From: Luidia sarsii
Lineage: Eukaryota > Echinodermata > Asteroidea > Paxillosida > Luidiidae
Direction of reading: 5' to 3'
Assembly (NCBI GenBank): GCA_949987565.1
Contig: OX465121.1
Coordinates: 3,613,117 to 3,677,116, forward strand
DNA: 64,000 bases
The translations under genes and the position numbers were made by a program. Shown piece after piece: positions 1-64,000 of this stretch; position 1 is the stretch's first letter; each line of letters starts with the position of its first letter. The notes under the pieces were generated by a model. It worked only from the letters and a program-made list of their open reading frames with translations. It made no database searches and was not told the origin of the DNA.

Positions 1-1381
1 AAACGAATAGACGACACTGTGACACCGTAACCCTCCCATGGTATACTACAGAAGTACACACTTGAACTGTTTTATTCATGAAAGTTGCAATATACCAAAT
101 CATTTGAATAAAATATTACTTAAAAGAGTTTTCTGGACCTGATAAGATTGTATATCTTTGGAAAAGTAGGAAAATGTGTCTTCAAATGACATGAACATAC
201 CTGAAATTTGTGTACAGGTAGCCATGATTAGTCAAAATTTTAGGATAACTTAAGTTTAGCACTTTTCAAGCAGTTTTAATTACGGAGGAAGCCATTTACA
301 GTTTTCCAGTTCAGAGTTTTAAAATTCTACTTGGGTTTTGTTGATGCCCCAAGCGGCGGGGAAATATCTCATAATGATCACAGACAAATGGAACGTTTAG
401 ACAGAGAATGACAAAATGTTTCCTGAGTTTGGCAGTCTGAAAAGCCAAAACAATTATGAGAAATAGTTTTCACCTAAGTATAAACTTACTTCCTTTGTGC
501 ATAGGTCCTTTTGTTGCCCGTCCTGGATGGACATACATGTGTACACTACATTTTGACATAGAGCGCATTCAATGATCATAGACACTTAAAGAGGACAAAA
601 TAACAATTATCAAAGGAACTCCCCAAAACACGCCTGTGAAAGGCTTGACACTAGATCTGTTAGCGATTTTTTTTAACTGTCCATACTGAGGCAAGAAAGC
701 CTTTACAAATTCAACTTCTCCTTCCCACCTTTGGCTCGAATTAAGTGTTTCTTACTCATGTTCTTTTTTCAGAACGACTTTGATATAAGTTGATTCTGTG
801 TTCAAGGGAGTTGGACGTATGTATGTATACTTTAGGGGTGGCTAGAACATCAAAGTAACGAGCAGAATTATTCAAGGATGAAGCCAAATGCCTAAATTGG
901 CTATACGGTAGTCACTTTTTATGTACAAATAGATGGTCTAACCAGTGAGAGGCATCAGAGATATAACAAGATGTTTGCGTGAAGGAAATAATATAATTCA
1001 ATGAGGGTTTGCCCTGCTCGACGTGATAAACACTGAGTGCTCAGTGCTTTGCCCAATGCCCGATGAACGCAAGTCAGTCAGCTCGGGCGGGATTCGAACC
1101 CGCGACTCCCGCTTTCTAGTACAGACGTCTTAACCACTTGATCACCGAGCTGGTCGAGGTCGCGTGGCGGACTCGAAGAATAAAAACGGTGGGTATCGTG
1201 TTGCATAATTGAGACAACATGATGTTTGCGTCAAGGAGAATGTAATTCAATGAGGGTTTGCCCTGCTCGACATGAAACACACTAAGTGGTCAGTACTTTG
1301 CCCTGGTGAAAAGATGTTATATCTATGATGCCAAGCTTGTGTTTGAAAAGAATAGTTTATATTTTTTCCCTTTGCACTTAC
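1..1381. other. Gene B intron or flank with duplicated segment and SINE
   Basis: No exon seen. Positions 1-125 and about 853-945 match 2087-2305 as one continuous stretch, so an ancient tandem duplication around the two HYR exons is visible, with about 725 bp of unidentified DNA inserted in this copy. SINE family 1 occupies about 960-1180 and a partial copy about 1195-1306. Confidence 0.55.
958..1180 (-). mobile_element. SINE family 1 (tRNA-derived)
   Basis: On the minus strand there is a tRNA-like head with an A-box-like GGTGATCAAGTGG and a perfect B-box GGTTCGAATCC, followed by a tail with the recurring GGGCAAAGCACTGAG and a CCTCATTGAATTA-type stretch. Related copies are at 5290-5665, 32637-32870 and 46635-46765. 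The fold departs from a tRNA and copies diverge, so it is a SINE rather than a working tRNA gene. Confidence 0.75.
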
Positions 1382-1633
1382 CTCGGACTATCAGTTGAAA
1401 GGTGCAGCTAGCTTCATTTCCTGATGTATCATTGGCATAATAGACGATGTTATATGTGCCCTGTGCTACAGAGACATCGTTATATTCTGACCCTTGGACT
1501 AATACGACACTATCCACAGCAATGTTATCAGTAGCATTCGGCGTCACCAGATTGGGAACTACAACCGCTGCCCCATCTGGTAGAATGAGCGTTACTTCTG
1601 CAGGGCAATCAACAAACTCTGGCTCCTCCACAT
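1382..1633 (-). CDS. Gene B exon: HYR domain
   Basis: 252-nt phase 1-1 exon, acceptor TTTCTAG, donor GTAAGT. It encodes DVEEPEFVDCPAEVTL, GTYNIVYYANDTSGNEASC and TFQLIVRG. By comparison with gene A, HormR, GAIN and 7TM exons may follow to the left of the window, but that is inference. Confidence 0.92.
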
Positions 1634-2599
1634 CTAGAAAATGAAAGCAGGTAATTACCAGTTATTTTCATTTGATTCATGTCCCCATTCATGTCTCCAA
1701 AGTGTTGGGTTTAAGGGTAAGCTAACCTATGGACATATAGATTAAGGTAAAACACCTCACCCAGTGGCTTACAGCTGCCATTCCCCGAAGGGTCCTACCA
1801 ATTGCTATGCGCCACGCCCACCGGATCCAGGCACCACTATTGTCCAAGTATTAAACAGACTCTTTTCATCCTACCACAAAGGAAAACTAAGTAGAATTCA
1901 TGGAACATCGTTCAAGACCCTTTGTGTTGGTCATAGACACTGAAAATTCGCCCAGTGTTATGGGGTTACTGCTAGTGCACAACAGAGCATTTTATTATTG
2001 TTTTGATGAAATGATGATACCATTTGTGTAAATATCAGCTAAAATTATGATTTAGATTTTTCATGAGAAAGGTGAACTGGATAAAAACGATAAGATGACA
2101 ATGCGACACTGTAACCCTCCCTATTGTACACTACAAAAGTACAACACTTTAACTGTTTTATTCATGAAAGTTGCAATATTCTAAATAATCTGAAAAAATA
2201 TTACTTTATCAAAATAACGAGCAAAAATATTAAAGGATAAAGTCAAATGCCTAAATTCGCTATACGGTAGTGAATTTTATGTACAAATAAGTGGTCCAAC
2301 TACGTTTTACATAAAGTCCCTTGATTGTTTGATGTGATCAACAATTGGCCTGCTCCTCAGACAATTCAGGGGAGCACTGCGGTTTTGATTTTCTTTGCTT
2401 TTGTGTAAGTTAAGCGTAACAATTACCCTATACTGTCAACGTACAACCCCATTTTGTAGCAGTTGCAAAATTGACAAAAGCTGGTACACAGTAATTAGAT
2501 TAATTCCATACGTTGCATCTGACGACGTTGGTATAAGCACTCTTCTCTCTTCTATTTAGTCTTTAAATGTAATCCTTATTTTGTTATGAACATACGTAC

Positions 2600-2839
2600 C
2601 TATCACAGTTACAGTAAATGTGCAGTTGGCCAAGTTCATTGCTGCATCTGTGGCTTCATAAGTGACATACGTGACACCAAGGGAGAAGACATCCCCTGGC
2701 TGATGAGAGGAGGTCACATTGTAGAACAAACTATTATCCATAACATCAGGCTCCAAAAACATCACTGAGATATTCTGTGTGCCTGGGAGTAGGTCAACTG
2801 AGGTTCCGTTTATGCAATCCAGCACTGGTGGTTCATCAT
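2600..2839 (-). CDS. Gene B exon: HYR domain
   Basis: 240-nt phase 1-1 exon, acceptor TTTCACAG, donor GTACGT. It encodes DDEPPVLDCINGTSVDL, FSLGVTYVTYEATDAAMN and CTFTVTVIG. HYR fold with conserved cysteines and the V.Y.A.D pattern. Confidence 0.9.
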
Positions 2840-5289
2840 CTGTGAAATTATGTCAGCATTGCCATAATTATTATCATCTGTCACATTATCCAAAAAAACA
2901 CAACAGAACAGGTAGGAAAAAGCTGTTCCACTGCAACATTTTGGTAAGAAAGAATTAAAAAAGTGGCACCCTGACTACTCCATCGGAAATTGTGTGAGTG
3001 CGGTATAATTTTCATAGACCTGACACTTCAGGTATATTTACACTCAAAATTACAGAAAAACAATTAAAGGATTTAACGAAAAATACTTTCCAGCAAAATT
3101 AGTACCAAAATAATGTCATCGTGATCCCAAATTTAAATTCTTTTTGGGATGGAGCAATGAAATTATTGTTTGTGAAAATGATGGTGTAATCCCATTCAGT
3201 GACACCGCCTCTCTGTTGACCCGTGGAACAAAAAATGTACGAGACACTTTAAGACCACTTGCCGTGTTCTTTGCTATATTCCATAGGGGTTAGTCTGTTT
3301 AACCATAAAGCAAGAACCTTGCTATATGCGTGGACTAGGATTGGCTAATATAGCAGGCCATAAGATCGGAAGGTGCTCTCATGAAATGAGACTAGGGACG
3401 CTTCGCAGCTCCCATGATGTCGCAATAACATGTTTTCATGCCATCTGGGCAATCATCAGTTGCGGTAGTGATCTTGGCAGATCAGTTCATCTCAATATGG
3501 GTGTGCCGGTATAGAAATTGGTTGGAGTGGCCGGACTGGGTATTATTGGGTGATTTGTTCCTCAAATAAGGAGAGCAGATTATCCAGGGTTTCAACCAGT
3601 TCCTCAAAGGGACTAGAATCGTCTGGGACGGGGGTTGTTGTTGTGGGCTTGGGAAGGTTAGCCCGAATGAACATTACCGGAGGTTTTTGGCATTTTTAGT
3701 TAGCAATGAGGGTTGTGTTTGGGAAAATATCCCTGAGTTGTTCATTGCTTTGGAAAAGCTGGCAATGTTTGTATTGTCTGCTCGTTGCAAATCACAGTGG
3801 TTAATCGCAGGATTATAGATGGTGCTATGAAAACACCAGAGGTGCTGGCTTTGTTTGGGTTCCAGTTTGTGGTTTGTGAAGCAGGGGTCGATTTTTGGGA
3901 GATACATTGCTGGTTGAGCAAGTTTGATCTCGGGTTTCGAGTAGCCTCGGTTGGGTAGGAGTTTAAGGTTTTTAAGAAAATGATGGTGTAACCATTGTTT
4001 TCTTTTCATTTTTATGTATACAAACCCCAATCCCAAAGCCCTTGCATATGAAGACAGCTTTCATCAAAATGTAAAAAACGGCGTTGTTGGGAATTCAAAT
4101 AATATAATGAACGAATAAATGCAACATAAGGCTGAGAGCATGTAAAACGTTGCTGTTAAAAACCATTGACTGTCAGCGTACTTCTCGCACACAGTTATGA
4201 AAGCAAACATTCAATTATGTATAAACATACCATTAAGTGACCCACAGTACAAGGTGCACAAAGTGCATTGCTTTGTATGTCAAGTGACCATAAATATAAT
4301 ATTGGCGACTAACATAATATTCGCTTTTTGGGGTTTCAATGTAAAAATCATCAGTTTACAATGAATTTTTCAGAACACACCCAATTTGGTTGAATATTAT
4401 AAATAAATATGTTTTTTTTTTCTCAATCTTTTAAAGAAAACATAGGATTTTTTGGAAGAGCAATGTCTTTGTGTTTCAAGACTTCTTACTTTTTAATTGA
4501 ATAATGAAGAACTTAGAGTGCCATAAAACTGATAAAAAGCAACACTGGCACTGCAAATTGGATATTTATCCATGTTAGAAAGGATCATGTCTATACCTTT
4601 TCCGACTTTTAAATTCTGCTATATGAATGTGGATTTATAATGTTAAGAATTCCAAACCTGACGTGCCCTTGGAATGTAAAAAGGAAAGCAAAGGTTTGTG
4701 TTCGAATTGGGTAGATCTAACATAGACAGGTGATCATTTGCTAAGGATCAGATAATTGTAATTTATTGCTGAGAATGAGTTGCATCTTCTTAGATGGATG
4801 CAGATTTTTTAGAAGTCAATATCTTCCAACAAATATCGATTATCACCTTAACATGTTATTCAGCTGGCAACAGCACGCAGCAAGTTTTTTTTTTTTATGC
4901 AACCTATCAGTGTGGCTTCTCTGGTTTGGTCGAAATTTTACAAGAACTTTGAAGAAACTCAAGCACTTGCGACTTTTTTGCACGTGCGCGCGCGTGTGTG
5001 TTCATAGGAATATATTAAATTGACAATTTTAATGTAAATTGTGGAACCCCTAAAATGCTCATCGCGCATGCGTAAAAAATTGGGAAAACCATCCAGATCT
5101 ATGTGACATGTGAGAGACAGTCCATGTGAGCAAGCAGTATACGCACATTTGTTCACGTGCAAGTTTTCCAGTGAGCACTCGGACCTTAAAATAACTGTGC
5201 CTCGAAATTTCAATAAAAAAGAAGACCGTCACCTGGATTTACTTTTCCCTTATGAATTTTTTTTTTATATTCCTTGTTTTATATAATAT

Positions 5290-5665
5290 TGTATCAGGCA
5301 TCGGGCAAACTACTGGGCACTCTGTGTTTACCACGTCGAACAGGGCAAAACCTCATTGAATTACATTCTCATTGACTCAAAGATCATGTTATGATCATGT
5401 TAAGGTTATGTTAAGTATAATGTGATGCAACGCGGTACCCTCCGCTATACCATATTATAATCAACCACACGACCTCGATTAGCTCGGTGGTCAAGTGTTT
5501 CAGACGTCCGTACTAGAGGGCGAGAATCGCGTGTTTGAATCCCACCCGAGCTGCCTGACATATTCTATCAGACACCGGGCAAAGCACTAGCCCCGTCAAG
5601 CAGGGCAACTCTCATAGAATTACATTCTCCTCGACGCAAACACCATGTTATATTATGTTAAACAA
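5290..5665 (+). mobile_element. SINE family 1 (tRNA-derived)
   Basis: Plus-strand copy: tRNA-like GATTAGCTCGGTGGTCAAG head near 5475, degraded B-box GTTTGAATCCCACC near 5530, tail with CACCGGGCAAAGCACTAG. A partial second unit (5290-5400) precedes it. Confidence 0.7.
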
Positions 5666-6683
5666 AGCAGTTTACTATAATAATTTTCTTTTGACAGGGG
5701 ACTGCTAGAAATGCGCGGACGTGGACGAGATGACGACTTACATTCGTTGACTTAGACTTCAGAATTTGCATAGAAGATGCATAACGGAAATTGGGACTTC
5801 GTCCAGACCGCTGAATTCAGCGAATGGACGGGTAAGACGACGTTGGCTTTGCCGAGATTTACGTAATTAAGTCATTTCGTACGATACCCGCCTATTCAGC
5901 AGTGTATTCTACCGAAATGGTCTCAGCTGCCTATTCCCTTAAATTAACTTTCTGTAGCAAAGGGGGTCTGACATTTCAAGCCAAGCATTTTATTTTTCAA
6001 AGGGAGGTAGAATATTAACTTAACTTCCATTTAAAAACAATACAGGGCATTACAGTACAATTCTTGCAGGACTGCCTGTACTATGAGAATGTTATGAGTG
6101 AAATGTCCGGCCCTTCAAATTTATGAGTCAGTATTATTTTGGTATAAGCTTTTGTTTGTTATAATATTGAATAGCATTCTGTTTGTGTCAGTCATTATTC
6201 CTGGTATGTATGGTCACCTAAATGAGACACTAAAGGTGAAGTTGGGTGTACACTTAGTTCTATTCAAATATTCTCATTGAACAAAATTAATCACTTCGCA
6301 CCCAAGTTGCTTCCTACCCAATCTGTTGTACCCAAGTAACGACCTACCCAAATCACTTTGTATCCTAGCCAGGTATTCAGCCCTACAGGTAAGTTTGCTA
6401 CCACACAAGTTATCCCTTTTTTATAAGGAGTACTGCTCTGAAAACAGCCAGTAACCCAAATTTCAGACAGTGTGTTCTCTGCCCAGTATCAGGTGACTGC
6501 AGCAGACTTATACTAGGTGTATAATTTAGAAATAATACTGATGCAACACGGTAGCCCCTTCAAAACCTCTCACCTTGTGAGTGCATGTATGTTCCATTAT
6601 TAGTCATTCACCCTCATGATCTCAATAACGTAACCAACAGTCAAAAGTGCTTGTGACTGACATTTTCTCGACTGATTATCACC

Positions 6684-6830
6684 ATGGATCTGGCACCAAG
6701 GATCTGGCACCATAACCAAGACAAGCTTCAGCTCTTCCTGGAAAACCTAAAGGTGCTGCATGCTCAATACTCCGTGGACCAGGAAAACGATGACAGCTTC
6801 CATTTCCTGGACATGGAGGTATGTCATCAA
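6684..6830 (+). pseudogene. Penelope-like reverse transcriptase relic
   Basis: A plus-strand frame reads QDKLQLFLENLKVLHAQYS, then DDSFHFLDMEV, resembling the RT thumb region of Penelope-like elements (F...LN..H....E......FLD). Only about 50 residues remain. It lies antisense to gene B, just left of the HYR exon. Assigned by motif resemblance only. Confidence 0.45.
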
Positions 6831-6885
6831 AGAACCTTCAAGTATTATGTAAAGATTAAATTAATTTGAAGGAGAAAGCTTTTAC

Positions 6886-7119
6886 CATGGACGGTGACAG
6901 TGAAGCTGCAGGTTTCCAAGTTCCCGCTTGAATCTTCTGCTGTGTACTCCACTGTCCAGGTGCCAATGAAGAACTCACTGCCATTGGGATGGGAGACATT
7001 CAGGAACATCACTAGGTCGTTGTCTATGACCACAGGGCCAGGCCAGGACACGTCGGTGCTGTTTCCTTCCCAATCGGCCGACACATTGATGTTTTGTGGA
7101 CAGGCTAGCATTCGGTATT
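6886..7119 (-). CDS. Gene B exon: HYR domain
   Basis: 234-nt phase 1-1 exon. It encodes YRMLACPQNINVSAD, then GTWTVEYTAEDSSGN and CSFTVTV, a full HYR signature. The acceptor GGAATAG has a weak pyrimidine tract. It lies just left of the segmental duplication border, so it was not copied with the EGF pair. Confidence 0.88.
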
Positions 7120-7928
7120 CTATTCCATGCAACAAAGCAGGACATCCAATCAAACTACAGTGATAATTACTGGAAGTCAGACTTGACTGACTTGTGACAT
7201 GTACAAGGATCTTAGTCTCAGTAAGAAAAAACTCAGACTTGCACCTTAATCCGGATTCAACCTTCATGACTTTTGGTTCAATCTTTCTCGAGATATCTTA
7301 ATAAACCGAATGCACTTCAAGAGTTCCGTATATTTTTACATGGAGGGCTGGGCTCGATAAGTGAACGCATGCAAGTGTAAGGTAGGCCTACACGGGAGCG
7401 TCCGGGTGACCTCACGCGATTCTTGGTTATTGCCCTGGAATCAACCGCCACAACCACAAATGGTGAGCGGGTCTCAGGTGCAGCTCTGCATGACGTCATA
7501 GCGGACGGTTTCGGGTGACCAAAGTAATGGCATGTGTCAACTTGAAATCAGCTTATGCACCGCGCACGCAGATTTATCGATACCATGTTTATGGATCAAA
7601 TAAGTTTGATTTAAGAATGAATAATTTTCAAGAAAATGTATACACTGAGAGTTTTAAGATTAGGTTTCTTGTTACATCGACAAACAAGAAACGCGTCGGA
7701 GTAGCAATAACAATGTAATATACCTCATACCTAGTCCTGGAAGGATATGCAAAATTTTTGCCAACTGCTTACTAACTAGCCCGTGAAAAATGCAAATATA
7801 ATCAAATATTGCTGACGTTTCCTGCATCATGCAGGGCCTTTCACAAAGGCAGACAGATCGTACTCAATCCCAGCATAAAGAAAGGACTACATTCTAATCA
7901 GATTATCCCGTGCGCTTTCTGTGCTTAC

Positions 7929-8051
7929 CAAATATCTGACAGTGAATGCCTGAATAACGGAGAGGGCAGTAACAGACGTAGCCGTCGCCCAGTGTTGCAG
8001 ACCTAACGCACGAGCCTCCATTCATACACGTGACACCTCTGCACGCATCAT
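7929..8051 (-). CDS. Gene B exon: EGF-like domain
   Basis: 123-nt phase 1-1 exon, acceptor CATACAG, donor GTAAGC. It encodes DDACRGVTCMNGGSC and YVCYCPLRYSGIHC. Paralogue of 51651-51773, with substitutions but all six cysteines kept. A Penelope-like fragment starts about 150 bp to the right, in the intron. Confidence 0.87.
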
Positions 8052-8198
8052 CTGTATGGCGGGGAAAAAATAATGAGGACATAGCAAAGAGTACGGAAGC
8101 GCCTAACTACCATCCTACTTCAAGACAAATATCTTGTCAGGTCGGCACAATATCAAAATGATATCAATTTCAACATCTTTAAAAGTCCCTTTCAATAA

Positions 8199-8740
8199 AC
8201 ATTCTTCTGGAACTACATAATATACCTCATCTCATGTAGAGTTTGTAATGTTCAGTATGTTGGCGAGACCCAAAACACCCTCAAAAAACGTATCTATGGC
8301 CATAGGTCTACAATCAAAACCGGTATCACTTGGGTTTCAGATATGAGTGTACTGGGCCTAGAATCCCTTGGTCACCGTTGTAATGCTGTCCGTCTTTATA
8401 GTCGTAAGAAAATGTGGATAAAGCATCTTCGGACTATTCAACCACATGGTCTCAACATCACGGAGGGTAATGACTAATACCATGCAGCTTTCTGATAATC
8501 CTTCTTTTGTGTTCACACCTTCACACTTTTCTCTTTGATCTTTCCTCCTCTTTTCACTAATCCCTACCCTACTCCTTGCCCTTCCCTTTGATCTTTCCCT
8601 ACCAGCTTTACTCTTTGTCCTTTGTTTCTCATCCGTGTCCTATTCACTCTCTTGCTAGGATCGAAACGTCAGGCCCACTAAATTTTAAGATTTGAATTTT
8701 GGTAATTTTAGTCAGTAAGCAGTTTGCAACATATTTTGTA
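8199..8740 (+). mobile_element. Penelope-like element, 3' end with GIY-YIG endonuclease
   Basis: An open frame from 8199 to the stop at 8475-8477 encodes YIIYLISCRVCNVQYVGET, then LKKRIYGHRS, SRKKMWIKHLRT and PHGLN. This is the GIY-YIG endonuclease domain that ends Penelope-like polyproteins, with its C..C finger. The following 3' region carries the recurring GGATCGAAACGTCAGG motif (8658-8673) and TTTTGGTAATTT. The RT part is missing (5' truncation). It sits in a gene B intron. Confidence 0.85.
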
Positions 8741-9615
8741 TATCATCTTTAAAAGTCGCATAATAAACTATCATACCAAGTCGATTGTTAATGGTTCCCG
8801 TTTTGCTAATGTCATTTGAGATTCCAGGGTGTTTATTATCATGATGGAGATAGAAAGTCAAGGTACTTTGCAGTGACACCATATTATAAATATCTGAGTG
8901 TGTGTGGTTCTGGATAGAACCAGTGGAGTCAACGCTTCTATCAGTAGGCTCTGCCCACCATCAGGAGACTATGGAGATGCCAGTGGTGAGGCCTTCTTAT
9001 AAATGATCTTAGTGTGGGTATGATGGATCCTGCCCATGGATCAAGGATCCCCTAACCATTCAGTGTAGCTGGCCCGAGGTGGAGGTGGCTGATCAATGGA
9101 GCATGTGAGGAATACTGTGGTGACCTTAGGTATTGCACGAGTCCTAAGGATTTCACTTGGAGACATTCTCGCGCTTGCTACGGCAACATTTTATTAAATC
9201 GAATTGGAAAGAAAATAATGTTTGTAGTGACAACTTATGACGGTTAATAAGTCGTAAGAATGGTTTTCTATACACTTATATAGACATGATACAGATATTA
9301 TCTCGACTTGACAACATAATTTTAATAAGGATGGCACTATATGTCTTTCATTACACTTGTATAATTAAGTCCGATGCTTATATTTTAAGTCTTGGTCACA
9401 AATGTCATATTTGCTGTCGTTTTCTGTCATTTTGTTTAATTTCGTTTGTGTTTTGGAAGATATGTTTCCCTATTTTCCCCTGGAAGTGGACATATGCTAT
9501 CCAAAATCATTGCATAAACTCGGCTCGGACGACTTCAAAATAATAGGGGTTTTGCTTTGGGGGTAATTAGCAGAAAATCCAATCCGCTAACAACACCAAC
9601 ATTTGATAAACAAAC

Positions 9616-9730
9616 ATGTTGCAAACTGCTTACCGACTAAAATTACCAAAATACAAATCTCAAAATTTAGCGGGCCGGACGTTTTGATACTAGAAGGACC
9701 TTTCTCAAAAAAAAGGCAAACACCGAAATT
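9616..9730 (-). mobile_element. Penelope-like 3' fragment
   Basis: Reverse-strand match to the 3' region of the element at 8199: GTTGCAAACTGCTTACC, then the GACGTTTTGATACTAGAAGG and CCTTTCTCAAA motif. Confidence 0.65.
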
Positions 9731-11060
9731 TAAAAGAAGATAATTTGGAGTTTAATAACAACACCTTTTTTCCTCGAAAGTGATGTGTTGTAAACCGCAT
9801 TTTCAGAAAGCTTGTATTATTATTCTGCACACTGTAATACGGACGATTTATAATAGTGTGCCATCTAGAGACAGCAATTCTCAGTTGAGATTTCAGCCTA
9901 TTCGTAGTAGGCCGAAATAAGTGAATACTATTGCGGTGGCACCAGTGGGTAGGATATCCTAGGAGTGCTCGCCTTGATTTTTTTTCTTAATGTTTTCCTT
10001 TTTTTCTTAATGTTATGGTAATATTCTTTGAAAATTCCATTGACCAAGGCTTTTTAGGTGCAAACATTCAAACTCCATTCAAACCAAAAGTACAAGATCG
10101 TTTCAATTCAATTTTGCACTATATAAAAGTTGGGAACATTTGTATCCAAAACTTGCCATTGTGTAAGTGTGACCTAGTCTTATAAATATTTTTCATGAGG
10201 TCATCAGGTTTTCAGATTGTAACATTCAATCGAGCATATTAATTTTGGCCAACGGAGCGAGATTGTTTCCATTATTTTTTATGTCAATTGGGAGTATGGT
10301 TAAGAAACCCCTTCCGTGGCCAAAAGCGATATGACGCAACCGTGACGTCATAAAAGTGACTGATTGTTTTTTTCCTTGTTTTGTTTTTGCTTTGATGGTC
10401 ATGTGACAGCCCTTCAAAAGGCCAAACTGCAATGTGCAATCATGCCGCAATCTTAGATTCTAAAGGATGAATATTTGGTATGTATCTAAGTTGGAAAAAG
10501 GTGTATCCTAAATTTTCCATTCATTTTAGCATATTTGGCTCATACAGTGACATTTTTTCTGTTCATTTTTTCACAACAAATGAAAAAATACTAAATGTCG
10601 TCATCGTGTGTCACGTGACTACCCCTCAAAGGGGCAAACGCACTCTGTACAGCAACAAAATAAATATATTATCTGATGAACATGAAAAGCGATATGTTTC
10701 AACATTTTGACATGGATGCAGAAAAGGGTTATGTTCTGTTTGCAAACAGACACAAATCTCAATTTTTTCTATGTTGCTGTTCCAACGAAATTATAAAAGA
10801 CCTTTTCCGAATAAGGTTGGATTTGAGAACTAACAAGCAAAATCGCGAAAGGAGGAGGGTGATCACAAAGCCTATATTAATTATCATTACATTATTATCA
10901 ATAAATTAGTGTGAACAAATGTTAACGACTCATTTATGAAAAATGTGAAATTACTCAATGACTTACGTGTGGTAACGACTTTCTTTAGAGAGAGCAAAAT
11001 AGAAATATGCATACCAACTATGTCTCCTTAAGGACTCCGTATCGTGCAAATGACACTTAC

Positions 11061-11177
11061 CAGTTAAGCAGACTGCATCATCGCGACAAACACAGGCATA
11101 ATTAGTGTCAAATTGCCTGCACCGCTTTTTTGTTTCACAAGGTTGAGAGTCCACGCAGCTATGGTCCGTGAAGTGGT
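11061..11177 (-). CDS. Gene B exon: EGF-like domain
   Basis: 117-nt phase 1-1 exon, acceptor CTTGCAG, donor GTAAGT. It encodes DHFTDHSCVDSQPC and VCRDDAVCLTG with six cysteines; it is the paralogue of 59238-59354 and sits in the same segmental duplication. Upstream exons for gene B are not visible between here and 18.7 kb, so gene B may be truncated at its 5' side or may start with a distant first exon. Confidence 0.82.
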
Positions 11178-11263
11178 CTGCAAGATGAATATGCAACACT
11201 GGAACTTGGAAATTTTAATCTCAAGAACTAATATCTAAGAGATACAATTTTTAAAATTGTTCC

Positions 11264-11580
11264 AAAAGTTCTCAGTCAGTTTTTGTTTTTTACTTAGATT
11301 GAAAAAAGCTGCATCAACTTTATGTGATCCTTGAGCTGCCGTAGCCAGGTTTACAACAATAGGTTGTTTGCATCTTAATGAAAGAGGGGTGTGGTCCCTG
11401 GAAATATACTGCAGTTAACGGTTGAATTGCTTTTGACTGGCGTCCCCAACCCGACAAAGACTAGTTGACTATTTGGGAGGCCACCATGTAAGGGCTGAAG
11501 AGCCCAGATGGAAGGGCACTGGTACGTTAGTCTAGAGGTCTCGGGTTTAAGTCCCAGTTTTCTTTGCCAATTTTTCAAAT
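11264..11580 (+). mobile_element. SINE family 2 (tRNA-derived)
   Basis: Contains GAGCTGCCGTAGCCAGG, CCCCAACCCGACAAAGACTA and a tRNA-like end: CAGATGGAAGGGCACTGG and B-box-like CGGGTTTAAGTCCC. The same family recurs at 24790, 26640, 31795, 35005, 42890, 43545 and 47930. This copy is absent from the paralogous segment at 59.4 kb, so it inserted after the duplication. Confidence 0.72.
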
Positions 11581-11589
11581 AAATACTAT

Positions 11590-11860
11590 AATGATTAACA
11601 GTAAGTACCCACGAACGAGCGAGCGAGTACGGGGGTGGCGAGGGTTTATGAGCGCTGTCTCGTGTCTCGTAAACGTTCGAGCGCACTCGATGAATATCGC
11701 AAGCACACGCATGTGCTTGCAAACCCTTCAAATATTGCCCTCGTTCGAATTCGCTGAAAAACACATACCGAGCCCTTGCGAGTACTCGCTGACCCGTGAC
11801 ATTCCAGTTGAGCTCACCGTGAACAGAGATCGAGCAGATCAATTACATATAGATGTTAAA
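11590..11860. repeat. Dispersed repeat with CGAGCGAGCGAGTAC
   Basis: Matches 20565-20700 (AAGTACCC, GAACGAGCGAGCGAGTAC, ACTCG-rich). Unknown family. Confidence 0.5.
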
Positions 11861-11884
11861 CGGGTGAACTGAAAACGATCGTTT

Positions 11885-13332
11885 GATGAAACTGAGTTCA
11901 GTTGAACTGAGCATACCCCAGTGGAGCTGGTTGAGCTGGGCTGAGTTTAGCCGAACTAGGCGGAGTTTAGCCGAGCTGGGCTGAGTTTAGCTGAGCTGAG
12001 GTTAGCCGACCTGGGCTGAGGTTAGCCGACCTGGGCTGAGGTTAGCCGACCTGGGCTGAGGTTAGCCGACCTGGGCTGAGGTAAGCTGAGATGGGCTGAG
12101 TTTAGCCGAGCTGGGCAGAGTAAACTGCGCCGAGCTGAGTTTAGCGGAGCTTTGGTGAGTTATGCTCATCTGGGCTGAGTTCAGCTCATCTAGGCTGAGT
12201 TTAGCCGAGGTGGGCTGAGTTTGGCCGAGGTAGGCTGGGATGAGCTGAGCTAGGCTGAGGTGAGTTTAGCTGAGCTGAGTTTTGCTGAGCTGAGTTTAGC
12301 CGAGCTGGGATAAATTTTCGTAGGATTGGCTGAGTATAGCTGAGTTTACATGAGTTTAGCTGAGTTTGCATGAGTTTAGCTGAGTTTGGATGAGTTTAGA
12401 TGAGCAGGGTTGTGTTTAGCCGACATTATCTTAGCTTGGATTAGCTTAGATGGCTAAGTTAGATGGGCTGAGTTTAGCCGCGCTGGGCTGAGTTTAGCCG
12501 CGCTGGGCTGAGTTTAGCCGAACTGGGCTGAGTTTAGCCGGACTGGGCTGAGTTAAGCAGAGCTGAGCTGAGTTAAGCAGAGCTGAGCTGAGTTTGGCTA
12601 ATCTGGGCAGAGTTAACTGTGCTGGGATGAGTTTAGCTGAGCTGAGGATAGCCGAGCTGGGCTAAGTTTAGCAGAGCTGGGCTTAGTTTAGCCAACCTGA
12701 GCTGAGTTTAGCCAACCTGAGCTGAGTTTAGCGGAGCTTTGGTGAGTTCAGCTCATACGGGCTGAGTTTAGCTCATCTGGGCTGAGTTTAGCTGAGCTGA
12801 GTTTAGCCGAGTTGGGCTGAGCTAAGCCGAGCTAGGCTGAGTTTGTCCGAGGTAGGCTGAGATGAGCTGAGGTAGGCTGAGTTTAGCTGAGTTGAGTTTA
12901 GCCGAGCTGAGTTTAGCCGAGCTGGGATAAGTTTTGCTGGGATTGGCTGAGTTAAGCTGAGTTTGGATGAGTTTAGCTTAGTTAAGCCGACCTTAGCTTG
13001 GCTGGGATTAGCTTGGAATGCGCTAAATTCAGCTGAGCTGGGATGAGTTTAGCTGAGCTAGATGAGTTTAGCTGAACCGAGCCAACCTGAGCTGATTTTA
13101 GCCGCGCTGAGCTGAGTTTCGCGGAGCTGTGCTGAGTTTAGCCTAGCTTGGCTGATTTTAGCCAACCTGAAGCGAGTTTAGCCGCGCTGAGCTGAGTTTC
13201 GCGGAGCTGGGCTGAGTTTAGCCGAGCTTGGCTGAGCTGGGCAGAGTTTAGCCGAGCTTGGCTGAGCTGGGCAAAGTCATTTGAGATAGACTGAGGTTAG
13301 CTGAGATAGGCTGAGGTTAGCTGAGATAGGCT
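11885..13332. repeat. About 20-bp minisatellite of GAGCTGAGTTTAGCC type
   Basis: About 1.45 kb of degenerate GCTGAGTTTAGCCGAGCTGG units with many GAGCT and GGGCT pentamers. It matches the array at 59450-60785; both sit right of the same EGF exon, so they are the two copies of one array. Confidence 0.95.
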
Positions 13333-13783
13333 TTGGCACGTGGCACGACGTATCGTGTAAGCCTGGCCGCTGGGCAGCCATATGTAAACAGCCCGCAGCA
13401 CATACACTTTACTTCTAGAGTACAAAAGCCGTTGCAACAGCATACGCGGCTAAACCCGACCACCAACAAAATGAATGGACTGGAAGCGAGTCTAACTAAA
13501 GCGTGAACGCCGTACACAAACGCCAACGTCAGCAGCGTAAAGACGCGCGATAGTCGCAGCTACATTTGATGGGGATCTTCCTCCTCGTATTTCCAATAAG
13601 AACTATGATTGGTATAAACAGATTTAGGCAGATATGTAATGCCATTTTCTTGAGGTTGTCATTTCAGAATTTGTAATTATCAATACATAGTGTATTTTGG
13701 TAGATTTAAATCGCTTCATGGAACAATTCCCTTCTTTTTCACCTTTTTCACGAACGTAGCCTACATGTGACGATTTCAATCAC

Positions 13784-14154
13784 TTAAAGGCCCTATATAG
13801 CATCTGAAAATGTAAAAAGATTGTCACAGTTTTGTGTGTTAAACCATTAACTATTCGGAAAAAGATATCCTTCGAAGATTTTAACGCAAATGGTATCTTA
13901 GTAAGTAGAAAAAGGCCCAAAACTGTCAATTTTTGCACCGTTCTGTAGTGTTAGAAATAATTAATAATTCGCGAGTAATACATTATTATTTTGTCGATGT
14001 TTCAATGAAGATTTCTCGAGAAATACAGCACCCTAGAGCGTAAGATTTCAACATGAGGATTCCGTCATATAGCCATATACGAACTGTGTAAATGTTAAGA
14101 AAATGTGTGGACATTGATGCTTTCCGATCTTCCAAATGCTGTATTGGCCTTTAA
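13784..14154. mobile_element. TTAA-flanked MITE
   Basis: Inverted ends AGGCCCTATATAGCAT and AGGCCAATACAGCAT, each flanked by TTAA (13784-13787 and 14151-14154). TTAA target duplication is typical of piggyBac-type transposition. The 363-bp interior has no coding capacity. Confidence 0.65.
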
Positions 14155-15180
14155 GCTAAAGAGATAAATTCAGTTACATAACCTATCAAAGAACTCCCTT
14201 GTATATATGTGTTTTGCTTTTTGAAATTGACTAGACAGAGTAGTACAAGTTCAAGGGAAGAGATTGTCGCCACAGTTTTGATAAGTACTGGTCAATGCTG
14301 GCAGCCAAAACACATGTGCTGTGCAGTAGTAGACTATTCTTGCACGGTGTTTTCAAATGGAATCAAATAAGTATACGAAATGCAGACATGAATAGATCGT
14401 GAGCGACTAAGCTTCTTGATTTTAGATGAATGAATGATGACGCTATTATGATCGAAATGTACCGGTATTTAAATTGTTTGCCTCCTGGAATAAAAAAAAA
14501 CCCTGCAAACATCGAAAGCCATTCCCCTGTGAGTGTTTGTATCCTGTGGAATTGTGGTCGTAGAAGTCAGTTGGCATTTTGCAACATTTCATTGGTAGAA
14601 CGTAAACACGTGGATATGTTTACTGCGAGTAGTTCAATAAACGTACAGCAGTCGTTGGAAACCTATAGTCCTAATTGTTGCGCTGCTTATTTCATGGTCC
14701 ATTCACAGTGTGTCGTCGGGTGGGGAAATGTTCTGGTATGGCTCTTTTGGAAGACAGTACCAAGATATGTCCTTGTGCATTTGTGAATGCTCGAAGAACC
14801 GGAGGTGGGGCTGGCATACGTGCACACAGGGAATCTCTGTCTTGTTGTTTCTTGTAAACGTTTATTCACTTCCCAACTTTGTTATTAAAAACCCATTATC
14901 AGGTCTGTCTGATGCAAACGATCAGTCAAATATTAAAGGAAACTTATATAGATGAAGACTTAAAAAAAATCGAAAGAAAAACAACATATGCTATAGCCCA
15001 AGTTTTTTTCTTGCGGCTCTGCCGTTTTATTGAAAACAAAAAAGCTGGTAAACAAAATCACACTGACATTACCTACTGTGATTAACGTTATTTGACTTTA
15101 GTATATTTGAAGTACACCTCTGGGCATGTTTATTAATACTCCAGGTTGTTTTAGTGGATTTCCACCCATATTGTGAAGCA
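14155..15180. other. Intergenic DNA, nothing recognised
   Basis: Lies between gene B and the duplicated 3' units of gene A. Several short overlapping open frames near 14430-15085 show no domain or splice support. Confidence 0.4.
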
Positions 15181-18100
15181 AGCACGACCCATATTATAAT
15201 TCGAAAGTTCATTTTGTATCATGTATACGTAAAACGTGAGTAAGTACGTTGCATGTTACTTCACGTAATTAACCGTAACTGTTCTTGAGAGATACATTAC
15301 TTCTTAGAGGATCTGACGCATCCATCCTAGCAAGACATATCTCAGAGCCTATAGGTTCGGAGCGTCACCCCTGTGTTTTTTTAATTTGCATTTTGGTAAT
15401 TTAACTCAGTAAGGTAAGTAATTAGTCAGCCAAAATCTTGTATTTTTAAAGAAAACTTTGGAGTGGAGATTGTGACCAAGTAGCCCCATGCAAATGGACG
15501 TGTTCACAAGCTTTACTGTTTGATCCGCTAATTATATATATATGTCTTTATTTTGTCTGGTTTTAACTCGATTTCATTAAGAATAGCGCTACGCAGGTTA
15601 AATTCTTGAATGGAGTAACTTCTTAAGATGGAATGTATATAATCTGAGTATGAATTTATCAATGCATTTCTTTACGACCAAGATATAAGATATCTTTTCT
15701 GGGTAACAAGCAACTATCGATTAAAAGTTTCATCCAAATAGGCAAAGCTTACTATGCGTATATGGCTTTGGCATCATAACCACATCTGCCTACACTGTCA
15801 GGAACGTTTTCGGGTCAAGCTTTGCGACGATCTGCTCGAATGATTTCCATTCAACACGATTGGTCATCACGAACGTTTAAGCTGCATTACGAAAATGTGC
15901 TGGCCTTCGGAGTCTGAAAAAGCAACTATACATTGGCTAAGGCTCTTCGGGCTGAAGTTGCTAATTACTTTATGTATGTATAATTCTGTAGAGCATTAAG
16001 TACATCCTTATCAGTGTAACTGTGTAATAAGCAAATCAGCAAAGGTGAGTCGTTGACAAAGATGGTCTACAGATGAAACTTGTACAGGTAAGGGGTTATG
16101 GGGACTGAGTCATGGTATTAAATGACTTGGACATGGACTCAGACTCAACTCTCGTCATTTGTGAATCGATGAACAAAAATCATAAGGAAAGTAAATGGTC
16201 TTTGTGATACTCGTGCGTTAGAATAGACTGCAATCGCCATATCGTCAGTCGAAAGTTCATTTGAAACATGTATATGTAAATACGTTAGTAATTGCTGCAA
16301 GTTACTTCATGAAAGAACAAATAAATTACTTTAAAAAAACACCTCCAACAATTTAAAGGGGTCTGATCTGAACGTCACCCCGACTATAACATGTCTTTGG
16401 AAAATTGCATTTGGGTCATTTAACTCAGTAAGTTAAGCCATTAATCTGCTGAAATGTTGTATTTTGGACTAAAAACCAATGCAAATTGAAATGGTGACTA
16501 AGTAGCCTCATACAAATGCACGTGTTCACAAGCTTCATTATTGAGCCTATGTTTAATACGCTGATTAGGTATATTTATCCGGTTGTTTGGTTTTAACTTG
16601 ATCTTATTAACTGAATAATACTACGCAAGTTACAAATCTGGAATGGAATCATTTCTTTACAAAAATTATGTATAGCTGTGTAGGAATGTATCAATGCATT
16701 TATTTAAGATCCCCACATACGATTTTTTTCCTGGGTAACAAGCATATTTCGGATAAAAGTTCAATTCAAAATATAAAAAGCATACTATAGGCATGGAGGA
16801 TTCCTCCATGCTATAGGTATATGGCTTCGGTATCATAACCACATCTACCTACATTGTCCGAAACGTGTCCAACCTAAGATCTGCAGCGATTAAGTAGACA
16901 AATTCCATTCGTTACGACTGGCCCTCACGAATGTTTAAGCTGCAACATAAAATGATCTGGCTCTCGGAAAAGCAACTATACATTGACTACAATTCTTAAT
17001 GCTAAGATTACTCGATATTTCGGTATGTATAAATGTGTAGAACATCAAGTAGATGTACATCCTGATTAGTGAAACTATGTGATAAGCAAATCAGCAAAAG
17101 TAAGTGGTTGACAACGATGGTTTTCAGGTGAAACGTGTAGAAGTACGGAGTTATAACGAGTGAGTCGTGGTAATAAATGACTTGAACATTGACTCAGACT
17201 CGACTCTCGTCACTTGTGAGTAGATAAAAAATCATACCGCAAAACAAAATTTAAATGGTCTGTGATACTTGTGCGTTAGAATAGAGTGCACTCGCCATAT
17301 TGTCAGTCGAAGGTTCATTTTGATATACGTAAATACGTAAACAAATTGCTGCAAGTTACTACACGAAAGTACTCGTAACGATAAGTTACTGTAAGGAAAA
17401 TGTCCAACAAGTCAAAGGGTGTGATCGGAACGTCACTCCTACCATTTCTTTCTAAAGTTGCATTTTGGTCGTTTAACTCAGTATGTTCAGTAAATAGACC
17501 GAAATTCTGACCGCGTAGCCCCATGCAAATGCATGTTATCAGAAGCTGTAATGCTATGCCTATGTTTAATCCGATTATTACGCAATTAATATATGAGCAT
17601 GAATTTGCTCTTTAAGATCGACATGAAATAGTTCATTCCTTGGTAGTAAGCATCTATTGCATAAAAGTCCTATCCAAATAGGCAAAGCTTACTATAGGTA
17701 TATGGCTGCGGTATGGCTGCGGCTGCGGTATCATAACCGCATCCGCCTACACTGTCCCAAACGTTCTCGAGCCAAGCTTTGCAACTAATACCTCGACTAA
17801 TTTCCATTCAACACCATTGCCCATCGCGATCGTTTAAGCTGAAACACAAAATGTTTTGGCCTTCGGAGACTAGAAAAGCAACTATTCATTGACTAAGCCT
17901 CGTATGGCTGAGATTACTCATTATTGTGTATGTAGAATTATGTAGAACATTAAGAACATGCTTATGAATTTAACTGCCTAACACCAAAGTAAGTTATCGC
18001 CAACTATGGTTACCATGTGAAACGCACGAACCTTACAGGTTTATGACGACTGAGTCATGTTAACAGAAGACTTGAAAATGGACATAAACTCGACTCTCGT

Positions 18101-18190
18101 CATTTGCTACCCGATGAAAAAAATCTCAAGGCAAAATAAAGGGTCTTTGTGATACTCGTGCGTTAATACAGAGTGTAATCGTCAGCGTGT
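15180..18190. repeat. Three tandem units of about 1 kb
   Basis: Units start near 15200, 16249 and 17307 with TCGAAAGTTCATTT or TCGAAGGTTCATTT and each contains the landmarks AGCCCCATGCAAATG (or variants), ATCATAACCACATC and TGATACTCGTGCGTTA. They follow the version 2 terminal exon on the minus strand. A fourth, diverged unit follows version 1 at about 22763-23700. They are therefore copies of the region downstream of the receptor's last exon. Confidence 0.8.
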
Positions 18191-18768
18191 GACTTTTATA
18201 TACCCGTATGTGGGTATTAGGATCCATGTATTGATCAAATGGTTCTCTCCCAAAGATATACTCCACTATTTTATTTGATATGTTATGTGAGAAGTCATAT
18301 TGCTATAGTTGATTACAGAAAACAGTCTTGAAATTATGAAGCGTTTCTAATGCACCATTAAATCTAAAGGTTACTCATGACTCAGACACGAACAAGATCT
18401 ATTTAACTCTGGACTATTTCTCAGAATAGAGAAAAGTGACTCGGGCATGAACTGGATATTTTAGACTTGAATACGAAGTTGAGGTTTAGTGGTGAGAGAC
18501 AAATTCAATGGTTAGATTATTTAAATTTTGATCAGAAGTATTCTACCGGGGAAGATGTTACAGTGACTAGTTGTTAGGAAGGGGTAAGATAAAGGTAGGC
18601 TTTGATAGGCAAGTCTAATATCTAGCCCCACCCTAACCCTAATTGTAACCCGCTTTCCTCACTCTTAAATGACAGTTTTCGCAAGGTACCTTGCGCATTC
18701 TTGAAGATCAAACAAACCCTCAAATTTGGTTGCTACCTGCAGCATGCGTCGAGCCAATCTTGACCGCT

Positions 18769-18954
18769 CTATGGCTTCTCGGAAATTGACAAATCAAACG
18801 TTGACGTCTGCGTCGCTGATGGGGAGCTAGACGAGACCAGGGCAATGTTAGTCGTCTCCCTGTCGCGCGATGGACACGTGCAGTACAGGTACGGGGCCAC
18901 GAGGGTGCGCACCTCGTCAGGTCGAAGGCAGAACATCATGAACACGAACAAACC
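18769..18954 (-). CDS. Gene A alternative terminal exon, version 2: end of TM7 and tail
   Basis: 186-nt coding part in phase 0 after acceptor ACAACCAG. It encodes GLFVFMMFCLRPDEVRTLV, then YCTCPSRDRETTN and ends TFDLSISEKP before TAG. It is a diverged duplicate of 24136-24345 and can splice to the same upstream exon. The frame, acceptor and stop are all intact, which argues against simple decay. An AATAAA on this strand is at 18270-18275. It could be an alternative last exon of gene A or the remnant of a deleted paralogue. Confidence 0.82.
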   Translation of the reverse strand, partial: GLFVFMMFCLRPDEVRTLVAPYLYCTCPSRDRETTNIALVSSSSPSATQTSTFDLSISEKP

Positions 18955-21700
18955 CTGGTTGTGTGAAGAAAGCAGTGTGAGTGTAAGTGACCAATAACAA
19001 CAATCTAAGAATACCACTGAAAGACTGAGCACCTGGGACAACTTATGGAGCTTATGCAGCAACAACTAATTCATTAGATGAATAAAGCCATTAATTATAT
19101 GTTAAACAACAGCAGGGGACAGCAAAGTTTAAGGAAAAAAATATCCATTTACTACGTGTTAAAAATGATGCGATTCGTATTTCATGCACGGGATAGTTTC
19201 AACGGGGAACGAAAGTGCATCGGTAGTTAACAGAAAAGTACTGTCGCGGTAAGTAATAAGTAGTATGAGAAAGCACTGACGTGGTTCTAAATTGGTACAG
19301 GCGTTGTAAGTGGTATTATAGGGCTTAATATGATACAGTACCGGCTTCTAACGGTAGAGTACCTTCGTGGTACGGAAAGGTACCGGCGTGGATTGAGATA
19401 GCACTGCCCGGATTGGAACAGTGTAGCACTAGCGCGGTACGGAAAAGTATACCAACGAGTTACGGAATAGTACATGAGCGGTATTGAATAGCACCGGCAT
19501 TGTACGAGATATTACTGGTGTGCGGCGTGATACTACTTGCGCGGTACGGGATAACTCCGGCGCCTTACGGTATAGTGCCTGCATTGCGTAGCTCAGGATG
19601 TCACCATCGTTATACCGATACATGAATACCGTCATGTTATGGGATGGTACGCAATATTGGTGTCACGACATTTGGTACAGGTGTTCGTGGCGTTTTACAT
19701 AAGCTTATCGAGGATTTGAAACCGGATTTCGTGCATAAACGTTTATTAGAGCACGGCATGTACTGCTGGTATGGGTGTCAGCGAAAATGATACAATGGGC
19801 TCATTCAGGCAATTATGATCTTTTGTCTGATGTTGCATGGGGAGTCAATACATTTTAATCATTTTACTCCTTTTGTTATACAAACCCACACATAGTACAG
19901 CTCTTTTGATGAATTCGGAGATCGGTCAAATTAACAAAGGAAACTTCTGTATATTAAGACATTTTTAACAATCCCCCAAAAAATGTTACATGCGGAGTCC
20001 GTACGGCAGAAGACGGAAACGAGAACTCTAAAATTTCGAGCAGAGGAGGCAAAGAGAATAGATATAAAATGCACTTAATTATAAACATAAATTTTGCAAT
20101 TAGTTTGTCTCAGTGTGCGATTTAAGATTATCATGCAAATTATAGGCTAATTACTGACAAGCTTTACAAAAAAACATTAAAGACATCATGAGCAAAGTAA
20201 AACAGGTAAAACAGCGAAGCGTCATTAAAACATGATTAAGCAAAGTATACAGGCAGCTGTAGCATAGCATAAACATACACATATGTTCGAAGGCAAGTTA
20301 TATTCGGCCGAGCATGAATGATTGATAAAAAGTCCCCGCTCAGTGAGTGCCGTAAGTAAAAGGAGCGCAGCCATCAGGCCCATGCATTAACTCCCCGACA
20401 TGAGATCAGCCAAGTCAAGACAGAAAGGTAGGGCCCATCAGGAACTTCAACTTCACGGAGGAGCCACGGCGGTCCAGGGTCCAAGGACGTCCAGCGTTGT
20501 CGGCTTCGGTCCGGTCCGGCGACGAAGACACGTTGGGGGGCAGGACGGTATACAGTAATGCTTAGAAGTAAGTACCCATGAACGAGCGAGCGAGTACGAG
20601 GGCAGTGCTTCGTAAATGGTCGAGCTCACTCGAACAAACTCGCCAGCACACGCAGGACGATATAATATAGGGAGGGGCTGGTCCGACGCTGGCTATTCTA
20701 AACGCACATACCGTGTGCACACGGACACTGACTGAGACCGAAACAGGCCTTACATAGAGTTCTACTCATCCGAAAGCGCATTATACAAATACTTGTGAGG
20801 AGAGGAAAATGTCCGGAATACTTGTATCAAGTGAAACCGTAACCAAGAGCATTAACAATACTATTTTTCCGGGATACAGTTTTATATAAAAAAAATTACA
20901 TTTAATTCGATATCATCTGCAGGAATTTGTGCGTCATTCAACGTGATATCATTTTTGTACTCATGCGAGTACTTATAATTAGTAACCCTATGTGTACTGG
21001 GCTATTTCGCTCCAAGTTCGATGAGCTTGAAAAGTATGTCCATAAATTTTCATGTATTGAATCTGATTGCATGATTGATTTTAATCAAATGTGCAACTTT
21101 TAAGAATAATTCGAAAAGACATTATTTATAGTGCAGATTTATGCATTTTTGGAAATGTTCATTATATAAAGCTAAAGAAATAATTTTGTTCTGATGTAAT
21201 TTTATTATACAGCTAAGCTCCAATTCCCCATCACAACAAAATGTCACCAATTTTAATGTTTTTATTGTTGATATTTATTTGGCTCTGATGCTTTTATTGA
21301 TTTCAAACTTTGACTAGCTTCTCTCGATGCCAAAGCATGAAAGCAGAGTAACATCAATTCCTGCGGATGATTCATAAAAAAATGCAAGCCACTGTCAACC
21401 AGTTGTATTTCTACACAAACATATGCAGTCATAAGCACTTTCGATGGCATGCGCATACTAATTGACATGTAATACCCATGTCCGATATAGACAAATTATT
21501 TATCAAATTGTCCACAAGAAGTCAGGAAAAAAAATCCCGAAGCTTAATTCCCAGCGGTCGCGATGCAGTAACCAAAGAAAATCAGCAGGGCTTTCCATCC
21601 TCCCTCTAGTGCAGATAGGATTAAGCCATTAAAACAAAGCAAAAGCTGAAAAATACCATTGGTCTTATTTTACCTTGAAATTTCCTTTCTAATCACCCGA
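18955..21700. other. Non-coding interval with a degenerate minisatellite
   Basis: The stretch 19220-19690 is a degenerate tandem repeat with recurring GCGCGGTACGG, GGAATAGTAC and GTACCGGC. A dispersed repeat with CGAGCGAGCGAGTAC lies near 20565-20700. The rest is AT-rich with nothing recognised. Confidence 0.5.
19220..19690. repeat. Degenerate minisatellite around GGTACGGAATAGTACCGG
   Basis: About 27-bp spacing between recurring GGTACGG and AGTACCGGC motifs; copies are strongly diverged. The palindromic GGTACC/AGTACC cores would allow hairpins. Confidence 0.65.
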
Positions 21701-22156
21701 CACTATGAACATCTAAGCCGTGAAAGAGGGGTGAAAATGTCATTTTGCCATGAAACTAAAAAGTCACTGTAATTTCACAGTGCATTTTACAGGGAATTCA
21801 CCGTGAAAATAATTGCCTCTCTGACCTGATAAAGACAACTTTAGGTCACTAAAAAGACCGTGAAAAAAACCTTGAATATCTAGGGTGGCAAGCTGCAGCC
21901 TTGAGGGATGGCTAAATCCCAGTAGGATCCACCAGCCCCCATAGAGGTGCTGTATGGTGTCCTTGTAACTGTCACTCCCAGATACTTGTAAAGTGCCTCT
22001 AGCCATTTACCACCAGGAATGTGGCCTTGGAGACCATTGGTGAAAACACCGTGAAAAAACTGTGTGCAATGAAATAGGGGTGAAAACACGGTGAATTTTC
22101 TTTTCACGGCTAAATGGCATTTTCACCATATTTTCACGGTTTAGATGTTCATAGTG
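21701..22156. mobile_element. CACTA-like MITE, copy 1
   Basis: Starts CACTATGAACATCTAAGCCG and ends with the inverted form TTTAGATGTTCATAGTG. It is flanked by CGA on both sides (21698-21700 and 22157-22159). TIRs starting CACTA with 3-bp target duplications fit the EnSpm/CACTA superfamily. The inner ends are rich in TTTTCACGG repeats. Non-autonomous. The related copy at 45227-45696 is in the opposite orientation. Confidence 0.82.
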
Positions 22157-22762
22157 CGATGGGTTATGATTATTGACACATAATTAATTATGTGTATTAA
22201 TCGGCTGAGGGGAGTAAATTACTTCCTATGCCTTTCAAATACCTCTCTGAACAGTTCCCATACCAGTGACAGGCAAGTACCCGCCTACCTAGTACTCCAG
22301 TACTATTTATATACATACATGGGCATATAGGCACATCCAGGCTGTGTGTGACTACAGCCATGCCAACACACACAAGGTACCTGATACTAGCCAGCTGATT
22401 GTTATCGCCCCAGGCAAGGACAGATCACCCTAGCCAGTCTAACCGCACGAAGCGTAAACAGGGGCCTGTGGATATACCTGCAGGGCAGGCCTGATTTTAT
22501 TCTTGTCTGGATCCTTTATTTTTCTTTATTTGGTGGTAATAATTATGGACACCCCGTTTGAACGAGGATTTCGGCCATATTTTTCCGGGATGCAACAATG
22601 AAAAAATAATTTCTTAAGATTACAGACTATTAAAAAAAATCTATATCATCTGGAGCAATTTACGTCATTCGACGTAAAACTATTGATGTTTTCCTCCAAG
22701 TACTTATATTGTTTAGCTCAGGTGGATACGAGTAATTTATGAAGGAAGTACAGCCTTTTAAT
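22157..22762. other. Non-coding interval, nothing recognised
   Basis: AT-rich sequence between the MITE and the fourth downstream unit, without exon or repeat signature I can support. Confidence 0.4.
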
Positions 22763-23700
22763 GTCCTTCGAAAGTTCATTCTTAACGAGTATACACCAAG
22801 ACGATTACCACAAAGACCAGAGATAGTCAGATATCAGTGCTAAGAAACAAACCAAGCACTTTGAGGGCTTTACGCTTCGATTTTTGCAGAACCTTTCTCT
22901 GAGACACCCTGCCTCAGACGTAGAAAACACCCCAATATAAATGCACGTGTTTACTTGCAACTTACATGCAACTCAATCTTACAAAGTAAATAACATCTGC
23001 GCAACACTACACACCACACACGTATTAAGCTTCAGTATTTTTCTGCACACATGGTGCGCTTCTGAGAATGAGTTTATCAATGCATTTCATTTAGATCTGG
23101 GTATTGGGCTCTTTACTGGATGAATATTGTGTTAAAGGTCAATGCAAGCAGGCAAAACTGATGATAAATGGTTGGAATACGTATCATCTCCACATCTCCG
23201 TCAACAATATCACAAACGTCAATACGACTGGCCACCAAGAATGTTCCACCTGCAGCACAAAATGTGCTATACTATAGCCTTTGGAAATTGGAAAAGAAAC
23301 TATACATCGATTATGATTATTAAGGCTAAGACTTCGCTATACGTCTGCGTGTATATTTTGGTTGAACTTTAAGCCCAACCTTATGCGTGTAACTGCGTAA
23401 CGTACTTGTTCAGAGGAAAACAAATAGTGGTTTTCACCAATACGTAGTACAAACAAATACAATACAAGAACAAACCTCACAAGGCTATGACTACTTAGTT
23501 TCATCTTCCGTGACTCTGACTCGAACCACTGTAACATAGTACTCGGGCCTTCTGACACGGACTTCATTTGTGACAGTTGTGACAACATGAAACAAATATT
23601 GAAAGTAATTTAGAAGTAATTGTAAGTAAATTTTAGAAGTAATTGGTGTGTGTGTGTGTGTTTCAAGTGTACTATAAGATAGACTGCAATCGACAGCAGA
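22763..23700. repeat. Fourth copy of the about 1-kb downstream unit
   Basis: Shares TTCGAAAGTTCATTC, the CACATCTCCGTCAACAATAT stretch and GACTGCAATCG with the 15-18 kb units. With the adjacent terminal exon at 24136 it shows that unit and exon were duplicated together. A (TG) run is at about 23646-23661. Confidence 0.7.
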
Positions 23701-24135
23701 AGGCTTGTACATAATCGTATATGTACATTTGATATGCTAGGTTAATGTGGTTCGAGAAAATTTGTGTAATGAAGGGATTATTAAATAATTTGATTTGGAA
23801 TGGAGATATTTGACTCGGATACAAACTAGATTCTTTAGAATTCAATATAAATCTGAGTTTTAGTGGTATTTGAGTTTCTGACGAAGGGATTCTAGTGGGT
23901 AAACGTTACAGTGGGTTGATGTAAGGGACAGTTAGAATAAGAGTATAAAGAGTTACGCTTTTGGGTAGTCCATTATAACCTACAATCTCAACCGTTAATA
24001 TAAATGTAACCCGCTTCTATAATTCTTATCGAAGGTTTGCGTAGGGGATCTTGCGCCATCTTAAAGATCAGACAAAGCGTAACATGTGCTCAACGTCATG
24101 AAATCGCTGTCGCCGTCAAGACCATTCCGAGCGAT

Positions 24136-24345
24136 CTACTGCCTCTCTGAAACGGACATGTCAAAGGTTGAGGTCTGGGTAGCTGTCAGGGTGGACATAT
24201 CTGACGCGGAGACCAGCGTAAGATCATACGACCGCTTGCTGTCCGATGGACACGTGCATGTGCAGACCAGGCGCCTCAGGTACGGGGCCACGAGGGTGCG
24301 AACCTCATCAGGACGAAGACAGAACATGACGAACACGAACACACC
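24136..24345 (-). CDS. Gene A terminal exon, version 1: end of TM7 and cytoplasmic tail
   Basis: 210-nt coding part starting in phase 0 after acceptor CACATCTAG. Splicing to 27013 gives NAFQGVFVFVMFCLRPDEVR, the conserved TM7-to-helix-8 junction. The tail has a cysteine cluster (VCTCTCPS, possible palmitoylation), is rich in serine and threonine, and ends TFDMSVSERQ before TAG. A second intact version lies at 18769-18954. No clear AATAAA was seen within about 500 nt downstream. Confidence 0.93.
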   Translation of the reverse strand, partial: GVFVFVMFCLRPDEVRTLVAPYLRRLVCTCTCPSDSKRSYDLTLVSASDMSTLTATQTSTFDMSVSERQ

Positions 24346-24789
24346 CTAGATGTGTGAGGAAAGTCTTGTTAGTATATAACTTAAGAATACTAAGAACCCA
24401 AGGATAGCACTTAAAGACTAAGTAGTTTGGACGTGCCTAAGCTTCGTAGAAACGACTAATTCATCAACTATTTTTCATAGCAAAATGTGATTTTTTTTGC
24501 CTAGACTAGAAGTTAATTACGTAAAAATGAGCAGATCTTGCATTAGGTAGTTTGTTTTCGGTCTGGGATCTGACAAGGAAGAGTATATTTGTCAGATCTA
24601 CATCTTACAAAATAAGTGCCACTTAAAATATAGGACAGGTCATTGCATTTAAGAACTAATGGCCGAGGGAAATTAACAACAATTAGCCAAAAAATGGAGA
24701 AAGAACGGAGGAAATCTAATTTGTTGTTAACGTTTATCTATAGCAGTAGAGGTCTTGGTTTAAAGTCCCATTCTTGTCAAAATAGCAGT

Positions 24790-25085
24790 AAGTTTTGTAA
24801 TTGTTTGCTTGACTTGAATTGAACAAAGCTGCATCCCCTTTGTGTGGTCCCCGAGCTGCTGTAGCCAGGTTTACAACAATTGTTTGTTTGTATATGAATA
24901 AAAAGGTGTGATTCCTGAAGATTTACGACAGTTAATGGTTGGCTTGACTCTGACTAACGGCAAAGACTGGCAAAGACTAGTTGCTTATTAGAGAAGGCAA
25001 CCATCTAAGCACAAGATAGCACAGATGGAAAAGCACTGGTACGTTAATCCAGAGGTCTCGTGTTCAAGTCCCGGGCTAGTCAACA
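24790..25085 (+). mobile_element. SINE family 2
   Basis: CGAGCTGCTGTAGCCAGG, GGCAAAGACTAG and the tRNA-like GGTACGTTAATCCAGAGG with B-box GTGTTCAAGTCCC. Confidence 0.72.
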
Positions 25086-26163
25086 TTTTCGTTGACAATC
25101 GTTCAATTTGTTGTTAAAGTAATAGATCGAGGTCGCCATTTTTTCTATATGCCGCTGATGCCAAAATATTGGCTTTTGTTGTTGGTTAATTCATAGATTA
25201 ATCTCCGGAAACTACTGAAAATTACATACAATTGTTTCTACAATCTAAGTAGGATCGGATATATAAATCACAGTTTAATGCCATGAAAGATAACAACCAG
25301 AGGGTCATTACCTGAGAAAGAAGACCAGAATATGTCGAGTCTTCTGACAGAAAAATGAAAGTGGCGAAAAAATATCTAACCGACCGCGATTGGAAGAGGG
25401 CGCTGTTCCTCATCCGGTATATTTAGTAACACATACACACAATTATCAATAGAACTTTCAAAAATGATGAAAAAGTGTCTCAGGAACATGATATATTACA
25501 ACAGTCATAATTATATTGACGCCAAAGGTAATTATATAGCCCACTATAAACAGAGAAGGGACTAGCCTGAATACAATACCCGAGATACATTTAAAGGAGA
25601 CAATAGAAGTACAAGACCAAGGAACAAGAACAAAAGGTAGCTGGTCCATGGAATGTAGTAGGCCTATGATCAAGGCATAATTATTTTCCCTCCTGTTCTT
25701 TTCAACCTCCCTTGGCAAGCCTGACTCATTCTTTGGTCTGCATATTTTTTGGCTACGAAAGCTGTTGCACGTTTCCTAACTAATTAATCTTTTAAGTGCT
25801 ATCATTAAGTTGGTGTTACTGAGCATAGCGTGGAAAGATAAACACACACCAGGGAAATCATTCGCTATCATAGCCCAGGATAGGTCTAGATAGTTTTGGA
25901 CGTCTCTATCCAAGCGGGACCTTTCTCAAAATTACAATGATCAAGACAGAACAAGACAGAAAAAAGGAGGAAGTAATAAGAATAAGGACGGAAGAATGAC
26001 AAATGAGGACAGCTGCAATGGATTCAATTAGTGTTTGCACTACTAGACGGACAATGGACATATGGTGTCCAGTGCAGTGCAGTGTCCGTTGTACGTTGTT
26101 ACTATATAATTAAAGTAAGACAAAAACACTCATTGCATTACACCTCACGGATGCACAAACATA

Positions 26164-26417
26164 TGTGACCCGGCACAGCGACATGAGGAATATCCCACCA
26201 AAACACTTTTCGAGTAAACAACGCCTAAAGTCAAAGTATCTTCTCAATTCGATTAAAAATTCATTTTTTTATTTTGGTGTGTATTTTCGGAAAGTTAATG
26301 TATTGGACGAAATTTGGATATCATTTGAAAAATAATGTTAACACTCTTTCATATCGTTAGAAAATCTCAAAATCGCAAAAGTGGAGGTCATTCTTCATTA
26401 TGATGTGCCAGGTCACA
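26164..26417. mobile_element. GTGACCCGGCAC MITE, copy 1
   Basis: Ends TGTGACCCGGCACAGC and TGTGCCAGGTCACA, with TA on both outer sides. A 254-bp non-coding element. Other copies: 29971-30725, 44692-44937, 46923-47174 and 48180-48626. Confidence 0.82.
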
Positions 26418-26639
26418 TAATTGTAAAAGAATGCTGGTTAGTAAATGGGTCTAAATAAAGCAAGTACGGTTTTAGTCTACCCTTCGTCGGTTTTGAAGCA
26501 AGGTTGTTGAAAGGGCTAAAGATGCTTCATCCACATATCCTCCAGATTTCGAACGGCACAGTCACTAAAATGATGGGGTGAGTTTCTACCCACAATTCAT
26601 CATCAATGGAATTTGAACAATTGGCTCACAAGTTCCCGG

Positions 26640-26955
26640 TTAGTTTCTCTTTGATTATTTTGACTTGAATTGAAAACCTGCGTCTACTTTAGTTTGATCC
26701 CCAAGCTACTGTCGCCAGGTTGGCACGAGTTGTTTGCATCTGAATGAAAGCTTGGGTTTGATCCCTGGGGATATACGGCACCTAATGGATCAATTGATTT
26801 TGACTGACGTCCCCACCCGGGCAAACACTAGTTGACAATTTGGAAGAGCGCTGATTAAAAAACTAGAGGTCTTGGGTTCATATCCCTGTCCTGTCATTTG
26901 TGTTTCCATTGTTTATCTTTTCTTCAAAAGTTCTCAGTCAGCTTTTAATTGACTT
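26640..26955 (+). mobile_element. SINE family 2
   Basis: CAAGCTACTGTCGCCAGG, GACGTCCCCACCCGGGCAAA and B-box-like GGGTTCATATCCC; ends about 60 bp before the TM5-7 exon. Confidence 0.68.
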
Positions 26956-27012
26956 GTTTAATATTTTAATTTTTCAAAACAGTTTTAATTTCCAGCAATG
27001 ACTGGGAGTTAC

Positions 27013-27301
27013 CTGGAAGGCGTTGGCCAGACAGAAGATGAGCTGGAAGGCTAAGGTGGCCTTGCAATCGGGATCACGAACGCTCATGGCAAGGAACCCG
27101 AAGCACCAGGCCAGCCCCAAGAGGACCGAGATGCCGACGGCGTTCTGGAGACGCTTGGTGATCTGCTGAGAGCGAGACGCCTCGACCACCTTGAGCAGAC
27201 TGCGCATGACCAGGACGAAGGTGACGAGGTTGTGGAGCAGGATGATACCGATGGGGACGATTTGGGCGATGTACAGCACAAGGTCCGGCTTCAAGAAGCA
27301 A
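27013..27301 (-). CDS. Gene A exon: ECL2, TM5, TM6 and most of TM7
   Basis: 289-nt exon, phase 2 to 0, acceptor TTCTCAG, donor GTAACT. It encodes the ECL2 cysteine (FCFLKPDL), TM5 (AQIVPIGIILLHNLVTFVLV), ICL3 with QQITKRLQNAVG, TM6 (SVLLGLAWCFGFLAM) and TM7 up to FQLIFCLANAFQ. The L.GL.W..G TM6 and N..QG TM7 patterns are specific for the adhesion/secretin group; the glycine after the final Q comes from the next exon. Confidence 0.97.
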
Positions 27302-28080
27302 CTGAGAAAAGGATAGAAAGGGCCACTCTACGAATAAATACTCAAAATAGCACGATATCTGTGGACAAAATAACTGGAGTGAGAAATGGTAGCCGGCTGT
27401 GATTGCTTGATTTTATGCGAGTGGCTTCAGTCCATGTGTGTGGGGGTTCTTACGTAAATCTATATTGGGCAACCTCCACGGCAGGTTAGTTACAATTCAT
27501 TGTTCTCGAGTTGAGTTAATCCCAGGGCAGCTGAATTCAACTTCACACAAAGAGTATAGCCATCGTGATTTGAGGAAGAAAACTCATTGGTAACACTAAA
27601 ATACATTGAAATACACGCGCAAGCAGGATACCAATCGTGGAGTGCTTGTGTGGCGCTGCGCAAGCAGTGTACTGAATTATCTGCTTCAAATCATGCTGCA
27701 TATGCTTATGACAAAGGTTATTGCCATGGTTATTGCAAGAGTTCATAACTCATGTAGTACGTAACGGTGCTACGATTCTGGCTACTACGCCTGGTAATGG
27801 ATAATGCAATAGCTACGGTTGATATGGGCCATGACCTTGTCTGTGCAACGGCAGAAATGTTTCTCATGCAAGCAGCCTGGGCATAAAAGTAAGAACAGGG
27901 AGTTGGCTTGGCACAAGTAGGTAAGTCCAGAAACAGCAGAAAACGGCAAGGCATGTAGGCCTGCATACCCTACGTATGTTCGGGGAACACTTGCGGACCA
28001 CTCAATTGAGGTGAGTATTCGCCGACGGGAAATGAAGCCCCACAGCTATATAAGTCATATGGTCGTACATGAACATGTTA

Positions 28081-28265
28081 TTGTAAAGAATTGTCCATTG
28101 TCCTTTGTCCTTTGTTTCTCATCTGTGTCCTATTCACTCTCTCCCCCTTCGTGTACTTGTATATGTCTTGTCCTTGTCACTCTGCCTTTGAGAAAGGTTC
28201 TGCTAGGATCGAAACGTCAGGCCCACTTAATTTTAAGAATTGTTTATTTGGTAATTTGTTTCGTT
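28081..28265 (+). mobile_element. Penelope-like 3' fragment
   Basis: TCCTTTGTTTCTCATC, CTTTGAGAAAGG, TGCTAGGATCGAAACGTCAG and a TTTGGTAATTT end, matching 8620-8710. Confidence 0.72.
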
Positions 28266-28653
28266 TGTTTTCCACACGCGGAAATTGGTTTCCTTATGTG
28301 TATACGCACGTCTTTATAGTATTTTGTGCCTATAATCATTTGCAAGTAGATGATAAAGTACCAAATTTTACGTTACAAACCTGTTTAGTTGCAATTTTAG
28401 GAACCCGATTGGAAATAAGTTGACATATTTTTATGGGCTATCTCTGGTATAACGTAATATCCATATACATTGTGCAATACATGTACTTGTTTATACTTTA
28501 TATCTTGTTTAATAATTTATGTTACATTTTGTTTCGCTGAGTGGTAAAACCGAATAGAATCCCATCAAACCAGTCTTTTCTCTACGCCGCCTCGTCAGTG
28601 CGATGCCATTTAAGCGCCCTCTTTCGTTCGATTTCGTATTTGTTAATGTACTT

Positions 28654-28725
28654 AATTATAATCTAAAATTTAGTGGGCCTGACGTTTCGATCCTAGCAGG
28701 ACCTTTCTCAAAGGCAGAGCCTACT
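28654..28725 (-). mobile_element. Penelope-like 3' fragment
   Basis: Reverse-strand CTGACGTTTCGATCCTAGCA and GGACCTTTCTCAAAGGCAG, an almost complete hammerhead-like segment. Confidence 0.7.
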
Positions 28726-29100
28726 TAATTATAATTAAATTCAACTTCCATTATGTACTAAATGTGCTTTTGTTCTTTCCCTAATGTTGTCCGAGTTGTG
28801 TAGTCATGCGGCATCTGAATAACGTCACCCTTTCTTCATCTTTTTCTGTGGCATATAATGTAACTAATGAATAATAACAACGTATTCATCTAATTACATA
28901 CCAGATGAGAAAATGTATAGGCCTTTTATGGCAGCAGATATTAAATGCATTGATGGGGCAAAGACTACTTTCGTTGCATCTGATGAAGCGGTTGTTGCTT
29001 TGAAAGTTTGTGCACTCTTCCCAACTGAAAAGTCTTAAAACGCCACCCTCAGAATACAGAATCCAATTGCTGCACAAAGACTGAATAGAAGGATACTTAC

Positions 29101-29167
29101 AAGTCCTCGTGTCCGTAGTGGTCAGATGCTGCTGCTAGCGAAATGATCACCACCAACAGCGGAGAGC
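29101..29167 (-). CDS. Gene A exon: TM4
   Basis: 67-nt exon, phase 1 to 2. It encodes GSPLLVVIISLAAASDHYG and HEDL; W-G-x-P at the junction with the previous exon and DHYG in ECL2 are family hallmarks. Donor GTAAGT. Small, but fixed by phase on both sides. Confidence 0.92.
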
Positions 29168-29714
29168 CTGTGATCAAATCAGAGACAGGAGTACACTACA
29201 GTCAATTACAGCCTCTGTCTGGTTCTGAGATGGAACGAAGCGCTTTGCCGCATCTTGGTAATGACTTCAACTTGGCCCAAACACCGATCTAGTTTCGAGA
29301 AAATTGGCCAGTGACTTATGTGTATTTTCAAAAGTCGCATTTTAATTAAAATGATTAAAATAATTAAATTAATTAAAATAATCTGGATAACAAGGTATAA
29401 TTTGTGTCAAAGGGAAAGTTTTGGGACGGAATGGTCAAAGATTTGAGTTAGAAAAATCGTCCATTGATGGCCAAACAGGCTTAAATTCATGCCAAATTTT
29501 TAATTTTTCATAACCGCATAATTTTATGAGATGACGTCACAGAAACATGGCTCATTTGTTATTCACCTTTTCCAACTTTGATAAATTCCAAGTTGAGATC
29601 TGCTTGGACCTACGTTTATGTCATTTTTGCACTTTTAGCGTTTGTCCCTTTAAAGCCGTACCTGAAAAGGAAATGTGTAAAACGAAGCAGGTCTTTTGAT
29701 ATGTAAAGCCTTAC

Positions 29715-29880
29715 CCCAAGCAATGAGGCATGCCTTGAGCATGTATCGAGACGAGTCCTCGGGGAAAACGTTCACCGTACTGACGTACATGATCCTGGCT
29801 TCCACGGCGGTCCACATCAGAGTGGTCAAAGTCAGGTAGTGGAGTAAAGCAGCCACGAACGCACAGCCGGCCAAAGAGTT
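29715..29880 (-). CDS. Gene A exon: TM3 and start of TM4
   Basis: 166-nt exon, phase 0 to 1, acceptor ATTATTAG, donor GTAAGG. It encodes AGCAFVAALLHYLTLTTLMW then VEARIMYVSTVNVF and KACLIAWG. The conserved TM3 cysteine, the LLHY motif and the tryptophan of adhesion-GPCR TM3 are all present, followed by the entry to TM4. Confidence 0.94.
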
Positions 29881-29970
29881 CTAATAATGAACGAAGCGAA
29901 AGGAAACCGCTTATGGACACATTGAGCTGGTAAAAATGTATCAAAAAATTAATACTATTTTTCCATTTTA

Positions 29971-30725
29971 TGTGACCCGGCACAGCGACATGAGGAATAT
30001 CCCACCAAAACACTTTTCGAGTAAACAACGCCTGAAGTCAAAGTATCTTCTCAATTATTTTGTTGTATTTTCGGAAAGTTAATGCATCGGTGGATACTAT
30101 GTCCAAAGGATTTTTCCGAAATCGGTCTCTAAATGTTGAAAAAACGGGGGAGTGTTTGTGTACTGTTTTCATGAAAATGTAAAGTTCCTGCCTTTTTGAA
30201 TGGCCGCTTTCGAGGAGTTAGAATTGCACTGCTATATTCACTGTAAAAACGAACTGCACCTCATGCACTTCTGCAATGGCACATATTTGTCCCAGAATCA
30301 TGAACACTTGAGGCACCTACTGTACTTCATGCACATGAAATACTGTAGCTGAAGCACATGTGGCATTGTAATCACTTGAGCAAAAGTCGGATGAGTTGCA
30401 TGAAGTGCTTCATGTACACGAACATCTCCCTATTTACTGTACCTCAAGCACATGGGGTGAAAGTGAGCATCACCTCGTGCGCATGTATCGTGCACCATGT
30501 GCCTCAACATTCTTCATCCATGTGCATGATGTGAGCACCGTTTTTACAGTGTTGTGTTTGGTGCCAAATGAACGAGCGAAGTCCCCTTGTACTGTTTACA
30601 ACAACGTTCACACGGAAATAATTTTGATATCATTTGAAAGCTAATTGTATACTCTTTCACAACATTAGAAAATCTCAAAATCTCAAGAGTGGGAGTTATT
30701 CCTCATTATGCTGTGCCGGGTCACA
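29971..30725. mobile_element. GTGACCCGGCAC MITE, long copy with nested insertion
   Basis: Same ends as copy 1, with a longer interior shared with 48180-48626. It is interrupted at 30239-30551 by another MITE. It fills most of the intron between TM2 and TM3 exons and ends about 25 bp from the TM2 donor. Confidence 0.82.
30239..30551. mobile_element. Nested MITE with CACTGTAAAAACG ends
   Basis: Ends CACTGTAAAAACG and CGTTTTTACAGTG, inserted into the MITE at 29971-30725. Comparison with the uninterrupted sequence near 48330-48350 shows the insertion point within a CTATGTTGTG sequence, with a 2-3 bp duplication. The interior is rich in CATGTGC/GCACATG words. Confidence 0.72.
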
Positions 30726-30749
30726 TTATAGTAGCCACAGTTCACCCAC

Positions 30750-30849
30750 CCTGGCGCTGTCGACACCCGCGAGGAACACAATGTACAGCATCAACAGAGA
30801 GACGCAGAAGTTGATGAAGATCTGACGAGATCGGCCGGATCGTAGTTTC
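30750..30849 (-). CDS. Gene A exon: ICL1 and TM2
   Basis: 100-nt exon, phase 2 to 0. It encodes KLRSGRSRQIFINFCVSLL and MLYIVFLAGVDSAR; basic ICL1 and the I..N...SLL pattern of TM2 match adhesion GPCRs. Two donors are possible (GTGGGT, or GTGAAC 4 nt on); only the first keeps frame with the next exon. Confidence 0.92.
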
Positions 30850-31354
30850 CTGAGACAATTAAAAGAATGCATGTGTATATTATTGTTTCTCAAAGGTGCA
30901 GTGTAAAATCTTGGGCAATAATTTACAAACATCTGTTCAGAGAGTTGATCAAATAATGAAGTCGTAACACCATTGTCAATAAAAGGTCATATGGTTGCAT
31001 TGCATAGTGATAATCAATTACGAACTTTCATGATCAAAGCAGACCCAGTGTTCGTCAACTGATGTACGAATTCTAGTATGATTTTGTGTACACTAGGAAA
31101 GGAAATTATGGTGCGTAAAACTTTGGTCGATGGGACATTACATGGTGTGTTGAAAAGCACTTATGTTGAGAAATAACAAATAATCTTTGAAAGGTACTAC
31201 CGTGTATGAAATGAATATGAAAGGGTTTGAATGTGAATGGGTACATTTCGTTATGGGGTGATTTAAGTGGAGTTATGGCATGCGTCTATGAAGGGCTGTG
31301 TACATTCATGCATTTGGTGTTACGTATTGTTTGATAAGGATTTATTTCCCTCAC

Positions 31355-31452
31355 CTGAAAAACAGATATACAACAAGAGTGATAGTCAGGCCAATGATGG
31401 ACAGCGCGCAGCCGACCTGACTGATGATATCAAGTGCTTTTGATTCACAGCC
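31355..31452 (-). CDS. Gene A exon: linker and TM1
   Basis: 98-nt exon, phase 0 to 2, acceptor TTGTCAG, donor GTGAGG. It encodes GCESKALDIISQVG followed by the hydrophobic CALSIIGLTITLVVYLFF, the first transmembrane helix of an adhesion-type 7TM domain. Confidence 0.92.
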
Positions 31453-31794
31453 CTGACAAATATAAAGAGATGAAAACATATCTCCCTGTTACAACGATTT
31501 CTAACAATTTGTGAAAATCACGAAGAATATTATACTTGAAGTAGCTTTTAACCCCATAATTCTGCCATCTCTCGACCACCAGAACGCAGTCTGACACATT
31601 TTACCAATAATTGATGTATATACTTCCAGAGACCACAACCATGTCTTTTTCATTCACATGCAAACGGAAATTAATTGTAAATCCAGCTACAGCAGTTCGA
31701 AAATCACCATATTATGTAACAGCATATATTTAGACAAACAAATAATGGCAAAAATGACTGAAAACCTTTGACCATTTTCTAAAAATACATGCCA

Positions 31795-32060
31795 CAATAA
31801 ACTTTGACTGGACCGGAACTCGAACCCGAGACCTCTCTGGATTAACGTACCAGTGCTCTCCTATCTGAGCTATCCAGCCCTCTAAATGGTTGAGGTAAAA
31901 ATAGTTAACTTGTCTTTGCAGGGGTGGGGCTGCAAGTCAGAGGGATTTAACCATTAACTGCCGTATATCTCCATGGACCACGCCCCCGATTTCATTCGAT
32001 ATAAACAACCAATTGTGTGTAACCCACGCTACAGGAATTCGGGAATCTTACAAACTGAAT
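31795..32060 (-). mobile_element. SINE family 2, reverse orientation
   Basis: Reverse-strand tRNA-like region (GGAACTCGAACCCGAGACC, then GATTAACGTACCAGTGC) followed by the AACCATTAACTGCCGTATAT body. In the intron between GPS and TM1 exons. Confidence 0.72.
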
Positions 32061-32426
32061 GCAGCTTTTTCATATAAAGGCAAACAAATAAAGAAAAAAA
32101 ATGACTGGGAGCATTATTATTTTAGGATTTACCTTAATGCAAAGGAAGTAAAATCTGGACAGCTTTCTTTTGAATATTTGTGACGAATAATAATTAAGGT
32201 ATAACAGACATATTGTAAACTGCCTACTGCCTAATGTCAAACATTGAAGGTAAGATAAATTGAAATTTGAGAAAAGATCCTGCCGTTTTACAAACGTCAA
32301 GCCCTCTCTATTTCAAAATTTTATTTATATGAGAACAGGATGTAAACGGAATGGTATTAGCTTTTGCATTTTTCCCTACAAAAGCCATACTACACATCCT
32401 AGGCCTGCAGTTAAGAGATGACGCAC

Positions 32427-32600
32427 CTGGGGTACAAGCAGGATGGCGAAGTTGGTGAGATGATCGCAGCTACAGACGACGGTCCTGTCTGTGGCCCGTG
32501 TAAGATTACATCCTTCATCAGACCAATTACCGTAGTTAAAATCCCAGAAGACACACACAAAACTGGATCCATTCCCCTGCGATGCATTTTGTTCGGGAGC
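32427..32600 (-). CDS. Gene A exon: GPS motif with autoproteolysis site and tethered agonist
   Basis: 174-nt phase 0-0 exon. It encodes FVCVFWDFNYGNWSDEGC and VVCSCDHLTNFAILLV: four GPS cysteines, two tryptophans and the cleavage triad H-L-T. In this family the GAIN domain cleaves between L and T and the new N-terminus (here TNFAILL) acts as tethered agonist. All residues needed for cleavage are present. The next exon supplies TM1. Confidence 0.97.
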
Positions 32601-32636
32601 CTGAAAACGACACAAAAACGGCAAAATACTGAAATG

Positions 32637-32870
32637 TCATGATGTTTGCGTCGAGGAGAATGTAATTTAATGAGGGTTTTTGTTTGCCCTTGCTCGACGT
32701 AATAAGCACTGAATGATCAGTGCTTTGCCCGGTACCAGTGCTTAGTCCGTACTAGAATTCGGGGGTCGCGGGTTCGAATCCCGCCCGAGCTGCCCGGGCA
32801 CCGGGCAAAGCACTGAGCATTAATTCTTTTTCACGTCGAGCAAGGGCATAAAACCTCATTGGATGTGAAT
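32637..32870. mobile_element. SINE family 1, head-to-head pair
   Basis: A tail segment with CAGTGCTTTGCCCGG faces a plus-strand copy with perfect B-box GGGTTCGAATCCCGCCCGAG and tail CACCGGGCAAAGCACTGAG. Starts about 35 bp from the GPS exon acceptor. Confidence 0.72.
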
Positions 32871-33135
32871 TGAGTTTCCCCTTTTCAAATGTGATTTATT
32901 TTACCATCAATGTAGACTGTGTGAAGTGAATCAATTTCCATTTTCTCTTTCTAGTGTGTGTATGGCTCTGGGACGAGCCAGTAACTGAACGTTTTGGGGT
33001 AGATTGTGCCCCACATGTCGTTAATACACTTCAGACTTCACCAATGATTTGCCCTTCTCCACGTGTTTGCCCCACATGACCCCGAACAGCTGAATTGCCT
33101 GTGGATAGGACGTCTGCACTTTAGTGGCGGTGTCC

Positions 33136-33489
33136 TGCCAAAAAGTGTCCCTGCCAAATACTGTCCGCTCATTAGCATACTGATCGCTGATTGGTTAGCG
33201 TTAGGACTAGGATTATGGTCGTTAGGGTTAGGGTTTGGTTTAGAATTAGGATTGGGATTAGGGTTAGGATTAGGGTTGTTTGGGTTAGGGTTAGCGTTAC
33301 GGTTACAGTTCGGGTCCAACGGTACCAAAGTGCCCAACGTTGCGTGTGTTAGGACAGCAACCATACACAATACGTGTGTAGTGCGCAACCATACCCCAAC
33401 CACGGTGGTTGAATGTCATACGTATTGGACCAATCAGCGATCAGTATGCTAATGAGTGGACACTATTTGGCAGGGGACACTATTTGGCA
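33136..33489. mobile_element. MITE with telomere-like core
   Basis: Inverted arms of about 60 bp: left arm TGCCAAAAAGTGTCCCTGCC through CATACTGATCGCTGATTGGT, right arm ACCAATCAGCGATCAGTATG to TATTTGGCA. Between them, 33200-33310 is degenerate GGGTTA/GGATTA telomere-like repeat. Located between the GAIN-B and GPS exons. Confidence 0.78.
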
Positions 33490-33912
33490 TGACAGTGGGT
33501 TCAAATCCCAAGAAATGTCTACATTTTGTAGACAAAACAAATCCTTGTTAAAATGCAGTCTTCTCATCGACGCATAAATATATTACATCTTCAAGAATTC
33601 CGATGTTGAGTAGATGGTTCTTCTCAGAGCCACACTTATTCTCGGAGGAGATCTATATTTTCTAAAATGTCCACCCATTATGCGAACTCTCAAGTCTCCC
33701 CCTATCTATAGTCCAATTTAGAAAACATAATTCCCCGTCACGAGAAAAGAAGTCCAAATTAAGTGAACGCTTCTTTTCATGATTTTATTTTCATGCAATC
33801 TTTGACCGCACGTTGAAATGACCGTGGGTCGTCCCCCTTTGAAAATATTATTTCAATGTTAAGACTGTACAATCATGATTCAAAAATGTGTTATAATTAA
33901 TCGGTATCTTAC

Positions 33913-34094
33913 CCTGAATTCAATAATCACTGGTTGGCTCAGATTGACTAAATTCATGTCGCCTACACTCATCGAGACAACGACACTCGCAATCGATCCG
34001 TTCTCATATTGAGACTCGCTGATGTTCGACGGCTGGAACAAACTATCGTCAGCGTAGACTATGAAACTTGCATTCAGGAAAGCAGAGCTGTCAC
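33913..34094 (-). CDS. Gene A exon: GAIN subdomain B
   Basis: 182-nt exon, phase 1 to 0, acceptor CAATAG, donor GTAAGA. It encodes FLNASFIVYADDSLFQ, NISESQYENGSIAS and LVNLSQPVIIEFR; the VYADDSLF and L..PV.I.F patterns are standard for GAIN-B, and there are several N-glycosylation sequons. Confidence 0.92.
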
Positions 34095-35702
34095 CTATTG
34101 GGTATAAGGTAAATAATCCGATCGGTCAATTAACAATTAATATGGGACTGGAACACAGGTCCCATGATCTGGAGCACTTCACCTGTCAAGCCCTTAGATC
34201 TAGGCCTTCTCTGGTGGGATAAAGTCCCCAGCAGTTACCCATTTAAATGTCGTAATCATTTAGTACTATGTACCTCCATGTTAGTATACAGCAATTAAAA
34301 CCACTTCGCGCCGGGACCTCCGAATCCGGAGCTCCGTTGGCTTGACTATGCGACGGGGCCCTCCGAATCCGGGCACAACTATTGTCCACATTCTAAACAA
34401 AGACTCTTTTCAGCTTAGAACAAAGCAATACGAATCAGTACAAAGACCCTTTTTGACGCAAGTTGTCACATGAATTGCAAGATTAGCAGCAGTAATTGGG
34501 CAATTGTGGGACTTTTACAGTGGAGGATCGAGGGATACCGCGCTGCCGCTGAAAGCATGCGGGGATATTGTGTTGGCATGCCACAAAGCCCAACGGCCGT
34601 CGGTGAGGCAATGGAATTCCACCCACATTCTTGACCGCAATCTGTACGCTCGGTTGTGGCCGACCAACTCGAAGATTTGACTGTCTGGAGTGGAGGCTGG
34701 AGTCTGCGGTCAGGGATCGATTGACAGCACCAGTCCCGATCCAGGTAAACTGTGGTTTCCAAACTTGTTTTGGTGAACTTTATTTGAAGTAGCTTTTTAA
34801 AGGGAATGTACATAATTTGGACAGTGCCTAATGTCCTGACATTGCAAAACTGCTCATCTGTACGTTTTTAATAGTAACAGACACAGAAAATATGTCGTTC
34901 TCCTGAAAACAAATCAAATTTCAAGGAGAAATAGTTGGAACCAAGAGTTCATTTAATAAATACCACCCTCTATGTTTGAAAAAAGGTTAGCATTCAATAT
35001 AAAAATCCTTAGATGGCGCTGGTAGCCTAGAAATAGTCAAGTAGTATTTGCCGGGATGGGGGCACCAGTCAGAAGCGTTCAACCATTAATCAACTACCCT
35101 TGAGTAAAAGCAGAGGTCTCTGGTCCAGTAAATGTGTTTTTTGTCTTTTTTTTTTCAATTTGTTGAAAAGTTCCCAGTCTGTTTTCCATGCATTTGTTTG
35201 AAATCTGCCTCCAATATACGATCCATGAGCTGCCGTAGCCAGATTTACAACAATTGGTTGTTTGCATCTCAATGAAAGCAGGGGTGTGATCCCTTGAGAT
35301 GTATGGCCGTTAATGGCATTCATTGTTTTTGTTTAAAAGTTCAGTCAGTTTTCATGTATTTGTTTTACTTTTATTTGTTATGACACGGTTCACAGATTGA
35401 CCGAATGTTATTTTATGGACACATTGAGTTTTACAAGACTTGGGATCGATCCTTTTGCCTTCGCAAATGGTGTGCCCTAAATTTAAGAACAACGGGCACG
35501 CAATAACGACAGGGGGTGTTTTAGCGGTCACAACCGAGAATTGTAATGACTTTTAATACACATGACTGCGATTTTCCATTAGAATTAGGCTAGAATTATT
35601 GACATGGTGAAGAAAAGCACACATTATCACAACACCGCGCCAAGCAGAAACGACCCAACACACTCTTGGCTAGGACAGACAAAAGCGCAGACAGGAACGT
35701 AC
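34095..35702. other. Gene A intron inside the GAIN domain
   Basis: SINE family 2 pieces at about 35005-35095 (minus) and 35095-35335 (plus). The 34466-34813 stretch has an open frame without domain support. Otherwise nothing recognised. Confidence 0.5.
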
Positions 35703-36090
35703 CCAGCAAGTCGACGATGTTAGCTGGTAACTGGACAGATGCAACCACGTCCTCGGGTATCCGACTGCCATTCGTGAACGTCTGGACTTCGGTTCCGGAG
35801 AGAGAGCCCCCCAGCGGCGGTTCCTGGCCAGGCAGCGGCTCCGCCGCGGGCACGGACGCAAAGCCGAGCCCGTGCATGGCATCCTCTGGGCTCAGACTGA
35901 CCGCCTCCACGTGGATGAAGTCCTCCTGGATGCTGACCCCACCCTCTTCCTGCAGAGTCAGGGAGACTTGGGCCTCGACAGACTGGACGATGGCCGACGT
36001 GCTCGCAGCGTCGTTGCTTGGAGTATCTTGGTCGGGCGTCCCAGAATTTCGAATAACGTTGTCGACCGTCTCCACTACGAGACCAGTGAC
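35703..36090 (-). CDS. Gene A exon: GAIN domain, central part
   Basis: 388-nt exon, phase 0 to 1. It starts VTGLVVETVDNVI and continues through TSAIVQSVEAQVSLTL and GTEVQTFTNGSR to PANIVDLLG. The donor GTACGT at 35701-35702 was chosen because only that site gives phase 1 for the next exon; the open frame runs on for about 30 codons into the intron, so the boundary depends on this choice. The joined sequence then reads LLGDSSAFLNASFIVYADD, as expected for GAIN-B. The exon is more GC-rich than the surrounding intron. Confidence 0.85.
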
Positions 36091-37570
36091 CTGTGGGGAG
36101 AAGTCGCCAGCTGTCAGCCAATGAATGAGAGACTTTGAAACGCTGATGGCAGCAGACATCGGGGTCATTTTAGAAGTGATCATGCGCATGCTCGAATCAA
36201 TGCGTGTATGCTCAAAACAATTCGTGTTTGCCCAGAACAATGCAAAAATGCACAGAACAACGAACGCATGCTCAGATTATTAACAAAATACAATTATCAA
36301 TATGCCTATCGGATGCTTACATTAAAAATAGGCCTTTTGATTATTAATTAAGTGTGAACAATGATAATATAAGATTAATATATGATATTGCGTTTTGAGG
36401 AATTGTACAGGTAATCTGTTCCAGTAATATTCGAATAAATTTAATGACTTTTGAAATCATCACTTGCCTGATCACATCGAAAGAAAAATGGAATTATGCA
36501 ACGGAAGTGATTTTGTATGTGTAATAGAGATATGCTCCGTATCAGGCCTTATTGTTCCTAAATGTAAAACTGAAAGATGTAGCAAGTCCACAATTACAAC
36601 CCTTTCAAGAATATTGTATTTTTTTATATAGTACCCCTTGTTATATTTCTGTGTTCAGAAGCAATATGTTACCGTAGTGTTTTAACAACTTATTCTGGTG
36701 TATTTTAACAATTTTAAATAATTTATATTGCTCATGTTTTTCTTTGCTTTTAATTTTTGTTGCTCGTTCACCTCCCCCCCCCGCCTTTATCCCCAATCCC
36801 TTCCATTTCCTTCAACTCTTACCTTCACATGTATGCTTTACTCACCCTACACTTAAACCCACCACCTTCCACACTCTGCCATATTCCCTCCCTGACCCCC
36901 TCCCATCCCCCTCCGTTTTTCCTAACCACTTCCCCCTTTTTTTATGATGCATGTTTGTCCTTTAATTGACTTTAATTGTATTTTACCCATGACATTTATA
37001 ACATATTTTCCCCTTTTTGATGTGACCTTGTAAACTGATCATTTCAGTGTCTTCGGTCGATCAGCGTTAATTGTGTTTTCAACCGAATAAATAAAATCAA
37101 TACAATAATGCATTTGGCTGCAAGGTCCAGTTAAGGCAGAGACAGGAATAACCCATGGACGGACGGGGCCCATTGAATTCCACGACAGGATACTGAGATG
37201 CTACGGGTGACCATAATTATTGGCGTGACGTGACGTTGACTCAACTATGCCGTTACCCAGCGGCGGCGCCCTTGCAATTCAGCGCGTGGTTTTCCAAAAT
37301 GGCGGTTTCCATAAATTTACAATGGCGCCTGCTATGATCCGTCTGAAGTTCATACATCTTTATATACCAATAACATTTATGGCTAAAAGTGCCTCTTGTG
37401 ACACAGCCTTTACGCTAACATTACACTGCCACACAAAAACAGAAAATCACTAAACAAATATTCACAAAACTGTACATTGTTTTGTGCAGAAAGGGCAAAT
37501 TGATTAGATTCTTCAGGATTGGGTTTGAGGAAAGAGGATCCATGGGTCAGGATGCTTGAGCTCAGCTCAC
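36091..37570. other. Gene A intron with possible retroelement tail
   Basis: AT-rich. A pyrimidine-rich stretch (36765-36950) is followed by TCTTCGGTCGATCAGCG and AATAAATAAAATCAATACA near 37050-37107, which looks like the 3' end of a truncated non-LTR element. No coding sequence of such an element is seen. Confidence 0.35.
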
Positions 37571-37714
37571 CTGTATATCACCATCTCCCACGTTGACGAT
37601 GTCCATGAGAATGTCCGAGACTGCCTCTACATTGCCTGCATTCTCGCTAGACTCAGACGTCTCGTTAGCAAGAAACTCAGCCACTTCGTTCACATTGCCT
37701 TCACTCACTTCGAT
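37571..37714 (-). CDS. Gene A exon: GAIN subdomain A
   Basis: 144-nt phase 0-0 exon, acceptor ATGACAG, donor GTGAGC. It encodes an acidic helical segment (EVSEGNVNEVAEFLANETSE, then VSDILMDIVNVGDGDI) typical of the helical GAIN-A subdomain. The upstream intron (37715-38345) holds the long ACTCC pentanucleotide repeat. Confidence 0.85.
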
Positions 37715-37774
37715 CTGTCATAGAGGGGGGAAGCAGCATAATTTTATCCTACTGCCTTATATCTCTGGGCAAAC

Positions 37775-38318
37775 ATCCACTCCACTGCACTCCACTCCAC
37801 TCCACTGCACTGCACTCCACTCCACTGCACTGCACTCCACTGCACTCCACTGCACTCCACTCCACTCCACTCCACTCCACTCCACTCCACTCCACTCCAC
37901 TCCACTCCACTCCACTCCACTCCACTCCACTCCACTCCACTCCACTCCTTTCCACTCAACTCCACTCCACTCCACTCCACTCCACTCCACTCCGTCCACT
38001 CCACTCCACTCCACTCCACTCCACTCCACTCCACTCCACTCCACTCCACTCCACTCCACTCCACTCCACTCCACTCCACTCCACTCCACTCCACTCCACT
38101 CCACTCCACTCCACTCCACTCCACTCCACTCCACTCCACTCCACTCCACTCCACTCCACTCCACTCCACTCCACTCCACTCCACTCCACTCCACTCCACT
38201 CCACTCCACTCCACTCCACTCCATTCCACTCCACTCCACTCCACTCCACTCCACTCCACTCCACTCCACTCCACTCCACTCCACTCCACTCCACTCCGCT
38301 ACACTCCACTACACTCCC
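37775..38318. repeat. (ACTCC)n pentanucleotide satellite
   Basis: About 540 bp of almost perfect ACTCC units with a few variants near 37800-37860 and 37945-37995. Long open frames on both strands are a by-product of the 5-bp period. In the intron between HormR and GAIN-A exons. Confidence 0.98.
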
Positions 38319-38345
38319 CGACCCGATGCAGTTTTATAGTGTTAC

Positions 38346-38464
38346 CTCTGTCACTGTGTCTAAGGTCGCCTCGATGTCATCTCCACAAGGCAGATAGACG
38401 GGCTGGTCCCAGACGGGTATTCCCATCATCTCTGTACAGTTCCTGAGACCAAACGGTTCCCCAG
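38346..38464 (-). CDS. Gene A exon: HormR second half
   Basis: 119-nt exon, phase 1 to 0, acceptor TGTAG, donor GTAACA. It encodes GLRNCTEMMGIPVWDQPV and LPCGDD, the R.C...G.W..PV...C end of a HormR domain, then DIEATLDTVTE leading into GAIN subdomain A. Confidence 0.85.
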
Positions 38465-38689
38465 CTACACAGGAAGAGAAATGAAAGTAGTCCGCATTGG
38501 TGTAGGCGAACTATTGAGTGGAATTTACAAAGACTTCGCACATCACGCAAACAAGCACAGAGTAAGATCCATTGTTCACCATTTGTACTGGCTTCATTTA
38601 CAGTGAGGGGCACTTCGAAAATTGGTAATTCACTTTAGCATACTTTGAAAATTGTCAGATATTTCATCAGATTAAAGTGATATGCCAAA

Positions 38690-39410
38690 ATGTTGCAAAC
38701 TGCTAACAGACTAAAAAGACTGAATAAATGATAATTATATTTAAAATAAGGAGGGTCTGACGATTCAACCCAGTAGGACTTCTCTGGAATGATGATTACT
38801 TGAGATTGTTAGATTCGAAATTTGGTTCTTCATCGTGACTGCCTGACGCAATTAATACATTGGCTCTTTTTATCGATAAGTTATTTAGGCTCAAAAACTT
38901 GTCCTACCAATATTCCCTAACATTTGCAACAGAAACAAACGCATGAAGTTGATACAAAAATTGTTGCAAACTGCTCAATGACTAAGATGACCTGCAAAAC
39001 ATCGAACTCAAAAACTTTAGGCCTCTTGCCAAAAAGATCATCGGTTGGGTGGGTATCAGATGATTTGACCCATCCGATGACGTTTCCACCGGATAGCCAT
39101 CGTGTATTTTTCACCCCAGAGTCCAGTACAATCGGTTTTCTAGCGAGGGAAATGTTATCGGTCGGATGAATTCAACCGGCACTCAACCGATGATCTTTTT
39201 GACAAGAGACCTTAGAGAGCCTGACGTTTCGATCCTGGTGGGATTCAGATGTACACCCTTTCTCTGCATCCCACTCCTTCCCTTTTGTCCTTCCTCTGAC
39301 AGTGTGTCAGGGATTTCCTTCTCCTGTGTATGTCCTCGTTGTTTTGCCTATGAGAAAGGTCCTGCTAGGATCGAGACGTCAGTCCCTCTAACTTTTAAGG
39401 GAAAAAAATC
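38690..39410. mobile_element. Penelope-like 3' fragments, inverted pair
   Basis: A minus-strand piece (38690-38800, with GTCTGACGATTCAACCCAG) faces a plus-strand piece (39222-39410, with TATGAGAAAGGTCCTGC, then TAGGATCGAGACGTCAG). Between them 39010-39045 and 39180-39215 are an inverted repeat sharing CCGATGATCTTTTTG. All lie in the intron between the HormR exons. Confidence 0.62.
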
Positions 39411-39460
39411 CAGTCGAGCGAAATGTCTTTGGCAACTTGACAGTTGGTAAGACTCCGTAC

Positions 39461-39574
39461 CTTCTGACGTTCTCAGCGGACATCTCTCGACAGACTTGCC
39501 GGTGGATCCGAGGAGAGTCACGGGCCACGTTAGGAGAGCCCCGGCGAGGTGCGCGACATCCTCGGGGCATCGCC
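39461..39574 (-). CDS. Gene A exon: hormone-receptor motif (HormR), first half
   Basis: 114-nt phase 1-1 exon, acceptor CTGCAG, donor GTACGG. It encodes GRCPEDVAHLAG, LTWPVTLLGST and VERCPLRTSEG, the W-P-x-T...G...C-P pattern of the HormR domain found between the ectodomain and GAIN in several adhesion GPCR families. A Penelope-like 3' fragment (39222-39410) lies about 50 bp downstream. Confidence 0.85.
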
Positions 39575-40693
39575 CTGCAGACACGTGTGCAACAAAACAT
39601 TTTATGTGATTTACTGTCTCGCAAAAAAAAATACCAAAAGACAGATCTTGAGGCCAATTGTTTGTTTTGGGTTAAGGAGTCCACGTTTTTAATGAATTCA
39701 ATAATTAAAACTGCTTTGGGTGTTGGTGTGCTCCGAGTGTAGTCAAAAGGGCGAGTGAACACTTGGGCGTGTTCATCCTTAAATATCTGCGGGTCTGCCG
39801 CCCCATAGGCAGTGGACAACTGAACCCTAACAAAAGGCCTGGGCGAGTTTCACAAAGCCAGTTTTGTAACCACTAGCGCTTTTCCGCGACTAGGAATGTG
39901 CGCTATTGCCTTTGTTAAAATCAGGCGGGTTCGTTTAGCCAGAAACGACTCGTGTCACATAAAATCGATTAATCGAGATTAATCTTTTATATAATGGGTT
40001 CGGGGGTTTATTTACACACGCCTGCCCTTAGGCAGGTGCGGTCTTATGGGATGGGGTAGCGTGCCGAGCGGAACAAACTGCTAAGTTTCCCCAATAAAGG
40101 TAGTTCTCGAAGTGTGTTTATCTTGTTCCATGAAGTAGGTGAACATCGTTCCTTGTTTTCGATTAATCTGCGGTTTATACAGCAATTTGCATGCATATGA
40201 TAATCCCCATGCAGTACAATTTAAATTGTAAAATTGTCTGTGTATAAAAGAGCACTTCCGATTATCATTGATGTCATAGTGGCAGTCGGTGATTATGCGC
40301 CGGAGACATTTTGAAATCCTTGATCACCAAGTCCCAAGAACAGTGCTAGTGCTAGTGCTAGCTTTGCTCAATTGCCCACTGCCTTTGGAGTATGGCTGCA
40401 TGCTCTCAGTGCATGATGCAATGACCCAGGAATCTTCGTGTTAGTTCCCGAAATGCGAAGGCCTGAATAGCGCCAGTAATTAAGACACCGTGGGAAAATG
40501 ATGTGTTGATATGCAGCGGTGCAGAGCACGAACTACGGTTCTGAATTCGCACATGGGTTTCAGGAAGAGTAAGCACTCTGTGACGTCATGCGAGGAGTGC
40601 CAGGCTGATAGCCACACTCGGTAATGTGCGTCATCAGGAATGTAATTCAACAAGGGTTCGTATTTTCCTTTAGGGCAACCATGGGGAACTCAC
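39575..40693. other. Gene A intron between HYR 4 and HormR
   Basis: No exon or recognised element. Includes a short GTGCTAGTGCTAGTGCTAG-type trinucleotide-like run near 40343-40362. Confidence 0.45.
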
Positions 40694-40924
40694 CGACAAC
40701 TTCAAAGTCGAAAGAGCAGGTCAACGTGAGGTTGTGCTGCGCAAACCGCTGCTGGTAGTTCACCGTGAAGACGCCGATGACGTAGGTACCGGGCTGCATG
40801 TCTGAGGTCAAGCCTGGTGACTCCTCCCATCCGTCCAGCTCCGGTTCTGTCCAGTTCACGTGGGCGTCTCCCAGGCCGGGAGTGGCCAAAACAACGAAGT
40901 CTTCTGGGCAAACTAGGGTCACCA
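40694..40924 (-). CDS. Gene A exon: HYR domain 4 (diverged)
   Basis: 231-nt phase 1-1 exon, the tandem duplicate of 41856-42086. It encodes TLVCPEDFVVLATPG and HNLTLTCSFDFEVV. The NLT sequon here is absent from the twin. The last HYR before the HormR module. Confidence 0.88.
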
Positions 40925-41205
40925 CTGGTCACCACAAACACAATGAGAAAGGGGTCATTTCTGTAATGCCAATACTAACTAGAACGATAATGCTGTCTCT
41001 TTGGGGGCTTTTTTAACAAATTGAGCAACTTCATATGTGAGGGAATCTGACTGAGCTATGATTATTATGTACAAGAATTCAAACAAAATTTGACAATTTC
41101 TTTCAATTTATCAAAACTGTGTAGGTGTAGGGGACTGGAAATATTCCAGTGGCGACAATCGGTGCTATGAATAAAACAAGGAAAGTGACAAATGGCAGGA
41201 CAAAC

Positions 41206-41478
41206 CTCTCACTGTGATGTCAAAGCTACACGCGGCTTCATTTCCGGATGCGTCTCTGGCGCTGTAGGTCACTTGGGTTACACCGGCGGTGAACGTCCCC
41301 GAGCCGGCACGGAGGCAGACTCGGGATGCGGCCGGGGAGCAGGAGAAGGACTCGCTGAAGGCGCCCGAGTTGTCCTCTATGATAGGCGGGGTCCAGCTGG
41401 CCGATGTCGCGTCGGATGACGACGCGACTGGGATCGTAAAATCGGCGGGGCAGTTCCTGATGACGGGACTCGTGGTAT
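41206..41478 (-). CDS. Gene A exon: HYR domain 3
   Basis: 273-nt phase 1-1 exon, the tandem duplicate of 42368-42640. It keeps RNCPADFTIPV and GNEAACSFDITV. Splice sites and surrounding intron are also nearly identical, showing duplication of the genomic segment rather than exon conversion alone. Confidence 0.93.
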
Positions 41479-41855
41479 CTGCCCCAATGGATTAAACAAA
41501 ATAATGTGACGATTCGATGAGGTAAGATTAGCATTCGATGCAAATTATGTAAAATTACATGAGTGAAAATAAGTTAAATTAAATTATTCTAGGTAATAAT
41601 TTGTCGTCGAAGATAATTTGAAACCTCTAAAGCCCCTTTCCAGCAAGATTTTACCGGCACCTTATACAAACCTAATATTATTGTAAAATCTACTCCTTCT
41701 TAAGCGATCAGAAAATAACTTACGGTCGAATGTTTCTGTCTTACGACCATACCCCGACAAAGACTACTGAGAGCCACACTCGGTAATCTGCGTCATGAGG
41801 AATGTCATTCAACGAGGGTTCGTATTTTCCTTTAGGGCAACCTTGGGGAACTCAC

Positions 41856-42086
41856 CGACAACTTCAAAGTCGAAAGAACAGGTCAACTCGAGGTTGTGCT
41901 GCGCAAACCGCTGAAGGTAGTTCACCGTGAAGACGCCGATGACGTAGGTACCGGGCTGCATGTCTGAGGTCAAGCCTGGTGACTCCTCCCATCCGTCCAG
42001 CTCCGGTTCTGTCCAGTTCACGTGGGCGTCTCCCAGGCCGGGAGTGGCCAAAACAACAAAGTCATCTGGGCAAACTAGGGTCACCA
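41856..42086 (-). CDS. Gene A exon: HYR domain 2 (diverged)
   Basis: 231-nt phase 1-1 exon, donor GTGAGT. It encodes VVTLVCPDDFVVLATPG, NWTEPELDG (an N-glycosylation sequon), GTYVIGVFTVNY and LTCSFDFEVV. It has the HYR pattern but lacks the usual A.D.SGN loop, so it is a shorter divergent HYR. Twin of 40694-40924. In this copy the sequence NLEL replaces the NLT sequon of the other. Confidence 0.88.
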
Positions 42087-42367
42087 CTGGTCACCACAAA
42101 CACAAGGAGAAAGGGGTCATTTCTGTAATGCCAATACTAACTAGAACGATAATGCTGTCTCTTTGGGGGCTTTTTTAACAAATTGAGCAACTTCATATGT
42201 GAGGGAATCTGACTGAGCTATGATTATTATATACAAGAATTCAAACAAAATTTGACAATTTCTTTCAATTTATCAAAACTGTGTAGGTGAAGGGGACTGG
42301 AAATATTCCAGTGGCGACAATCGGTGCTTGAAATAAAACAAGGAAAGTGACAAATGGCAGGACAAAC

Positions 42368-42640
42368 CTCTCACTGTGATGTCAAAACTACACGCGGCTT
42401 CATTTCCGGATGCGTCTATGGCGCTGTAGGTCACTTGGGTTACACCGGCGGTGAACGTCCCCGAGCCGGCACGGAGGCAGACTCTGGATGCGGCCGGGGA
42501 GCAGGAGAAGGACTCGCTGAAGGCGCCCGAGTTGTCCTCTATGATAGGCGGGGTCCAGCTGGCCGATGTCGCGTCGGATGACGACGCGACTGGGATCGTA
42601 AAATCGGCGGGGCAGTTCCTGATGACGGGACTCGTGGTAT
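42368..42640 (-). CDS. Gene A exon: HYR domain 1
   Basis: 273-nt phase 1-1 exon. It encodes a HYR (hyalin repeat, immunoglobulin-like) domain: RNCPADFTIPV at the start, GTFTAGVTQVTYSAIDA and GNEAACSFDITV at the end, the family signature. HYR domains are extracellular adhesion modules. It is almost identical to 41206-41478; the visible protein difference is I versus R before DASGNEA. Confidence 0.93.
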
Positions 42641-42889
42641 CTGCCCCAATGGATTAAACAAAATAATGTGACGATTCGATGAGGTAAGATTAGCATTCGA
42701 TGCAAATTATGTAAAATTGCATGAGTGAAAATAAGTTAAATTAAATTATTCTAGGTAATAATTTGTCGTCGTAGATAATTTGAAACCTCTAAAGCCCCTT
42801 CACAGCAAGCTTTCACCGGCACCTAATTGTAAATTCTACCAATTCTTATGCTATCAGAAAATAACTTACGGTCAATTGTTTCTGTCTTA

Positions 42890-43040
42890 AGCCACCACCC
42901 CGGCAAAAACTAGGTTTTTTTTTAGACGGCAACCATCTAAAGACTGGATAGCTTGAATGTTTGGAAAGCGTTGGTACGCAATTCCAAAGATTGACGTCCC
43001 GGTCCATACGGTCAATATTGTTTAGCCATTTTAAAAAATT
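42890..43040 (+). mobile_element. SINE family 2
   Basis: CACCCCGGCAAAAACTAG, CAACCATCTAAAGAC, then the degraded tRNA-like TTGGTACGCAATTCCAAAG. Confidence 0.55.
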
Positions 43041-43317
43041 GTTTTATTTGATTGACAGAATTAAGTTTCCAATTTCAATGGTTTATCCCGAACATCAGCT
43101 CCCAATCATAAACAAATGAGTTGAATGTGGGATCATCATTAAATCATCTTCAGGGAACGATAGTCTTGAGGGAAAATATTATCTTGCATATTGGTCTAAA
43201 AGAGTCGAATACTATTTCGGGGCATGAAAGAACAACAAACAAGCTCCTGTCCCTTCATGATCTCCGTAGGATAATTACGGTATGGCCGAGGTCGAATTGT
43301 CGCGATACTGTACTTAC

Positions 43318-43443
43318 CGCCCTGACAATGGATGCCTGTAAAGCCATTGGCACAGATGCACTCGTAGCTGGCCACATTCTGGCGGCATCGGCCCCCATTC
43401 TGACAAGGCGTGGAATCCCGGCAGGTGTGGTCAACATTCATAT
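43318..43443 (-). CDS. Gene A exon: EGF-like domain 4
   Basis: 126-nt phase 1-1 exon, acceptor TTTCAG, donor GTAAGT. It encodes DHTCRDSTPCQNGGRC then YECICANGFTGIHC, a complete six-cysteine EGF domain. It follows propeller 2, as EGF modules follow propellers in LRP-type receptors, and precedes the HYR block. Confidence 0.92.
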
Positions 43444-43544
43444 CTGAAAAATATACACAAGGAAAAGAAAAGCTGAGTCCAGATTATACGATTCACGACC
43501 TGTAGTAGCGAGGTCAACGACAAGTTGTTTTGTTTTAATATAAA

Positions 43545-43690
43545 TTAACACGGAGGGTGCCGATCAGTAGAATGGTTAAATGTTCCTAACTGGTGCCCCT
43601 AACCGGGAAAAGATTAGTTGATTCTTTGCGAAGATGGCCATCTAAGGGCTGAATAACTCAAGTAGTAACAATGGTGGTGCGTTAAGGCTC
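43545..43690 (+). mobile_element. SINE family 2 fragment
   Basis: ATGGTTAAATGTTCCTAACTGG, CCCCTAACCGGGAAAAGATTAG and CCATCTAAGGGCTGAATAACTC match the family body; the B-box is lost. Confidence 0.5.
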
Positions 43691-44108
43691 CTACACAACA
43701 TTGGTCGAGGTCAAAGAATAGCATCCATACGTTGTCTGATCCAACATATGTATAAAATGGCACACCTGTGAAAAATTAAGCTCAATCGGCCAACCGAGTC
43801 TCGAGAAAATCGTGAAAACCGCTTCATTTGTTTCGCGAAAATGCAGCATTCAACGCCGTACTGTTCCGTAAAAATAGTTTAGATCTCGGTGAGAAGTAAA
43901 CAATTTCTTTTACTCATTTCTCCTAAAATACAACATTTTAGGCAGAAATATTTAAGTGAGAGGTTTCTACTATAGCCATCTTCAAACTGTACAAGTTTTA
44001 CGTAAATCAGTGAACATTTCTGTTTTTCGATCTTACCAATTGCTGTGCAGGTAAGTCAGAGGTGTTGAGTGCAAGTCTAGAATCCTTTTCTTTGCTATTT
44101 TTTTAAGC

Positions 44109-45110
44109 TTGAAAATGCTTTCATACTATCTGCACTGGGGGTCCTCGGAGACCCCCCCCCCTTCCATTATGTTTTATTACTGTATCGCGACCGGTACACA
44201 TTTTTTATTTGTCCATATCGGACATACATATCTGGTGTCAATTAGTATGTATGGGTCAATACAATTCCATTATGTGTGTACAATTTATAAGTGCGAAACA
44301 GTGAATTGCATTTTCTTTATGAATCGTGCCCAGGAATCGATGTTGCACTGGTTTTGTACTTCTTTATAATTCTGAGAGCAACTTTTTCAAGTTTTTAAAG
44401 AATAAAACATCAGAATAAATTAAAACTATAATAAACATAAGCCGTGAAAACAATGAAAAACATCAGGACAAACAAGTGCCGGCTTTTTGCTGTAACGAGG
44501 AACTTCAGTTTTAACTGCACACATAGAATTAAATCCAACCGAATGATTTCTCGCCTGAGAAACCTTTTTCTAATTTTGAGACACTTTCCTCAAGTGTAAT
44601 TTCTTTATGCTGAAATTGTTAAAAAATCGCAAAAATGCTTCAAATAATAATTATGAATAGCCATTTCCTAACTATTAATCGTTTGTGCATATGTGACCCG
44701 GCACAGCATAATGAGGAATAACACCACTTTTGAGATTTTGAGGTTTTCTTTTGATTTGAAAGAGTATACCATTAGCTTTCAAATGATATCAAAATATAAT
44801 ACCCTCTAATACTTCAAATTTCCGAAAATACAAAATCGAATGTTGTAATCGAATTGTGAAGATAATTTAACTTCAGGCGTTGTTTACTCAAAAAGTGTTT
44901 TGGTGGGATATTCCTCATGTCGTTGTGCCGGGTCACATATGTGATTACAATTATATATGCAATAAGATTCAACACATGGAGATCTACATATATCTGCAAG
45001 CGAAATTTCAAGTTCATCGGACCTTCCGCCTCTGAGATTAATAGGGGCATCGAAGGCCCCCACCCTTTATTTTCATGAAGCAAAATAGCCCAGTACACAG
45101 GGTTAAACCC
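44109..45110. repeat. Dispersed repeat R3, copy 1
   Basis: Shares GTCCATATCGGACATACA, GTGTACAATTTA, ACACATAGAATTAA and TTCATCGGACCT with 50735-51360 and partly with 52250-52760. Copy 1 is interrupted by the MITE at 44692-44937. Family unknown. Confidence 0.6.
44692..44937. mobile_element. GTGACCCGGCAC MITE, copy 3
   Basis: Ends TGTGACCCGGCACAGC and GTGCCGGGTCACA with TA at both borders; in the intron after EGF 4's upstream exon. Confidence 0.82.
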
Positions 45111-45226
45111 AAGACCGATCTTGTAATTAGATGATTCAAGTTAATGTGCAATATTTATGTACCTCTGCGATGACCCGTAATCTTTCAATATAGCAGCCTT
45201 CATAAACAATACCTTTAGCACCCTCT

Positions 45227-45696
45227 CACTATGAACATCTAAACCGTGAAAATCGGGTAAAAATGTCATTTAGCCGTGAAAAGAAAATTCACCGTGTTTT
45301 CACCCCTATTTCATGGCACACAGTTAGCCAAGTCATTTTCACGGTGTTTTAACCAGAGGTCTCCAAGGCCACATTCCTGGTGGTAAATGGCTAGAGGCAA
45401 TTTAGAAGTATCTGGGAGTGACATTTACGAGGAAACAATACAGTACCTCTATGGGGGCTGGTGGTCCCTACTGGTAATTGAATTAGCAATCCCTCAAGGC
45501 TGGAGCTTGCCACCCTAGATATTCACGTTTTTTTCATGGTCTCTTTAGTGACCTGAAGATGTCCTTATCAGGTCAGAGAGGCGATTATTTTCACGGTGAA
45601 TTCACTGTAAAATGTACCGTGAAATCACGGTGACGTTTTAGTTTCACGGCGAAATGACATTTTCACCCCTTTTTTATGGTTTAGATGTTCATAGTG
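45227..45696. mobile_element. CACTA-like MITE, copy 2
   Basis: Same termini (CACTATGAACATCTAAACCG and inverted match), flanked by TCT on both sides (45224-45226 and 45697-45699). The interior matches copy 1 on the opposite strand. It lies in a gene A intron, about 55 bp from the donor of exon 45751-46005. Confidence 0.82.
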
Positions 45697-45750
45697 TCTG
45701 TTGTCCGATTGTGTGTTATTCATGCATGCGCATTTAACGCAGTGTCTCAC

Positions 45751-46005
45751 CTTTATAGATGTGAAGACCGCCGGCTTTGGCAAAGCTGGAGGACCCGTAG
45801 TTGGTTGCCTCCGTCCCTGCGTCGTCAATACGGAGAACAGAGGACGAGACCCAATCAGTCCAGTAGATGTAGCCGTAGTACAGCGCTAGGTCGAACAGAT
45901 GGAGGTTGATGGGGATCTCATAGACCAGAATGATGCGGTTCAGGCCGTACAAGTCGGTGGATTCCACGCGGTCCAGATTGGCGTCGCACCAGTAGAGCCT
46001 GCCAG
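45751..46005 (-). CDS. Gene A exon: YWTD propeller 2, final blades
   Basis: 255-nt phase 1-1 exon, acceptor TCTCAG, donor GTGAGA. It encodes AGRLYWCDANLDRVEST, LYYGYIYWTDWVSSSV and the closing FAKAGGLHIYKG. It is the counterpart of 60849-61106 but keeps a normal GT donor. Immediately downstream in the intron is the CACTA-like MITE at 45227-45696, only about 55 bp from the donor. Confidence 0.93.
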
Positions 46006-46470
46006 CTGAGACCGTGCAAAGCAACAGCGTTTCGTGAGGTACGGCATCGCTATAGACTCAACCTTTCGTATCTTACCGAGCACCGAGTACTGCCGCTCAA
46101 TAGCCAATACGGTACATGTACCGGATTCCGAGAACAAGTGCTCTTGAGGTTCCAAGTACGAGCATAAACACAAAACTGTTCTCTCCGAGAGCAAGTCATT
46201 CTTGTTCTGACAACGACTACGAACTGTTATCTGTCATCATTGGGGGTGCCTACATATTTCGAGTAGGTAATTCGTCGTGAGTTCCCACATACAAATGGGT
46301 CATTATACAAAACTCTATACTTATTTCTACTTACGCCTTCTGTTGTGATGGGATATTTTCAACGCGATATTAAACACAAAACTGTTACTTGTACACAAGT
46401 GTAAAAGCGTGTGATTTACAAATGCAAAATTCTCGACGGACTAATTATCAATTGTTTATAGATTACCTAC

Positions 46471-46598
46471 CTGGCAAGTCTAACGCTAGTCCATTGGGCC
46501 AAACTAACTCCGTATCGACCAGTGTCATCCGAGTGGACCCGTCAGTCTTGGCTCTCTCAATTTTCGGGGAATCTCCCCAGTCCGTCCAAAACATATCA
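46471..46598 (-). CDS. Gene A exon: YWTD propeller 2, DMFWTDWG blade
   Basis: 128-nt exon, phase 2 to 1, acceptor CCTTTAG, donor GTAGGT. Joined to the previous exon it reads [19 protein letters not shown] and continues to [12 protein letters not shown]. It matches 61703-61830 exactly in length and phase. A tRNA-derived SINE sits just upstream in the intron. Confidence 0.93.
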
Positions 46599-46634
46599 CT
46601 AAAGGGAAACAAAGTCGAAGATACATCTTTTGTA

Positions 46635-46765
46635 CGAGTGTGGCTACCAGGCAGTGGTTGAGATGTCTGCATTAGAAAGCAGAAGTCGCGAGTTCGAATC
46701 CCGCCCGTGCTCATGACTGTCTGGTTGTTTTTTTCAAGGCAATCAGGCAAATCACTGATTCAACG
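46635..46765 (+). mobile_element. SINE family 1
   Basis: GTGGCTACCAGGCAGTGGTT head and intact B-box GAGTTCGAATCCCGCCC; tail AGGCAATCAGGCAAATCAC. Confidence 0.65.
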
Positions 46766-46922
46766 TATTAATCCGAAAAAAATAATTTAGATCTCGAGGT
46801 AAGACGTAAATTATTTCTTTAATCTTTTCTCCAAAAAATTAATACAGCGTTTTAGACAAATATTTCAGCGCGAGGTTTTTAACATAACCATCTTCAAATT
46901 GCATAAGTTTCATGTAAACATT

Positions 46923-47174
46923 TGTGACCCGGCACATCATAATGAGGAATAACCCCCACTTTTGAGATTTTGAGATTTGCTAATGATGTGAAAGAGTGTA
47001 GCATTAGCTTTCAAATGATATCAAAATTTCCTCCAATACATCAACTTTCCGAAAATACCAAAAAAATAAAGAAATTGATTTTTAATCGAATTGTGAAGAT
47101 ACTGTGACTTTAGGCGTTGTTTACTCAAAAAGTGTTTTGGTGGGATATTCCTCATGTCGCTGTGCCGGGTCACA
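46923..47174. mobile_element. GTGACCCGGCAC MITE, copy 4
   Basis: Ends TGTGACCCGGCACATC and GTGCCGGGTCACA. Flanks are TT on both sides rather than TA. Between two propeller exons. Confidence 0.8.
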
Positions 47175-47236
47175 TTTGTGTATAGGGGCTTTGATCTTTA
47201 CTTTGGAGTCCCCACAAGGGGCAGTACTGTACATAC

Positions 47237-47414
47237 CTATTGACAGGGTCGACGACGATAGCTCTCGGGGAGACGGTATCCACTGATGGGTCTGTAAGGT
47301 TGAGGACCACGGCTCTGCCATTGCCGTCCATAGTTGCACGCTCAATCAAGTCACTTCCCGCGTCAGTCCAATACATCAGACGATTCACCAGGTCCAGACT
47401 CAACCCGTCCGGTA
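47237..47414 (-). CDS. Gene A exon: YWTD propeller 2, NRLMYWTD blade
   Basis: 178-nt exon, phase 1 to 2. Splicing after 49031 gives AQVPDGLSLDLVNRLMYWTD, then SDLIERATMDGNGRAV and RAIVVDPVN. It is highly similar to 62709-62886. The acceptor is CTTCAG and the donor GTATGT. The downstream intron carries a copy of the GTGACCCGGCAC MITE close to the donor. Confidence 0.93.
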
Positions 47415-47929
47415 CTGAAGGAGTCAGTGAATAGTTCCAAATTAAGTACAGTGGCTTCAGCAAAGGGTACTGCCCGACCAAATACCTTCTGAAAATTCTC
47501 AACAAATGAAGAGGGCTACACGTTTTGCTCCTATAGCGGGATCTCACTCTAAAGCGGAGTATTTTATTTTTGGTAAGGCCCTGCTACGAGAAAAAGGGAA
47601 AAGTACATTGTTGGAAGATTTTGGTAATTGAAATCGGTAAGTTCTTCGCAGCATTTATGTGCTTGTCATTATAATTCGATATAGGAAAAATAAGGAAAAC
47701 ACCTTTTGCAGTTATTTGTGTTTCAACATAAAGGAAGAAGAAAAACGTGTTACAAGTAACTGCCGATATTGGGAACCAAAATGCTGTACAAAATAAGTAT
47801 TTTACAAAATGTTATCTAAAAAACAGTTAGGCCTATCTTTAAACTGTATAATTCCTCCGATAGTAAGAGTTTTTGGGTTCAAATCAAGGTTTATATTTGT
47901 TTGCTTTAATAAGAGATTATTAGGTCAAT

Positions 47930-48110
47930 AAATCAATGGTTGAAATGCTTCTAACTGGCGCCCACACTCCGACAAAGACTATTGTTGAAAATTTTGGAGG
48001 TCCACCATCTTAGGGCTTGACAGCTCAGATGGGAAGAGCACTGGTACGTTAATCCAGAGGTTTGGGTTCATATCCCGTTCCAGTCAACCTTTTCTTTGCC
48101 ATTTTTTTAT
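47930..48110 (+). mobile_element. SINE family 2
   Basis: ATCAATGGTTGAAATGC, ACTCCGACAAAGACTA, then AGCTCAGATGGGAAGAGCAC and GGTACGTTAATCCAGAGG. The clearest tRNA-like A-box region of the family. Confidence 0.72.
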
Positions 48111-48179
48111 TGAAGAAATACTGAGGCAGATTTCTCCATTTTTGTTTTGCTGTAGTTTGCTTTCTACGTTGAGGTAAAA

Positions 48180-48626
48180 TGTGACCCGGCACAGCATAAT
48201 GAGGAATGACCCCCACTTTTGAGATTTTGAGATTTTCTAATGATGTGAAAGAGTATACCATTAGCTTTCAAATGATATCAAAATGATTTCCGTATGAACT
48301 TGGTTGTAAATAGTACAAGGGGACTTCGCTCGTTCATTTGGCACCAAACACAACATAGCAGCACCAGTCTAACTCTCGAAAGCGGCCATTCAAGAAGGCA
48401 GGAACTTTACATTTTCATAAAAACAGTACACAAACACTCCTCGTTTTTTCAACATTTAGAGACGGATATCGGAAAAAATCCTTGGGACATAACATCCTCC
48501 AATACATTAACTTTCCGGAAATATAAAGAAAACAAAAATTGGTTTTTAATCGAATTGAGAGGTTATTTTGACTTCAGGCGTTGGTTACTGGAAAAGTGTT
48601 TGGTGGGATATTCCTCATGTCACTGT
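48180..48626. mobile_element. GTGACCCGGCAC MITE, copy 5 (long form, right end damaged)
   Basis: Left end TGTGACCCGGCACAGC; the interior includes the long-form segment found in 29971-30725 but without the nested insertion. The right terminus breaks off at CATGTCACTGT. Confidence 0.78.
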
Positions 48627-49030
48627 CCGTTGGATATAAAACGGACTAGTATTCCAGTCACACAGTATCGAGTCCAAGTCCCGTAGCGCAAGTAAGAAAG
48701 GCCGAGTCTGGACACCAAGTCAAGAGTCACCTCTTCATTATTTTGGTACCGTGTTTGATACCAACGTTGGTCCTAATGTCAGCTGGTCACACTGATGGTC
48801 AGCAATACACGCTAGTGCGCCCTCCAGAGTTTGCAACGGGTTGGCCAATCACAATGCTCGGAATCTGTTGACCCCATGCACGTCTGGAAAGGATCGACAG
48901 ATTCCGCGCATTGTGATTTGCCAACGCGTTGCAAACTCTTGAGGGCGCACGGTTGTGAATCGTCAGTGTTGTTGCACCAAGTATTCTGCTGTTATTATCC
49001 GAATATCTTTTAGTTCAACTGTGTACTTAC

Positions 49031-49273
49031 CCTGGGCATTTGCCACCAACACTTCAAGCCCAGTGCCGTCCAGGTAGGCTCGGCTGATTGTTTCATTCAC
49101 AACGTCTGTCCAGTACACCATGCCGTCAACTGGGTCGTAGTCTATGGCCACGGGTCGTTGGATGTTCGGGGTGTCATCCGTGCCGGGCAGAAGGGTGAAA
49201 TTGAAGGTATCCCCCTGGGCGACGAAGATCCCAGGAACTTCCAAATCGGCTACGAACACAAGATCATATGGGT
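49031..49273 (-). CDS. Gene A exon: YWTD propeller 2, first blades
   Basis: 243-nt phase 1-1 exon, acceptor TTCTAG, donor GTAAGT. It encodes DPYDLVFVADLEVPGIF, then RPVAIDYDPVDGMVYWTD and SRAYLDGTGLEVLVA, the opening blades of an LDLR-B propeller. With the next three exons it gives about 268 residues, the usual size of one complete six-bladed YWTD propeller. Confidence 0.92.
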
Positions 49274-49823
49274 CTAGAAGAAACAACCAGCAGAATGGAG
49301 GAAACAATATCATGGAAAGAAGTTGAATTTCGTTGAAGTGATGACAAGACAAAAAAGGAACTATTGCGATCGATCGCATGAAACGACGCAGAGAGACCAA
49401 AACGCGTATATCACAACTCACGGTGGGTTACCCACAGTACGTTGAGCTACGATGCATCGAAGGGCCTTGTGTGTTCCATCCCAGGACCTGAATGTATACT
49501 TGAATGTACCATGTTTGGTTGGAGGCGAAGTTTTCAAAGTGGAAAACTTTTGTCAGGTAGAGCAAGCCCTCGTTTGATTACATTTTCACCTGCATAAATC
49601 ACCAGGCAATCGAGCAAAGCACTGATACAGCGCAAACTGGAAGATTTGACGGTAGGGCAAACCCACACCGAATTGAAATTACACCTACTAGGCACGCAGT
49701 GCAAACTGCACGTTGAGTGGGGTAAACCAATCCCTAATGACATTCCCACTGATGAGGTAACAATCACAGCATAGCATCTATGACGATGAAATGATGCATG
49801 GGTGTATACGCATCTATACTCAC

Positions 49824-49940
49824 GGCTCACAGCTTCACAGTGCGTTCCAAAAAATTCAGTGGGACACTCGCACAGATAGTCAGGCAGGGAGACCACGCAA
49901 GAACCCCCATTCACACAGGGGGCGCTATCACAAGGATTAT
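49824..49940 (-). CDS. Gene A exon: EGF-like domain 3
   Basis: 117-nt phase 1-1 exon, acceptor CCACAG, donor GTGAGT. It encodes DNPCDSAPCVNGGSC and YLCECPTEFFGTHCE, a canonical six-cysteine EGF domain. A nearer GTGAGC could act as donor but would break the phase. The next exon starts the complete propeller. This exon has no counterpart in gene B, where the EGF pair is followed directly by a HYR exon. Confidence 0.92.
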
Positions 49941-50734
49941 CTGTGGGGTGAAAAAGAGTAACAAATCTTGAAAAAGTCGATTGAAGACCGCACACAAAAG
50001 TACTTTCTTCAGCGAAATGAAAACTTACTAGGATGTTTTAAGGCTAGCAATGATGGTTGAGTATTTTGAAAGGCCGACATCTATAGGGCCTGTCAATTAG
50101 TTACAGTAGGCCCTACTGGTATACTGGTATACTGGTATAATTATTAGAAGCAGAACAACGGTATCTGTTTCAAGGCCCAGTCCTTCATCAAAGATAAATG
50201 ACCATCATTAATGTTTAATATTAATGTTTTTCCCTGCTTGGTTATTTTAAATTCCACAACCCTGATTTGAAGTGCCAGAGCAAGAGCAAAAGGCATCGAT
50301 GATGTTCATATGTATGCCAGAGGTACCCAAAAGAGCAATTTGTAAACGTTGTGCTCTCAATTATGGGATCATTCTCGAGATATGTTGGCAAATCGATGGC
50401 ACTTCAAGAGTTCCGTATTTGTTTTACATAGAGGGCTGCGTTCGATTAGCGGACGCATACAAGCAGGAGGTACACGCGAGCGTTCGGTTAGACATCACGG
50501 GTACTCGGTATCTGCTCTGGAATCAACCGCCTCAACCACAGATGGTGAGCGGGTTTTAAGGTGCTGCTCTGCATTACGTCATGACGGACGGTTTCGGGCG
50601 ACCACACAAAAGTAATGGCGGGAAGTGAGTTGAAATAAGCGTGTGTACGGTGTACGCAGATTTATCGGTCAAATGTTTTTTAAACAAATTAATGTCGATT
50701 TTCGACTGTTTTCCCTGTTGTCTTTCGCATATTT

Positions 50735-51360
50735 TGGTACATGTACCTAGTTTGTTCATATCGGATATACAAATCTAGTATTAAATGTCAATTAGTGAGC
50801 GCAACTCATTACAATTGCATATATCTGTGTACAATTTAGAACTGTCAGACAGTTGCTTGCATTTCTTTATGAACCGTGATCAGAAATTGATGTTGCACTG
50901 AGATCATGGTCTGTATCATTTTGAGAGAAACTAATTAAAGTTTGGGAACAATAAAAAAGAAGGACAAAACAAAACAATGAAAAGCATAATCAATAAGAAC
51001 AATGAAATATTAGGACATAAAAAGTGCGGGCTTTTGGTTGTGACTGGGAGGTTGAGCTTTAGCTGTACACATAGAATTAAGTCCGAACTGAATAATTTCT
51101 CATCTGGGAAACCTTTTTCTAATTTTGACAGTTTCAACATGTTTTCATACTTTTTTAAGTTGAAAATATAAACAATCGTTAAAAAAAGAATGGAAAATAA
51201 ATAAATCATATTTATTAATAGTTAATTAGCTAATTCCAAAAAAATGCATATTTGATTGAAATCAATCATGAAATCAGATTCAGCACATAAAAAATCTCCA
51301 CGCGAATTTTCAAGTTCATCGGACCTCCCATTATGCTCATTGAGCGAAATATCCGGTCAC
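50735..51360. repeat. Dispersed repeat R3, copy 2
   Basis: TTCATATCGGATATACAAAT, GTGTACAATTTA, ACACATAGAATTAAGTCC and AAGTTCATCGGACCTCC align to copy 1 in order. Confidence 0.6.
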
Positions 51361-51650
51361 TTACAGTTAAGCCTATATATTTTCCCGAAAATTGTATACG
51401 ATGAAAGTGTTCAGGTTAGGTTTGTTTCTCCATTGACAATCATGAAACCCTCGGGGTCACAAGAACAATAATACCTAGTCCTAAAATAATATGTAAAATT
51501 GCTGCTAACTGGTTGCTGATTAAAACGGCCTAAATGCAAATATCAAATCATGATAGGGAATTTCTGAAAGGCTGAAAAGTCATACTGAAGCCCACCGTAA
51601 AGAGAGGACTACATCCTCATCAGAATATCCCGTGCGCTTTCTGTGCTTAC

Positions 51651-51773
51651 CAAATATCTGACAGTGGATGCCTGAATATCGGGGAAGGCAGTGACAGACG
51701 TAGCCGTCGCCCAGTGTTGCAGACCTAACGCATGAGCCTCCATTCATACACCTGTCACCACTGCACGCATCAT
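51651..51773 (-). CDS. Gene A exon: EGF-like domain 2
   Basis: 123-nt phase 1-1 exon, acceptor CACACAG, donor GTAAGC. It encodes [15 protein letters not shown] followed by [17 protein letters not shown]: six cysteines, NGGSC and the G.HC ending of a typical EGF domain. The twin in gene B is 7929-8051. The 7.5-kb intron to EGF 1 contains a LINE that is absent from the gene B intron. Confidence 0.9.
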
Positions 51774-54700
51774 CTGTGTGAGAAAACGGTATTCAATTGA
51801 AAAATGATGGACAAACACAAGCTGTTTCGCAGTGCATAAATCAATGGCATGCAGAATGTTTCAAGTCAAAATGTTAGCGAGGTTTGACGAAATATGAAAA
51901 TCATTTCAGTTTTCATATTTGATATGACCGGTTCTAAACTCAAGCAAAGTGTCAACCTGAAGCAATATGTAGTTCAAACAATATAGCAGTTAAATAATGC
52001 AGCTTTAATGTCACGTAACACATCACAAGATAATGTAACGCTGAAAAATTTGTTCCAAGACCACCCGAGGCTGATGATCAAATGGTAAAAATTCTGATGT
52101 CATTTAGATTGATGGAAGCAGTGAATTGTATGGTTGAGAAACATCGTGTACAAAACCTGTGGAAAAACCCGCAACTTTGAATGTCACGTGACCAAGGATG
52201 AAGTGACAGTAACGAGTTTTGTCGTATAGCAACGAGGGGTGATGACCTAAATATTTCTGTATAATTCAGAAAAAAATCAAAGTTTGGAAGCAATAAAAAC
52301 CATCACAAATATAAACAGCCAACAAAATAAGCAATAAAACACAATGAAAACATAATTACATTAAAAGTGTTGGCTTTTTGCTGTGACTGGCAATTTGATA
52401 TTAGTTGTACACATTTCATAAATCAGTACCGAATAATTTCTTATATGTGAAACCTTATCCTAAATTCATACTTAATACAATTGATAATTGTATCCTAATT
52501 TGTATACTTTGTAACATTGAAATTATGAAAATAATATCTAAAAAATGCATACAATTTTCATTATGAATTTTTAATTAGCTATTCATTCCACAAAATGCAA
52601 AATTGATTAAAATCAATGATGCAGTCAGATTCAGCACAACACAATATATCTACATGCAATCTTTAAATTTCGTCGGAGCTTCCGTTTCTGAGATCAACCC
52701 CAACTAGTATTTTCATGGAGCGAAACAGCCCAGTACACATACGGTTAATCTTCAAAAAGCCTGGTTTTCTTTTACCATCTTACACCCGTGGGGCGGATTC
52801 CCTCGCCCCCACCCAGATCTCGGTCGTTCAATTATTGCTTCAAATGATGTTGGGTAAGGTAATAGAGAATTACATAATGTAAACTTTCAATAGTGTAATT
52901 CAATGTTTTGTCTAATTATAGCTCGTTCATGATTCCATTTTTGGCTTGCTCATCTTTACACTGTCTTTTATCATATTATGTTTTTTTGTTATTGAATTTC
53001 CCCAATTTGCATGAATTTTCCAATGTTGATGAAACACGAAGAACAAACAAACACTATTAATGAGCTAATTATGCCAAAGAATTCCTGACAACAATGCGCT
53101 ATGCACTTCGGATGCTATGCTTTTTTGTAGTGTAAGTCAATGGAAGAAATCCGTCAATTTCCACCAAGGCCCTAAAATTGTTCACTGTCAGAGAATGGCA
53201 CCTCCAATTTTAATGCAAAAAAACACTGAGACGCTATAAAACAAAACTACAGGGGAGCGCAATCCGCCCCGGCTCGTTGAGGGTTAAACAAAGTTATTTG
53301 AAATCGGCAACTCTTCTCTGATTGATGAGTATGATAGCATGTCGTGAGCTTAATCAATCCGCGACCTGTTCAGATTTCTGTTTAGGTGTTAAGAATTTAA
53401 GTTAAGAAAATAATGTTAATGTTTATCCAAATTAGTTGGCTTGGGTAGGCCTACGATATGACCTGGGTACGGTTGATATGGGTACTACGGTAGGTGACGG
53501 GGAAGAATGGACTGGGGATGCTAATTCCGGGAGAATTGCGGGGTAAGAAATAAGCCATTTCGGAGTTCCAACTGCGCATGCGTCACTTGACCTTAGCAAC
53601 CTGTTCTTGAGATAAACAGTGGCTCCCGACACGTATGCAACACACGCGATGCTGTGGCGCTGTGTACGAATTACTATTACATCTATAAATGTGAATGCCC
53701 TGTGAGCTTCCACCACGCGTACTATCGCGAGTAATACTACTAGTAGTAAAGACTGAAGTAGTAGTAGTTGTAGTACTACACGACCTGCTTCGGTATTTCG
53801 TCATTCACAAGCTTTTTCCAATTAAAAAACGATTTTTCCTAACGATTACTACATTAAACTCCACAGACTCTTCCCCTGTTCCGAGTTTCTGCTTATACTT
53901 TGAGTTCCAATAATTTATCATTCAGATACCATGTCATGTTAAATCCCCTTCAGCCACTTGCTATCTTAGTAGCTGTACGCCTTGCCTTCTTCTTAGTCGG
54001 ACAAAAGTCTGTCTTTTAGTTTAAAACTTTTGGTAGACTTTCCCTGGCTTGGCCGACTCACGGCCGGGGCGTCTTGCTGTGTGTGCACTCGGTACGAGTG
54101 CAATGATTAGTAGACTTCCGCCAGCCCTTACAGTTGTTTTCTAACAAATAAACTCATGTTTATTACAGTTATGCTAGCGATGTTTGAAGTTTTGCGGTCA
54201 ACCAAAGTGTATTTTCTAGAAATCTAGAAAATTTTAGAAGGATTTTTCATTCATTTCTTCAGATTTCGGAAGTTAAAAATTGCAAAATCGCTCCGTGCGG
54301 CCGCGGTAGATCGAGCCAAAATTGCCGAGAAAAAAAGTCAAACTCGCGTTTTTCGACCGCCGATTGCACCCTGTAAACATCGTTAAAATGTGTAAATTTT
54401 ACTCAAATTGAGGCCTGTAATCTCTTCTTTCTATTCATACCACTTTAAAAATTAATAACGAAGTGAATAATATTACATTATGCGGAAACAACATTCGGAG
54501 ACAAACGATGAAAGAAGCTTATTAATTTGTTAGTTATGACCGATTTCCCTTCGCGATGATAGCGAGGTTGGCAAGTCTAGGTGTTGTTTCCGCCTCTAGG
54601 TAAAGCCGTAGCGATACTACAGGAGTAGTAGTGCCGAAACCAGCCTACGCGCTGCACATAATTATGACATGACACAACACGTCTTTGCACACACTGTATA

Positions 54701-55433
54701 CTGCACAGTGCACACGCACAGCGGCCACATGGCTGCATACGCGTACGCTGCACTACTCAAGCCTGATCGCAACATCCAGAAGACAGTTACGCTACAAAAA
54801 CAAATTTTAAAGTAATTTATTTTACTACCGAAACCAAACATAGATTGGGTTAATATTGGGGTGAAAATAGTGCCGGTCGGAAGCATCGTTTTTCACCAGG
54901 AGTGGTGGACGGAAATTACCCGTGCTGGTCGGCCCCGTCCACCGCCGACCAGCGTAGCTATAACACTGATTATTATGATGATAAAGAAAACGAATCCTCT
55001 GAAGAAATCTACAAAGATATTCGAGAGAAAAGTGAATTAAAACGGCACAGCTGAAGCGGAGAACGTACTGAAACCATTCGCAGGTATGCAAGCACAATGC
55101 TTGTAACCATTGGCGACCCGATTGTTTATCTACAATGACCTCTGACATATTCCCATAATGCCTTGCGCGCGCGAGATTCCGAAAAGGCTTATTGTATGAT
55201 ATTGGCACCCGATCTAATTCTTATCTGAAAACGAAATTCCGAGGTGCTTTAATGAGATTCGGGCCTATTCGTAGGTGGCGAGATAAGTCAAGAGTATTTT
55301 GCGGTGACGTCACGTATTCATCTTATGCGCGGGTCTGGTGGCGGAGCATGCTGACATGGGGCCATTTTATTTTCTTAAAAATTTTGTTTCATGTTGCTGT
55401 TCCTTCGAAATGATAAAAAGACCCTATCCGAAT
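51774..55433. other. Gene A intron between EGF 1 and EGF 2, left part
   Basis: R3 copy at 52250-52760; a TAG/TAGT-rich microsatellite at about 53738-53778; otherwise nothing recognised. Confidence 0.5.
52250..52760. repeat. Dispersed repeat R3, copy 3 (diverged)
   Basis: AAAGTGTTGGCTTTTTGCTG, TGTACACATTTCATAAATC and GAAACAGCCCAGTACACAT match copy 1 in the same order. In the intron between EGF 1 and EGF 2. Confidence 0.5.
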
Positions 55434-55580
55434 GCAGGGAAATGGCGAGGTCAAGGAGGAGCCATTGCAGTCTTTCCTCATCAGTAGTTTGTTAGCTCGA
55501 TTCCCTCTCAAAGAGATTCTTCGACTTTTCTTCTGCTTCTGTTATTTTCAAACAACACTGTACTATTATAACTATTTACT

Positions 55581-57233
55581 TTGTGTATATGTTTGTGTAT
55601 TGTGCTTTTGTTCATGTTCACCCAAAATAGTAGAAATTATTTTTCTAATGAGAGGGACGTATTGGCCGATAATGCAAATAATTGTTTAAATTGTCATGAA
55701 AATTCTCATAACAGTGTCCAGTGCGCTGATATCAATCTACTTCATTCTGCAACTAACTCCAGGTATTACTCCATTGATCAATTCCCTAGCGCTGTTAATG
55801 ATAGATCCATATCTATGCTGCATATTAATATAAGAAGCCTTCAGAAAAATTTTGAACAACTCAAAGTTCTGCTGCAGTCTCTTAATTTCAATTTTTCGAT
55901 AATTGCTCTTTCAGAAACCTGGCTTAAATTTACTCCTCCTAGTTACTATTCTTTGCCTGGATATGAGCTCTTTGTAAACAATAGACAAGGTTCAAAAGCC
56001 GGAGGTGGTGTTGCTCTGTACGTCTCATGTGATTTGAACGTTAGTACTAGGGAAGATTTGACATTTTCAGATGAAACCCTTGAATCCTTATTCGTTGAGA
56101 TTACTATTCCTAAGGCTCAAAACGTCACTGCTGGCGTCATTTACAAAGCACCCTCTGCTGAACATAAGATGTTTATAACCACTTTTCAAAGTATCTGCTC
56201 TAGAACTATATCTTATCATAATACCAAACCCTGTATCATCGCAGGTGACTTTAATATCAATCTCCTGAATAATTCCAATCCAAAGTCACAGTCCTTCAGC
56301 GACCTACTTACATCTTATTCTTTCCTTCCCTTAATTGACAAGCCCACCCGTATTACCGATAGCTCTGCAACACTAATAGATAACATTTTTACAAATATTC
56401 TGCCTTCTCCCAAATCAGGAATCTTATTGGCTGACATCTCGGATCACTTTCCGATTTTTTTGTTTACGCAGACTGTAACTTCAATTGATGATACCATCAA
56501 CAATGCCAGATACTCTTATTCTCGCGATTACTCCAACATTAATCTTCAAAGATTCAATGATGATTTGTGTTCCAGCGATTGGGACGATGTAATATCCTGT
56601 GGTAATCCGGAAATTGCATTTAATAAGTTCATTAGTAAATTCAATTACCTATATGATAAAAATATACCACCTATCCGACATATCCACAAATCTCCAAATA
56701 GTCGTAAAACCAAATCACCGTGGATCACTAAGTCACTTCTTAAAGCCATACAAAGGAAAAATAAACTCTATTGCTACTATTTATCCCACCCCACGATCCC
56801 AAATAAAACCAAATACACTAAATATAAAAATACACTAACGAATCTATTACGTTCTTCAAAAACTGACTATTATGCTCGTCGGTTTCAACAGGAAAAGAAC
56901 AACATCCACAATACGTGGAAAATAATTAATTCGGTTTTGAATACTTCAAAAAGACCCTCCCAAGCAATAAAGGGTATCGTCTCGGATGGCAAATTAATCA
57001 ATAGCACTACTCATATAGGCACAAATCTTGCCAGTAGTTCCCCAAGCAGTCACTCATCCAGCAAATTCTCAGACTACCTGACCAATCCTCATTCTCACTC
57101 TCTATTTTTTGTCCCGGCAGACGAACATGAAGTTATTGACATCGTCAACAACTTGCGAAACAAAACAAGCTCTGGCCACGACTCAATTAGCACAGACCAA
57201 TATCTATACTCACATGCTTTTCCAAGATTTTAG
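55581..57233 (+). pseudogene. LINE ORF2, N-terminal part: AP-like endonuclease and linker
   Basis: 550 codons. LHINIRSLQKNFEQL, IIALSETWLK and GGGVALYVS, then IAGDFNINLL and DISDHFPIFLF are the motifs of the exonuclease-endonuclease-phosphatase domain (N, E, D.N and SDH residues present). The linker ends NNLRNKTSSGHDSIS, the first RT motif, after which the frame is lost. About 30 codons before the methionine motif region are unassigned; any ORF1 is absent or unrecognised. Confidence 0.85.
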
Positions 57234-57256
57234 AAAAATGCGCTTATGCCCGAACT

Positions 57257-58489
57257 ATGAAATTCCTAAATAAATTTAATATTTTGAACAATTCACAATT
57301 TGGATTTCGTAGAAAACACTCCACAACTCACGCCCTTCTTGATTTTATAGACAAGGTCTCCTGTGCAATTGACAAAGCTCAACACACCTTAGGGATTTTC
57401 CTTGATCTCTCTAAAGCCTTTGACACCATAGATCATGATATTCTGCTACACAAACTATCATATTATGGTATCCGAGGCATCCCCTTGGACTGGTTTAAGA
57501 GTTATCTATCTAATCGAACTCAATATGTCTCTCTCAATGGAAACTGTTCAAACTTATGTTATTTATCCCACGGTGTACCCCAAGGATCAATTTTAGGACC
57601 ATTGCTCTTCATACTTTATGTTAATGACTTTGCTAAATCATCAAATATACTTTCTTACATTATGTTTGCAGAGGATTCAAATCTATTTTTTTCACACAGC
57701 AACCTTAGTCTTCTCCTTGACACGGTGAACGACGAACTAAAATCCGTTGCAAATTGGTTTCGAGCCAATAAGCTAGCTCTCAATATCAACAAAACCAATT
57801 ACATGTTGTTTAGTAATACTGCTAGTGAACTACCCGATGAAGTGGCAATTAATGATTCTGTTATCAACAAATGTGACTGCGGTAAATTCCTTGGCATACT
57901 TATTGACTCTGGACTTACCTGGAAACCACATATTAATTACGTATGTAAATTAATTGCCAGAAACACTGGAGTAATTAACAGAATTAAACATTTTGTGCCC
58001 GCAACTGTCCTCAATTCTCTTTATAATACATTAATTGTGCCATATATCAACTATGACATTCTTGCCTGGGGTAATAGTCCCGCCTGCAACTTAAACAGGA
58101 TACTTGTTTTACAAAAGCGGGTCTTGCGCTCAATCAATTTCACTGAGCTTCTTGCACACTCTGATCCCCTCTTTCTGAAACATAAAACCTTAAAAATTAA
58201 AGACATCTATTGTCATCAACTTGGGTCCCTCGTGTATCAATCCACATGTAATTTACTACCATCTGCAATTAATGCTATATTCAACAGGAACCATGAAGTT
58301 CATACCCACTTCACACGCCAAGCCTTAGACTTCCATATCCCATTAGCCCGAACAACACTTGCTAAAAAAACAATCAAATATGAGGGGCCCAAACTTTGAA
58401 ACTCACTCACTGACCAACTTAAAACCTCAAAAAACCTCTCCACCTTTAAACGTGAGTTTAAATCTAACCTATTGAAATCATATCTCTGA
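57257..58489 (+). pseudogene. LINE ORF2, C-terminal part: reverse transcriptase
   Basis: QFGFRRKHSTTHALLDF, LDLSKAFDTIDH and GVPQGSILGPLLFILYVND are RT motifs; the catalytic box reads MFAEDSN instead of FADD, a change of an active-site aspartate to glutamate. The segment between the first RT motif and SKILEK is missing (internal deletion with frameshift at 57200-57257). A TGA at 58397-58399 replaces the conserved tryptophan after GPKL; the frame then runs to 58489. Inactive. Confidence 0.85.
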
Positions 58490-59237
58490 TTCGAGAGTTG
58501 AAGTTGACATGTATTATCTACTCTATTTTTTTTTTTTTAGCTGAATCACATTACTATCTAACGGCGACATATTTCGCTATATTTCCCAATCATTGCCTAT
58601 TCCTCAAATTCGTTTTGTTTTCTCTGCTAAGTGTATAATGTATCTAATTAGTCCTTGTGTATAGTTTTCTATGTGTTTTGTGTTAATACTAAGGATTTGT
58701 GTTCTATTGATTGATTGCTTCACTTGAATTGAGCCCTCTCCCTACCGTTTACGGTCTAAATTAGCATGAGCATTCCTTTTCCGGCTCAGTGCAAGTGTTG
58801 CAATGGGGCCCAACACTTAAAAGCTGTGCTTCTTGATGGGTCCCTCTGCAGTATCGCATTCATTGTTTATTTATATTAAGTTATCACTTAATGTGCCAGT
58901 CCTTTCCCTATTAATTTTGCCTATTCATTCTTTGTGATGTACATTCTGTGATATGTGCTTTGTTGGTTGATGCTGTGGAAAAAGAAATAAACTAAAACTA
59001 AACTAAAAACTAAAACTAAGATTGAATTTAAGAGCTTACAAACCAAATTGCAAAGGGAGGAGGGTGCACATGAAGCCTTCTAATTCTCACGGCATACATT
59101 TCAATAAGTATAGTGTGACAAAAATGTTAATGGCTTATCAATGAATGAATAACTAAATGTGTGTGAATGACTTTCTTTTGAGGGAGCGAAATAAAGTTAC
59201 GCACCAACTATGTCCGTACCATGCAGATGAAACTTAC

Positions 59238-59354
59238 CAGTTAAGCAGAGTGCATCATTGCGACAAACACAGGCATAATTAGTGGCAAACTGCCTGCACC
59301 GCTGGTTTGTTTCACAAGGTTGAAGGTCCGTGCAGCTATGGTCCGTGAAGTGGT
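59238..59354 (-). CDS. Gene A exon: EGF-like domain 1
   Basis: 117-nt phase 1-1 exon with acceptor AG at 59355-59356 and donor GTAAGT. It encodes DHFTDHSCTDLQPC and six cysteines in total with EGF spacing (the last pair in VCRNDALC). An EGF module after a YWTD propeller is the usual LDLR/LRP order. The exon is nearly identical to gene B exon 11061-11177, within the large segmental duplication. Confidence 0.88.
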
Positions 59355-59449
59355 CTGCAAGAAAAACATAAAACAACAGCACTTGAAAGGAGCGATTACA
59401 GAACGAATATCTAAGAGATAAGTTTATAGGGTGAACTGAAACGGTCGTT

Positions 59450-60785
59450 TGATGAAACTAAATTCAGCTGAGCCGAACATAACCCAGCGGAGCTGACGTA
59501 AGTTTGGCTGAGCTGAGAATAGCTGAGCTGGGCTGAATTGAGTTTACTCCGAGCTGAGCTGAGTTTACTCCGAGCTGAGCTGAGTTTACTCCGAGCTGAG
59601 CTGAGTTTACTCCGAGCTGAGCCGAGTTTACTCCGAGCTGAGCTGAGTTTACTCCGAGCTGAGCTGAGTTTACTCCGGGCTGAGCTGAGTTGGGCTGAGT
59701 TTAGCTGAGCTGAGAATAGCTGAGTTTCGCTGAGCTGAGAATAGCTGAGTTGGGCTGAGTTTAGCTGAGCTGAGAATAGCTGAGTTTAGCTGAGCTGAGA
59801 ATAGCTGAGTTCGGCTGAGTTTAGCTGAGCTGAGTTTAGCTGAGCTGAGAATAGCTGAGTTTAGCTGAGCTGAGTTTAGCTGAGCTGAGAATAGCTGAGT
59901 TTAGCTGAGGTGAGTTTACTCCGAGCTGAGAATAGCTGAGTTTAGCTGAGCTGAGAATAGCTGAGTTCGGCTGAGTTTAGCTGAGCTGAGTTTAGCTGAG
60001 CTGAGAATAGCTGAGTTTAGCTGAGGTGAGTTTACTCCGAGCTGAGCTGACTTTAGCCAAGCTGGGCTGAGATTAGCCGAGCTGGGCTGAGTTTAGCTGA
60101 GCTGGGCTGAGTTTAGCTGAGTTTGGCTGAGTTTAGCCGAGCTGAGTTGAGATTAGCCGAGCTGGGTTGAGTTTAGCTGAACTGAGATGAATTTAGCTGA
60201 GCTGAGTTTACTCCGAGCTGAGCTGAGAATAGCTGAACTGGGTTGAGTTTAGCTGAGCTGAGTTTAATCCGAGCTGAGCTGAGTTTAGCCAAGCTGGGCT
60301 GAGATTAGCCGAGTTGGGCTGAATTTAGCCGAGCTGAGCTGAGTTTAACCGAGCTGGGCTGAGATTAGCTGAGCTGAGCTGAGTTATCCAAGCTGGGCTG
60401 AGATTAGCGGAGTTGGGCTGAATTTGACCGAGCTGGGCTGAGTTTAGCTGAGCTGGGCTGAGTTTAGCCGAGCTGAGCTGAGTTTAGTCGAGCTGCGCTG
60501 AGATTAGCTGAGCTGGGATGAATTTAGCTGAGCTGAGTTTACTCCGAGCTGAGCTGAGAATAGCTGAACTGGGCTGGGTTTAGCTGAGCTGAGTTTAATC
60601 CGAGATGGGCTGAGTTTAGCTGAGCTGGGCTGAGTTTAGTTGAGCTGGTCTGAGTTTAGCCGAGTTGGGTTGAGTTTAGCCGAGCTGGGCTGAGTTTAGC
60701 CGAAATGAGCTGCGTTTAGCCGAGCTGAGCTGGGCCGCGCTGGGTTGCATTTTGCTGAGCTAAGCTGAGCTGAGCTTAACCTAGC
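59450..60785. repeat. GAGCT/GGGCT minisatellite, right copy
   Basis: About 1.3 kb of GAGCTGAGTTTAGCTGAGCTG-like units (here also with TTTACTCC variants) in the intron between EGF 1 and the propeller exon. Homologous to 11885-13332, but the two arrays have homogenised different unit variants. Confidence 0.95.
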
Positions 60786-60848
60786 AGAACTGGACTGAAG
60801 TGATTAGATGTGGAGTAGTGAAGCAAATCACATTTGACCCATTCTTGC

Positions 60849-61106
60849 CTTTGTAAATGTGCAGTCCTCCGGCTTTTGAGAAACTGGGGGAGCCTGAACC
60901 CGTCACGGGACCAGCCGCAGTCAGGTCCAGGCTGAGAAGACTACTATAGGTCCAGTCGGTCCAGATGACGCTGCTGTTGTAGTACCAGATGTCGAAAGGG
61001 TGGATGTTGTAGAGGGCCAGACTGGCATGAGTGCGCCGATCCTGACCTTGGAGGTTCACGGATTCGACCAGATCTAGCCCCGCGTCGCACCAATAGATCC
61101 TACCTC
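60849..61106 (-). CDS. Gene A exon: YWTD propeller 1, last blades (GC donor)
   Basis: 258-nt exon, phase 1-1, acceptor AG at 61107-61108. It encodes GGRIYWCDAGLDLVES, then SVIWTDWTYSSLLSLD, and ends SKAGGLHIYKG, the closing strand of the propeller; the corresponding exon is 45751-46005 (255 nt). The splice donor at the exon end reads AAAG then GCAAGA, so this looks like a GC-AG intron; the paralogous exon has the ordinary GTGAG. An unspliced reading would continue open for a while, but the phase match to the EGF exon at 59354 supports the GC donor. Confidence 0.88.
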
Positions 61107-61168
61107 CTGGACAGAATAATAGACAAGCGGAGAATCGACTACCATGTATCTTAAGCTCGATGCAGAAG

Positions 61169-61683
61169 TAGGAAGGAAGGAAGGAAGGAAGGAAGGGAGG
61201 GAGGGAGGGAGGGAGGGAGGGAGGGAGGGAGGGAGGGAGGGAGGGAGGGAGGGAGGGAGGGAGGGAGGGAGGGAGGGAGGGAGGGAGGGAGGGAGGGAGG
61301 GAGGGAGGGAGGGAGGGAGGGAGGGAGGGAGGGAGGGAGGGAGGGAGGGAGGGAGGGAGGGAGGGAGGGAGGGAGGGAGGGAGGGAGGGAGGGAGGGAGG
61401 GAGGGAGGGAGGGAGGGAGGGAGGGAGGGAGGGAGGGAGGGAGGGAGGGAGGGAGGGAGGAAGGAAGGAAGGAAGGAAGGAAGGAAGGAAGGAAGGAAGG
61501 AAGGAAGGAAGGAAGGAAGGAAGGAAGGAAGGAAGGAAGGAAGGAAGGAAGGAAGGAAGGAAGGAAGGAAGGAAGGAAGGAAGGAAGGAAGGAAGGAAGG
61601 AAGGAAGGAAGGAAGGAAGGAAGGAAGGAAGGAAGGAAGGAAGGAAGGAAGGAAGGAAGGAAGGAAGGAAGGAAGGAAGGAAG
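61169..61683. repeat. (GGAA)n-(GGGA)n-(GGAA)n compound microsatellite
   Basis: About 515 bp purely purine on plus: short GGAA run, about 66 GGGA units (61195-61458), about 56 GGAA units (61459-61683). It makes up most of the 596-bp intron 61107-61702; in the gene A transcript it is all pyrimidine. Confidence 0.98.
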
Positions 61684-61702
61684 CTTCTTTAAGCCATTGT
61701 AC

Positions 61703-61830
61703 CTGTAACATCTACGGATATTCCATTCGGCCACTGCAGGCCGCTGTCAACGATAACTGTTCTCAATGTGCCGTCGATATTAGCTTTCTCGATTTTGGGG
61801 GAATTCCCCCAGTCTGACCAGTACAAATGG
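61703..61830 (-). CDS. Gene A exon: YWTD propeller 1, HLYWSDWG blade
   Basis: 128-nt exon, phase 2 to phase 1, acceptor AG at 61831-61832 after a pyrimidine tract, donor GT at 61701-61702. Splicing to the previous exon creates the sequence [17 protein letters not shown], a textbook LDLR-B blade, followed by [10 protein letters not shown]. That junction confirms both borders. It is the counterpart of 46471-46598, with the same length and phases. Confidence 0.93.
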
Positions 61831-62708
61831 CTGAAAGAAAAAAAAAATGATTCGGTAAATTTCAAAATAAAAAACAGAATATTTTGATCTTTCGAATTCG
61901 TGAAAGTGATACTAATAGAGCTTTCATGTTGCCAACTGCACATGTACATAACCCAAAATGTGAACGGGACGTGGAGTTGTGATCCTAGCAAACCGAGTGT
62001 ATAAATGGAAATAAGTCCATTATGTTTGTTTGGCCAGACGAGTGACTCGATCTTACAGACTGTATGCTCCACACTGAGCTTGACGTCCCCTCTAATTGCT
62101 AGGACACGCCCCCTCCTCCAGTCCATCCACAGCTGGCATATCCGGAGGGATGACTGTCAGTCAGTCAAGACTTAAGAGTGATGCCAACTTCCAAGTGGAG
62201 ACATGAACTACAGCACACAGTCCAGACGTTTTTATGTACACGCTCGATCTATTTTGTCCAGTGTGAGTTCGTGTAGGGAACACCCCACAAGTATACGTGT
62301 GTACGAGGTGTGTGTGGGGGGGGTGTGTGTGTGTGCGCACGTAAGGTGGGTTGTGGGGTACCAGAACAATGGGTGGGTACTCAGAACAATGGGACCGCAC
62401 CTTGTGGGGTACATTTTTGGTACCCCATAAGGTTTTCACGAAACGGGTTATTTGGAATTGACTCGAAAAGAAGGAAATTCCGAGGTATGTTTATTAGTCG
62501 CAAACAGAACTATATTATATAAGGGACGTTCGCTAGAGATTTCAGCCTTGGAAAGTGATTCTCGTTCGGAAGGGAGCTATTTGAATTAGGCTTTTCTGGG
62601 AGTGTTTTTTTAAGTACACGAGAGCAAAGGGAATACCCCCAAGTATACGCGTGTAAGGGTGTGTGTGGGTGTGTATATGTGTGTCTGGATTCGAATGAGT
62701 ATGCGCAC
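61831..62708. other. Gene A intron with TG/CA runs
   Basis: Short TG-rich runs at 62305-62340 and 62660-62690 each follow AAGTATACG(C/T)GTGT and lie within related sequence (CCCCACAAGTATACGTG, CCCCCAAGTATACGCG). Nothing else recognised. Confidence 0.5.
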
Positions 62709-62886
62709 CTGTTCACTGCGTCCAGAACGATAGCTCTGGGCTCCACTGCTTGACCATCGGGAGCTGTCAATTTGAGAAGCACAGTTCTGGATTGACCGTC
62801 CATCGTTGACCGTTCGATCAGGTCACTGCCAGTATCAGTCCAGTACATCAGGCGATTGGCCACGTCAAGGCAGATCCCATCCGGCT
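62709..62886 (-). CDS. Gene A exon: YWTD propeller 1, blades with NRLMYWTD motif
   Basis: 178-nt exon, start phase 1, end phase 2. The acceptor is AG at 62887-62888 and the donor is GT at 62707-62708. It encodes an LDL-receptor class B segment with NRLMYWTDTGSDLIER and ends RAIVLDAVN, the start of the next blade. It has the same length and phases as the 47237-47414 exon, so the two are duplicated cassette members. In the LDLR family such blades form a six-bladed extracellular propeller that binds protein ligands. The exon matching 49031-49273 should lie upstream, beyond 64000. Confidence 0.92.
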
Positions 62887-63459
62887 CTATAATGCAGTCA
62901 CAGCAAAACACAAATCACAACACGAGCAACGCTTGCGGGTTCACCATTTTTGGTGTCTCTTGAAAAGATGAGTGGGCTCTGAGAACTAGATACAGTTCTT
63001 GCTTGGCTGGATCTCAATCTTTGGACAAGGGTCATGGGATGGAAGTGGGGTCAAGTGGGCATTGGCTTTGAATTAGGACACAATCGGTCACGGGTATCTT
63101 GCCTTGTAATTTCCGGGTTTTTTTTCTGGAGATCTGCCAGGGGAAAATCTGAGTGTTTTAATGTAAGGACTGACTCGCCGGTTCTGGGACTCTCTTCTCA
63201 TCGCTGACTTCGGTGCATCTTGCAGACCGGGAGCGGGCCGGATTATGATTTTGGGGCCGCACACTCTTGAACGGTCTTCCACAGGGGGATTAGGCGTACC
63301 CTTGTCAACTAGCGATCCCTTGGTCTGTTGTCCTTTTCATTAAGACAATCAGTGTACGTATTTACTTAAAGGGGAATGAAACCCAGAGAAAAGTGTTGGC
63401 TTATCTGATAGAGTGTTAAAAACAACCTACAATTACATATGTGCTACTCACCTACGAGT
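62887..63459. other. Gene A intron, nothing recognised
   Basis: No YWTD exon equivalent to 49031-49273 is present here, so it should be beyond the right edge. Confidence 0.5.
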
Positions 63460-64000
63460 TTCATAAAAAGGGAAAAATCATGGAATTCGGTGGTCGAATT
63501 CGCGTTCCTGCAAACCGCCATCTTTTCGAATGGCCCGCCAGTCACTGCGGGGGGTATGACATCGCAACGGAAAACTCCCGCATGGGCCCGGACGGATGTA
63601 CCCCTACTACATGTATATACTGCGTGCAGTATCCACACGCGCTATGATTGATGGTGTACTGAAATTTCTCAACTTTGATGGCCGCAGCCCACACTTCCTT
63701 AACGACTCAGGTCTCTTGTCCGTATTGTTGAGAACTGCATGGAAAGATTTCCCCAGCTTTTTTTCCCGCTGGCATTTTGACATCCAAAAGCCAGGCAGTA
63801 CACCATCGTTCAGCTCGCTAGTGTATACTGCAAGCAGTCAATATACATGTAGTAGGGGTACATCAGTCCGGGCCCATGCGGGAGTTTTCCGTTGCGATGT
63901 CACACCCCCGCAGTGACTGGCGGGCCATTCGAAAAGATGGCGGTTTGCAGGAACGCGAATTCGACCGCCGAATTCCATGATTTTTCCATCTTTACGAAAC
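63460..64000. mobile_element. Fold-back element, cut by the window edge
   Basis: Arms of about 200 bp (63460-63661 and 63787-64000) are inverted copies with few differences: ATCATGGAATTCGG, CGCGTTCCTGCAAACCGCC, GCGGGAGTTTTCCGTTGCGA on one or the other strand, and a 125-bp loop. The outer end may lie past 64000. Confidence 0.8.

Follow-up and report, generated by a model that had tools for sequence, protein, structure and literature searches.

The 64-kb stretch of Luidia sarsii DNA analyzed here (the window) very likely contains most of one starfish adhesion G-protein-coupled receptor (GPCR) gene. From its distal end to the membrane, the predicted protein consists of a YWTD propeller, three EGF-like modules, a second, membrane-proximal YWTD propeller, another EGF module, four HYR modules, a GPR128_N-like domain, a GAIN domain with its GPS, and a class B2 7TM domain. 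To our knowledge, the YWTD propeller has previously been tied only to LRP/LDLR, nidogen and EGF-precursor proteins. Within the literature searched, we found no paper describing a YWTD adhesion GPCR, and to this extent the statement in an earlier note that none had been described holds. However, RefSeq already contains such proteins under other names, which include 'LRP2-like', 'adhesion G-protein coupled receptor G6-like' and 'hyalin-like'.

Gene model and domains

We rebuilt the exons from splice-site scores and phases. The resulting model has 27 exons on the minus strand (62886-24136), with every junction phase compatible. Its coding sequence of 4,910 nt comprises 1,635 codons and a stop, this final codon being the only stop, and thus agrees with the 27 exons and approximately 1,635 codons originally reported. 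All introns but one (25 of 26) are GT-AG; the remaining intron, after exon 3, is GC-AG (AAG·GCAAGA, where the dot marks the junction). Among 3,561 AG sites on the minus strand, the 27 acceptors range from the 71st to the 100th percentile in a simple matrix, with exon 15 lowest and exon 1 at percentile 84. The 5' part of the gene, i.e., the first blades of propeller 1 and any signal peptide, lies beyond base 64000 and so outside the window. The window gene is a prediction from genomic sequence, and the RefSeq proteins of its relatives are also predictions.

Matches of the window protein to Pfam profiles are far above chance for the main domains. The profile for YWTD repeats (Ldl_recept_b) matches 8 stretches (5.4e-52). 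Exons 1-3 (62886-62709, 61830-61703 and 61106-60849) encode the last four blades of the distal propeller, which is incomplete in the window, with four YWTD-like motifs in a motif scan. The membrane-proximal propeller is complete and is encoded by exons 7-10 (49273-49031, 47414-47237, 46598-46471 and 46005-45751); its motifs are accompanied by sequence matches to structures of LRP2, LRP4, LRP6, LDLR and nidogen. The lengths of exons 1-3 (178, 128 and 258) are mirrored by those of exons 8-10 (178, 128 and 255).

Pfam finds EGF in 3 stretches (1.1e-13), and by cysteine count there are four six-cysteine EGF-like modules. Three of these lie between the propellers, in exons 4-6 (59354-59238, 51773-51651 and 49940-49824), and the fourth follows propeller 2 in exon 11 (43318..43443; Pfam EGF at residues 582-613). 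A copy of exon 4 has 1 synonymous and 9 non-synonymous changes, with a ratio of 2.3 that comes from too few changes to rely on; for a copy of exon 5, dN/dS is 0.58, from 3 + 6 changes. The four HYR modules (1.5e-31, 4 stretches) occupy exons 12-15 (42640-42368, 42086-41856, 41478-41206 and 40924-40694). Exons 12 and 13 are nearly a copy of exons 14 and 15, with 270 of 273 and 224 of 231 bases identical, and the four modules consist of two tandem copies of a unit of two exons, with a period of 1,162. Propeller 2, the EGF unit and the HYR units all have phase 1 at both ends, which would permit module exchange.

Exons 16-17 (39574-39461 and 38464-38346) had been read as a HormR domain. Pfam gives no HormR match there, and we instead find a weak match to GPR128_N (PF22257), with 13.9 bits in the whole protein and 19.2 in a cut piece, both below the cut-off of 27.2. 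In related proteins, this profile reaches 27.3 (P0021) and 30.8 (P0020), i.e., above the cut-off, and 26.3 (P0012) and 24.3 (P0002) below it, and no Pfam match to it is listed for P0008. The other domains in the earlier note's list, namely LDLR-B, EGF, HYR, GPS and 7TM, are found by Pfam. The GAIN region of exons 18-20 (37714-37571, 36090-35703 and 34094-33913) is 48-59% identical to those of six relatives in an alignment. The GPS is encoded by exon 21 (32427..32600), matches at 6e-15 (residues 1283-1322), and directly precedes the 7tm_2 match (5.1e-39), which begins at residue 1332 and covers profile positions 3-250 of 250. The 7TM domain and cytoplasmic tail are encoded by exons 22-27 (31452-31355, 30849-30750, 29880-29715, 29167-29101, 27301-27013 and 24345-24136), the stop ending at 24136. 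Among solved structures, the best matches are ADGRG2 (1.1e-51) and ADGRG6. A second phase-0 terminal exon for TM7 and the tail, exon 27b (18769..18954, minus strand), has its own stop, a dN/dS of 0.36 against exon 27 and an acceptor at the 98.8th percentile; it is a candidate alternative last exon, or a relic.

Related receptors in starfish and brittle stars

We ran three protein searches, each over approximately 8,000 candidates that shared most words within a set length range; one homologue listing covers 120 of 239 matches. Among the matches listed, YWTD and 7tm_2 (PF00058 and PF00002) occur in one protein in at least 14 of 228 homologous clusters. Thirteen of these 14 are assigned to asterozoans, namely the starfish Patiria, Acanthaster and Asterias and one brittle star.

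P0002 (LOC110978214, Acanthaster), P0008 (LOC119729609, Patiria) and P0005 ('LRP2-like', Asterias rubens) contain two YWTD propellers, EGF, HYR, GPS and 7tm_2 in the same overall order as the window gene, with 49-68% identity over the propellers, GAIN and 7TM. They differ between propeller 2 and HYR, where P0002 and P0008 are without EGF and P0005 has many more EGF modules than the window gene. They also have HAT at the GPS, whereas the window gene has HLT. In sister receptors, the place of YWTD is taken by modules of the SRCR, NIDO, C-type lectin or discoidin type. These labels (SRCR, NIDO, C-lectin, F5/8) are our reading of the Pfam accessions, and any protein in which SRCR and NIDO occur together was assigned by hand to one or the other. 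The window gene belongs to a predicted asterozoan receptor family with a conserved HYR-GPR128_N-GAIN-7TM core, an ADGRG-like 7TM domain and varying distal modules. We considered whether splicing swaps the N-terminus, given that P0012 (YWTD) and P0026 (SRCR) are named as isoforms X2 and X3 of a single locus. However, identity over the part that they share is no more than 58%, which makes them different receptors and not isoforms.

Predicted signaling

The cleavage consensus of adhesion GPCRs is H-L followed by T or S, with cleavage after the L, and then a hydrophobic Stachel. The window gene reads CSCDHL·TNFAILLVPQ (the dot marks the cleavage site), with HLT intact, and its product probably works as a signaling adhesion GPCR via a tethered agonist. 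The arm of propellers, EGF and HYR would bind a ligand from the matrix, a neighboring cell or a microbe. The motif suggests that the GAIN domain cleaves itself at HL·T, with the N-terminal fragment presumably remaining attached. If the ligand is bound under tension, or if the fragment is lost, the agonist TNFAILLVPQ would be freed and, by analogy with adhesion GPCRs in general, could activate the 7TM domain and a G protein.

A less probable reading is that the gene is real but its product stays uncleaved and serves mainly in adhesion or as a decoy, signaling through G proteins weakly or not at all. We examined the GPS of 62 family members, 54 of which fit the motif pattern and 8 of which do not; 38 of the 54 have HAT rather than HLT. 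Given this predominance of HAT among the relatives matched, cleavage may not be general across the family. The large ectodomain is also in keeping with adhesion, and paralogues lacking a TM domain hint at a role in the matrix. On the other hand, the window gene has an intact HLT and Stachel, and its 7tm_2 domain is likewise intact over its full length.

One gene or two

That these domains are joined in one gene, as the earlier note had proposed, is borne out by single-protein homologues, by alignments across exon junctions and by a probable transcript, P0021. A join of two neighboring genes is unlikely. In the most concrete version of such a join, which we regard as very improbable, exons 1-6 would belong to a secreted YWTD/EGF protein without a TM domain and exons 7-27 to a receptor with a single propeller. 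Proteins of both kinds do occur. P0009 and P0010, from two relative species, are TM-less YWTD gene models with a similar C-terminal tail, and a separate YWTD gene could therefore lie close by; both apparently share their contigs with receptor genes. In the propeller tree (see below), window propeller 1 clusters with their propellers, together with the distal propellers of P0002, P0008 and P0005. Single-propeller receptors are represented by P0012, P0019 and P0021, and P0012 shares the propeller-EGF-HYR order of the window gene.

However, a pattern scan between exons 5 and 7 found no tail exon of the P0009 type, and a filtered scan of 51650-49300 found no phase-1 first exon with a signal peptide, where a control intron gave two overlapping candidates, although the short patterns and filters of these scans may miss diverged exons. 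Moreover, two propellers in one receptor recur in P0002, P0005, P0007 and P0008. The junction of exons 6 and 7 aligns in P0002 and P0008, and the three EGF-like modules between the propellers are matched at the same place in both. The junction of exons 10 and 11 aligns in P0012, and that of exons 15 and 16 in all three proteins. The junction of exons 11 and 12 is matched loosely, the EGF module being absent in P0002 and P0008, and P0012 being aligned across a long gap. We therefore retain the single gene over the alternative that the earlier note named as its refutation, in which the YWTD/EGF exons end in a gene of their own.

It is scarcely credible that the YWTD and 7TM exons come from wholly different genes and that no YWTD adhesion GPCR exists: the relatives' gene models are automated, and misjoins do occur in such models, as RefSeq locus LOC110978300 spans two different receptors (X2 and X3), but the combination recurs in five species (four starfish and one brittle star), and in P0021 it runs from YWTD to 7TM in one uninterrupted protein of 1,162 aa on a contig of 4,945 bases.

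A gene of this kind would not fit on so short a contig in its genomic form, so P0021 is probably a transcript. Its order is a hydrophobic, signal-like start (judged by eye), propeller, EGF, HYR, GAIN and 7TM. An AlphaFold2 model of P0021 contains the propeller, with a pLDDT near 90 for most residues of 41-240, as well as HYR, a GAIN domain with an alpha part followed by a beta part, and seven helices; its overall layout and EGF region are weak, with a pTM of 0.42 and whole-model TM-scores of about 0.2. The fold matches listed include propeller-EGF structures of LRP6 and LRP4 and an inactive CD97 structure. A viral fold search gave no informative match, with listed identities of 8-18%.

Ancestry of propellers and cores

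The propellers had been called LRP-type. We built a tree of 59 propellers from 25 proteins chosen by hand from the 228, plus the window, with shorter propeller matches dropped. The asterozoan propellers form a clade of 27 rows (support 100/99) that excludes the sampled propellers of LRP4, LRP6, LRP2-like proteins and nidogen, in a tree without LDLR and LRP1, and the distal/proximal pair is recovered in P0002, P0005 and P0008. An ancestry from LRP propellers is thus not what this tree indicates; "LRP-type" suits the fold of the propellers and, on the sampled sequences, not their descent.

Our tree of the receptor core used 56 of 76 scored proteins, with P0020 included twice (57 rows); 20 were left out as non-asterozoan or divergent, among them P0132, by score threshold. 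The starfish cores form a clade that does not include those of the brittle star, the window receptor is at a basal fork without resolved order, and the tree requires 5 changes of the YWTD label. Hence, the core tree does not show that the fusion arose once for starfish and brittle stars: the propellers form one clade, but the cores do not.

Comparison with known protein families

The window gene has several features of an adhesion GPCR (class B2), namely a 7TM domain, a GPS/GAIN before TM1, HL·T with a Stachel, and a modular N-terminus. ADGRG2, ADGRG6 and ADGRG7/GPR128 likewise have GAIN/GPS and 7TM, and the GPR128_N match of the window protein is weak and below the cut-off; we know of no vertebrate ADGRG-type receptor with YWTD propellers or HYR. 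Other propellers do occur in adhesion-GPCR ectodomains, i.e., olfactomedin in ADGRL and EPTP/EAR in ADGRV1, but these are not of the YWTD type. With LRP4/5/6, LRP2, LDLR and nidogen, the window gene has in common a YWTD propeller followed by EGF, which match in sequence and fold. However, where LRP and LDLR have one TM helix and a tail, the window gene has GAIN/7TM; no LDL-A (PF00057) is listed at E up to 10 for the model, whose 5' end is outside the window, and its propellers do not group with the LRP4, LRP6 and nidogen propellers sampled. YWTD and HYR are also found in one chain in Glandiceps P0157, Acropora P0112 and the SVEP-like P0171 of Asterias, but these have sushi modules and are without GPS or 7tm_2.

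Implications for starfish receptors

We tentatively suggest, as a rather doubtful possibility, that these genes constitute a clustered starfish recognition system. Tandem receptors would be built on one HYR-GPR128_N-GAIN-7TM core with exchangeable YWTD, SRCR, NIDO, C-lectin or discoidin arms. The YWTD paralogues that are secreted have propellers matching the distal one of the receptors, and these proteins would perhaps act as decoys or as soluble partners. Exon 27b might allow the window gene to switch TM7 and its tail. Coelomocyte proteomics in Asterias rubens names LRP-family and SRCR surface proteins, and in passages of that paper (PMC13409769) we found no link from these to the YWTD receptor family. 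We also found nothing specific to this family in passages of PMC9759900 and PMC11595613, or in PMC9971248.

Some adhesion GPCRs stand in public databases as 'LRP2-like' or 'hyalin-like' proteins, and the YWTD propeller joins the ectodomain repertoire of tethered-agonist GPCRs. The family is a natural experiment, in which one signaling core with different arms could reveal how a propeller, SRCR or lectin gates a 7TM domain. With sister receptors that carry SRCR and lectin arms, the idea of an immune role in starfish can be tested directly.

Gene structure and domain order

We rebuilt the gene model on the minus strand from splice-site scores and phase bookkeeping. This independent derivation returned the 27 exons of the earlier note, running from 62886 to 24136 and comprising 4,910 nucleotides (1,635 codons plus a stop) with all phases compatible. 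The introns are GT-AG in 25 of 26 cases; intron 3, following exon 3, is GC-AG in a strong context (AAG|GCAAGA). Several introns carry repeats: long arrays of TCCAC and AGGG in introns 17 and 2 (37776-38317 and 61170-61680), a LINE-type retrotransposon in intron 4 (55572-58399, plus strand; two overlapping frames encode its endonuclease and reverse transcriptase) and a degenerate telomere-like repeat of CCTAAC type in intron 20 (about 33195-33300, minus strand).

Pfam confirms each of the LDLR-B, EGF, HYR, GPS and 7TM modules that had been read on this strand, with Ldl_recept_b at 5.4e-52 over 8 stretches, three EGF and four HYR stretches, one GPS and a full-length 7tm_2. The proposed HormR domain was not borne out: Pfam gives no HormR match, and GPR128_N matches weakly at that place, under its cut-off. 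GPR128_N exceeds its cut-off in two of five receptors scanned, namely P0021, which has a single propeller, and the brittle-star receptor P0020.

The modules are ordered as propeller 1, three EGF-like modules, propeller 2, EGF, four HYR, a GPR128_N-like region, GAIN, GPS, 7TM and tail, and each of the four EGF-like modules has six cysteines. Propeller 2 has five YWTD-like motifs and one degenerate motif, while propeller 1 has only four within the window because its first blades fall beyond base 64000. The three exons common to both propellers have matching lengths (178/128/258 in propeller 1, 178/128/255 in propeller 2) and like phases. Propeller 2, EGF and HYR units are bounded by phase 1 at both ends, and HYR exons 14-15 are a near-duplicate of exons 12-13, offset by 1,162 bases.

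Evidence for a single gene

Genes encoding YWTD/EGF proteins that lack membrane helices occur in relatives (P0009 in Acanthaster, P0010 in Patiria). They end in a similar C-terminal tail and, judged by contigs of equal size, share contigs with receptor genes. We therefore tested the alternative named in the earlier note, that the YWTD/EGF exons form a separate gene. At 51650-49300, neither a tail exon of the P0009/P0010 type (pattern scan) nor a first exon in phase 1 that encodes a hydrophobic stretch (filtered scan) was found, although diverged exons could escape either scan. A control intron yielded two overlapping candidates.

Relatives were sought in three protein searches, using the whole window protein (239 matches, 120 of them listed), the core of the single-propeller receptor P0019 (63 matches) and P0020 (89 matches), with 228 listed clusters in total. 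With only some 8,000 candidates scored per search, relatives elsewhere may be missed. The proposed combination of YWTD with GPS and 7TM in one protein recurs: Ldl_recept_b (PF00058) and 7tm_2 (PF00002) occur together in 14 of the 228 clusters, from Patiria miniata (6), Acanthaster planci (3), Asterias rubens (2), A. amurensis (1) and Amphiura filiformis (1), together with P0021. Among the roughly 8,000 candidates scored per search, PF00058 was absent from the listed 7tm_2 relatives of sea urchin, sea cucumber, crinoid and amphioxus. P0021 is an uninterrupted protein of 1,162 residues with a signal-like start, encoded on a 4,945-base contig, which is presumably a transcript given that the window gene covers more than 38 kb. 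P0020, the A. filiformis entry, is a 2,269-aa model holding two consecutive YWTD-GAIN-7TM receptors, and is either a double receptor or an annotation fusion of two genes.

The large modules of the window protein are co-linear with those of the two-propeller receptors P0002 (Acanthaster), P0008 (Patiria), P0005 (Asterias rubens) and P0007 and of the single-propeller P0012 and P0021, allowing for gain or loss of propellers, EGF and HYR. The EGF modules permit no one-to-one pairing, and the first HYR type matches P0008 at only 28%. At the junction of exons 6 and 7, both P0002 and P0008 align closely (CE..SHP(Y/F)DLVFV). Three further junctions had been singled out for checking. That of exons 10/11 (45751-43443) aligns closely with P0012 (GGL.IYKD...DHTC...PC), and that of exons 15/16 (40694-39574) likewise with P0002, P0008 and P0012. 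The third, between exons 11 and 12 (43318-42640), is matched only loosely, P0002 and P0008 being without that EGF and P0012 having additional HYR there.

Structure and descent of the propellers and receptor core

An AlphaFold2 model of P0021, built with 27 relatives, reached a mean pLDDT of 72 and a pTM of 0.42. Its propeller has a pLDDT of about 90 across most of residues 41-240; the EGF region is weak, and the rest comprises an HYR sandwich, a GAIN region running from alpha to beta, and seven membrane helices. Among 50 listed Foldseek matches, LRP6 and LRP4 propeller-EGF structures appear from rank 1, several pairs of single propellers reaching TM-scores by target of 0.72-0.77; CD97, in its inactive form, is at rank 12. 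By sequence, propeller 2 of the window gene resembles LRP2, LRP4, LRP6, LDLR and nidogen, and the GAIN-7TM part best matches ADGRG2 and ADGRG6.

The description of the propellers as LRP-type holds for the fold but, within the range of propellers sampled, not for the lineage. In a tree of 59 propellers, which included LRP4, LRP6, LRP2-like and nidogen but neither LDLR nor LRP1, the propellers of starfish and brittle-star receptors and of the proteins without membrane helices form one clade of 27 rows (100/99), and none of the sampled LRP4, LRP6, LRP2-like or nidogen propellers falls inside it. Inside that clade, propeller 1 of the window gene belongs to a group (99/97) made up of distal propellers from P0002, P0005 and P0008 and those of the starfish genes lacking membrane helices. 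Propeller 2 lies outside this group and shares an open fork with the remaining members. On this phylogenetic evidence, a distal/proximal propeller pair is common to several starfish.

Of 57 GAIN-7TM cores placed in a tree, 43 form one clade (starfish receptors, the window gene and two further rows), with arms that we labelled YWTD (14), SRCR (13), NIDO (5), C-lectin (2), discoidin (1) and others (8). The window receptor sits at an unresolved basal fork, with a top identity of 67% (to P0011); this position and these identities point to a starfish source other than the species named. The YWTD label needs five changes on this tree, three of which well-supported branches make unavoidable, and the brittle-star cores lie outside the starfish clade. 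A single YWTD-receptor fusion may account for starfish and brittle star, but the pattern is read most simply as receptors exchanging or losing modules.

Exon duplicates and a probable neighbouring gene

A second copy of the last exon, exon 27b (18954-18769, minus strand; phase 0), repeats TM7 and the tail, with a strong acceptor (98.8th percentile) and its own stop. Its dN/dS of 0.36 against exon 27 suggests constraint at some time after duplication. Copies of the remaining core exons were not found by tblastn between exons 27 and 27b. Exon 27b could serve as an alternative last exon or represent a duplicate's relic.

What is probably the next tandem gene lies at about 1380-11177 (minus strand), running off the window start, with three HYR exons and copies of EGF exons 4 (11177-11061) and 5 (8051-7929); no propeller or SRCR exons were seen there using tblastn with relatives. 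The exon-4 copy and exon 4 itself are each immediately preceded, on their upstream side, by a 20-base minisatellite (11932-13325 and 59490-60776); the two arrays are related, a sign of segmental duplication.

Novelty and possible function

The claim that no adhesion GPCR with a YWTD propeller has been described stands for the literature open to full-text search, among matches listed: no listed title or opening of an abstract indicated such a receptor, and no paper combined adhesion GPCR with YWTD, or with both GPS and LDL receptor class B. In the accessible parts of the literature compared, which included a choanoflagellate survey (PMC12716839), amphioxus adhesion GPCRs bear LDLa, SRCR, C-lectin and other modules (PMC2246102), LDL-A is found in rhodopsin-type receptors of Ciona (PMC2396169), and a 2026 adhesion-GPCR review (PMC13197933) does not mention 'YWTD', 'propeller', 'HYR' or 'low-density lipoprotein'. 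The YWTD adhesion GPCR is a real, conserved architecture inside a well-known receptor class; we did not find it described in the searchable literature, which does not prove its absence from print.

The GPS of the window gene retains an intact HL|T site with the Stachel TNFAILLVPQ. The receptor would be expected to cleave itself there, and ligand binding by the propeller/EGF/HYR arm would then release the tethered agonist and initiate G-protein signalling. Of 62 family members examined, 54 match the GPS pattern, with HAT in 38, HLT in 14 (including the window gene), HTT in 1 and HGT in 1. Starfish members are mostly HAT, whereas HLT is shared by the window gene with the brittle star and the matched outgroups. 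Because HAT occupies 38 of the 54 sites, many starfish relatives may have weakened or lost cleavage, and a family-wide change in cleavage is possible among starfish members.

P0012 and P0026 of Acanthaster, the latter an SRCR receptor, are annotated as isoforms of one locus, LOC110978300, but their shared part is only 58% identical, and they are different receptors. Calling distinct receptors isoforms, as at this locus, hides a receptor family in the annotation. The three-propeller proteins without membrane helices, P0009 and P0010, could possibly be secreted partners or decoys. Since sister receptors bear SRCR and lectin arms, a recognition or immune role is plausible for the starfish receptors.
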